Below the pieces are notes generated by a model. The model had not been told where the DNA came from. It made no database searches and worked only from the letters and a program-made list of their open reading frames with translations. Position numbers and translations under genes: made by a program. This document shows positions 1 to 33,023 of a stretch of DNA of 33,023 nt, piece after piece; the stretch's first letter is position 1; the number at the start of each line of letters is the position of its first letter. The stretch comes from a bacterium. GTDB taxonomy: Bacteria; Sysuimicrobiota; Sysuimicrobiia; Sysuimicrobiales; Segetimicrobiaceae. Location of the stretch: assembly GCA_035295165.1 (NCBI GenBank), contig DATGJN010000028.1, forward strand, positions 1-33,023, given 5' to 3'.

Positions 1-1
1 A

Positions 2-85
2 GGGGAAGACGATCAGATACGGCCGTCGGGCGATGACGCCGGCGGCCGCGGGAGAGAAGAACAACAACAATGCGAGAGGTGGTGA
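2..85 (+). CDS. Possible C-terminal tail of an upstream gene (partial)
   Basis: An open frame enters from the left edge and stops at TGA 83-85, overlapping the next start by 16 nt. The tail would be hydrophilic and rich in Asp, Gly, Arg, Glu and Gln. Short overlaps of this kind are the rule between genes in this operon, which is the only support. There are too few residues to assign a family, and the stretch could equally be leader sequence. Confidence 0.25.
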   Translation, partial: GEDDQIRPSGDDAGGRGREEQQQCERW

Positions 86-630
86 TAACAGGCAAACACG
101 AAAGAGATTCACCCTCCACCGAACCGGGGCAGGCTCAGACGGCGCTGATTGCCACCCCGACATCAGACGCATTTGCCGCATTCGAGGCGACCCTGACGCC
201 TCCACAACGTACCCAATGGGCACCGATTAGGGCATCCATGGTGCAGCCCCAAGCCGCGCCATCGGCTGGCTCAAGGTCACATGGGAGCCTGGCCACCCCG
301 GCGCCGCTCCCGGCTTGGTTGTCGTGGCAGGTCCAGACAGAACAGAGCGGAGGCGGAACGCTCGTCTCCTACACGCTCCAAAACACCGGCCAGGTCACTG
401 TAGTGCTCGATCTAGCGCGACTAAAAGTGACAACATCAGCGGGGAGTGACGTCTCTGTGTCGCTTACCCGGCAGGACACAAGTGGATTGGAAGGCCGGAT
501 TCCGCCGGGAGGGGCCGAGTCAGGCGTGATCCGGGTCGGCCCTGCACAAGGGAAGGTTCTGATCTCATGGCCGGTGGTTACGGTAGGCACCAATGCCAAT
601 ACGTACCTCGTCTCCCAGACGATCCCGTGA
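70..630 (+). CDS. Small pilus-locus protein with QR helical motif and C-terminal beta domain
   Basis: This 186-residue protein of unknown function has an ATG at 70, downstream of a purine-rich stretch (gagagaag). An in-frame stop at 34-36 shows that it does not extend left. Residues ~34-56 form a helix-like segment with FAAFEATLTPPQR. Residues ~83-186 form a predicted beta-rich domain with SYTLQNT, an I-x-x-G-x-x-E-x-G motif and GKVLISW. The same two elements occur in the proteins at 7344-8432 and 15342-16538, so it is a shortened paralogue lacking their N-terminal domain. Unlike them it has no visible signal peptide. Its stop overlaps the GTG of the next gene. A role as an accessory pilus or envelope protein is inferred only from context. 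Confidence 0.7.
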   Translation: MREVVITGKHERDSPSTEPGQAQTALIATPTSDAFAAFEATLTPPQRTQWAPIRASMVQPQAAPSAGSRSHGSLATPAPLPAWLSWQVQTEQSGGGTLVSYTLQNTGQVTVVLDLARLKVTTSAGSDVSVSLTRQDTSGLEGRIPPGGAESGVIRVGPAQGKVLISWPVVTVGTNANTYLVSQTIP

Positions 631-1097
631 GCAAGTCGATCGAGAAGAAATTGAGCCCGAAGCTGGTGCGCGGACTGGACGTCTGCGGCCTGTGGCACCA
701 GAAATTCGAGGATCCACCTCACGGGCACTTCGCCAACGGCAAAGCTCGATTCACACGACCGCGCCCGTTCGACTACATCGCGGTCGCCCGTGGATACGCG
801 ATCGAGGTCAAAGCGACTCGCGGCACGTCGTTCGCGCTGCGGCCGCGCCAGGACAAGGAATTGGCGCGATTCGAGCGTCTCGGAGCCGGGGAAGCAGTGG
901 TCGCGGTGTTCACCCAGGACGGTCGCTGGTGGACACTTTGGTGGCTGCCGTATCGGGCGTACGCCGCGTTCCTGCGACGACGCCATCGGAAGTCATTCCC
1001 GGTCAAGGCACTCCTCGACCATGCTGTCCGGTGCGCCCGCGCCGACGGAGCATTCATCCCGCCCATTGGTGAGATTGAGGTGGCGCATGCGGGTTAG
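627..1097 (+). CDS. RecU/Hjc-like PD-(D/E)XK nuclease (possible Holliday-junction resolvase)
   Basis: The 156-residue product starts at GTG 627, which overlaps the previous stop (GTGA). The N-terminus is basic (SKSIEKKLSPKLVRG). The centre reads FDYIAVARGYAIEVKATRG, in which a D followed about 12 residues later by E-x-K matches the PD-(D/E)XK active site. It is followed by a basic/aromatic stretch and a Gln (RPRQDKEL), as in RecU and archaeal Hjc resolvases, which cut branched DNA. VVAVFT..GRWWTLWWLPY would supply later core strands. Family placement comes from motif reading by eye; other VRR or RecB-like nucleases are possible. It lies within the pilus operon, between a pilus-specific protein and two exported proteins, which suggests action on DNA taken up through the pilus, but this is inference. 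Confidence 0.65.
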   Translation: MSKSIEKKLSPKLVRGLDVCGLWHQKFEDPPHGHFANGKARFTRPRPFDYIAVARGYAIEVKATRGTSFALRPRQDKELARFERLGAGEAVVAVFTQDGRWWTLWWLPYRAYAAFLRRRHRKSFPVKALLDHAVRCARADGAFIPPIGEIEVAHAG

Positions 1098-1782
1098 CGG
1101 GATGCGAGTAGCAGCTCTCGGTGTGGCCGTGCTCGTCGTTGCCGCAATGGCTGCGACTGCGTGGGCGCAATTCCCCGCGGGGACGACAGCGGCGGTGTTG
1201 AGCTTTATCGACGCTGATGGAGGCCACGTGAGCGTGAACCGCCACTGGTACGGGGCTGGTGGGCAGGACACGCAGGTCTACCCGTTCACTCCGTACTTCT
1301 GGAACAGCTGCCTGCCGGGGGACGGAGCGATCATGACGCTCATCACGAGTCCGGTAGGGTACCCGCCGCCCGGGCTCACGAGCTCAGGCGCCTACACGAC
1401 CCAGTTCCTCGACAAACTCAGCCAGCAGATTACTCAAGGGCTGCAGTCCGCCTCACAGTCCCAGAGTGATCCGAAGTTGCAACAGATGATCGCTGGGATG
1501 AGGACGCCAGGGAATCCTGCCTACGAAGCCTTGAAGGTAGGGCTTGGGCAGGTGAATACCCTCAACTACTACGAGGACTACGGCTATGCGACGTTTCTCA
1601 TGATTAGGTGGGAGTGGAAATGGCCATTCCCAGGTTGCTATCCCACGATTGTGACCGTTCCAGAGGGTTATGGCATCCCGTTCGTCTCGCTGGTGCAGCA
1701 ACAGCAAGGAGATCAACAGGTGGCCGCCACACAGCCATTCTTACCGCTGCCAACAGCCGGAACTTGGGTGAGACGCCGATGA
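1087..1782 (+). CDS. Exported protein of unknown function
   Basis: The 231-residue product has a clear N-terminal signal peptide: MRVSGMRVAAL, a hydrophobic core, then ATAWA before QFPAG. ATG 1087 lies about 4 nt after gaggtgg and overlaps the nuclease gene by 11 nt; ATG 1102 is an alternative. The mature part is rich in Tyr, Trp, Pro and Gly (PYFWNSCLPGDG, YYEDYGYATFL, WEWKWPFPGCYP). It has a Gln/Ser-rich helix in the middle (residues ~105-130) and two Cys that could pair after export. I do not recognise a family. The gene ends in an ATGA overlap with the next exported protein, so the two are probably co-translated. Its place ahead of pilC suggests a surface, adhesin-like or minor pilus component. 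Confidence 0.7.
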   Translation: MRVSGMRVAALGVAVLVVAAMAATAWAQFPAGTTAAVLSFIDADGGHVSVNRHWYGAGGQDTQVYPFTPYFWNSCLPGDGAIMTLITSPVGYPPPGLTSSGAYTTQFLDKLSQQITQGLQSASQSQSDPKLQQMIAGMRTPGNPAYEALKVGLGQVNTLNYYEDYGYATFLMIRWEWKWPFPGCYPTIVTVPEGYGIPFVSLVQQQQGDQQVAATQPFLPLPTAGTWVRRR

Positions 1783-2291
1783 CCCGCTACCGGTTCGGTC
1801 TTTGTGTGACTGTGTTGATCATCTTGGCCGGGAGTATAGTGAGCGCTGCTCCAGCGTGGCCGGTCTACTACACGGCTGATGGAGTGGGCGTCAGTATGCC
1901 ACCGGACTGGAGTGTTGTAGTCTCCCCATCAGGGCTCTTGGTTATGGCGGGTCCAAAAGCCGCTTGGGGACGGCCCGTTGCGGCCGTCTCGGTGTTGACG
2001 GGACAAGGACAAGGCCAGCTACTCATGGACCGCGTGACCCCGATGGTCGGGGATCCCTCCCAACTTCGCTTGCTGGGGATACAGCAGCTCGCAGCTGACC
2101 GAGAGGCCAAGTACTATCTCCGGACCGGGAACGAGAAAACCGGTCAGGCGGAGGCCTACGTAATGATCGGGACGGTCTCGGGCCACAAGTTCAGCGCGGT
2201 GGTCGTCGGGATCGATCCGACCAGCGATCCCAACCTGCGGACCCGTGCCGGCGTCCTGCAAGCACTCCTCCTCCGACTCGTCCTTCCCTAG
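1779..2291 (+). CDS. Exported protein of unknown function
   Basis: The 170-residue product starts at ATG 1779 within an ATGA overlap. The first ~30 residues form a signal peptide (MTRYRFGL, hydrophobic core, VSAAPAWP). The mature protein begins with a beta-rich segment (YYTADGVGVSMPPDWSVV). Its later features include AWGRPVAAVSVLTG, AKYYLRTGNEK and GHKFSAVVVGIDP. The pattern YxxxxxGVxMxxPxxWxxx resembles small secreted proteins in which a peptide around a Pro-Asp-Trp motif folds as an alpha/beta domain, but I cannot name the family. The gene closes the block of non-core genes before pilC, with 42 nt in between. A pilus-accessory role is inferred from position alone. Confidence 0.65.
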   Translation: MTRYRFGLCVTVLIILAGSIVSAAPAWPVYYTADGVGVSMPPDWSVVVSPSGLLVMAGPKAAWGRPVAAVSVLTGQGQGQLLMDRVTPMVGDPSQLRLLGIQQLAADREAKYYLRTGNEKTGQAEAYVMIGTVSGHKFSAVVVGIDPTSDPNLRTRAGVLQALLLRLVLP

Positions 2292-2321
2292 GTTCCCTCC
2301 AACACTTGGGTGTATCCGCGA

Positions 2322-2327
2322 TATGGT
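2322..2327 (+). promoter_or_regulatory. Possible -10 element (TATGGT) just upstream of pilC
   Basis: TATGGT lies 6 nt before the pilC ATG, the spacing expected of a leaderless promoter. There is no good -35 hexamer, and the adjacent ggtag could act as a weak ribosome site instead. Low confidence. Confidence 0.2.
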
Positions 2328-2333
2328 AGAGCC

Positions 2334-3539
2334 ATGCCGAAAATTACCTATGTTGCCCTCACCCGCACTGGGGAGACCGTCAGTGGTGTAATGGAAGCCG
2401 TCTCGACCAGAGAGGCGTTGGCCCAGCTCCGTGAACGTGGGACGACGCCGCTGGACGTCACCGCTGGGATGTCGTTCCGGATTCACCGGCGCGTCAATCG
2501 CGCGCAAGCGGCCCAAGTGCTCCGCCGGCTCGCGACAGTCGTCGCTCGCGGTGGCGCTCCGTTGGCGGAAATTCTGCCGTCGTTGGTCGACGAAGAAGAT
2601 CTCCCGCATGTCCGAACCGTATTGGCAGGCGTGCGAGACTCGATCCTGCGAGATTCGCTCCCAATGAGCCGCGCGCTAGGCCGTTACCCCGAAGTATTCC
2701 CGAGCGTGGTGACCAGCCGTATTGCCGCCGGTGAAGCGGCAGGAGCGTTGGACAACGCGTTGGAGGACGCCGCGCTCTTCCTTGAGCAGGGCGTGCGCAC
2801 CCAGAGCCGGTTGATCGGCGCGCTATCGTATCCGATCGTGATCATCTCCTTGGCGCTCATTATCGTGTCGGTGCTGTCCGCGACAATCATGCCGCGGTTC
2901 GTGACGTTCTACGCGCAATCAGGAGTACCGTTGCCGCTCGTGACCCGGATCGTCGTAGGGTTCGGTCTCGCACTCGCTCACTGGTGGTTCTTGGTGATTG
3001 GGTTTGTGATCGGCGCGGGGTGGGGGGCGCGGCGTCTCTTGGCGCGCCAGGACGTTCGAGATCGGCTGGACTACATCCGGTGGAATCTGTGGGGGTGGCG
3101 GCGGGTCGAGCGCGCACTGGCGTGGAGCCGGTGGGCGCAGGCCATGACCATGCTGTATGCACAAGGGACCGAGATTCTTCATGCGCTCCAGTTGGCGTGC
3201 GACGCTTCAGGGACCGCGGTGATCCGAGATGTCTCGGATCTGCTGGTGCGCCGGATGAGCGAGCAAGGTCATCTACGTGAGGCCTTGGATGAAGCGGGAG
3301 TCTTCCCTCCGATTCTCCGTACATCGGTCGGGGTGGGAGAGCGCTATGGCACCATCCGAGAAATGTTGAGCGAAGCCGCTACCTGGTACTCAAGAGAAGC
3401 GGAGACGATTCTGGAGCAGTTGCCGAACCTGTTGCAACCGATAGCGGTAGTGATCGTCGGCGCCCTAGTAGGGTTCATGGTGTTAAGTCTCTACACGCCG
3501 ATGTTCAACATGTACGGCGTAATCAATCAGCTTCACTAA
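2334..3539 (+). CDS. pilC: Type IV pilus inner-membrane platform protein PilC (GspF family)
   Basis: PilC is the polytopic inner-membrane platform on which the PilB and PilT motors act and from which pilin is added or removed. The 401-residue length matches the family. Two repeated T2SSF domains are visible, each followed by a hydrophobic segment. Domain 1 covers residues ~60-190 (LRRLATVVARGGAPL, then SRIAAGEAAGALDNAL), with a membrane segment at ~163-185. A second membrane segment (~210-235) precedes domain 2 (WAQAMTMLYAQGTEIL, then SVGVGERYGTIREML), and a C-terminal membrane segment begins IAVVIVGALVGFMVL. The start is ATG 2334; GTG 2310 in the same frame would add 8 residues. It is followed after 34 nt by pilT. 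Confidence 0.95.
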   Translation: MPKITYVALTRTGETVSGVMEAVSTREALAQLRERGTTPLDVTAGMSFRIHRRVNRAQAAQVLRRLATVVARGGAPLAEILPSLVDEEDLPHVRTVLAGVRDSILRDSLPMSRALGRYPEVFPSVVTSRIAAGEAAGALDNALEDAALFLEQGVRTQSRLIGALSYPIVIISLALIIVSVLSATIMPRFVTFYAQSGVPLPLVTRIVVGFGLALAHWWFLVIGFVIGAGWGARRLLARQDVRDRLDYIRWNLWGWRRVERALAWSRWAQAMTMLYAQGTEILHALQLACDASGTAVIRDVSDLLVRRMSEQGHLREALDEAGVFPPILRTSVGVGERYGTIREMLSEAATWYSREAETILEQLPNLLQPIAVVIVGALVGFMVLSLYTPMFNMYGVINQLH

Positions 3540-3573
3540 GGTCTAATCGTCAATCAAAGTAAAGGTGGGGGCG

Positions 3574-4761
3574 ATGGCACGATCGACAACGCCATGGGGA
3601 ACAGATCTTGAGTCTGAGGAGTGGACCGGCCCAGATCTTGCCGACTCGCGAATTGTGGCATGGCTCCGTTACGGGCGAACGGTGGGCGCAAGTGATCTGC
3701 ACCTCAAGCCAGGAGCGCCACCTAATTTGCGGGTAACGGGCGCGCTCACCCCGATCGAGGGCGCCGCAGTGCTGACGGGGCAAGCGATCTCCGAGATGAT
3801 GGGATTGCTCGTAGGCGGCAAGGTGAGTTGGTCGGACTTCATGCTACAGCGACACGAACTCGACGTTGGGCTCGAGCCGGGAGGGGTTGGGCGGCTTCGC
3901 GTCAACGCGTTGTTCGACCGCGGCCAGCCTGCGGTCGCGATACGGCTGATCCCGCAGACGATCCCGGCGCTGGACACGCTCGGGCTACCAGCGATCACAA
4001 CGTCGCTAGTGCGCCGGCAAAAGGGGCTGTGGATCTTTACCGGGGCGACCGGGCACGGAAAGACGACCACTCAGGCGGCCATTCTAAGAGCTATCTTGAA
4101 CGACCGTCCCAGGCACGTCATCACGCTGGAAGACCCGATCGAGTACACCCACGAGCACGGTGGTGGATTGATCAGCCAGCGTGAAGTCGGCTGGGACACT
4201 GAATCATTCGAGCAAGGCATCGTGAGCGCGCTGCGTGAGGATCCCGACGTGATCCTGGTCGGTGAGATGCGAGACTTGGAGACGATCCGACAAGCGCTAC
4301 GCGCGGCTGAAACAGGCCACCTGGTACTAACGACACTCCATACAGTGGACGCATCCCTCGTTCCAGACCGCATCATCGACGTGTTCCCTGCGACGCAGCA
4401 AGCGCAGATTCGGATCCAGTTGAGCGATGTCCTTATGGCCGTGTACGCGCAGCAGCTGGTGCGGACCAACCGACCGGCGGAAGAAGGAGAAGCCCTCGAT
4501 CTCAGTGGGCGGATTGCTGCGGTCGAAGTGCTCTTGGGGCCGATGGCTGAACTGTACCCGGCGCGGGCGATGATCCGAACACCATCCGCAGGGACGTTGT
4601 ACACGTTGATGGAGCAAAGTCATCGCGCGGGCTGTCAGACAATGGAGCGGGCGCTGGTCGAACTGGTTGAGGCCGGGAAACTCACCGAAGCGGCGGCCCG
4701 GGAAGCCGCGATCCGGCGCGACACGTTCGATCGCCTTATGCAGGCAAAAGGGATGGCATGA
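3574..4761 (+). CDS. pilT: PilT-like pilus retraction ATPase
   Basis: This cytoplasmic hexameric ATPase drives pilus depolymerisation. The 395-residue product has the PilT N-terminal motif ASDLHLKPG and the stretch VAIRLIPQTIPALDTLGLP. It also has Walker A GATGHGKTT (about residues 157-164), the Asp box LEDPIEY, Walker B DPDVILVGEMRD and the His box TGHLVLTTLHT. The GEMRD form of Walker B is typical of PilT rather than PilB. The Walker A has His where PilT usually has Ser, a minor variation. ATG 3574 is preceded by aaaggtgggg; GTG 3565 would add three residues. The N-terminus has about 20 extra acidic residues. The gene overlaps the next prepilin gene by ATGA, so motor and pilins share a transcript. 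Confidence 0.95.
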   Translation: MARSTTPWGTDLESEEWTGPDLADSRIVAWLRYGRTVGASDLHLKPGAPPNLRVTGALTPIEGAAVLTGQAISEMMGLLVGGKVSWSDFMLQRHELDVGLEPGGVGRLRVNALFDRGQPAVAIRLIPQTIPALDTLGLPAITTSLVRRQKGLWIFTGATGHGKTTTQAAILRAILNDRPRHVITLEDPIEYTHEHGGGLISQREVGWDTESFEQGIVSALREDPDVILVGEMRDLETIRQALRAAETGHLVLTTLHTVDASLVPDRIIDVFPATQQAQIRIQLSDVLMAVYAQQLVRTNRPAEEGEALDLSGRIAAVEVLLGPMAELYPARAMIRTPSAGTLYTLMEQSHRAGCQTMERALVELVEAGKLTEAAAREAAIRRDTFDRLMQAKGMA

Positions 4762-5174
4762 AACGGCGGCGTGGTTCCACGCTAATCGAAGCGCTGATGG
4801 CGGCCGTAATCGTGGCCGTAATTGGCGGGCTCGTGGTGATCGCGCTGGCGGAGGCGGGCCAAGCAGGCCAGCGCGCTATGGTGGCTGCACAGGCGCGCCG
4901 GGTGCTACAGCAGGAACTCGAGCAGGCTCGGAGCGGCCGCGGAGTCCCGACGAGTGGGACAACGGGGCCATTCACGGTTACGGTAACGACGTCGACGAAT
5001 ATCCAGCCGGCCATGATCGGCGGACCGTGGACGCCGGACTGTTACGGGGGTAGCCCATGCAGCAACGGCATCACGACAAGCACAATGTACGCGCTCACAT
5101 ATGTGAAGGTCGTCGTTAGTTACACGGCCGACGGGACGGTGGTGGCGAGTGGAACGACTACGACTCCTCCATAA
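4758..5174 (+). CDS. Minor prepilin-like protein (class III signal)
   Basis: The 138-residue product has the short basic leader MKRRRG, then STLIEALMAA and a ~25-residue hydrophobic helix. This is the prepilin peptidase site (cleavage after Gly6, Glu5 of the mature protein present). The first mature residue is Ser rather than the usual Phe/Met, as in some minor pilins. The C-terminal part is Thr/Gly/Ser-rich and beta-like, with two Cys (DCYGGSPC) that could form a small disulfide loop. The start overlaps the pilT stop. It probably forms part of the tip or initiation complex together with the next four proteins, in the manner of the PilV/PilW/PilX or GspH-K sets. Confidence 0.85.
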   Translation: MKRRRGSTLIEALMAAVIVAVIGGLVVIALAEAGQAGQRAMVAAQARRVLQQELEQARSGRGVPTSGTTGPFTVTVTTSTNIQPAMIGGPWTPDCYGGSPCSNGITTSTMYALTYVKVVVSYTADGTVVASGTTTTPP

Positions 5175-5937
5175 GGCTCAACGTGGGCAGGCACTCCTCG
5201 GCGCTTTGATCGTCGTCGTGATCCTTGGTGTTCTGACGGCCTCCTTGACGACGTTGGCGATCGAAGGTCAGCAGGCGGGTACAGTGGCGCGGGATCAATT
5301 GACGGCCCAATCCATTGCCGAGACCGGGATCAATGCTGGGCTGGCGACGGTGCAGGCGACATCCCAGAACGCGTTTACGAACAACTTATTCACGGTGACG
5401 AAGAGTTATGCGCAAACATGGGTGACCGGGGTGGGGTCACCGTGTAGCGCGAGCTCCGTTGCGTACAACATCGGGGACATGTTCTATCACTACTTCCCAT
5501 TCACACCCTCGGCCGGACAACCCATTATCAACACGATTCAAAGGAGCTCTCCGCCAGCATCGGGGAATTGGATCCGGCTTTGGGATGCCGTGGCGGGCCC
5601 CGGCGGGCAGACGTATACGTGGGAAGTGCAAGCGGGCATCGAAGGCGTTGGATCTCCGTGCCCAACGTGGAACGACAACGGTTCGCAGACCATCATGATG
5701 TACCCGATTGGCGCGTACGCGTTCGCGTGGGTATGGGGACCGCAGGGCCAGGTGCTCGGGGAAATGACCGAATACACGCCGTCAGCGACTCCTGGCTACG
5801 TGGTGATGACGTACACGGACTGCCCAGCGTACTACCAACCGTCAACGTGCAACTATCCGACCGCGGTGCAGGTCGCAATCCCGGCCGGCGAGCTTCTCTG
5901 GGACGACCCCAATGTGTCGACGCCTACAGAGCCGTAG
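5149..5937 (+). CDS. Large minor prepilin-like protein (PilX/GspK-type)
   Basis: This 262-residue protein starts at GTG 5149, inside the end of the preceding gene (26-nt overlap). The leader MERLRLLHKAQRG is followed by QALLGALIVVVILGVLTASL, a type IV pilin-like signal whose mature residues begin Q-A-L and lack Glu5. Lack of Glu5 is a known feature of the tip-type pseudopilin GspK and of some PilX proteins. The large soluble domain is rich in aromatic residues and has five Cys. Its size and missing Glu5 suggest the tip or priming pseudopilin, but this rests on analogy. The neighbours on both sides are prepilins. Confidence 0.8.
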   Translation: MERLRLLHKAQRGQALLGALIVVVILGVLTASLTTLAIEGQQAGTVARDQLTAQSIAETGINAGLATVQATSQNAFTNNLFTVTKSYAQTWVTGVGSPCSASSVAYNIGDMFYHYFPFTPSAGQPIINTIQRSSPPASGNWIRLWDAVAGPGGQTYTWEVQAGIEGVGSPCPTWNDNGSQTIMMYPIGAYAFAWVWGPQGQVLGEMTEYTPSATPGYVVMTYTDCPAYYQPSTCNYPTAVQVAIPAGELLWDDPNVSTPTEP

Positions 5938-6421
5938 AGGGTTCGTCCTCGCTGAGTTACTCATTGTGGTCGCGATCTTGGCGATTATCGCCGCGATCGG
6001 GATATCAGGTTTTGTCCGGTCGCAAGAAGCGGGGACGCTCCGGCAGGGCGAGATGCAAACGGCGGCGATTCTCCGGGACGCTATCGTGCGCGCGGATGCT
6101 CCAGACGCAGCGGCATCAGGCGGAATCCAGGCGCAGATCGTCTTCGCCGCGGGGAGCGCGACCGTGGCGGAACAGATTCAGACGAACGGAGGAGGATGGG
6201 TCAACGTGACGCCGGCGGGGGCCAGTCTACAGCTCCCGGCGGGGGTCACGGTCCAAAGCACGACATGGACGGGGAACACCGCTCAAGTGAATCCTGGAGA
6301 TACCAGCACGGGGACGTACGAAGCATATCACACGACCGTGGCGGGGTCGGTTACCTTGACGACCACGCACGGCATGACGGCAACGGTGTACGTTACCGGA
6401 GCCGGTACTGTGTGGTACTAA
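5912..6421 (+). CDS. Minor prepilin-like protein
   Basis: The 169-residue product starts at ATG 5912 and overlaps the previous gene by 26 nt. The leader MCRRLQSRRG ends in Gly, followed by FVLAELLIVVAILAIIAAIGISGF, so cleavage site, Phe1 and Glu5 are all present. The rest is Ala/Gly/Thr-rich with a beta-repeat texture and lacks Cys. It resembles GspH/FimT- or PilE-type minor pilins. I see no sequence feature that decides which position in the pilus it occupies. Confidence 0.85.
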   Translation: MCRRLQSRRGFVLAELLIVVAILAIIAAIGISGFVRSQEAGTLRQGEMQTAAILRDAIVRADAPDAAASGGIQAQIVFAAGSATVAEQIQTNGGGWVNVTPAGASLQLPAGVTVQSTTWTGNTAQVNPGDTSTGTYEAYHTTVAGSVTLTTTHGMTATVYVTGAGTVWY

Positions 6422-6442
6422 AGGAAGAAGTGGAGGATCCCG

Positions 6443-6886
6443 ATGCGACGGCAGAGAGCGTTTACGCTCGTGGAAACGATCATCGCGATGGGGGTCGTGC
6501 TCATCCTTGGTGCGATTGCTTACGCGTCGTACGCGGGGATCGAGGCGCAGAGCCGCGATAAGGCTGGCGTCTCGATAGCCGACGGGGTAGCACAAAACCT
6601 CGGGCACTATGCCGCGCTCAACGGTGGATTGTATCCGACGGGGCGGACATCGGCGTCGTGGGCAACAATTATGGGCGATCTTGGGACGCTGGCCGAGTAC
6701 AGCGCCACCGCTCCGACGACATTCACGGGATCAGGCGGTTTCCTCGTGTACGATACGGCCGGGAACACGTTCCAGATCGAGTTCTGGGCCAGCGGCGGGT
6801 CTGGCGCGGTGTACTGCCGCACGCCGAATGGACTGGCGCAGATCACGAAGCAGAATAGTGATGGCCCGTGGACGGGCTGCCCCTAA
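6443..6886 (+). CDS. Prepilin-like protein (Ala at the cleavage site)
   Basis: The 147-residue product follows gtggaggatcccg and ATG 6443. The leader MRRQRA is followed by FTLVETIIAMGVVLILGAIAYASY, giving Phe1 and Glu5, but the residue before the cut is Ala, not the usual Gly. A compact C-terminal domain contains FLVYDTAGNTFQIEFWASGG and two Cys (VYCRTPNG and WTGCP at the C-terminus). This layout, with a disulfide near the C-terminus, resembles the GspG/PilE type. It is close in design to the next gene and to pilA at 10354, suggesting tandem duplication and divergence. Confidence 0.85.
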   Translation: MRRQRAFTLVETIIAMGVVLILGAIAYASYAGIEAQSRDKAGVSIADGVAQNLGHYAALNGGLYPTGRTSASWATIMGDLGTLAEYSATAPTTFTGSGGFLVYDTAGNTFQIEFWASGGSGAVYCRTPNGLAQITKQNSDGPWTGCP

Positions 6887-6899
6887 AGTGGATGGTTCC

Positions 6900-7334
6900 A
6901 TGAGACGTCGGCAGGCATTCACCCTGGTCGAGCTGATCGTGACGCTCGCGATCGTGGTAATTCTCGCAGCGATCGCGATTCCGGTGTACAACACCGTCCA
7001 AGCGCAGGCACAGATCAAAGCGGATATCGCGGAACAGAACGTGTTGGTCCAAGCGCTTTCCTCGTACTACGCGGTCAATGGCTGCTATCCGAACGGACCG
7101 CGCGGGACAGGCAATATGCCCACGAACCTCGGCCCGTACGTCGGCAATACGTGGCCCGGTAATATGACGTACGTGACATTCATGAATGGTGGCTGGGTCA
7201 ACTCGAGTAGCGGTGCGGTGAATTACGTGGGGGTCCTCGCTAACAGTGTGCTCACGCAGTCGGGGTCGTGGACCGGCGGCACGGCAGTGTTTAATGGCGT
7301 GTCTACGGGCGCCACAGTACTGGAGTGCCCGTAA
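6900..7334 (+). CDS. Prepilin-like protein (Ala at the cleavage site)
   Basis: The 144-residue product is called from ATG 6900; an in-frame GTG at 6888 would add four residues. The leader MRRRQA is followed by FTLVELIVTLAIVVILAAIAIPVY, a textbook pilin helix with Phe1, Glu5 and Pro22, again with Ala before the cut. After the helix comes LVQALSSYYAVNGCYPNGP, the alpha-helix-to-loop pattern of GspG-like major pseudopilins. A second Cys lies three residues from the end (LECP), so one C-terminal disulfide is likely. It follows the preceding prepilin gene by 13 nt. Together with pilA (10354) it is one of the two proteins most like a major subunit. Confidence 0.85.
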   Translation: MRRRQAFTLVELIVTLAIVVILAAIAIPVYNTVQAQAQIKADIAEQNVLVQALSSYYAVNGCYPNGPRGTGNMPTNLGPYVGNTWPGNMTYVTFMNGGWVNSSSGAVNYVGVLANSVLTQSGSWTGGTAVFNGVSTGATVLECP

Positions 7335-7343
7335 GGGATCGGC

Positions 7344-8432
7344 ATGATGACACAGACGGTAGGTGAGGGCATGAAGAGAGTCTGGACAACCTTGGTTATT
7401 CTAGTCATCGCTGGGGGCCCCATCGCCGTCCAGGGGACCGGAGCGATGGCGCAGCCGAACCAGACTAGGCTGGTCTTACTCTCGGAGGCGACACAAACGC
7501 CGGTACCGGTCGCGTTGGCCGTAGGACAACCAGTTGTAGTCCGGATTGACGGTCGAACGCCCACAACGGTGGCGACAACCCCTCCAGAGATCGTTGACGC
7601 CATTTTGCGCGAGGGAGAGATCCTCCTTATCCCGCTGCACGAAGGGCAAACGATGCTCTCGATCGGGATTGGAAACGGTGTGAACGCAAAACTGGCCTTG
7701 GCTGTTGGAACCGCAGACGGCGTTCGTTTGATCACGCTTAGCGAGAACGTTTCGGCGACACAGGCGGCTGCGACGGCTCCAACCACGTCAGCCAGTGGCG
7801 CGAATATCGAGACATTTGTGTCGGGACTGTCAGACTCCCAGCGGCAAGCCTTGATCACGTATCTACAAGCGCCTTCGTTGTCGACCTTGAGTGTGTTGGT
7901 CCAGTCTCTGAATACGGCCCAGCAGCAGACGTTGGTGGATGTATTGGCAAATCGGGACGCGCTTGCTGGGACATTGCTGCAAGCACAAGGTGGAGAACCT
8001 GGGCCGGTAATGGCAGCTCCTGCACCGGCGATGGCAGGCCCGATCCACAGCGTTGTACCAGTAACACCAGTGGTCCCGTCGGCGCCTCGGCCGCAAGCGG
8101 AGCCTGGTGTAACTGTTAACGCTCCTTCGGGTATCGTGGTCCACGTGATCCAGACGAACACCAAGGGCGTGCTGTACTTGAGTTACGTGCTCCAGAATAC
8201 TACCAAAACGGGCGTGCAGGCAGACCCGCATGAGATCCAGGTCGCCGGTGCGCGCGGCCCCGTGACGGTCCGGCAGATGGATATCGGTACTCCGAGCGAG
8301 ATCGCGGCCGGCAGTATGGAAACCGGCATCATCGCACTCGTCCCGGACGGCGGGAAAGTGAATGTCACGTGGGGGCTGAGAGACGCTAACGGAAACGCCT
8401 TGACCGTCGAGGTCTCCATCGCAATAAAGTAG
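7344..8432 (+). CDS. Secreted two-domain protein: CpaC-N-like domain, QR helical repeats, C-terminal beta domain
   Basis: This 362-residue protein has a signal peptide (KRVWTTLVILVIAGG...GAMAQ). ATG 7344 follows aaggga; ATG 7371 (MKRVW) is an equally good start. Residues ~50-135 include VAVGQPVVVRIDG, PPEIVDAIL and EGQTMLSIGIG. This resembles the N-terminal domain of CpaC/RcpA-type secretins, where a short beta domain binds near the pore. Two helical repeats follow (ETFVSGLSDSQRQAL and SVLVQSLNTAQQQTL), then a Pro/Ala linker. A ~100-residue C-terminal beta domain holds SYVLQNT, IAAGSMETGII and GKVNVTWGL. The C-terminal half is shared with the proteins at 70-630 and 15342-16538. A periplasmic partner of PilQ is a reasonable inference. 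It is the last gene before the terminator. Confidence 0.75.
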   Translation: MMTQTVGEGMKRVWTTLVILVIAGGPIAVQGTGAMAQPNQTRLVLLSEATQTPVPVALAVGQPVVVRIDGRTPTTVATTPPEIVDAILREGEILLIPLHEGQTMLSIGIGNGVNAKLALAVGTADGVRLITLSENVSATQAAATAPTTSASGANIETFVSGLSDSQRQALITYLQAPSLSTLSVLVQSLNTAQQQTLVDVLANRDALAGTLLQAQGGEPGPVMAAPAPAMAGPIHSVVPVTPVVPSAPRPQAEPGVTVNAPSGIVVHVIQTNTKGVLYLSYVLQNTTKTGVQADPHEIQVAGARGPVTVRQMDIGTPSEIAAGSMETGIIALVPDGGKVNVTWGLRDANGNALTVEVSIAIK

Positions 8433-8452
8433 GGGGAGTGTCTCTTCGATAG

Positions 8453-8500
8453 GCAAGCGAAAAACCTCATTGTCCTAGGACAACGAGGTTTTTCGCTTGC
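8453..8500. terminator. Strong bidirectional terminator between convergent operons
   Basis: Arms 8453-8475 and 8478-8500 are 23 nt each, complementary at 22 of 23 positions (the remaining pair is G-T type), with a 2-nt gap. The stem contains an A5 run on the left arm and a T5 run on the right, so a U tract is available on either strand. It lies 21 nt after the stop at 8432 and 15 nt beyond the pilB stop on the other strand, where both convergent units must end. Confidence 0.85.
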
Positions 8501-8514
8501 AAGGGTCCGAGTGT

Positions 8515-10290
8515 CTATGAAACCGGGGGGATTACCTCTGGAAGCTGATCATCAACCTCTGGAATGGCCGTGTCCACCTCTTCTGGCACGTCTTCGCTGG
8601 TCTCTTCCGGTGTCCACGTAGCCCGCATAACCTCGCTGAGCGTGGTCTCGCCGGCTCGGACATGCAGTACGCCATCAGAGAGAAGCGTTGGGGTCTGAGT
8701 CCAGAGGCGGAGGTCTTGTTCGGTCGTCTGATCAGTAAGGCGCCCCCGCGCCTTCGGCGTCATCACCATCAACTCACCGATAGCCAGTCGACCCCGATAT
8801 CCACCGTAGCAGCGCTCGCAGCCGTCTCCGCGCATTTCCGTATTTGCGAGCCCTAGCCGGTTCGCTAACTCGAGCTCGGCCCCTTCGTACGCGACAGGCC
8901 GCGCACACCCAGCGCCCGCCCCGGCGTTGGAAGGGGCACAGATCCGCCGGAGGAGCCGCTGGCCAAGCACGGCTTGGAGGGTGTCCGCTAGTAGGTGGGC
9001 CTCAACGCCCATGTGCATAAGCCGAGGGACCGCGCCCGGAGCCGTATTGGTGTGGAGCGTACTCAACACCAGGTGCCCGGTGAGCGCGGCATCGACGGCG
9101 ACGGTCGCGGTTTCTTTGTCGCGAATCTCACCGACCATGATCACGTCCGGGTTCCGCCGGAGGAAGCTGCGCAGCATGAGCGCAAACGTTCGTGAACGAT
9201 GGGCTTCCAAGACGCGGTCGTCCACAGACGTTTGAATGATCCCAGGGATCTTCTGTTCCACTGGGTTTTCCACAGTGTAGATGAACTTATCGGGGAACCG
9301 TTGATGGATACGACGTAGAAGCACAGCGAGGGTAGTAGATTTGCCACACCCCGTGGGGCCGGTGACCAGAACGAGGCCGTGAGGAAGCGTGCACAATTGG
9401 TCGAGTTGATCATGGATAGCAGACGTAAAACCCAGGTCATCAAGTTCTTGGTGCGCGATGTGGCCGAAAATCCTGACGACGGCGTCCTCGCCGCGGTCGT
9501 CAGGACCGACCTCGATCCTAAGGTCATATTTCGGGTTCTCGGGGCTCGGCCAGCGCATGTCGCCGGACTGTGGAGTCTGGTGGTGCGCGATGTCACGGCG
9601 GGCAAGGAGCTTGATGCGACTGATGAGCCCGGCCAAGTGGCGGCGTTGGAACCGTACGCCGGGCGTGCCCTTACCGTCAACTCGGTAGCGCGCTTCACCG
9701 ATGCCCTCACCGAAATCGGCGATGTGAATATCGCTGGCGCCCATGGCGATCCCGCCGTCGATGATGTCGCTGAGCAGACGGACGATGTGTGGGGCCGCAG
9801 TGAGTTCGCTCAGGTCCTGCTGGAGGTTCGTCACCGTCAGAGTCGCGATCTCGTCGTCAAGGGCATCGGCCGGAGGAGGAAGCCGATCCTGGGTAACAAC
9901 CACGATCTCGGCGCGCCGCGGCCGGATAGCCGTGGCAATCTCGTCCCGAAGCTGAAGCGTAGGGTCGGCCACGGCCACAACCACTGATTGAGGGGTCACT
10001 TCAAGCACGGCACAGCGGCCGCTCCGCCGTAGGTCCGCCGGGAGGGCATCGCCGAGGCGGGGGTCCGGAGCTGCCGTCAGTTCACGGAACTCGAGTCCGA
10101 CACGCGCGGCGCGCGCCCGGGCCAGATGGGTGGGGTGGAGCCATCCTCGAGCGATCAGCGCCTGCAGTGGGTCCTCGGTGTCTAGTCGCTCCGCTTCATC
10201 CCATTGTTCGACGGTAATGTACTCGCGGCCGATAAGGATGTCACGAAGGGATCGTCCAAGATCGCCGTTGGCAGAAGAGTGTGGGCTCAT
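8515..10290 (-). CDS. pilB: PilB/GspE pilus extension ATPase
   Basis: This cytoplasmic motor powers pilin polymerisation. The 591-residue product has an N-terminal MshEN/T2SSE_N-type region (~1-140) and the motif GASDIHI (~184-190). Walker A is GPTGCGKST (311-319), Walker B is PDVIMVGEIRD (381-391) and the His box is TGHLVLSTLHTN (404-415). Two oddities stand out. The Asp box reads VENPVEQ where EDPxE is usual, so its Asp is Asn. The zinc-binding tetracysteine is present as C451, C462, C491 and C494, with the first pair 10 residues apart instead of two. The C-terminus carries a ~30-residue acidic/Pro tail. It lies downstream of pilA on the same strand. The start has no adjacent Shine-Dalgarno sequence. 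Confidence 0.95.
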   Translation of the reverse strand: MSPHSSANGDLGRSLRDILIGREYITVEQWDEAERLDTEDPLQALIARGWLHPTHLARARAARVGLEFRELTAAPDPRLGDALPADLRRSGRCAVLEVTPQSVVVAVADPTLQLRDEIATAIRPRRAEIVVVTQDRLPPPADALDDEIATLTVTNLQQDLSELTAAPHIVRLLSDIIDGGIAMGASDIHIADFGEGIGEARYRVDGKGTPGVRFQRRHLAGLISRIKLLARRDIAHHQTPQSGDMRWPSPENPKYDLRIEVGPDDRGEDAVVRIFGHIAHQELDDLGFTSAIHDQLDQLCTLPHGLVLVTGPTGCGKSTTLAVLLRRIHQRFPDKFIYTVENPVEQKIPGIIQTSVDDRVLEAHRSRTFALMLRSFLRRNPDVIMVGEIRDKETATVAVDAALTGHLVLSTLHTNTAPGAVPRLMHMGVEAHLLADTLQAVLGQRLLRRICAPSNAGAGAGCARPVAYEGAELELANRLGLANTEMRGDGCERCYGGYRGRLAIGELMVMTPKARGRLTDQTTEQDLRLWTQTPTLLSDGVLHVRAGETTLSEVMRATWTPEETSEDVPEEVDTAIPEVDDQLPEVIPPVS

Positions 10291-10300
10291 CAGCGTGAAG

Positions 10301-10332
10301 GGGGGAGTGACGCGAACTCGCGCTACTCCCCC
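10301..10332 (-). promoter_or_regulatory. Intercistronic hairpin between pilA and pilB
   Basis: Outer arms 10301-10308 and 10325-10332 (gggggagt/actccccc) enclose an inner perfect repeat cgcga-ac-tcgcg. Read on the minus strand it lies between the pilA stop (10354) and the pilB ATG (10290). It has no U tract, so it is a partial terminator, an mRNA-stability element or a translational element rather than a full terminator. A purine-rich Shine-Dalgarno-like gggaggagg lies just upstream of it (about 10338-10346). Confidence 0.6.
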
Positions 10333-10353
10333 GCTAACCTCCTCCCGGTCAGG

Positions 10354-10875
10354 TTACTTGCACGTGACGCCGACGGTCGTCGGCGTTCCGGCCGCTCCGA
10401 GATCGACAGTTCCGTGGATCGGGTCCATGCAGAGCACATGGGTATTGCCGCCGGTGGCCTGGGCCACAATTGTGAACGTGGCTGGCGTCGTGGTATTGAT
10501 CGGCTCGTACGTCCAACTCGATGTGATGATGTTTGCCGCGGCCGTGGTGGGCGGCAAGTTGCTGGCGCCCGCGGTGGCAAGGTCGGTCACAAGGCCGGCC
10601 CAACTAGTCGCGCCGGTATTGGCTGTCGCGGCGACGTTCGCTGAATCGGTCGGGAACGCGCCAGTGGCTGACGCGGACTCGGAGGAGATCATCCCCGTGT
10701 ACACCTGCTGCATCAGTTCATCCAGAGCTGCCGTTCTCGCGTTGGCGACCTGGCCGATGTATGTTGCGTAGGCGACGGAGCCTAGGATGAGAACGACCGC
10801 CATAGCGACAACGAGCTCGATCAGTGTAAAGCCACGACGCCGGTCATGCAGGCGCCGACTCAACAGCTGGAACAT
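10354..10875 (-). CDS. pilA: Type IV pilin, probable major subunit
   Basis: The 173-residue prepilin has the leader MFQLLSRRLHDRRRG, then FTLIELVVAMAVVLILGSVAYATYIG. Cleavage Gly, Phe1 and Glu5 are all present. The soluble domain is Ala/Thr/Ser-rich, and the last third holds two Cys (HVLCMDP and GVTCK), giving the C-terminal disulfide loop typical of type IVa pilins. It has the best ribosome site among the prepilin genes (GGGAGGTG at 10880-10887 on the minus strand), its own upstream region and a hairpin before pilB. All three fit a strongly expressed major subunit. The assignment as major subunit is inferred; the proteins at 6443 and 6900 are alternatives. Confidence 0.9.
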   Translation of the reverse strand: MFQLLSRRLHDRRRGFTLIELVVAMAVVLILGSVAYATYIGQVANARTAALDELMQQVYTGMISSESASATGAFPTDSANVAATANTGATSWAGLVTDLATAGASNLPPTTAAANIITSSWTYEPINTTTPATFTIVAQATGGNTHVLCMDPIHGTVDLGAAGTPTTVGVTCK

Positions 10876-10879
10876 ACGA

Positions 10880-10887
10880 CACCTCCC
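10880..10887 (-). promoter_or_regulatory. Strong ribosome binding site of pilA
   Basis: GGGAGGTG on the minus strand lies 4 nt before the ATG at 10873-10875. It is one of the strongest Shine-Dalgarno matches in the window, consistent with an abundant pilin, and supports the chosen start. Confidence 0.7.
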
Positions 10888-10956
10888 ACGTAGCCCGGCG
10901 AAATGGGTGAAGCGAATGGGTGCCGGACGGTACGCATGCAGATACGGTAGCAGATC

Positions 10957-11008
10957 CTCTTAAGGAAGGGGGAGACAACCTACGCTATGGGAGGTTGTCT
11001 CCTAAGAG
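10957..11008. promoter_or_regulatory. Large bulged inverted repeat in the pilA-pilM divergent region
   Basis: An 11-bp perfect inverted repeat (10971-10981 with 10992-11002, ggagacaacct) surrounds a 10-nt loop. Outside it, a further 6 bp pair (10957-10962 with 11003-11008, ctctta/taagag), leaving an 8-nt purine bulge on the left arm only. It lies between the divergent pilA and pilM starts, so it can act on either transcript or bind a dimeric regulator. It lacks a following T run, so a terminator is less likely. Confidence 0.6.
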
Positions 11009-11020
11009 CAAATGGGACTG

Positions 11021-11029
11021 TGGTACGGT
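11021..11029 (+). promoter_or_regulatory. Possible extended -10 promoter (TGGTACGGT) of pilM
   Basis: TGn followed by TACGGT (11024-11029) ends 7 nt before the pilM ATG, the geometry of a leaderless transcript. There is no Shine-Dalgarno sequence for pilM, which fits, but no convincing -35 either. Confidence 0.3.
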
Positions 11030-11036
11030 CATAGAC

Positions 11037-11885
11037 ATGGTTGGTATCGATTTGAGCCTTTCCCCGATCATCTGGGCCGCGCCCTCGAGGCGTGGCATGG
11101 TCCACGGCACCCTCGAGCGGCCGGATCCGGAGGCGCTAACGGAGGCCCTCCGGGTCGCCGATGTGCGCGATCGTATGATTGCGCTAGCCGTCCCCACGCG
11201 GGACGTCCGCATCGGCATGCTGGCCAAAGGATTAGTGGGAGCCCGAGCACGGCGCGCCGCGACGTTGGCGGCTGCCCAGCAATTGCGGATCGACCCGGCC
11301 GTGGTCGCGGTGAGTCTCGACCATCATGGCAGTGAAGGCACGGCGTATGTTGCCGCGCCGACGGACACCGTCGCCAAGTGGGTGGCGCCGTGGTCGGCGG
11401 ATCGGTGGCGCGTCTCAGTGGTGGAGCCGGCGGGGACCGCGCTGTTGAGGGAGGCCGGGAGAGACACCGTGGAGTTGTTTGTCCGGACGGGGGCAGGAAC
11501 GCTCGATGTGGTGGTCGGGAGCCGGACTCGATGGGTCCTGGCCCGCACTGTCGATCTCGATTGGGAACACAACCTGCCGAGCGCGCGCGTGGAGGTGGAA
11601 GACACGATTACGCTCGTCCGCAAAGTAGGGGTGGAGTTGGGCGGGCTTGTCGTCGGCGGCGCCGGAGCAGCGGGGATCTTAGCAGACGCGCTCTCCACGC
11701 TTGGGACTATCCGGCCACTTATGGTTGGGGCAGGACTGGATGCCGATCTGCCACCAGAAGCACTCGTGGCGGCATCGGTAGCGCAGTGGGACCGCCAGCG
11801 ACGCAGCCAAAAAGGGCTAGGGTGGAGCGATAGGATGCCGGGGCTGACGCGGCTGTGGCGGCGGAGGCGATCGAATGCGGCATAA
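11037..11885 (+). CDS. pilM: PilM-like actin-fold pilus assembly ATPase
   Basis: PilM is a cytoplasmic FtsA/actin-like protein that binds the N-terminus of PilN and links the motor to the alignment complex. The 282-residue product begins MVGIDLSLSPIIWA, the phosphate-1-like strand of the actin fold. It also contains GGLVVGGAGAAGILADAL, resembling the late glycine-rich nucleotide loop. It is short for the family (about 350 residues) and the middle is divergent, so nucleotide binding is uncertain. The assignment rests strongly on its position immediately before pilN-pilO-pilP-pilQ. ATG 11037 is chosen because homologues start at M-x-G-I-D; the open frame continues upstream to GTG 10920 but would read through the inverted repeat. 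It overlaps pilN by 11 nt. Confidence 0.8.
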   Translation: MVGIDLSLSPIIWAAPSRRGMVHGTLERPDPEALTEALRVADVRDRMIALAVPTRDVRIGMLAKGLVGARARRAATLAAAQQLRIDPAVVAVSLDHHGSEGTAYVAAPTDTVAKWVAPWSADRWRVSVVEPAGTALLREAGRDTVELFVRTGAGTLDVVVGSRTRWVLARTVDLDWEHNLPSARVEVEDTITLVRKVGVELGGLVVGGAGAAGILADALSTLGTIRPLMVGAGLDADLPPEALVAASVAQWDRQRRSQKGLGWSDRMPGLTRLWRRRRSNAA

Positions 11886-12396
11886 CTTGATAGTTCGTGA
11901 CACGACGCGGCCCATCGCGATCGTCCTGTGGGCGCTCGTAGCGCTCGTCTCAATGCTGACGGTGGCTCAGGCGATGGCTGTTCGGAACGAGGTGCACACG
12001 TTGCGCCTCATTGTGAGCGCCGCGCAGGCTCGGGTCACGCAGTTACAGGCTCGGGCTGCAGAGGCTGACGCACGGGTGGCTCCGTTCCAACAAGCGAGTG
12101 AAATCGCCGCACAACTCGGGATGGATACCATCGAGCCTACGATGTTGCGGCAGGTCGAGCCGCAGGTCCCGACAGACATTTGGTTTACGGACGTCACGAT
12201 GAGCCGCGATACGATCGGGGTCGATGGTCGCGGGCTGTCACTTGAAAGTATCGCCAAAACAGCAGAAGTGCTGCGAAATACCGCCGGGATCGCGTCGGTG
12301 CAGGTCACGGTTGTCACGAAAGCCGTGGAGGGCTGGTATAGCTTCCATATCGTTGCCCACCCGCAATCGCCATCGAAGGGAGGCCCGCGACCATGA
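11875..12396 (+). CDS. pilN: PilN-like alignment protein
   Basis: The 173-residue protein has a short cytoplasmic N-terminus (MRHNLIVRDTTRP), one membrane helix (~14-36), a coiled coil rich in Ala, Gln and Arg (~38-70) and a C-terminal ferredoxin-like beta-alpha-beta region (IWFTDVTMSRDTIGVDGRGLSLESIAKTAEVL in broken form). This is the PilN layout. The usual INLLP motif that binds PilM is not obvious; HNLIV may substitute. PilN and PilO form the inner-membrane dimer connecting PilM with PilP and PilQ. ATGA coupling to pilO (4-nt overlap) suggests tightly matched translation. Confidence 0.8.
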   Translation: MRHNLIVRDTTRPIAIVLWALVALVSMLTVAQAMAVRNEVHTLRLIVSAAQARVTQLQARAAEADARVAPFQQASEIAAQLGMDTIEPTMLRQVEPQVPTDIWFTDVTMSRDTIGVDGRGLSLESIAKTAEVLRNTAGIASVQVTVVTKAVEGWYSFHIVAHPQSPSKGGPRP

Positions 12397-12989
12397 AACG
12401 GCGCCTCCTGTGGTGGGTCCCGCTATTGCTAGCCGTACTGGTGGGGGCCGGCGGCCATATGTTGTTGATCGGCCCGGTTCAGCGGGACATCGGGAAGCTC
12501 CGGCTACAGCTTGGCGCGTTGCAGGCCCAGCAGATCCAAGCGGAAGCGCGGATTACCAGAGACACGCGTGTAGAGCAGGTCCCGTTGCCGATTAGCGACT
12601 CGGGGTTAGACCGCGTTTGGCCAGGGCTTGCGAAAGACGTTGAAACTCATGGGTATACGGTCCAACTCCTGTCATTCGTTCCCGGGATCTCTGGCCGGAC
12701 GCGTACCCTGACGCTGACCTTGCGGCTGACCGGCTCGTACCTGGCGATGAACGACACACTCATCACGATCAATAAAATGATCCCGTTGTGGAGCTGGCGC
12801 ACCCTCGAAGTTCAGTCGCAGACGGGGACGGACGTTACGGTGGTCGCTACCGGGGTGCTGCCATTGACCGGAGCCCCGGTAGTGGGGGTTGGAACGGCTC
12901 CGACACAACCAACGCAGCCGGGGCAGCAGGGGCCCACGCCTCCGCCTGCTCCTCCATCGCGACAGGCACCCGGAGGTCCACGTCCATGA
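12393..12989 (+). CDS. pilO: PilO-like alignment protein
   Basis: This 198-residue bitopic protein has a membrane helix at ~5-27, a coiled coil ~30-55 (DIGKLRLQLGALQAQQIQAE) and a periplasmic ferredoxin-like domain (~60-160). The domain includes LTLTLRLTGSYLAMNDTL, the strand-helix transition conserved in PilO. The tail after ~165 is unusually rich in Pro, Gln and Gly, and is longer than in most PilO proteins. It is predicted to heterodimerise with the preceding PilN. The gene sits between pilN (ATGA overlap) and the PilP-like gene (ATGA overlap). Confidence 0.8.
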   Translation: MKRRLLWWVPLLLAVLVGAGGHMLLIGPVQRDIGKLRLQLGALQAQQIQAEARITRDTRVEQVPLPISDSGLDRVWPGLAKDVETHGYTVQLLSFVPGISGRTRTLTLTLRLTGSYLAMNDTLITINKMIPLWSWRTLEVQSQTGTDVTVVATGVLPLTGAPVVGVGTAPTQPTQPGQQGPTPPPAPPSRQAPGGPRP

Positions 12990-13591
12990 AGAACAATACG
13001 TTGCGCCGGGCTGCAATTGGGCTCGTAACCTTAGCCATGGTGGGAGTCATTGTGCGACCTCAAGGAGTACTCGGTCAGTTGGCCGGGCAAACTTCTGGAG
13101 GGGCAGCACACACGACTACCGCCCCCGTTCCAGCTACTCGACCAAGCGTGGGGGCTCCAGTCACAACGGGGCGGCGTGACCTGTTCGCGCCACCGCCTGG
13201 GGTGGCAACGGGCGCGCACGCAGGCAGCACGGGTGCCGCAGTACCGTCGATGCCAGGGCCACAGATCGGGTCCATCTCTCTTCCGCCACTTCCGGGAGCC
13301 GTAGGGATCGGCCCCGCGTCGGCCCCACCGGCGCTTTCTGGCCAAGGAGGGCAGGGGACGCCAACAGCTCCCACCATCGAATTGCGCGGGGTCGCTCTCG
13401 GACGTACACCACAGGCGGTGCTGGTATCCGGTGGGACATACGCGATTGTCACGGTAGGGCAGAAGACGGATTGGGGCACGGTGACAGGCATTACCGCTAC
13501 GACGGTTACCCTTAGGATGGATAGCGGGTCGCGTACACTAAGGTTCGAGACACCACATCCAGCAGCAACGACACAGACGGGGAGCCACTAA
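12986..13591 (+). CDS. pilP: PilP/GspC-like periplasmic linker protein
   Basis: The 201-residue product has a basic N-terminus, a hydrophobic signal or anchor (~8-30) and a long low-complexity Pro/Gly/Ala/Thr linker (~35-120). A C-terminal HR-like beta domain (~125-190) reads IELRGVALGRTPQAVLVSGG, IVTVGQKTDW and TVTLRMDSGSRTLRF. The motif RRDLFAPPPG early in the linker matches the xDPF segment that precedes HR domains in PilP and GspC. There is no lipobox Cys, so it is probably anchored by its signal helix rather than as a lipoprotein. PilP joins the PilN/PilO complex to PilQ. The stop overlaps the pilQ start by 1 nt (TAATG). Confidence 0.7.
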   Translation: MKNNTLRRAAIGLVTLAMVGVIVRPQGVLGQLAGQTSGGAAHTTTAPVPATRPSVGAPVTTGRRDLFAPPPGVATGAHAGSTGAAVPSMPGPQIGSISLPPLPGAVGIGPASAPPALSGQGGQGTPTAPTIELRGVALGRTPQAVLVSGGTYAIVTVGQKTDWGTVTGITATTVTLRMDSGSRTLRFETPHPAATTQTGSH

Positions 13592-15330
13592 TGCGGACAC
13601 TTCTGGCCCTACTGACGGTTCTCACCCTGGGCGCAACGATGGCGCTGGCGGCGCCCACGCCCGCGCGCCCCGCAGCGACGGGTGTCGCGACATTGACGGT
13701 TGACCTAGTGGACGTGCCGTTGACCGACGCGCTCTCGATCCTGGCGCGGACCGCGCATATCAATCTGGTCGTTCAAGGCGCGATGACCGGGACGGTGACA
13801 TTGCGCGTCGCGAACCAAACGGTTGATCAGGCGCTCGCGGTGCTCGCAAGCACCTATCGCCTTGACGTCAGCCGGGTCGGCCCGACGTACATCGTGCGCC
13901 AGTTGGCCGGTGACGCTATCCGGATCGCGCCCGCACAGGTCGGCTCATCCGATGTGGTTGTGCGTACCTACAATCTGCGGTACGCGTTGGCGAGTGAGGT
14001 CGCATCAGAGATTCGAACGCTTCTTGGCGTTTCCCCCGCTACGAATACCCAACAGGCGACCGTGATCGGGCAGCCGCCGACAGCCCCACAAGGTGGCGGG
14101 AGCTCAGGGGCAGGCTCGACGACCGGGACAGGAACGACGCCCACGAACGGCGGCACTGGGGCTCCATCGGGCGGCGGATATACAGCTCCAACCTCAGCAG
14201 CACCGCCGGCGTCGACCGCGCCGAGTAGTCCTAGCCAAGCGACAGGTGGGCAGGCTACACAGAAGGGCGTGGCCGTGGCGAGCGATGACCGGACGAACAG
14301 CATCACTGTGGCGGCCTCATTCGATCTTCAAGTCCAAGTCCAGGATGCGATCCTCCGACTCGACCGTCCAACTGGCGGGCCACAGATTGTGACCCCTCAC
14401 GGGAGTAACGCGCCAGCCCCGCAAACCGGCAGCTCGAGTGGTGACCCGGTAGTGGGAGCGCGGGTCTCGAACGGGACCTACCGCTACGATATCCGCTACG
14501 CCGACCCTCAGTCGATGGCAAGCGCAGTCTTGAATCAGGTGAACGGCGTCACGGTGCTCGTGGATCTTCGGACAAACTCCCTGTACGTAACAGGCGACTC
14601 CGGACTACAGCGGCAGGTGAGCGCGATCCTGAGCACGCTCGATAGCCCAAGCGTCCAGATCATGATTCAGACGGAGATCCTGGACATCTCGAAATCGGCG
14701 TCCAGCAACCTCGGGATTCAGTGGTCGTGGCAGCCATTCTCGCTGAGTCAGATCGCGACGGGGAACCAGTTGCAGGGGTCAGGCGTGTACCCGATCGTAG
14801 CGACACTGAACACGCTCGTAACCCAAGGGGAAGGAAGAGTCCTCGCAAACCCGCAGGTGTCGACGCAAAATGGGGTCCAGGCGACGATCAACGTCGGCGA
14901 AACGCTGTACATCCCGGTGACGACCACCACGAATGGCGTATCGACGACAACGCTGACCACGGTCAACGCTGGGATTCTGTTGTTAGTGACCCCACGGCTC
15001 AACGGCAACGGGATGGTCACAAACTCGCTCAACGTGCAGGCGAATAGCATCTCGGGGTACACGCCGCAGGGGTACCCGGACATCACCCAACGCTCTGTGA
15101 GCTCGATCATCACGGTTCACGACGGGGAACCCATCCTGATCGGCGGGTTGATCTCCGATAGCACGACCAAAGCGATCCAGAAGATTCCCGTCCTGGGTGA
15201 CCTCCCGTTGGTCGGATCACTGTTCAAGTACACAACAACGGACCACACATACGACAACATCGTGATGATCCTGACCCCCAGGTTGATTACGCCGCGGAAC
15301 GGCGCAGTCCTGGGATCAGGAACGCATTAG
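13591..15330 (+). CDS. pilQ: PilQ secretin (outer-membrane pilus pore)
   Basis: The 579-residue secretin forms the multimeric outer-membrane gate. It has a signal peptide (residues 1-20, ending ALAA) and an STN/N0-like domain (VDVPLTDALSILARTAHINLVV, then VTLRVANQTVDQALAVLA). A first NolW-type domain is interrupted by a ~75-residue Gly/Ser/Thr/Pro linker (~155-230), and a second NolW domain begins YDIRYADPQSMASAVL. The C-terminal secretin beta-barrel domain contains RVLANPQVSTQNGVQATINVG, VHDGEPILIGGLI and IPVLGDLPLVGSLFKY, and ends VMILTPRLI. The VLGDxPxxGxLF motif is the secretin signature. No AMIN domains are visible, unlike proteobacterial PilQ. It is the fifth gene of pilM-N-O-P-Q. Confidence 0.95.
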   Translation: MRTLLALLTVLTLGATMALAAPTPARPAATGVATLTVDLVDVPLTDALSILARTAHINLVVQGAMTGTVTLRVANQTVDQALAVLASTYRLDVSRVGPTYIVRQLAGDAIRIAPAQVGSSDVVVRTYNLRYALASEVASEIRTLLGVSPATNTQQATVIGQPPTAPQGGGSSGAGSTTGTGTTPTNGGTGAPSGGGYTAPTSAAPPASTAPSSPSQATGGQATQKGVAVASDDRTNSITVAASFDLQVQVQDAILRLDRPTGGPQIVTPHGSNAPAPQTGSSSGDPVVGARVSNGTYRYDIRYADPQSMASAVLNQVNGVTVLVDLRTNSLYVTGDSGLQRQVSAILSTLDSPSVQIMIQTEILDISKSASSNLGIQWSWQPFSLSQIATGNQLQGSGVYPIVATLNTLVTQGEGRVLANPQVSTQNGVQATINVGETLYIPVTTTTNGVSTTTLTTVNAGILLLVTPRLNGNGMVTNSLNVQANSISGYTPQGYPDITQRSVSSIITVHDGEPILIGGLISDSTTKAIQKIPVLGDLPLVGSLFKYTTTDHTYDNIVMILTPRLITPRNGAVLGSGTH

Positions 15331-15341
15331 GAGGCGGGCGC

Positions 15342-16538
15342 ATGCGTACTTACGAGAAGTCCATTCTGACGGGAGCGGTGAGCGCCGGCCTCATCGTGGC
15401 ACTCTCGTTGCTGATGGCAACGAGTTCAGCGCCGGCATGGGCGGATGGCCTTGGTGGGAGTCAGATCACGGTGAATCAGGATACCGTGACCTCGACCCCA
15501 TACGATCTGACGCTGTCCCCCAACGGTGAGTTCCGAGTGATCCATTTTGACGCGGGACTCGTGAGCTCAGTGCTGGTGGCGAAGCCGTGGCTGCTCACGG
15601 TTTTGATCCAGGGCAACGACGTCGTGCTGCAGTCGAAAGCAACGAGCGGTGACACGCAGTTGGTCGTCTATGTCGGCGCCGTTGGGACGTTGTGGCACGT
15701 CACCATTGGAGCACATGGCGCTGTAGCCACACGGATTCTCGTGCGAGCCCCAGGCGCCGAGCCGGTGACGATGAGCACTCCGACGCCCCCTCAGCCTACA
15801 ACGGTTGCAGTCACAACACAGCGCCCAACGATCGGACCGAACCCGCAGCTCACTGCATTTCTCAGCACGCTGTCGGCCGCCCAGCGAGCAGGGTGGAATG
15901 CGTGGCAGAAGAGTCCATCTGGAACCGGCCTGGCTGATTGGGTCGCGGGACTATCGCCCGCGCAGCAGACGGCATTCAACACTCTCGTGCAGGAAGGGAT
16001 CGTAACGGTCCCGTCAATCCTAGGAGCGCAGCCGGGAGTGCCAGCCATCCCGCCGATGGTCGACACAACCACCGTGTTGGGACAGCAGCCGACCATGGCA
16101 CCAACGATACCGCCAGCAACAGCTGTACCGGTACGGCCAATGGTGGCAGGTGCTTCAGACCCAGTCGGCAACCAAACAGCACCGGTGAGTGGAGTGGTTG
16201 TCACAGGCGCTCCCGAAGGAGTCCTAGTAACGGCAACAGCAGCCCCAACGGCCAAAGGGATAGAGGTTCGCTACACGATTCACAACGGGCTGACCGTTGA
16301 TCTCGGCAACGCTGAAGTTACCGCTACCGATGGGGTAGGACACGATGCAACGGTAGCCGGTATTCCCACAAGGAAGATCGCCGCGGGGCAGGACTTTTCT
16401 GGCACGGTGATCGTCCAGGCTACACACTCGCCGATCACGCTGAAGTGGACGTGGGGCCGGTGGGCGCACGCCAAGACGTGGTTCGTGACATACTCGCTGC
16501 CGAACGGAATGATTCACTTCACGCTGACTGTGTCATAG
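15342..16538 (+). CDS. Secreted two-domain protein, paralogue of the protein at 7344-8432
   Basis: This 398-residue protein follows aggaggcgggcgc and ATG 15342. The signal peptide is at ~1-35 (GAVSAGLIVALSLLMATSSAPAWA). Residues ~50-140 form a beta domain related in layout to the CpaC-N-like domain of its paralogue (SSVLVAKPWLLTVLIQGNDVVLQS, DTQLVVYVGAVG). Two helical repeats follow (LTAFLSTLSAAQRAGWNAW and LADWVAGLSPAQQTAFNTL), then a Pro/Val/Thr linker. The C-terminal beta domain (~300-398) has RYTIHNG, IAAGQDFSGTVIV and ITLKWTWG. It is directly downstream of pilQ (11 nt). A periplasmic or outer-membrane partner of the secretin, such as a stabiliser or pilotin-like factor, is the simplest inference. 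Confidence 0.75.
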   Translation: MRTYEKSILTGAVSAGLIVALSLLMATSSAPAWADGLGGSQITVNQDTVTSTPYDLTLSPNGEFRVIHFDAGLVSSVLVAKPWLLTVLIQGNDVVLQSKATSGDTQLVVYVGAVGTLWHVTIGAHGAVATRILVRAPGAEPVTMSTPTPPQPTTVAVTTQRPTIGPNPQLTAFLSTLSAAQRAGWNAWQKSPSGTGLADWVAGLSPAQQTAFNTLVQEGIVTVPSILGAQPGVPAIPPMVDTTTVLGQQPTMAPTIPPATAVPVRPMVAGASDPVGNQTAPVSGVVVTGAPEGVLVTATAAPTAKGIEVRYTIHNGLTVDLGNAEVTATDGVGHDATVAGIPTRKIAAGQDFSGTVIVQATHSPITLKWTWGRWAHAKTWFVTYSLPNGMIHFTLTVS

Positions 16539-16548
16539 CGTAACCACC

Positions 16549-17388
16549 ATGATGTGGGCGGAAGCACTGGTGATCGGCGCGCTCGGTGGCGCCGCCGCGG
16601 ACTGGATCGCCGCTCGCGGAGCTGGGACCCAGGCGACACGCAGGTCGATGCTGATCACGGCGCTGATCGGTGCCGCGGTAACCGCATTGATCGTAACGCA
16701 TGGGGCACGCGGCTGGCACGCGTGGCTTCTCCCGTTGTGGCTGTGGGGTTGGATCCTTGCAGCCGACGCCGACCTCCGGACCCAGGAACTGTACGATGCG
16801 GACACGTTTGGCTTACTCGCGCTCGCGCTGATCGCGGGGCTGGCCGACCACATCATCCTGGTCGCGCTGGCCGGCGCGGTCGCAATGGCGGCGATCTGGC
16901 TGATCGTTCGTGGCGGGCTCCGGTGGTGGACGTGGCGCGCTTCCGTAATCTTGGCCGGTGTGGGCGCGGTCGTCGCGATCGTCGCCCGTTACCATCTGAC
17001 CGTCGTACAGGCGCAGCTCGCACCCCCAACCAGAGCTATCGTGTACGGAACCATGGCGCACGCTTGGACGGCGGCCATGATATGGATGGTTGTCGGTGCC
17101 GCCGTGGTCGCGCTGGCCCCGGTCCTGGGGTGGATGGGGACGATCAGCCGCCGGGCCCATGGGCCCGATGAGCAGGTCGGTGGGGCCGACGTGCTCCTGT
17201 GGGCCGCGATCGGCGCCTGGTTCGGGCTGCGGTGGGTGTGGCCGGTTGCTGGGGCAGCCGTGATCGCGCTGGCGCTCGTGGCCGGCGCGCAAGTACTGGC
17301 TCGGAAGCGTGGATGGCACCTACCGTGGGCGCCTGAGGGCCTGCCGATCGCTCCGGTGTTGTTCGTGTTGCTGGTGTTTGCATCCTAA
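16549..17388 (+). CDS. pilD: Type IV prepilin peptidase (A24 family), single-domain
   Basis: This polytopic aspartyl protease cleaves the leaders of the prepilins listed above. The 279-residue product has about seven or eight hydrophobic helices. The first catalytic motif is ADLRTQELYD (Asp75, with Asp83 at the PD position) and the second is GGADVLLWAAIGAWFG (Asp214). The canonical second motif is G-x-G-D-x-K; here it is G-G-A-D-V-L, so the third Gly and the Lys are replaced. The N-terminal methyltransferase domain with its CxxC zinc site is absent, so it is closer to the short TadV/archaeal-type enzymes, and pilin N-methylation would need another protein. It lies between a pilus protein and spoVS in the same operon. 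Confidence 0.85.
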   Translation: MMWAEALVIGALGGAAADWIAARGAGTQATRRSMLITALIGAAVTALIVTHGARGWHAWLLPLWLWGWILAADADLRTQELYDADTFGLLALALIAGLADHIILVALAGAVAMAAIWLIVRGGLRWWTWRASVILAGVGAVVAIVARYHLTVVQAQLAPPTRAIVYGTMAHAWTAAMIWMVVGAAVVALAPVLGWMGTISRRAHGPDEQVGGADVLLWAAIGAWFGLRWVWPVAGAAVIALALVAGAQVLARKRGWHLPWAPEGLPIAPVLFVLLVFAS

Positions 17389-17407
17389 GAACGATGGAGG
17401 CCAGGAC

Positions 17408-17677
17408 ATGACCCTCAGGGCGGCAGCGAAAACGGACCCGAAAGCGCTGGCGGGCGCACTGACGAAATCGCTGCAAACGGCAGACACGATGGAGATCCAC
17501 GCCGTCGGGCCGCACGCGGTCAACCAGGCGATGAAGGCGATCGCGATTGCGCGAGGCTACCTGCTCTCATCGGGCCCGGACGTCAGTTGCGTGCCCCTCT
17601 TCATGCGCGTGCAGATCGACGACCAAGAGCGGACGGCGCTCAGGCTCATTGTGGGGATCCGTGATCTCCATGTCTGA
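17408..17677 (+). CDS. spoVS: SpoVS-domain protein
   Basis: The 89-residue product has the SpoVS pattern from end to end: P-K-x-L-A-G-A-L near the start, AVGPHAVNQAMKAIAIARGYL in the centre and FMRVQIDDQERTALRLIV near the end. Length is typical. SpoVS is a small Alba-fold-like protein needed late in sporulation in Bacillus, but homologues are widespread in non-sporulating lineages and probably bind nucleic acid. ATG 17408 follows tggaggccaggac. The gene is 19 nt after pilD, in the same orientation, and closes the operon, so its expression should follow that of the pilus. Confidence 0.9.
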   Translation: MTLRAAAKTDPKALAGALTKSLQTADTMEIHAVGPHAVNQAMKAIAIARGYLLSSGPDVSCVPLFMRVQIDDQERTALRLIVGIRDLHV

Positions 17678-18125
17678 TCCACGGGAGATCGGCGCCAGGG
17701 GATTGCAGCCTGGGCTTCCCGTTGAGCAGACTGCGTTAGAGGGGTCAGGACACACAGTCGAGGTCCGGCGGTGCCGGGCCACCCGGGCTCGCGGGAGCCT
17801 GGCGATAACCGGCAGTGTTACATAAGCGCGCAGACGGGCCGGGTGGCTACACTCCGACGGGCTCCTCCGTGGTCGCCCGGGTCCGTGCGACCGCACAACC
17901 AGGGTGCTCACCGTAGGGCGGGAATCGCCGAAGGGCCATACCGTACCGTTTCCAGGATACCCCTCACCCATGGGCAGGGGGCAACCATACAAGACAAGAA
18001 TACGAGCGCGACGACGAGAACAGATGGTCTGCCTCGTCACAGCGCCACACGCCTGAAACAGCTGGGGGAAGGAAGTGGGGGATGGGAGCGGCGAACGCGC
18101 TGGCGCAATCCGTGGAGGGGCCAGA
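17678..18125. other. 448-nt intergenic stretch between pilus operon and restriction region
   Basis: No convincing gene. A 51-codon frame begins at ATG 17670, overlapping the end of spoVS, but has neutral composition and no clear ribosome site. Several short GC-rich inverted repeats occur (for example gatctcc/ggagatc near 17664-17691), none followed by a T run. I looked for RNase P, tmRNA, SRP and tRNA consensus segments and saw none. It may hold the terminator of the pilus operon and the promoter of res. Confidence 0.5.
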
Positions 18126-21100
18126 ATGAGTCAAGTCGTCATCGAGAACCCAATCATTAACTCGCCTTTCGACGAGCCGACCCGCCATTTCAGGTTTAGC
18201 GACGATGGAATCACGGATGAGGTGGTTGACGGCCGTCGTACCAGTTCGTATTTCATCCCTATCGCCAAGCCGAAAAAGAAAGGGACGCAACAGCTTCAAT
18301 TTGATACGGAGTGGACACAAGATCGCATCGAAGAAAACAGGCTCGTCAACGATATCCGCCGTCGCGTCGCGATGTGGCGCAAGGGCGGCTACGGTGGTGT
18401 GACGCCGACTACCGCACGTTTGATTGCCTACTGGACCGATCCCACCCGCGAGAAGAAGCTATTTTTCTGCCAGAACGAAGGTATTGAAACCGCCATCTAC
18501 ATTACCGAGGTGGCAAAGAAATACGGCGATACATGGATAGAGAACGCGATACGCGCGGCAAACGACACGTCGAACCCCGGTCTGCCGCGTATGGCGTTCA
18601 AGATGGCCACCGGTTCCGGCAAGACCGTCGTTATGGCCATGCTCATCGCCTGGCACACGCTCAACAAGCACGCCAACCCGCAGGATGCACGCTTCTCCGA
18701 CACGTTCCTGATCGTCACGCCTGGCATCACTATCCGCGACCGGTTGCGCGTGCTGTTGCCGAACGACCCGGACAACTACTATCGCCAGCGTGATATTGTC
18801 CCGCCCAGTGACAGGACCGATCTCGGGCAGGCCAAAATCATCATCACCAACTACCACGCCTTGCAACTGCGCGAGAGGGTCGCCGCCGGCAAGATCACGA
18901 AGTCGATTCTCGCCAACGGACAGCCAAGTCCATTCACCGAAACGCCCGACCAGATGGTGCGCCGCGTCTGTCGCGAGTTGAGCACCAAGAAACACATCAT
19001 CATCATCAACGACGAAGCCCATCATTGCTACCGTCGCAAACCCGACGGCGAGGATGAAGCGCTCACCGGCGATGACCGCATCGAAGCTAAACGACGGGAC
19101 GAAGAGGCTCACGTCTGGATTGCCGGGCTCGAGGCCGTAAAGGCTAAGATCGGCGTGAAGGCCATCTACGATCTCTCGGCCACACCGTTCTTTCTGCGCG
19201 GGTCGGGCTACCCCGAAGGCACGCTCTTTCCGTGGGTGGTCTCAGATTTTTCGTTGATTGACGCCATCGAGGCCGGCATCGTCAAAGTGCCCCGCGTGCC
19301 GGTGGCTGACGACTCGATGACAGGTGAGCAGCCCACCTACCGCGACCTATGGCTCCGGATCCGCGAGGACCTGCCCAAAAAAGGACGCAACGCCGATGAG
19401 GTACTTAGCGAACCGAATCTCCCGGTCGAACTGCAAGGTGCGCTGCTCAGTCTCTACGGCAATTACGAGAAGTATTACCGCCTATGGGAGCAGAACGTCG
19501 AGGCCCGCGCCCGCGGCATCACGCCGCCTGTGTTCATCGTCGTCTGCAACAACACCAACGTTTCCAAACTCGTCTTCGACTTTATCGCCGGGTGGGAAAA
19601 ACAGATCGGTAAACAGACGGTCGTCCAGGCTGGGCAACTGCCCATCTTCCGAAACGATGACGGCCATGGCGCCTGGCTGCATCGCCCGAACACCATCCTG
19701 GTGGACAGTCGGCAGCTCGAATCCGGCGAATCAATGAGCAACGACTTCAAGAAGATCGCCGCTCGTGAGATCGACAATTTCAAGTCCGACTACCGCGCCC
19801 GCTTCCCCGGCCGCGATGCCGAAAGCCTGACCGACGAAGACTTGCTGCGCGAAGTAATGAACACGGTTGGCAAGGCGGACAAGCTCGGCGAACATGTCAA
19901 GTGCGTGGTCAGCGTCTCCATGCTCACCGAGGGGTGGGATGCCAACACTGTCACCCATATTCTGGGCGTGCGCGCCTTCGGCACGCAACTGCTATGCGAG
20001 CAGGTGGTCGGACGCGCCTTGCGCCGCATGAGTTACGCGGCCAATAACAACGGCCACTTTGACCCTGAATATGCCGAGGTCTATGGCGTGCCATTCTCTT
20101 TTATCCCGTGCAGCGGTGCAACCGCAGATCCGAAGCCCGGACCGCTGCCCACTCGCGTGCGCGCTCTTGAAAGCCGCATCGCCTGCGAGATCGCCTTTCC
20201 CCGGCTGCTCGGCTACCGCTACGACGTGGCCGGTGAACGGCTCACTGCCTCCTTCAGTGACGAATCTAGGCTGGCCCTTTCCACTGCCGACATTCCCACT
20301 AAGACCGAGAACGCGCCCATCGTCGGTGAATCCAGCATCCACACCCTGGATGATCTCAAGTCCCGCCGGTTCAACGAGGTCGCCTTCCGGCTGGCCCAGC
20401 TCACACTGGAACGATACTTTCGCGACGACGACGGCAACGACAAGCCTTGGCTCTTCCCGCAACTGCTCGGCATCGCCAAACGCTGGCTCGCCGAATGCGT
20501 CACGGTCAAGGACAACGCCTTCCCGCAACTACTGCTGCTGGTCGAGCTCGCGCACGACGCCGTCGACCGCCTCTATAAGGCCATCGTCGCCTCGACCGAC
20601 GGCACAGCGGAGCTCAAGCCCATCCTGCGTCCGTATGACACCATCGGCTCCACCCGGTACGTCGATTTCGACACGACTCGACCGGTTTTCGCCACCCGCG
20701 AGGACAAATGTCACATTTCTCATGTGGTGGCCGATACCGACTCCTGGGAGCAAAAGATGGCCGAAGCCATTGAGAACATGCCCGAGGTCATTCGCTACGT
20801 CAAGAATCACAACCTCAGCTTCACCATCCCCTACACCCTGAACGGCGAAGAAAAGAACTACATCCCCGACTTCATCGTCTGCATCGACGACGGCCATGGT
20901 CGGAACGACCTCTTGAACCTGATCGTCGAAGTGACCGGTGAGAAGAAGAAGGACAAGGCCGCCAAAGTCGCAACGGCACGCACACTGTGGGTGCCGGCCA
21001 TCAACCACCACGGCGGCTTCGGCCGCTGGGCGTTCATCGAAGTCGCCGATCCGTGGGACGCACAAAATCTCATCCGCGACTTTCTGCGACAGGCGCAGGC

Positions 21101-21131
21101 GGAGTCAATAACGGGAGTCGCTCATGGCTAA
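18126..21131 (+). CDS. res: Type III-like restriction endonuclease (Res subunit, SF2 helicase-nuclease)
   Basis: The 1001-residue protein begins at ATG 18126 after gtggaggggccag; the open frame reaches 18075 but that start has no better site. Its opening (IENPIINSPFDEPTRHFRF) matches restriction enzymes annotated as the BPTD_3080 family. SF2 helicase motifs include Walker A MATGSGKT (160-167), DEAH (296-299), SATPF (~358) and VGRALRR (motif VI). Near the C-terminus PDF (914-916) and, about 20 residues later, VEVTGEKK (934-941) form a PD-(D/E)XK-like nuclease site, but Thr stands where the ExK Lys is expected. The enzyme would translocate and cut DNA lacking the Mod methyl mark. It overlaps mod by 8 nt, so the subunits are made together. 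Confidence 0.9.
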   Translation: MSQVVIENPIINSPFDEPTRHFRFSDDGITDEVVDGRRTSSYFIPIAKPKKKGTQQLQFDTEWTQDRIEENRLVNDIRRRVAMWRKGGYGGVTPTTARLIAYWTDPTREKKLFFCQNEGIETAIYITEVAKKYGDTWIENAIRAANDTSNPGLPRMAFKMATGSGKTVVMAMLIAWHTLNKHANPQDARFSDTFLIVTPGITIRDRLRVLLPNDPDNYYRQRDIVPPSDRTDLGQAKIIITNYHALQLRERVAAGKITKSILANGQPSPFTETPDQMVRRVCRELSTKKHIIIINDEAHHCYRRKPDGEDEALTGDDRIEAKRRDEEAHVWIAGLEAVKAKIGVKAIYDLSATPFFLRGSGYPEGTLFPWVVSDFSLIDAIEAGIVKVPRVPVADDSMTGEQPTYRDLWLRIREDLPKKGRNADEVLSEPNLPVELQGALLSLYGNYEKYYRLWEQNVEARARGITPPVFIVVCNNTNVSKLVFDFIAGWEKQIGKQTVVQAGQLPIFRNDDGHGAWLHRPNTILVDSRQLESGESMSNDFKKIAAREIDNFKSDYRARFPGRDAESLTDEDLLREVMNTVGKADKLGEHVKCVVSVSMLTEGWDANTVTHILGVRAFGTQLLCEQVVGRALRRMSYAANNNGHFDPEYAEVYGVPFSFIPCSGATADPKPGPLPTRVRALESRIACEIAFPRLLGYRYDVAGERLTASFSDESRLALSTADIPTKTENAPIVGESSIHTLDDLKSRRFNEVAFRLAQLTLERYFRDDDGNDKPWLFPQLLGIAKRWLAECVTVKDNAFPQLLLLVELAHDAVDRLYKAIVASTDGTAELKPILRPYDTIGSTRYVDFDTTRPVFATREDKCHISHVVADTDSWEQKMAEAIENMPEVIRYVKNHNLSFTIPYTLNGEEKNYIPDFIVCIDDGHGRNDLLNLIVEVTGEKKKDKAAKVATARTLWVPAINHHGGFGRWAFIEVADPWDAQNLIRDFLRQAQAESITGVAHG

Positions 21132-23742
21132 GAAGTTGGCGAAGAAACACGCCACTCGGACGAAAGTTGAATCCATCCGCCACAAGAATAAGCGCGTCAA
21201 CATCCCCACGGAGGAGCTGCGTGACTTCGTGCGGGACGAAGAGGTCGCTCCCAAGACCATGCTCTACCCGCGCGATCCGTCGCTCGATCCGCAACTGGTC
21301 TGGAAGGGCAAGGACGAACAAGACCGGGAAGACCTAGCCGTTCCTGTGGTACCGATCTACATCCAAGAGAAGATTCACCCCCAGGCCATCATCGACGCGC
21401 TGCCCCGCATCGAGCAGCCTGGCGACGATCAGACCAATCTCTTCGCCGACTTCAACGGCGGCCCGCAGGACTTCTCACAGCGGGTCGATTTTTACCATCA
21501 CGAACAGAACTGGAGCAACCGCTTCATCCTTGGCGATTCGCTGCTCGTCATGACCTCACTGGCCGAGAAGGAAGGACTCAAGGGCAAGGTACAGACGATC
21601 TACATCGACCCGCCCTACGGCATCAAGTTCGGCTCCAACTGGCAGGTGAGCACGCGCAAGCGCGACGTGAAGGACGGCAAGGCCGAGGACGCCACACGCC
21701 AGCCCGAACAGGTGCGCGCCTTCCGTGACACCTGGAAGCTGGGCATCCACTCCTACCTCGCCTACCTACGCGACCGGTTGGTAGTGGCCCAAGACCTCCT
21801 GACCGAAACGGGCAGTGTCTTTGTGCAGATCGGGGACGAGAATGTGCATCTCGTGCGGTGCGTGCTGGATGAGGTGTTCGGGAGTGAGAATTTTTGTGCA
21901 CAGATTACCTTTCGGACATCGGTGCCACTCACCTCGACTGGCTTGGCGGGAGTGGGTGACTACCTGCTCTGGTACGCGAAGAATCATGAAACGATGAAAT
22001 ATCGCGACGTGTTCACCTCGCGAGAGGTGGGTGAGGATACAGTATTCACATCGGTACAGTTGCCCGATGGGGCCCGCCGACCCATGTCGCCGGAAGAGCG
22101 GGCTGAGCCGAAGCTCCTTCCAATGGGGTCGCGGGTATTTGGAACCGATAATCTAGTCTCGAGCGGCTATACCCCGACGTGTATTTTCCCTATCGAGTTC
22201 GACGGGCGCAGATTCGAGCCAAGTTCTGGAAAAAGCTGGAAGACTAATCAGCGCGGCATTGAAGCATTGAGGAAGACGGATCGTCTTTCTGCATCAGGCA
22301 AAACCCTACGCTACCTTTTCTTCGTTGACGACTACCCGGTAATGAAGCTGTCGAACCTATGGGTTGACACAAAAGGAGAGTCTGACAAGAGCTACGTGGT
22401 CCAAACGAACACGAAAATCATCGAACGCTGTTTCCTGATGACCACCGACCCCGGCGACTTGGTGCTCGATCCGACCTGCGGCAGCGGCACCACCGCCTAT
22501 GTCGCCGAGCAGTGGGGCCGGCGCTGGATCACCTGCGACACCAGCCGCGTCGCGCTGGCGCTGGCACGTACGCGCTTGATGGCCGCCAAGTACCCGTACT
22601 ACCTGTTGACCGACTCGCCCGAGGGGATCAAAAAGGAAACGGAACTCACCGGCAAGACGCTGCCCGAATACAAGACTGAAGATGACATCAGGAAGGGCTT
22701 TGTCTGCAAGCGCGTGCCGCATGTCACACTCAAATCCATCGCCAACACCCCGGACATCAAAGAGGGTATGACGCGCGAGCAGATCGACGCCGCCATCGCC
22801 CGCCATGCCGAGACCGAAAGGCTCTGGGACCAGCCGTATGAGGATAACAAGCGCGTGCGGGTGAGCGGGCCGTTCTCGGTGGAGAGCCTGTCGCCGCATC
22901 GCGTGCTCTCGACGGCCGACGAGAGCCAGGAGGACACGGTGACGGAGCAGGAAGCGCGCAGGCAACAGGACTTCACCACTGTGATCCTGGACAACCTAAA
23001 GAAAGCGGGCGTGCAGAACACCCGCAAAGGAGAACGACTGAGCTTCGACCGGCTCGACCCCTACGCCGGAGCGTGGTTGCACGCGGCGGGCGAATACACC
23101 GACGCCGGCGGCAAGACCCGGCGCGTGGCAGTCTCTATCGGTCCGGAGCACGGGACCGTCAGCCCGCAGCAGGTCAAGGAATCCGCCAAGGAAGCGGTAC
23201 ATGGCGTCGGCTTCGATATGCTGATCATCTGCGGTTTCGCCTTCGACCCGTACGTCGATGAAGAAGTGAAGCTCTACGGCAAGCTGACCGTGCTGCCAAC
23301 CAAGATGAACCCTGACCTGGCGATGGGCGATGAACTGCTCAAAAAGACCGGCGCGGGCAACCTGTTCATGGTCTTCGGTGAGCCGGATGTGGAGATCAAG
23401 AAGCAGAAGAATGGCCAGATCGTCGCCGAGATCAAGGGTGTGGATGTGTACGACCCGACCACCGGGCAGATTCGCAACGCCTCCACCGAGGACATCGCCT
23501 GCTGGTTTATCGACACGGACTACAACGGCGAGAGCTTCTTCGTGCGCCACGCCTACTTCACCGGGGCGGAAGAACCTTACGACAAGCTCAAACGGGCACT
23601 GCGTGCGGAGATCGATGAAGCGGCCTGGAGCAGATTGTACAGCACGGTGAGCCGGCCGTTCGACAAGCCCGAATCGGGCAAGATCGCCATCAAGGTTATC
23701 AACCACTACGGCGACGAGGTGCTCAAGGTTTTCGCCGTCTAA
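21124..23742 (+). CDS. mod: Type III-like DNA methyltransferase (Mod subunit, beta-class)
   Basis: The 872-residue protein starts at ATG 21124. Motif IV DPPYGIKFG (162-170) precedes motif I DPTCGSGTTAYVAEQWG (~450-466), the beta-class order of type III Mod proteins (N6-adenine methylation is usual). The intervening region (~255-440) should contain the target recognition domain and has lower GC and AT-richer codons than the flanks. About 350 residues follow motif I, including a well-ordered helix/strand region (VGFDMLIICGFAFDPYV, FMVFGEPDVEIKKQKNG), which probably contact Res. It shares a transcript with res and is followed after 34 nt by the next gene. Confidence 0.9.
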   Translation: MAKKLAKKHATRTKVESIRHKNKRVNIPTEELRDFVRDEEVAPKTMLYPRDPSLDPQLVWKGKDEQDREDLAVPVVPIYIQEKIHPQAIIDALPRIEQPGDDQTNLFADFNGGPQDFSQRVDFYHHEQNWSNRFILGDSLLVMTSLAEKEGLKGKVQTIYIDPPYGIKFGSNWQVSTRKRDVKDGKAEDATRQPEQVRAFRDTWKLGIHSYLAYLRDRLVVAQDLLTETGSVFVQIGDENVHLVRCVLDEVFGSENFCAQITFRTSVPLTSTGLAGVGDYLLWYAKNHETMKYRDVFTSREVGEDTVFTSVQLPDGARRPMSPEERAEPKLLPMGSRVFGTDNLVSSGYTPTCIFPIEFDGRRFEPSSGKSWKTNQRGIEALRKTDRLSASGKTLRYLFFVDDYPVMKLSNLWVDTKGESDKSYVVQTNTKIIERCFLMTTDPGDLVLDPTCGSGTTAYVAEQWGRRWITCDTSRVALALARTRLMAAKYPYYLLTDSPEGIKKETELTGKTLPEYKTEDDIRKGFVCKRVPHVTLKSIANTPDIKEGMTREQIDAAIARHAETERLWDQPYEDNKRVRVSGPFSVESLSPHRVLSTADESQEDTVTEQEARRQQDFTTVILDNLKKAGVQNTRKGERLSFDRLDPYAGAWLHAAGEYTDAGGKTRRVAVSIGPEHGTVSPQQVKESAKEAVHGVGFDMLIICGFAFDPYVDEEVKLYGKLTVLPTKMNPDLAMGDELLKKTGAGNLFMVFGEPDVEIKKQKNGQIVAEIKGVDVYDPTTGQIRNASTEDIACWFIDTDYNGESFFVRHAYFTGAEEPYDKLKRALRAEIDEAAWSRLYSTVSRPFDKPESGKIAIKVINHYGDEVLKVFAV

Positions 23743-23776
23743 CACGCTCGGGGGCTGTTTCGGAGGTGTTGGTTCC

Positions 23777-24274
23777 ATGAAAAAGAGCAAACGATCAGGC
23801 CCCAGGATGCCTACGCGCCATGAGATTATCAAGCACCGGCAACAACTAGTTGCTGATCCTTACGTGAAAGCCAGCCCATCCGAAGTAACAGATACGCCAT
23901 GGATATATGCTCGCCGACAAATTGGCGATTATCCGGAAGCGACTGAGCGCAGTGGCAAATGGCTGATCTTCACACCGGTTGAAAGGATAGATGAAACCTG
24001 GGCCGCGATAAAAGCGGCAACTGAAGCGGGTAGACTCGGGGATAGCTCAAAGGTTGCGACAATGTACCCGAACCCGCTCAATAGAAACCCAAGCAGTCGA
24101 GTCGTTTGCGTTTACACTTATGATTCGACAGACGAGGTAGACGTTCACAGAGTGAGGGATGTACTGCGTGAACTTGGCTTTACTCAGAAACTGCCCTACA
24201 AGACTGATCGCGATACTCTCAAGGGCAACTACCAGCACACAAGCCATACGCGCATCGGCGCGTACTACGAATGA
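23777..24274 (+). CDS. UPF0696/DUF1917-like protein
   Basis: The 165-residue protein follows a clear ribosome site (ggaggtgttggttcc) and ATG 23777. The sequence contains YPEATERSGKWLIFTP, a WAAIKAATEAGRLG helix, RVVCVYTYDSTDEVDVHRVRDVLRELG and a C-terminal YKTDRDTLKGNYQ. These segments remind me of the UPF0696/DUF1917 family (human C11orf68/BLES03 and bacterial relatives, sometimes labelled putative phosphothreonine lyase domain proteins). The link is from memory of motif order, not a search. The molecular function is unsettled. It lies downstream of mod on the same strand, and its product may be an accessory of the restriction system or an unrelated passenger. Confidence 0.6.
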   Translation: MKKSKRSGPRMPTRHEIIKHRQQLVADPYVKASPSEVTDTPWIYARRQIGDYPEATERSGKWLIFTPVERIDETWAAIKAATEAGRLGDSSKVATMYPNPLNRNPSSRVVCVYTYDSTDEVDVHRVRDVLRELGFTQKLPYKTDRDTLKGNYQHTSHTRIGAYYE

Positions 24275-24367
24275 ACCCCGGGCTTTTTGAAAGTTCGCTG
24301 CGTTCACTCAAGAACGCCTACGACGATCGAGTCGTAGGACTTGCGTGGTGGTAAAGTGCACTACAAG

Positions 24368-25114
24368 ATGGCGAATTCCAAACCCCGCACCAGAAGCACA
24401 CTTACCTTCGTGATGGAATCGAGGCGCCAAGTTATTTTTCCAGACTCGTGTCTCCTCGTGTTCATTGATGAAACTGGGGGCCCGTTATTCACCGACCCCA
24501 CCTACCCAATATTTGGATTAGGAGGATGTGTTGTTCCTGTCACAGATTATGTTGACTACTTGAGAGACTCGTGGACTCAAATGAAGACGACGTACTTTGG
24601 GGGAGCGTCCATCATACTACACGCATCGGGCGGCCGTAAGCCTGGGAAACGAAGGGCCGAAGCTGTGGCGAACTTCCTCGGCACGTCTGCTTTTGGACGG
24701 ATAGCCGCTGTGGTTACTAACAAGACTATGTTGGTTCAGGGCATCCGCCCTTACCAACTCGCTGCCGGTGCGCTAGTAGACTGTTTGGTGAAGGTTGCCA
24801 AATGTGCATTCACAGAGATCGTCCTTATTTTCGAAGAATCGGCCAGCTACGATACGGTAGCCTTTCGGGAATTTGAGGGGTACGGGATAGTCCGAGATGG
24901 CTGCCGGATTCCCCTTGCGAAGTACCGTATGCCCAAGGGAGCTAACGAGCCGGGACTTGAAATTGCAGACTGCCTTATTCATGCGATTGGTTCCCACGTG
25001 CGTAAGCGTCTGGCAACTTCGACGGAGCCAGCCCCCGATCCAATCTACGCTAGTGCGTTCATCAACATTCCGTCCTCTTGGCAGAGCTCCATCGAAATCA
25101 CCAAAGTATTCTGA
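24368..25114 (+). CDS. DUF3800-like protein (RNase H-fold)
   Basis: The 248-residue product is called from ATG 24368; TTG 24341 would add 9 residues and ATG 24413 remove 15. The hallmarks of DUF3800 are present in order: VFIDETGGPLF near the N-terminus (first acidic residue), ILHASGGRKPGK, an internal Glu-rich strand IVLIFEESASYD, and GLEIADCLIHAIG near the end (final Asp). The family is predicted to have an RNase H-like fold with clustered acidic residues and is often found in phage, mobile-element and defence contexts; its activity is not established. GC is about 50%, lower than in res and mod. It stands between the restriction genes and the methyltransferase-ATPase cluster. Confidence 0.7.
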   Translation: MANSKPRTRSTLTFVMESRRQVIFPDSCLLVFIDETGGPLFTDPTYPIFGLGGCVVPVTDYVDYLRDSWTQMKTTYFGGASIILHASGGRKPGKRRAEAVANFLGTSAFGRIAAVVTNKTMLVQGIRPYQLAAGALVDCLVKVAKCAFTEIVLIFEESASYDTVAFREFEGYGIVRDGCRIPLAKYRMPKGANEPGLEIADCLIHAIGSHVRKRLATSTEPAPDPIYASAFINIPSSWQSSIEITKVF

Positions 25115-25690
25115 TCACACGGTCGCAATCATGTACTCCATGTCTCTTTCATGGAGGTAACGGGTTATCCGCATACAAAACCCTTGGACGATATCCAAGA
25201 ATCGTGCTTGGCCCTACCGATCCCGATCGGTGGCGCGACCCAGCCTCCGCGGCACTGCTCATACCGCCGGCAAGCTCCGTCTTCTACACACTCTTGAGGT
25301 CAGCTCGAGAGTACATCTCGAGGCGATAGCGTGGATCCGGGTCCGGCTGGCGACGGATTTTAAGGTCAAGCGGCGGCTGTGGCCACCGCGGCATGCAGAA
25401 AGTGGAGCAGGACCGTCGGTATCTCGGATACCTGAGGCTGCTCTTCGGGATCGGACTCGCATGGCTTCCACTCTATGGGAACACAGACTGGGCCGCGAAC
25501 CGCCGATTGCCACGTTGTCACCGCTTCCGCTGTTCTGGCGCCGTCGCGCATGGTGGGCTTGGAGGAACGGGACACAGGGGGAGGCTCACGCGGACCCTAC
25601 CCTAACCGAACAGGAGTTCGGGCTCGCGTTGTCGTATGATTCTCCGGCTTCAAGGAGCCAAGACACCTACACAGCAGGAGCCGCGGACGG
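25115..25690. other. 576-nt stretch with no convincing gene
   Basis: Open frames cover parts of this region on both strands, but none has a good ribosome site and protein-like composition throughout. A 70-codon frame (25393-25605) contains a short hydrophobic stretch (YLRLLFGIGLAWLPLYG) and could be a fragment of a lost membrane protein. Two small perfect inverted repeats occur: ctccatg/catggag (25136-25156) and ctcgaga/tctcgag (25304-25322). It probably carries the promoter of the methyltransferase gene that follows. Confidence 0.5.
25304..25322. repeat. Inverted repeat ctcgaga-gtaca-tctcgag
   Basis: A perfect 7-bp inverted repeat with a 5-nt spacer lies in the non-coding stretch before the methyltransferase gene. 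Its two-fold symmetry and 12-bp centre-to-centre distance suit an operator for a dimeric regulator, but no regulator gene is next to it. It could also be chance. Confidence 0.3.
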
Positions 25691-26905
25691 ATGTCGACTG
25701 AGCCCTTTCATCGCTGGTACACATCCGTTATGGCGTTCTCGCCAAGTTTGGTGCGTGATGCAATTTCTGAGCTCGGGTGCGACAGATCGGGGTGGTTGCT
25801 CGATCCTTTTTGCGGTACAGGAACGTCCTTGGTCGAGTCGGCCTTAAAGGGTGTTCCCGCGATCGGTGTCGATTCAAACCCGTTCTCCTGTCTTTGCAGC
25901 AAAGCCAAGACCCGCCCGGGTGTTGATCCCGACCGGCTGGAGGCGGCTTGTCGCGAAATTATTGCGCTCGCGGACGCCATTGGAAACTCAGCAGAGCACA
26001 CTCCACAGGCGCTTCCTCATGTCGTCCGGAAAGGGTGGGTATCATCGAGAATTTGGTCGTCCGCAAGTACCTTATTCCATCTAGCTGGGAGCATTCGAAG
26101 CTACGACTCCAGACGGCTGCTGCGCTTAGCGATCATCTCGGCGGTTAAGGAACACTGCGCGAATGTGGCCTTTGGACCTGAGATCTACAAGAGAAGCAGG
26201 CGATGCAAGCTGAGTCTACGCCAGGCCATTTTGGGAAAAGTAGGTCAGATAGCGACAGATCTGAGGTCGGCACGTAAGCAACGGGGTTGGGGAAACATTC
26301 GTGTCATTCACGGAGACTCACGAGATCTTGGTTTCCTCGATCGGATAGCTATAGATGGCAAGATACGCTGGATCATTACCTCGCCACCGTATCCGACTGA
26401 GCACGATTACTCGAGGATCACGAGAATCGAATTGGAACTCGGTCGATTTGTACGCTCATATAGTGATCTTCGAAAGATCAAGCGAATGCAACTTAGGTCG
26501 AACAGCAAGACCGTGTATGTGGACGACGAAGATTGGCGTTTCGTGAGCAGGATGTCGTCCGTCACGAGACTGGTCAGGATGCTCGAACGTCGGGCAAGCC
26601 AGAAGACCTATGGATTTGCGCGCCAATACCCCAAAGTGGTCGGCAACTATTTTGGCGGCCTTCGACGCCACCTCGCCTCAGTGGCCGATGTGATCGTTCC
26701 TGGCGGTCGAGCTTTATATGTACTCAGCGAACAGCGCTCATACTTCGGTGTGCATATCCCAACTACTCAGATTCTCGAGGAAATTGCGTGCGAGAGGCTT
26801 CGAGGTTTCCGTTGCATTAGTAGGAAAACTGTAAAAATCCGCAGGGGCACGCGCGGGACTACCCGTCCCATCTATGAAGAAGCCATGATCCTTGAGCGAC
26901 GCTAG
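25691..26905 (+). CDS. DNA methyltransferase (SPPY type, motif I before motif IV)
   Basis: The 404-residue enzyme has an N-terminal FHRWYTSVMAFSPSLV, motif I LLDPFCGTGTSLVES (37-50) for S-adenosylmethionine binding, GVDSNPFS (motif II), and motif IV ITSPPYPTEHDYS (229-241). SPPY enzymes methylate exocyclic amino groups: N4-cytosine or N6-adenine. The order I then IV, with ~185 residues between, differs from the beta order of Mod, so this is an independent modification enzyme. The intervening region is basic (KEHCANVAFGPEIYKRSRRCK) and could recognise DNA. The final third (ADVIVPGGRALYVLSEQ) gives the remaining Rossmann strands. ATG 25691 follows an aggag about 11 nt upstream. It leads a three-gene cluster with the GHKL ATPase and an unknown protein. 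Confidence 0.85.
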   Translation: MSTEPFHRWYTSVMAFSPSLVRDAISELGCDRSGWLLDPFCGTGTSLVESALKGVPAIGVDSNPFSCLCSKAKTRPGVDPDRLEAACREIIALADAIGNSAEHTPQALPHVVRKGWVSSRIWSSASTLFHLAGSIRSYDSRRLLRLAIISAVKEHCANVAFGPEIYKRSRRCKLSLRQAILGKVGQIATDLRSARKQRGWGNIRVIHGDSRDLGFLDRIAIDGKIRWIITSPPYPTEHDYSRITRIELELGRFVRSYSDLRKIKRMQLRSNSKTVYVDDEDWRFVSRMSSVTRLVRMLERRASQKTYGFARQYPKVVGNYFGGLRRHLASVADVIVPGGRALYVLSEQRSYFGVHIPTTQILEEIACERLRGFRCISRKTVKIRRGTRGTTRPIYEEAMILERR

Positions 26906-27129
26906 TGGAGGGCCGGGACTTACGGCTGACGTTGAATCTTCCAGACACCGGTCGGATTTGGGCGCGATTCATTCGTGGATTCGCCCCTAGTGTGGGCAGC
27001 GCGTGTCGAACATCGGATAAAAGGTGTCCAAGCGCAGCGCGAGCAAGTTACGCAATGTGACATGCTAGCACAACGAACGCATGGATTACACTGATCTCCG
27101 TCGATAGTTTGACCTAGGAGAATCCGGCC
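26906..27129. other. 224-nt gap between methyltransferase and ATPase genes
   Basis: No gene seen. A ribosome site (taggag, 27115-27120) serves the TTG start at 27130. The gap is long enough to hold a separate promoter or translational control region for the ATPase and its partner, so the methyltransferase could be expressed independently and earlier. I see no clear -35/-10 pair or strong hairpin. Confidence 0.4.
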
Positions 27130-28653
27130 TTGGGCAAGATCAAAGTACACGAGAAGGCACTCGCCCATTTGAGTAGAGGTCTATACCGCAGCCCTGCCAG
27201 CGCATTGCGAGAACTTGTAAGCAACGCATGGGATGCGAGCGCTAGGATCGTACGCATCGACACAGGCGCTCCGCATTTTTCGGAGCTCACTGTGCAGGAC
27301 GATGGGGAAGGCTTTACCGGTGAGGATTTCGTGAGCCTCATGGAGGGGGGTATTGGCAATAGTGAAAAGCGCGTTGGCCCTCCAACATTGATCAATGATC
27401 GGCCAATCATCGGGCGCCTTGGTATTGGGATGCTCGGCATAGCGCAAATCACAGGCGGTTTCACCATCACTTCTAAGCCAAGAAACGGCAAAGGCTTCAG
27501 GGCAAGAGTGCAGCTGTACGACCTAATAAGACCGCGTCTGGACAAAGATGATAAGGACATCGTCGTGCTTCCAGATGAAGTAGACGTGGGTGAGTATCAG
27601 CTTCTCGACGACTTTGATCCGGGTAGATACAAAGTAGGGACGACTATCGTTGCGGACGACCTACATCCCGCCTTTGTGCAATCGTTCAGGGAATCCTACC
27701 AAAAGCCACCAAGAAATTGGGCAGAATTCATCCGGCGGTCGACAAAGAAAGCGACGATCCAGGAACTGGGGGATCATTGGCGCCTCGTATGGGAACTGGC
27801 CGCTGCTTGTCCTCTGCCTTATGTCGGGGCGCGTGCGATTCCAGACCATCTCGTTGCCGACGACCACAAGAAACTCGAGGGCTTTGCTTTCAAAGTTCTT
27901 GTAGATGGTCTTGAACTCCGGAAGCCTGTCTGCCTTGCGGGTAACGAGTCGGGCTATACGACGCACAGGATTCAGCCGACAACTCAAAGAGTCTTCGGTC
28001 GCGATGTGAGCTTTCACGGCTACATCGTCGTGCAAGAGGGAAAGCAGATCACCCCCGACGAGCTGAGGGGTATAATGATTCGCATAAGGCAAGTGGGAAT
28101 AGGTCTGTACGATCGTTCTCTGTTGGATTATCGCTACAATGAGGGTCCACGTAGCAGGTGGATCACCGGCGAGGTGTACGTCGATCAGGGCCTTGAAGAT
28201 GCTCTTAACATAGACAGAGACAGTTTCAATCGTTTCCATCCAGAATTTCGCCTGATCCAGAAGCAGATGCATGAGGCTCTGCAAGATGTTGTGTTCCCGA
28301 AGGTATACAAACAGATCGACGTTCGCTCGGACGCGCGCCGGGATACTCGTACCCGCCAGCGAACCAAGTTCATCCGCGAGGTGCTAGCTGAAGGCAGCGA
28401 CGCTCAGGTTAAACTGCATCAGACAAAAGCTGGCAAACTGGAGGAGGTCCTGGCAAGTTCGATCGTGAGGAGGTCAGGGAAGCGGCTTGAAGTCGATTTG
28501 CCATCTCCAGAAGCCATGCCCACTAAGAAGCCTAACAGGCTTCTGGCTAGCGCCATTGTCGCGATCTATGATTCGAGCCAACAGGAGGTAAGCCAAAGTC
28601 GACGCCGCGATACATTCATTCAGCGAGTCCTGTCACTACTAGCTAAGTGGTAG
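27130..28653 (+). CDS. GHKL ATPase, Hsp90/MutL/MORC-like
   Basis: The 507-residue protein starts at TTG 27130, ten nt after taggag. The Bergerat ATP-binding fold is complete: N box ELVSNAWDA (28-36, catalytic Glu28, Asn32), G1 DDGEG (57-61) and G2 GRLGIG (95-100). An S5-like second domain follows (~240-400, FKVLVDGLELRKPV and ITGEVYVDQGLEDALNIDRDSFN), as in MutL, Hsp90 and MORC. The C-terminal ~100 residues are basic and helical (RRDTRTRQRTKFIREVLAEG). Such proteins work as ATP-gated clamps or chaperone-like switches. Iyer and colleagues described prokaryotic MORC/MutL relatives inside restriction-modification operons, which is exactly this setting. It is 3 nt from the next gene, so the two products probably act together. 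Confidence 0.85.
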   Translation: MGKIKVHEKALAHLSRGLYRSPASALRELVSNAWDASARIVRIDTGAPHFSELTVQDDGEGFTGEDFVSLMEGGIGNSEKRVGPPTLINDRPIIGRLGIGMLGIAQITGGFTITSKPRNGKGFRARVQLYDLIRPRLDKDDKDIVVLPDEVDVGEYQLLDDFDPGRYKVGTTIVADDLHPAFVQSFRESYQKPPRNWAEFIRRSTKKATIQELGDHWRLVWELAAACPLPYVGARAIPDHLVADDHKKLEGFAFKVLVDGLELRKPVCLAGNESGYTTHRIQPTTQRVFGRDVSFHGYIVVQEGKQITPDELRGIMIRIRQVGIGLYDRSLLDYRYNEGPRSRWITGEVYVDQGLEDALNIDRDSFNRFHPEFRLIQKQMHEALQDVVFPKVYKQIDVRSDARRDTRTRQRTKFIREVLAEGSDAQVKLHQTKAGKLEEVLASSIVRRSGKRLEVDLPSPEAMPTKKPNRLLASAIVAIYDSSQQEVSQSRRRDTFIQRVLSLLAKW

Positions 28654-28656
28654 GAG

Positions 28657-29799
28657 ATGAGCGGCCTGGATTTTCCCTACCGTCAGTGCCCACTGAAACA
28701 CTTCGTCAGGACTGACGGCTGGCTGCCGATGTGCAGACGGCGCCTGCAGGCTCTACGCCAGGGCAGGAGGCCGAAAGATGTACGGCGGCTCAGGTACTTT
28801 ACGTTTTGTGCGGTGAGCGCTATCGATGTTCTCATGCTGGACGTAGCAAGAGTGATTCGACCATCCAAGGACGGCCAGTTTGATACCGTGTTTTTCTTTA
28901 CAAGAAGTGACGAGGCAGTCCTCGAAACTCGACAGAGCATTCCGGGCGCAACGGGCTTCCCCGACGAGTTCGTTGAGACTGTATTACTCGACGATTTGGA
29001 TGAGCATATCACGGACATCCTGCCGGAAATCCCGGCAGAGCGTCCTGACGAACGCCACGTGCGGGCCGAAATCAGACGGTTGATGATCCAGCGTGACTTC
29101 CGCCGCTCCTTCCCTTTTGACGTGATCAATTTAGATTTGGAAGGGTATCTCTTTAAGCCCAGCGAGAGAATTCCTGGCAGGCTCATTCGTGCTATTAGGA
29201 AGGTTTTCGAGTGGCAGCAAAGACCGCTCGTTGTGGGCCATCGACAGGAACATCTCGACGGTTTTGGACTAATGTTTACAACAAAGATCGGGCCAGAGAG
29301 GTTGGGCGATGATTTCGGCGCTATGCTCAGGTGCACACTTGAAGAGAATATTGCTTCTGACCATAGTCTTCGCCCGATCCTTGCCACAAGGACTGGCGTT
29401 GATCAAGTTGCGACGCTAATCGGAACGGATTTCGAGGCTTTCTTCAAACTCGCCGTGCCAAAGATAATCTCCAAAGCACTGATCGAGACAGACTGGTACG
29501 TGGACCCCACCCCTGGCATCATCATCTATGAGTTCGAGCGCAGGCCTACGACCCAGAGAGCCGACGACTACAAGATGCTCCATCTGGTCATGGATGTCCG
29601 ACGACAGAACCCACCTAGGGATAGCCGCGCGCCAGGTTACACCCCTTCTACTACACTTACGGCGTACCGGCAGGTGGTGCGACAGTTGTTTGAGAGACCT
29701 CAGACGGTTGTTGCTATGGACACCGTGGATGTTGCCGCCATGGAAAAGAGCCTCGCTCTTATCGAGAGTCGACGGAAGAAGTACGCCAGCGAATCCTAA
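28657..29799 (+). CDS. Unrecognised protein, partner of the GHKL ATPase
   Basis: The 380-residue product begins at ATG 28657, 3 nt after the ATPase stop (gtaggagATG; the ribosome site is very close). I do not recognise it. Residues 45-64 contain LRYFTFCAVSAIDVLMLDVA, a hydrophobic helix-like core. Residues ~75-110 are alpha/beta (FDTVFFFTRSDEAVLETR). PFDVINLDLEGYL (153-165) and DGFGLMFTTKIG (201-212) look like two strands of a Rossmann or nuclease-like sheet. YRQCPLKHF and WLPMCRRRL supply two N-terminal Cys. No signal peptide or sustained membrane segment is visible, so it is cytoplasmic. It may be the effector (a degenerate methyltransferase or a nuclease) controlled by the ATPase; this is inference. 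Confidence 0.75.
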   Translation: MSGLDFPYRQCPLKHFVRTDGWLPMCRRRLQALRQGRRPKDVRRLRYFTFCAVSAIDVLMLDVARVIRPSKDGQFDTVFFFTRSDEAVLETRQSIPGATGFPDEFVETVLLDDLDEHITDILPEIPAERPDERHVRAEIRRLMIQRDFRRSFPFDVINLDLEGYLFKPSERIPGRLIRAIRKVFEWQQRPLVVGHRQEHLDGFGLMFTTKIGPERLGDDFGAMLRCTLEENIASDHSLRPILATRTGVDQVATLIGTDFEAFFKLAVPKIISKALIETDWYVDPTPGIIIYEFERRPTTQRADDYKMLHLVMDVRRQNPPRDSRAPGYTPSTTLTAYRQVVRQLFERPQTVVAMDTVDVAAMEKSLALIESRRKKYASES

Positions 29800-29915
29800 T
29801 TCAATTGCAGGGGGATGGTCTGGGCGGGATGGCTCGCGCCGAGCGAGTGAACACCTCGGCTAACCTCCGAAAGCAACGCCCCTACCGCGGCCGCGGAATT
29901 ACGCAGGGCAGCGCA

Positions 29916-30090
29916 CTACTCCGCATCCTCATGTGTGAAGAACGTGGCTAGCCAGACCGGTTTGCTTTCATCCACATAGATGGTCCAAACATGCCACCAG
30001 CCGGGCCCGACCTCTTTCGATCTGGACGGGCCCGGAGTGGACCATAGCGGACGGCTGACTCTTGGACAGGACGGTTGTAAGGCCGCTCAT
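29916..30090 (-). pseudogene. Frameshifted small gene fragment
   Basis: On the minus strand, ATG 30088-30090 follows a strong ribosome site (aggaggtgtgtc). It opens a frame, MSGLTTVLSKSQPSAMVHSG, that ends after about 41 codons. A second frame overlapping its later part reads PGWWHVWTIYVDESK and VWLATFFTHEDAE and ends at TAG 29916-29918 but has no start. The second segment looks strongly protein-like. A single-base insertion or deletion near 30010-30040 would join them into a protein of about 57 residues, so I read this as one small gene broken by a frameshift. The alternative is a real 41-residue product. Function unknown. Confidence 0.45.
30002..30036. repeat. 9-bp GC inverted repeat
   Basis: ccgggcccg (30002-30010) and cgggcccgg (30028-30036) are perfect complements with a 17-nt spacer. 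Each arm is itself nearly palindromic around gggccc. The repeat lies at the place where the two frames of the small broken gene cross, so it could mark a site of rearrangement or slippage. No T run follows. Confidence 0.4.
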
Positions 30091-30092
30091 GA

Positions 30093-30389
30093 CACACCTC
30101 CTGGTACTGCGGTACCCTGCAACAAGGGAGCGCGAGCGGTCCGTGGACGGTAGACAAGCACGAATCGATCATCGAGGAGTTCCTCGAGGATGGGCAGCAC
30201 CAGCGCCTGATTCAGACGGCCGAGACCACCCCAGAAGTGCGAGCGCGATTGGTCCATCCCTACTGAAGTGCCCTGGATGTGCGGGAGGTCATTAATGAAC
30301 TTGCGCAGTCCCGTGTCGATGAGCCGAGGGTCAGAAGGGTGACGCCAATGTCGTTTCGTCGCCAGGCAAGAGAGTTGATACTGGTTTAG
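30093..30389 (+). pseudogene. Protein-like fragments lacking starts, probable gene remnant
   Basis: One plus-strand frame from 30093 to a stop at 30263-30265 reads as a plausible protein (PWTVDKHESIIEEFLEDGQ, AETTPEVRARLVHPY) but has no ATG, GTG or TTG ahead of it. Just downstream another frame reads ALDVREVINELAQSRVDEPR and ends at TAG 30387-30389. The texture is charged and helical, as in small DNA-binding or antitoxin-like proteins. The two fragments could be halves of one gene separated by an indel near 30265. The reading is by eye and modestly supported. Confidence 0.3.
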
Positions 30390-30436
30390 TCCGGACTCTG
30401 CCCGGCAGATATTGGGATGTACCCAACGCGTCGAAG

Positions 30437-30463
30437 CAGGCTACGCAGGCTACGCAGGCTACA
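30437..30463 (+). repeat. Tandem 9-mer repeat (caggctacg x3)
   Basis: Three consecutive copies of caggctacg occur, the last ending in a instead of g. The unit of nine bases keeps codon phase, yet there is no supported gene across it. It lies just beyond the end of the helicase gene. Copy number may vary between strains. Confidence 0.6.
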
Positions 30464-30478
30464 GGGCGGGCTGGTGAC

Positions 30479-32962
30479 TCAACCCCGACCGTGCCCCAAG
30501 TTGATCGTCTTCTTGCAGCGAGGATAGCGCGAACAACTAAGGAACGGGCCGTAGAGGCCACTCCGTAACATCATGGGCTGTCCGCAGCTCGGGCACATAC
30601 GATCAGTGGCGAGGCTGTCCTTCTTCCGGAGGCGTCGCTTGAAGGTGCACTCCGGCGCCCGCTGGCAAACCAGGACGACATGTGGCGTCCCAATCACGGC
30701 CTGCAGGAGCCCACCACACTCGGGGCAGGCTTCCTGGGTGCCAACCACTTCTTCCGCGGCCTTCCCGTCAGGACCGGGTACGTATGCCGCGGTGACCACA
30801 GCATGGGTCAGGGCAGATGCGGCACGCGGCGAAACGAGTCGGCGGGCGCGGTTTTGAGTGAGGTCTTCCGCAGTAGCCTGAGGAACCCCGTCCCATATGA
30901 TACGGCGGTCAATGACCACGAGCGGTCTCGGGAGGCGCGCAATCAGGTTATCAGCCTCGCCATTCACGGCCACGCGGGGCGACGGCTGACTGGTATGCAA
31001 TGCGACGCGGACACCGCGTGCCGCTGCGGCCTCAAGGAGACCACTAAGATCACACCCGGTATCGCCGGCCGGAACGATCGCGAGAATCTCGTGGCGGGCA
31101 GCCGCGATATCGGTATCAAATGGTGCGCGGAACATAAGAGCGTCCTCAATGATCATCTCGGATGGGACCACGGATCCAGTGCGACCCAGCATGGCTGCAA
31201 TCCGCACGAGCGAGGAGTTGTCATCGAGCATATGGTTGAGATGGTCGACGTCTGCAAGCACCACAAGGGTCTCCTTGGGGCGCGTTAGCGCGACGTTCAA
31301 GAGGAGTTTGGCTCCCTCCTCATGGAGATCGTCCAGCATCGGTGCGGGCCGCTCCGGCGGGGCCTCAACGGTGTCGAAAATCACAATCGACACCTCGCCG
31401 CCTTGAAACCGGTGGACGGTGGCGACGCGCACGCACCGCGCGAGATTGAGGTCCCGGATAAACGCGCCGAGCAGACGGGCTTGCGCGGCGTACGGCGTGA
31501 GGATCGCGACGCGCCCCGGAACCGGGGGTGTACCGGCAAGCTGGGCCGCCAGCGTCGTCGCGACGTGCGCGCTATGCAGGTTGAGACGGCTGCCGCGGGC
31601 GAGCCGAACGCACCACGGTGCGGCGCTGGACGTATCGACCAGCACGAGCGGCATGGCTTGTGTCCCGGACTTGGCGCTGGTTCCGGGATCCGTGTGTAAG
31701 ACGCCTTCATAGAACAGCTGATTCGGAATCTCCGCGATGGTGGGGTGCATCCGATACTGTGTGTCCAAGAGGGACACGTTCGGGTGATCTCGCGCATGGT
31801 CAGGCGTGATGATCCCGAGGTGCTGATAGATATTGCGCCCGAGCCAGCGTGCTGCCACCAGGGTTTGTGCAAGCGATACGGGGGGGAGTTGGAGGAAGTC
31901 TCCACCCAGGACCGCGTACTGGCGAGCTCGAGTCAAAGCCCAGAATAGCGCCGGGAGCGGTGCCATGCTGGCCTCGTCGATAATGCACACATCGAACGGG
32001 ACTTCGGGGAAAAGAGATGAGAAGAAGACTTGGGTCAGGGTGGTGCAGACGACCTTGGCGCGATCGAGTAGCGCCTGCGACTGCTCCGTGATAGCGCTCC
32101 GATCGGACCCGAGCCGGCGCGCGAGTGTCTCGACGTACTGGTCGAAGAGGACGCGGTCGTGTTGGGCAAGCCCTTCATTCCGATGGTGCCCGAGCCGGAG
32201 AATCTCGTAGTTCTGGTACCATGGGGTGTCGTGCAGGAGATTGGCGATGTCCATAGCCGCCTCGTCCACGGCCACATTGGAGTGTGCGACAACGAGCACG
32301 CGCATTCCGCGCCGGAGAAACGCTTCCGTGACTCGAGCAAGCGTGTGGGTCTTGCCGGTCCCCGGCGGGCCCCAAACGAAGCTCACGGGCTGCGTCTGGG
32401 TAAATGTCACAGCCGCCTGTTGGCTTGCGTTCATCGCGGCATCGACCTGAGGAGGCACGATCTCAGCCGAGTCTACAACCGCCGCATCCTCGGGGCTGGG
32501 CAGGAAGACCCTGCGGGCGAGCTCAACGTCTATCGGCTCTTTCCCTTCGCGAACAAGCCGAAGTCGGTCCCGGAGGCGCTCAGGGAGGAACGCGAGGTTG
32601 CTGACCAGCCCCGCATGGGAGATCTCGTGTCCGAGATCCTCCGTGGTGTTGACCACCACCGCGATCTCATCGCCGTTGATGTAGAGCACACTTCCCTTGT
32701 ACCGGCGGCCTCCGACGTCGAGCTCTACGGGGACGTCATCGGATGCAGCTACGGAGCGGTCCATGAGGAACGTGTATGCGGAGTGGTCGGCTCCGCGCTG
32801 GGTACGACGGCCGTCGGAGAGGGATGTGATCGAATCGCCTTTGGCCGATTTCGCGGCCGTAATCTCGTCCCGCAACGCGGCGATGAAGGCGTCAAGGAGC
32901 TTGTCAATCTGAGTGACAGCGACAGGAGGAGTGGTGGTAGGCACCCTCTCAGAGTACCTCAC
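30479..32962 (-). CDS. SF1 (UPF1/DNA2-like) helicase with PLD-like and zinc-finger C-terminus
   Basis: The 827-residue protein has the Q-like motif MNASQQAAV (177-185), Walker A GPPGTGKTH (198-206) and Walker B IIDEAS (~327-332). It also has GGDFLQLPP (motif III), QYRMHP (motif IV region), TVHRFQGGEVSIVIFD (motif V) and LLLNVALTRPKE (motif VI). These are SF1B UPF1/DNA2-type helicase motifs. After ~630 comes a PLD-like region (AARHEILAIVPAG, GLLEAAAARGVRVALHT, VVIDRRIIWDG) without the HxK catalytic pair, so it is probably non-catalytic. Two topoisomerase-type zinc fingers close the protein (CPECGG...CQRAPEC and CPSCGQ...CSRYPRC). GTG 32962 is the longest start; GTG 32944 is an alternative. Proteins with this combination occur in defence and repair settings. 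It is transcribed against the methyltransferase cluster. Confidence 0.85.
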   Translation of the reverse strand: MRYSERVPTTTPPVAVTQIDKLLDAFIAALRDEITAAKSAKGDSITSLSDGRRTQRGADHSAYTFLMDRSVAASDDVPVELDVGGRRYKGSVLYINGDEIAVVVNTTEDLGHEISHAGLVSNLAFLPERLRDRLRLVREGKEPIDVELARRVFLPSPEDAAVVDSAEIVPPQVDAAMNASQQAAVTFTQTQPVSFVWGPPGTGKTHTLARVTEAFLRRGMRVLVVAHSNVAVDEAAMDIANLLHDTPWYQNYEILRLGHHRNEGLAQHDRVLFDQYVETLARRLGSDRSAITEQSQALLDRAKVVCTTLTQVFFSSLFPEVPFDVCIIDEASMAPLPALFWALTRARQYAVLGGDFLQLPPVSLAQTLVAARWLGRNIYQHLGIITPDHARDHPNVSLLDTQYRMHPTIAEIPNQLFYEGVLHTDPGTSAKSGTQAMPLVLVDTSSAAPWCVRLARGSRLNLHSAHVATTLAAQLAGTPPVPGRVAILTPYAAQARLLGAFIRDLNLARCVRVATVHRFQGGEVSIVIFDTVEAPPERPAPMLDDLHEEGAKLLLNVALTRPKETLVVLADVDHLNHMLDDNSSLVRIAAMLGRTGSVVPSEMIIEDALMFRAPFDTDIAAARHEILAIVPAGDTGCDLSGLLEAAAARGVRVALHTSQPSPRVAVNGEADNLIARLPRPLVVIDRRIIWDGVPQATAEDLTQNRARRLVSPRAASALTHAVVTAAYVPGPDGKAAEEVVGTQEACPECGGLLQAVIGTPHVVLVCQRAPECTFKRRLRKKDSLATDRMCPSCGQPMMLRSGLYGPFLSCSRYPRCKKTINLGHGRG

Positions 32963-32993
32963 CCGTGGCGGCGCGGACAGGCAACCGCCACGG
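32963..32993 (-). promoter_or_regulatory. Hairpin directly before the helicase start
   Basis: Perfect 9-bp arms ccgtggcgg (32963-32971) and ccgccacgg (32985-32993) have a 13-nt loop. On the minus strand the stem ends immediately before GTG 32962, so it would hinder initiation there. Either translation is controlled, or the true start is GTG 32944, or the hairpin is the end of an upstream transcript. No T run follows in either direction. Confidence 0.55.
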
Positions 32994-33023
32994 GGACAAT
33001 GCGGATTAGTGCTTACGCTTCGG

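Follow-up and report, generated by a model that had tools for sequence, protein, structure and literature searches.

The three proteins P1, P2 and P3, which are encoded in a type IV pilus locus, are of common ancestry, and P2 and P3 are predicted to be exported periplasmic proteins that resemble VirB9 and TraK. On balance, we favor the view that P2 and P3 are VirB9-like periplasmic ring subunits that were taken up into a second, probably element-borne pilus, where they would sit under PilQ, and that this pilus is possibly linked to DNA transfer. VirB9-type domains are already known from the core complexes of type IV secretion systems (T4SSs) and, recently, from Tad pilus machines. If our view is correct, complete VirB9/TraK-like proteins occur as conserved paralogues in a PilM-Q locus, which would mean that outer-membrane ring modules move between T4SSs and type IV pili, and the locus would offer a tractable case of secretin portal reinforcement in a poorly studied phylum. 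The observations suggest that components of another secretion machine were taken over by this pilus machine.

The pilus locus and its distribution

The window spans 33,023 nucleotides and makes up the whole of contig G000:C28 in a draft genome of 4.79 Mb. The gene order is P1, a resolvase-like gene whose start (627) overlaps the P1 stop, h3, h4, pilC, pilT, five pilin-like genes and P2, and this is followed by pilB and pilA on the minus strand and then by pilM-N-O-P-Q, P3 and pilD (Table 1). The three open reading frames are present as the initial annotation had described them, and its statement that each pilus transcription block except pilA-pilB carries at least one such protein is correct. 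The N_methyl domain (PF07963) was found in all five pilin-like genes, above the cut-off in three. PilN is recognized by PF05137 (E 2.6e-7), and the names PilM, PilO and PilP rest on gene order and on the synteny of the PilM-P region with the loci L012 and L013.

Table 1. Features of the pilus locus, with positions in the window.
Feature	Position	Strand	Evidence
P1, VirB9-like paralogue, 5′-incomplete	70..630	+	BLASTP, hhalign, motif, full-length relative
P1 helical motif FEATLTPPQR	about 181-210
P1 C-terminal beta domain	about 310-624
Holliday junction resolvase-like protein	627..1097	+	phrog_843 E 1.1e-6; PF03838 RecU E 0.0023, under cut-off
h3, secreted protein	1087..1782	+	homologues downstream of VirB4 in T4SS-like loci of the phylum
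h4, secreted protein	1779..2291	+	homologue adjoins h3 in G028:C11 (37% over 140 aa)
PilC (T2SSF)	2310..3539	+	PF00482 E 1.1e-35
PilT-like ATPase	3565..4761	+	61% to ortholog in L012
Five pilin-like genes (4758-5174, 5149-5937, 5912-6421, 6443-6886, about 6900-7334)	4758..7334	+
P2, predicted VirB9/TraK-like paralogue, signal peptide by eye	7344..8432	+
P2 N-terminal beta domain, residues 41-133	7464..7742	+	AF2; 7o3t (TrwF/VirB9 NTD) TM 0.69
P2 helical module, residues 152-214, motifs at 158 and 185	7797..7985	+
P2 C-terminal beta-sandwich domain, residues 256-360	8109..8423	+
PilB (T2SSE)	8515..10290	-	PF00437 E 2.1e-91
PilA-type pilin	10354..10875	-	PF07963 E 4.8e-9
PilM, PilN, PilO, PilP-like (10920-11885, 11875-12396, 12393-12989, 12977-13591)	10920..13591	+
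PilQ secretin, N0/N1 domains	13591..15330	+	PF00263 E 1.9e-40, PF03958, PF07660
P3, predicted VirB9/TraK-like paralogue, signal peptide by eye	15342..16538	+
P3 N-terminal beta domain, residues 41-135	15462..15746	+	8rt6 (TrwF/VirB9 NTD) TM 0.69, rmsd 2.7
P3 helical module, residues 168-217, motifs at 173 and 200	15843..15992	+
P3 C-terminal beta domain, residues 285-384	16194..16493	+
PilD-like prepilin peptidase	16549..17388	+	PF01478 E 0.018 (under cut-off); synteny in L013

Because the same genome carries a seemingly canonical type IV pilus locus on contig C113 and, on contig C103, a Tad-like locus that includes a PF13629 secretin, we consider the pilus of the window to be a second, divergent type IV pilus. 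The GC content of the window is 60%, compared with 66-71% in the other stretches of the genome that were examined, and this second pilus is probably element-borne.

In a phylum sample of one order with 43 genomes, intact P2 and P3 together with the pilus locus occur in two, the source genome and G028. The phylum is probably Sysuimicrobiota/CSP1-3, which likewise comprises a single class with a single order and is common in soils (PMC11604079). The orthologous locus of G028 (contig C8; JAJPJJ010000038.1, "Bacillota bacterium isolate Centralia_MAG_45") encodes PilQ, P3 and P2 at 57%, 44% and 37% identity, respectively, and the pilus synteny is kept there with both P2 and P3 in place. A decayed copy of the locus, with a split P2 and fragments of PilT and pilin genes, is present in G025. 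A search of genome contigs with PilQ returned Centralia_MAG_45 as the sole close relative, along with a distant Bdellovibrionales secretin, and tblastn searches of plasmid sequences with P3 and with the wider family c0 (described below) gave no match. The suggestion of a lineage-specific secretin or pilus partner is supported by this distribution for P2 and P3. The proteins are not themselves secretins: P1, P2 and P3 contain no PF00263, which within the window is present only in PilQ.

The placement of P2 and P3 bears on whether they belong to the pilus. According to one alternative, the P proteins belong to a T4SS that the same mobile element encodes, and they have no role in the pilus beside which their genes are located. 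P1, h3 and the resolvase do form a T4SS-type cassette, the cassette and the pilus lie on different contigs in G028, and the window starts at a contig end, to the left of which T4SS genes could be encoded. However, P3 is situated 11 nt 3′ of pilQ and 10 nt 5′ of pilD, P2 directly follows the pilin genes, no T4SS gene adjoins either of them, and both positions are kept in G028 despite the divergence of PilQ. We consider this alternative quite improbable.

Common ancestry and shared domains

By BLASTP, the C-terminal domains of P1 and P2 are 32% identical over 105 aa (E 6e-7) and P2 and P3 are 28% identical over 219 aa (E 4e-6), and no match between P1 and P3 was obtained. Comparison of the C-terminal domains with hhalign, performed on two-sequence profiles, connected all three pairs, namely P1-P2 at 95% (E 2.7e-8), P1-P3 at 76% (E 2.4e-5) and P2-P3 at 33% (E 4.4e-4); 60 control pairings with other locus proteins reached 3.3% at most. 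The strict motif F-x3-L-x3-Q-[RQ] occurs once in each of P1, P2 and P3, which is expected in at most 0.16% of shuffles. Two relaxed copies of it (F/L-x3-L-x3-Q), spaced exactly 27 residues apart, are present in all five full-length proteins (P2, P3, their relatives and the relative of P1), and this pair was not found in the other relatives tested; the helical module is found in the P proteins only. The helical motifs and the common C-terminal beta domain noticed in the initial annotation are therefore borne out, the latter by BLASTP, by profile-profile comparison and by the predicted folds. A hydrophobic N terminus with an AxA-type site is recognizable by eye in P2, P3 and the relative of P1. 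In the tree, the P-type proteins (with L018p) and the c0-type proteins are split by a branch with support of 100/99; the grouping of P1, P2 and P3 among themselves reaches only 57/44, and the relative of P1 and L018p form long branches.

Predicted folds and resemblance to VirB9

The AF2 models of P3 and P2 were built from five-sequence alignments (window and L114 proteins) and have modest mean pLDDT values of 56 and 66, and the two models are not fully independent because the alignments share rows. Both show the same order of elements, in which an N-terminal beta domain, helices and a C-terminal beta domain are joined by disordered linkers; the local pLDDT values of these three parts are about 77, 80 and 60 in P3 and about 76, 78 and 78 in P2. 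When the P3 model was compared with the PDB by Foldseek, all ten matches with E below 0.001 were VirB9-family chains of T4SS core complexes, including TraK (7spb/7oko), DotH (7mue/7muc), TrwF (8rt6/7o3t), X. citri VirB9 (6gyb) and CagX (6x6j), where the chains of the Dot/Icm and plasmid TraK entries are presumably the subunits named here. The best match of P2 was F-plasmid TraK (E 5.1e-12 over 310 columns), and its list also holds DotH, TrwF, X. citri VirB9 and CagX, alongside adaptin ears and AMO/pMMO subunits. Superposition of the N domain by itself on the TrwF/VirB9 NTD gave a TM of 0.64-0.69. Since the C-terminal domain is a generic Ig-like sandwich, which resembles many others (adaptin ears and, for P2, AMO/pMMO subunits), only the N domain is specific for VirB9.

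TraK acts as the scaffold of a peripheral ring and consists of two globular domains that a flexible linker connects (PMC8770708), and the predicted models of P2 and P3 have the TraK-type layout of two beta domains, a flexible linker and an N-terminal beta-sandwich of about nine strands. Like VirB9, TraK, TrwF, DotH and CagX, which are their best PDB folds, P2 and P3 are predicted to be exported and to consist of an N-terminal beta-sandwich, a flexible linker and a C-terminal beta domain. Unlike these proteins, they have their genes in a type IV pilus locus that contains neither VirB7 nor VirB10, and they possess an additional helical module, with its paired L-x3-Q motifs 27 residues apart, and long Pro/Ala-rich linkers. 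The architecture, for which the initial annotation knew of no named T4P component, is hence recognizable.

No Pfam match above the cut-off was obtained for P1, P2 or P3 (those to MfA4_C, TraK_C and LTXXQ all fell under it), and PHROGs offered nothing useful for them. The curated VirB9, CagX and TraK profiles did not reach their cut-offs with the three proteins (P3 to TraK_C, E 0.048), nor did the curated VirB9 models with the relatives, where the best values were E 0.0011 for CagX and E 0.0068 for TIGR02781. In addition, VirB10, VirB7 and VirB4 partners of P2 and P3 are absent from the window. Because the curated cut-offs are not reached and the window holds neither VirB7 nor VirB10, we describe the P proteins as VirB9/TraK-like and do not file them as VirB9.

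It might be argued that the P proteins are generic assembly aids, pilotin-like or peptidoglycan-anchoring, which replace AMIN-domain or TsaP functions, and that the likeness to VirB9 reflects a mere shared beta-sandwich. Similar to the accessory proteins of T4aP systems (PilP, TsaP, FimV, AMIN-PilQ), they would be periplasmic partners encoded beside pilQ. In support of this explanation, PilQ of the window lacks the long N-terminal region that precedes N0 in the chromosomal PilQ, and the C-terminal domain is generic. However, they have no LysM, AMIN, TPR or PilP-type domain match, no lipobox was seen, and a separate PilP-like gene lies upstream of pilQ. The N domain specifically matches VirB9 NTDs, and relatives of the proteins exceed the cut-off of PF13629. 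This explanation appears very improbable to us.

Relatives in T4SS-like operons

A profile search identified a wider family, c0, with at least one member in 15 of the 43 genomes. Members of c0 carry a signal peptide, a T2SS-T3SS_pil_N domain that scores above the Pfam cut-off in several of them, a Pro-rich linker and a C-terminal domain of the same type as that of the P proteins, and the helical motif pair is absent from them. Among 1,184 other open reading frames, the c0 profile recovered P3 (E 1.9e-8), P1 (E 3.8e-5) and, weakly, P2. PF13629 (T2SS-T3SS_pil_N) is above its gathering cut-off in the relatives P0007, P0009, P0010, P0012 and P0013, whereas P1, P2 and P3 themselves are below it. 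Comparison of the N domains by hhalign gave 95% for P3 and c0, 96% for P3 and P0007 and 84% for P2 and P0007. Of the CpaC-N-like domain and signal peptide that had been noted in two of the proteins, the signal peptides are thus visible by eye and the domain is recovered only through the relatives.

The c0 relatives hold the VirB9 slot in T4SS-like operons. In L080 and L081 (G012 and G041, respectively), c0 heads an operon that continues with genes for a SpoIIIAA/T2SSE-type ATPase, a VirB10-like protein and TrbC/VirB2 (E 1.4e-15 in G012 and 9.8e-14 in G041) and that also contains TraL/VirB3-like, TraC/VirB4 and VirB6-like genes; the names VirB10 and VirB6 come from position and layout, without Pfam support. 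The VirB4 of G041 matches the TraG P-loop (E 2.2e-33), and an h3 homologue lies in the same operon. A VirB4 of this type is found in the same 15 genomes as the c0 family, with h3 homologues located a few kb downstream of it in most of them. No VirB7 was identified in the window, in the c0 operons or on the contig of the P1 relative. A SpoIIIAA-type ATPase gene lies directly 3′ of c0 in most genomes; the position of this ATPase corresponds to that of VirB11 in the T4SS-like operons of the relatives, which represents a further lead.

These operons also bear on the origin of the N domain, which could be derived from a Tad secretin (CpaC/RcpA) or a CpaI-like protein instead of VirB9, with P2 and P3 being CpaI-like adaptors that later entered a type IV pilus. 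A VirB9-NTD-like N domain has been reported for RcpA, a Tad secretin (PMC10499894), and CpaI, a stand-alone periplasmic protein with the fold of the RcpA N domain, has been placed under CpaC, the secretin of the Tad machine, in a model (PMC13170226). Of the Pfam domains, PF13629, whose name refers to these secretins, matches the relatives best, the best PDB sequence match of the A2 profile is RcpA (E 0.014), and the source genome has its own Tad-like locus with a PF13629 secretin. Both CpaI and the N domains of RcpA and CpaC share with P2 and P3 a VirB9-NTD-like domain tied to a pilus secretin. However, the relatives are found in VirB2/3/4/10/11-like operons and not in Tad loci, the Tad secretin of the same genome is not among the matches listed for the c0 profile although its open reading frames were included in the set, and the two-domain form aligns with TraK from end to end. 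Furthermore, CpaI is described as small, whereas P2 and P3 are paralogues that have a helical module and a C-terminal domain, and their locus is T4aP-like and not Tad-like. A Tad origin therefore seems unlikely to us. In the open-licence PMC literature, our search for VirB9-like proteins in association with type IV pili found only work on Tad and VirB7.

A proposed role beneath PilQ

From the resemblance to VirB9, we infer that P2 and P3 form rings in contact with PilQ. Each would be built from a VirB9-NTD-like (that is, T2SS-T3SS_pil_N-like) beta-sandwich and a C-terminal beta-sandwich, which are joined by a linker and have the helical module inserted between them, and the two proteins would have become fixed in the two rightward operons of the second pilus. 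PilQ of the window has no VirB9-like N domain of its own, and by analogy with TraK and CpaI, the N domains of P3, and perhaps those of P2, may form a ring under the N0/N1 rings of PilQ. CpaI, in its modelled place under CpaC, is a precedent for such an arrangement, and together with the published likeness of the RcpA N domain to the VirB9 NTD it provides independent background for this reading. The helical modules might grip neighbouring subunits or bind PilP/PilO or pilins, and the C-terminal domains might dock at the outer membrane or the secretin wall. The outcome would be a reinforced outer-membrane portal for the pilus.

P1 and a possible link to DNA transfer

P1, which the initial annotation listed as one of the three proteins, is not short by nature: its gene is truncated or frameshifted, or its apparent shortness is an artefact of the contig end. 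Its full-length relative in G028 (L083 8568-9659) has 363 aa and a signal peptide by eye, and the homology of P1 covers only residues 179-360 of it, beginning near nucleotide 115 of the window. Because the homology is partial, an in-frame TGA (frame 1) occurs at 34-36 upstream of P1, and the window is the whole contig, which begins at position 1, we regard P1 as 5′-incomplete. The possibility that P1 is a short domain variant is ruled out by the full-length relative, whose N-terminal region has no detectable homology to the other N domains (hhalign below 1%).

The contig that carries this relative (G028:C11) also encodes a VirB4 (the second in G028), a VirD4-type coupling protein (T4SS-DNA_transf, E 1.4e-29), a SpoIIIAA-type ATPase, an SLT transglycosylase, an actin-like ALP, a resolvase (phrog_1770, E 1.2e-33), h3, h4 and an integrase. 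The intact relative of P1 probably serves a conjugation-type T4SS, and because T4SS genes accompany it on its contig, P1 itself might have no part in the pilus. P1 would be a third member of the family, brought in as part of a T4SS-derived cassette that also comprises the Holliday junction resolvase, h3 and h4 and that now forms the 5′ start of the pilC operon. The T4SS cassette and the resolvases suggest a role in DNA transfer or uptake, and given the probable function of the intact relative, the pilus may assist DNA transfer.

Conjugative elements of the R64, TP114 and PAPI-1 type are associated with a type IV pilus (PMC9045228, PMC5297154), and here relatives of the P proteins are encoded near coupling protein, VirB4 and integrase genes. 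However, the abstracts on these pili mention no VirB9-like pilus components, and the gene content of the window is T4aP-like (PilM-Q, PilT). A more ambitious proposal, which we regard as doubtful, is that of a hybrid machine, in which a mobile-element pilus would have a secretin portal with two to three VirB9-type rings from a co-resident conjugation system, and the pilus and DNA transfer would be mechanically coupled at the outer membrane. In G028, the pilus contig C8 and contig C11 share palindromic repeats of about 60 bp and a 146-bp repeat, which were not found in stretches of three other contigs of that genome, and this sharing may hint that C8 and C11 belong to one element.

Gene neighbourhoods of the pilus and VirB9-like loci

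A Holliday junction resolvase gene lies between the gene of the VirB9/TraK-like protein P1 and that of the secreted protein h3 both in the window (627-1097) and in the corresponding locus of the related genome G028 (L083, 9677-10180), and the two resolvases belong to different families, phrog_843 and phrog_1770, respectively.

The pilus-bearing contig of G028 (C8; L139/L012) also encodes a DnaG-like primase, RecA and, as judged by eye, a ribonucleotide-reductase-like protein, and the presence of these three on one contig suggests that C8 is an extrachromosomal element. An extra secreted-protein segment, h4-like by eye, is located between PilO and PilP on this contig (L013, 853-2448). A remnant of a pilus locus occurs in a further genome of the phylum, G025 (contig C10, L014, about 9563-10896), where PilT fragments and pilin fragments are found and the P2 homologue is broken into two ORFs.

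In the T4SS-like operons of L080, L081 and L070, and of roughly ten more loci of this kind, the gene 3′ of the VirB9-like gene (family c0) encodes an ATPase of the SpoIIIAA (stage III sporulation AA) family, which occupies the VirB11 position; among the literature matches listed, no paper ties SpoIIIAA to VirB4/VirB9.

Just 3′ of pilD, the window encodes a SpoVS-domain protein (17309-17677; PF04232, E 4.1e-28). Positions 18075-32962 form a defence-like island.

Genes of the defence-like island in the window
Feature	Position	Strand
Type III restriction gene	18075-21131	
Type III modification gene	21124-23742	
Type II-like methyltransferase	25691-26905	
Protein with weak restriction-enzyme matches	27130-28653	
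Helicase, MkoA-like match	30479-32962	minus

Follow-up and report, generated by a model that had tools for sequence, protein, structure and literature searches.

Plasmid transformation in B. subtilis requires RecU, which localises to the competence pole (available part of PMC2727465), and in Haemophilus the resolvase DprB, which overlaps RuvC, is co-transcribed with dprA (available part of PMC5817196). In these excerpts, the Haemophilus dprABC operon resembles the locus described here in that it likewise supplies a second resolvase beside RuvC, tied to a transformation gene. PAPI-1 moves via a type IV pilus of its own encoding (excerpt of PMC5297154), and the pilus genes of IncI plasmids and PAPI-1 likewise lie on an element transferred by conjugation (excerpts of PMC5297154 and PMC9045228); these excerpts describe no resolvase in the pilus module, and the element considered here is inferred from fragments. 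Within the portions of the literature covered by our search, no description was found of a resolvase within a type IV pilus operon or of an exchangeable pilus-linked slot. The sequence-only reading of this DNA had regarded a link between uptake and recombination as one not commonly encoded within a single operon; the functional link is already familiar from RecU and DprB in the excerpts above, whereas the pilus-linked module and the swap of resolvases reported below are unusual in the portions covered.

The stretch of DNA analysed, referred to as the window, is 33,023 bases long and begins at the start of the 33,023-base contig C28 of genome G000 (4.79 Mb, 121 contigs). The genome is assigned to the family Segetimicrobiaceae of the Sysuimicrobiota (CSP1-3), a phylum of one order and five families in the available part of PMC11604079.

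The nuclease gene and the adjoining pilus locus

The gene under study, NUC, begins with GTG and encodes 156 aa (Table 1). Its first 4 bases (627-630) lie within the upstream ORF 70-630 and its last 11 (1087-1097) within the downstream gene g1087; g1087 and g1779 in turn overlap by 4 bases, and pilC starts 42 bases past g1779. The codon-position G+C of NUC (0.68/0.50/0.75) resembles that of pilC (0.65/0.47/0.73) and likewise that of pilT, indicating that NUC is coding. The PD-(D/E)XK-type ORF that had been read as overlapping its neighbours on both sides is therefore real. It had also been placed inside the pilus operon: NUC is co-directional with the type IV pilus operon and adjoins it directly upstream, but two genes separate NUC from pilC.

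Table 1. Coordinates of the module and pilus genes in the window (G000) and of the corresponding module genes at locus L048 on contig C11 of a second genus (G005)
Feature	Coordinates	Strand	Evidence
Repeat or assembly joint	1-137		100% identity to starts of C78, C79 and C105 over 136-140 bases
Pilus-locus-protein paralogue, 3' part, true start lost	138-630 (called 70-630)	+	46% identity to 363-aa G005 protein
NUC, RecU/Hjc-type PD-(D/E)XK resolvase-like	627-1097	+	phrog_843 match; D49, E60, K62
g1087, exported-looking (by eye)	1087-1782	+	Paralogues between VirB6/TrbL and VirD4/TraD genes
g1779, module partner protein, no family named	1779-2291	+	38% identical to G005 counterpart
PilC/GspF inner-membrane protein	2334-3539	+	PF00482 (T2SSF) 1e-35; 47% identical to G005 C8
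PilT-family ATPase	3565-4761	+	TIGR01420 (pilT_fam) 1.9e-101, above cut-off
Five pilin-like genes (4758-5174, 5149-5937, 5912-6421, 6443-6886, 6900-7334)	4758-7334	+	Collinear with G005 C8
Pilus-locus protein, paralogue of the module's first gene	7344-8432	+	Identity comparison
PilB/GspE assembly ATPase	8515-10290	-	TIGR02533 6e-100, TIGR02538 4e-88, both under equivalog cut-off
Pilin-like protein	10354-10875	-	49% identical to G005 C8
PilM/N/O/P-like to prepilin peptidase block	10920-17388	+	Collinear with G005 C8
PilQ secretin	13591-15330	+	TIGR02517 4.6e-50, under cut-off
Paralogue of the module's first gene	15342-16538	+	Identity comparison
Prepilin peptidase, weak	16549-17388	+	PF01478 E=0.018, under cut-off
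G005 homologue of the upstream gene, full length	L048 6568-7659
G005 slot protein	L048 7668-8180		phrog_1770 match
G005 homologue of g1087	L048 8177-8848		56% identity
G005 homologue of g1779	L048 8848-9387		38% identity

The type IV pilus locus spans 2334 to about 17,400. N_methyl matches were obtained with the first three of the five consecutive pilin-like genes, the cut-off being passed by the first alone. The PilM/N/O/P-like genes carry names assumed from gene order.

The only significant family match of NUC was phrog_843 (Holliday junction resolvase; PHROGs), which covers residues 39-141 (E=1.1e-6). When the 43 genomes of the phylum were searched with this model, NUC was recovered at 3.1e-6 and no other protein matched. 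The curated resolvase models all scored under their cut-offs: Pfam RecU (PF03838; E=0.0023, 18.3 of 25 bits), Pfam Hjc (PF01870; E=0.01, 16.2 of 21.1 bits), NCBIfam RecU (NF002583; E=0.12, 12 of 330 bits) and NCBIfam Hjc (NF040854; E=0.017, 14.9 of 70 bits). The top PHROGs, Pfam and NCBIfam matches were nevertheless all resolvases, bar one weak endonuclease family, and ten controls (nine shuffles of NUC and its reversed sequence) matched no resolvase family, with a best E of 0.017. With a small RecU model derived from a pair of PDB segments, NUC ranked second of 2001, one shuffle standing higher; an Hjc model run over 61 genomes at E<=0.01 gave four matches, none of them in G000, the genome of NUC.

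The stretch FDYIAVARGYAIEVKATRG contributes D49, E60 and K62, which we take to be the metal-binding residues by analogy with the roles of the RecU residues. They fall in the region that aligns with the D..E-A-K of RecU; the E-x-K of NUC lies a few columns off that of RecU in the MAFFT alignment and is gapped in the HMM alignment. A single-sequence AlphaFold2 model of NUC was unusable (pLDDT 37). Searches for relatives returned none among 74 pattern stretches in the genome contig collection, none among 8 and 58 stretches in viral contigs, and none in phages, plasmids or PDB sequences by protein search.

The best reading of the NUC sequence, as had been proposed, is a divergent RecU/Hjc-type Holliday-junction-resolvase-like protein, based on the phrog_843 match and the sub-cut-off Pfam RecU and Hjc scores, and the gene product most likely cuts branched DNA. 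NUC shares with RecU and the phage RecU type (phrog_843, PF03838) a profile match over residues 39-143 and the T-S-F and R-K-S motifs. It differs in being about 39 residues shorter ahead of the first D, in falling under the Pfam and NCBIfam cut-offs and in its context: recU is found in a penicillin-binding-protein operon, and NUC lies outside any such operon. DprB, which is of the YqgF type, belongs to a different family and lies outside a pilus operon. The idea, taken from the available part of PMC8878592, that NUC is secreted and acts on DNA junctions outside the cell was rejected because its N-terminus, by eye, is unlike a signal peptide.

A module with an exchanged resolvase

NUC occupies the second position, or slot, of a four-gene module that is present in both G000 and G005 in the order pilus-protein paralogue, slot gene, g1087 and g1779. 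The four genes at L048 are collinear with the four in the window, and the G005 slot gene follows its upstream neighbour after an 8-base gap. The search for relatives of NUC did not recover the G005 slot protein. This protein matched phrog_1770 (Holliday junction resolvase, RuvC superfamily) at E=8e-34 and did not match Pfam RuvC. Its relatives were found in 82 viral stretches, 80 of which were retained as loci, and in 102 phage records, several of which are annotated as RuvC or Holliday junction resolvase. Of the 80 viral loci, 79 realign; in these, E70 is present in 70/79, D149 in 79/79, and D9 in all 72 that cover that position. The fold was predicted from 19 sequences with a pLDDT of 90.9, and the best solved matches of the model were ZmMOC1 with Holliday junctions (E=1.5e-14, TM 0.83), followed by bacterial RuvC. 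The G005 slot protein thus has the predicted RNase-H resolvase fold and the catalytic D, E and D of the MOC1/RuvC superfamily, the fold and key residues being those of the MOC1 chloroplast resolvase and phage RuvC (phrog_1770), whereas the family that NUC resembles has an unrelated fold.

The comparison shows that the slot holds two proteins that are resolvase-type by sequence, of different families and, judged by family, of different folds. An unrelated Holliday junction resolvase at the same place in G005 makes the evidence for function much better than the NUC sequence alone would. Ordinary RuvC was detected in 38 of 43 genomes, including 28 of the 28 good ones; it lies on C117 in G000 and on C24 in G005, so that the slot resolvases are extra in both genomes.

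The first gene of the module is incomplete in the window. Its called start lies within the repeat or assembly joint at bases 1-137, so its N-terminus and start are untrustworthy, and its homology to the 363-residue G005 counterpart begins only at residue 21, which indicates that this upstream neighbour has been cut, either truly or by assembly. The ORF is 24-29% identical to the two pilus-locus paralogues at 7344-8432 and 15342-16538. The 137 bases gave no Rfam match and no plasmid match, and the whole G000 genome held no copies beyond the contig starts listed in Table 1. A different sequence follows the 137 bases in each contig, as at the end of an insertion element or in an assembly artefact.

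Distribution and mobile-element context

NUC was found in one of the 61 relatives searched, which is one of the 43 phylum genomes included among them. Conservation of the gene beside pilC, which the sequence-only reading had put forward as a check, does not hold: the gene order is unique to one genome of the 61, an outcome that this reading had itself named as refuting, and in G005 the resolvase module and pilC lie on different contigs. Searches for PilC and g1087 covered 18 of the 61 relatives. A PilC/GspF relative was present in 17 of the 18, with only that of G005 close (47%, 364 bits; the rest <=188 bits), and a g1087 relative in 12 of the 18, that is, all 12 genomes of the window's family. 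g1779 was detected in 3 of 43 genomes, strongly in G000 and G005 and weakly in G021 (4e-4); only G000 and G005 have both a strong g1779 match and the close pilus form, and the module comparison covers these two genomes. Weak matches of the first module gene in two further genomes were rejected: G036 has a similar gene and no module, and G004 has a broken pilus-locus remnant. The G004 remnant (L171 6585-7954) consists of a PilT C-terminus, one pilin start and a gene of the 7344 type.

In G005, contig C11 carries, to about 42 kb, VirD4/TraG, TrbL-like and TrbI-like genes (the latter two weak), VirB4/TraC, an actin-like protein and a sigma factor. The order is a stretch of conjugation genes, then the module, an excisionase-like gene, a tyrosine integrase and transporter-type genes; the excisionase, SSB, XseA, ParB and transporter readings in G005 were made by eye. 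No repeats were found near the integrase, and a 95-base tRNA-Thr call, the one tRNA candidate there, lies inside a regulator ORF and was rejected as unconvincing. Ahead of the pilus locus on contig C8 are a PD-(D/E)XK nuclease, a helicase with an intein, DnaG primase, RecT, uracil-DNA glycosylase, ribonucleotide reductase, MazG, a DnaN/RecA fusion and a sigma factor. From these gene contents, C8 and C11 would be separate contigs of one conjugative or integrative element. The G005 context suggests a mobile element of the conjugation type no less strongly than it suggests competence. Side observations were made on the G005 pilus contig and upstream of its pilus locus: RecA is joined in one protein to an N-terminal fragment of the DNA polymerase beta clamp (L049 1674-2951), the helicase is interrupted by the intein (L178 2812-5535), and a TnpB/Cas12f-like IS605 protein is encoded at L178 10256-11440.

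Copies of g1087 elsewhere in the family lie in the order VirB4/TraC-TraG, a 354-residue protein, VirB6/TrbL (weak), g1087 and VirD4/TraD (seven neighbourhoods). The g1087 relatives (L050, L052-L062) occur in 12/12 family genomes, and a conserved conjugation-type secretion operon was seen in those examined.

In G000, G+C is 0.61-0.63 over the module and pilus and 0.57-0.59 at the right end, whereas 337 sampled 5-kb stretches have a median of 0.68; the low G+C, together with the type III restriction genes downstream of the pilus, fits an acquired island. The remainder of the window (17400-33023), where G+C is lowest, is a restriction/defence-like island with a type III restriction enzyme and methyltransferase, a further methyltransferase, a GHKL-ATPase-like protein and an MkoA-like helicase; in the analysis of that island NUC had no PADLOC match. 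No counterpart to the rest of the G005 element was found in 110 stretches of G000 amounting, with small overlaps, to about 1.85 of 4.79 Mb. Outside the window, the matches in this sampling were scattered, with one to three proteins in any one stretch, and included a secretion operon on C49 and a second pilus/secretion locus on C113.

Role of the slot resolvases

We consider it probable, at about 0.6, that NUC is an extra, dedicated Holliday junction resolvase in the accessory module of a horizontally acquired type IV pilus/DNA-transfer element, in a slot that can be filled by unrelated resolvases, of the RecU/Hjc-like PD-(D/E)XK type in G000 and of the MOC1/RuvC-like RNase-H fold in G005. NUC would be made together with the pilus genes and would dimerise on four-way or other branched DNA, which would arise as the element, or DNA transferred by it, replicates and recombines. 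With metal bound at D49, E60 and K62 it would nick the junction symmetrically, acting in parallel to the chromosomal RuvC.

A substantial minority chance goes to NUC as the housekeeping resolvase of a mobile element, serving only the replication and recombination of that element alongside RecT, RecA, primase and SSB, with its proximity to the pilus a matter of packing and of no functional link. C8 and C11 of G005 do carry primase, RecT, RecA, integrase and conjugation genes (SSB by eye), the G005 resolvase adjoins the excisionase-like and integrase genes and not pilC, and resolvases are common in phages, as the 102 records matching the G005 enzyme illustrate; both genomes, however, keep the resolvase amid the same three partners, one of them a pilus-protein paralogue, and not with recombination genes. 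The sequence-only reading had instead proposed that NUC processes DNA imported by the pilus; as a competence resolvase, NUC would resolve or limit the recombination of free DNA that the pilus brings in. ComEC, DprA and ComEA are absent among the genes noticed in the window, the pilus is patchy and island-like, and the adjacency of NUC to pilC is confined to one genome, so we hold a competence resolvase to be unlikely, even with a PilT-type ATPase and a secretin in the locus and with the precedents, in the excerpts available, of RecU at the competence pole and in plasmid transformation (PMC2727465) and of DprB co-transcribed with dprA (PMC5817196). Action of NUC on pilus-imported DNA is possible.

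The weak Pfam and RecU scores and the type III restriction genes downstream would suit either a DNA-binding protein that is inactive or some other PD-(D/E)XK nuclease, of the kind that serves restriction or defence. We judge this quite improbable, given that the top PHROGs, Pfam and NCBIfam families are resolvases bar the one weak endonuclease family and that the counterpart in the G005 slot is a clear resolvase. It is more improbable still that two resolvase genes arrived independently in the same intergenic spot as cargo without a function in the module. Two genomes, a mobile-looking locus and a contig that begins at a repeat would allow it, yet both slot genes run on the strand of their neighbours with start/stop overlaps or an 8-base gap, and both encode resolvases, even though a genome normally has a single ordinary RuvC and a random gene would very rarely be a resolvase.

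That G005 fills the same slot with a structurally unrelated enzyme of this kind hints that the genes linked to the pilus require a junction-cutting enzyme of their own. We suggest only tentatively that the pilus-bearing DNA-transfer elements of this phylum have a purpose-built resolvase slot, in which the four-gene module would pair a Holliday junction resolvase, itself interchangeable, with a pilus/secretion protein, and that DNA moved by the machine may be processed at the machine and not by RuvABC. Recombination is usually studied apart from the uptake or transfer of DNA, as a step with genes of its own. If the proposal is true, a pilus gene that travels with swappable, unrelated resolvases would point to selection for junction cutting within the transfer machine.
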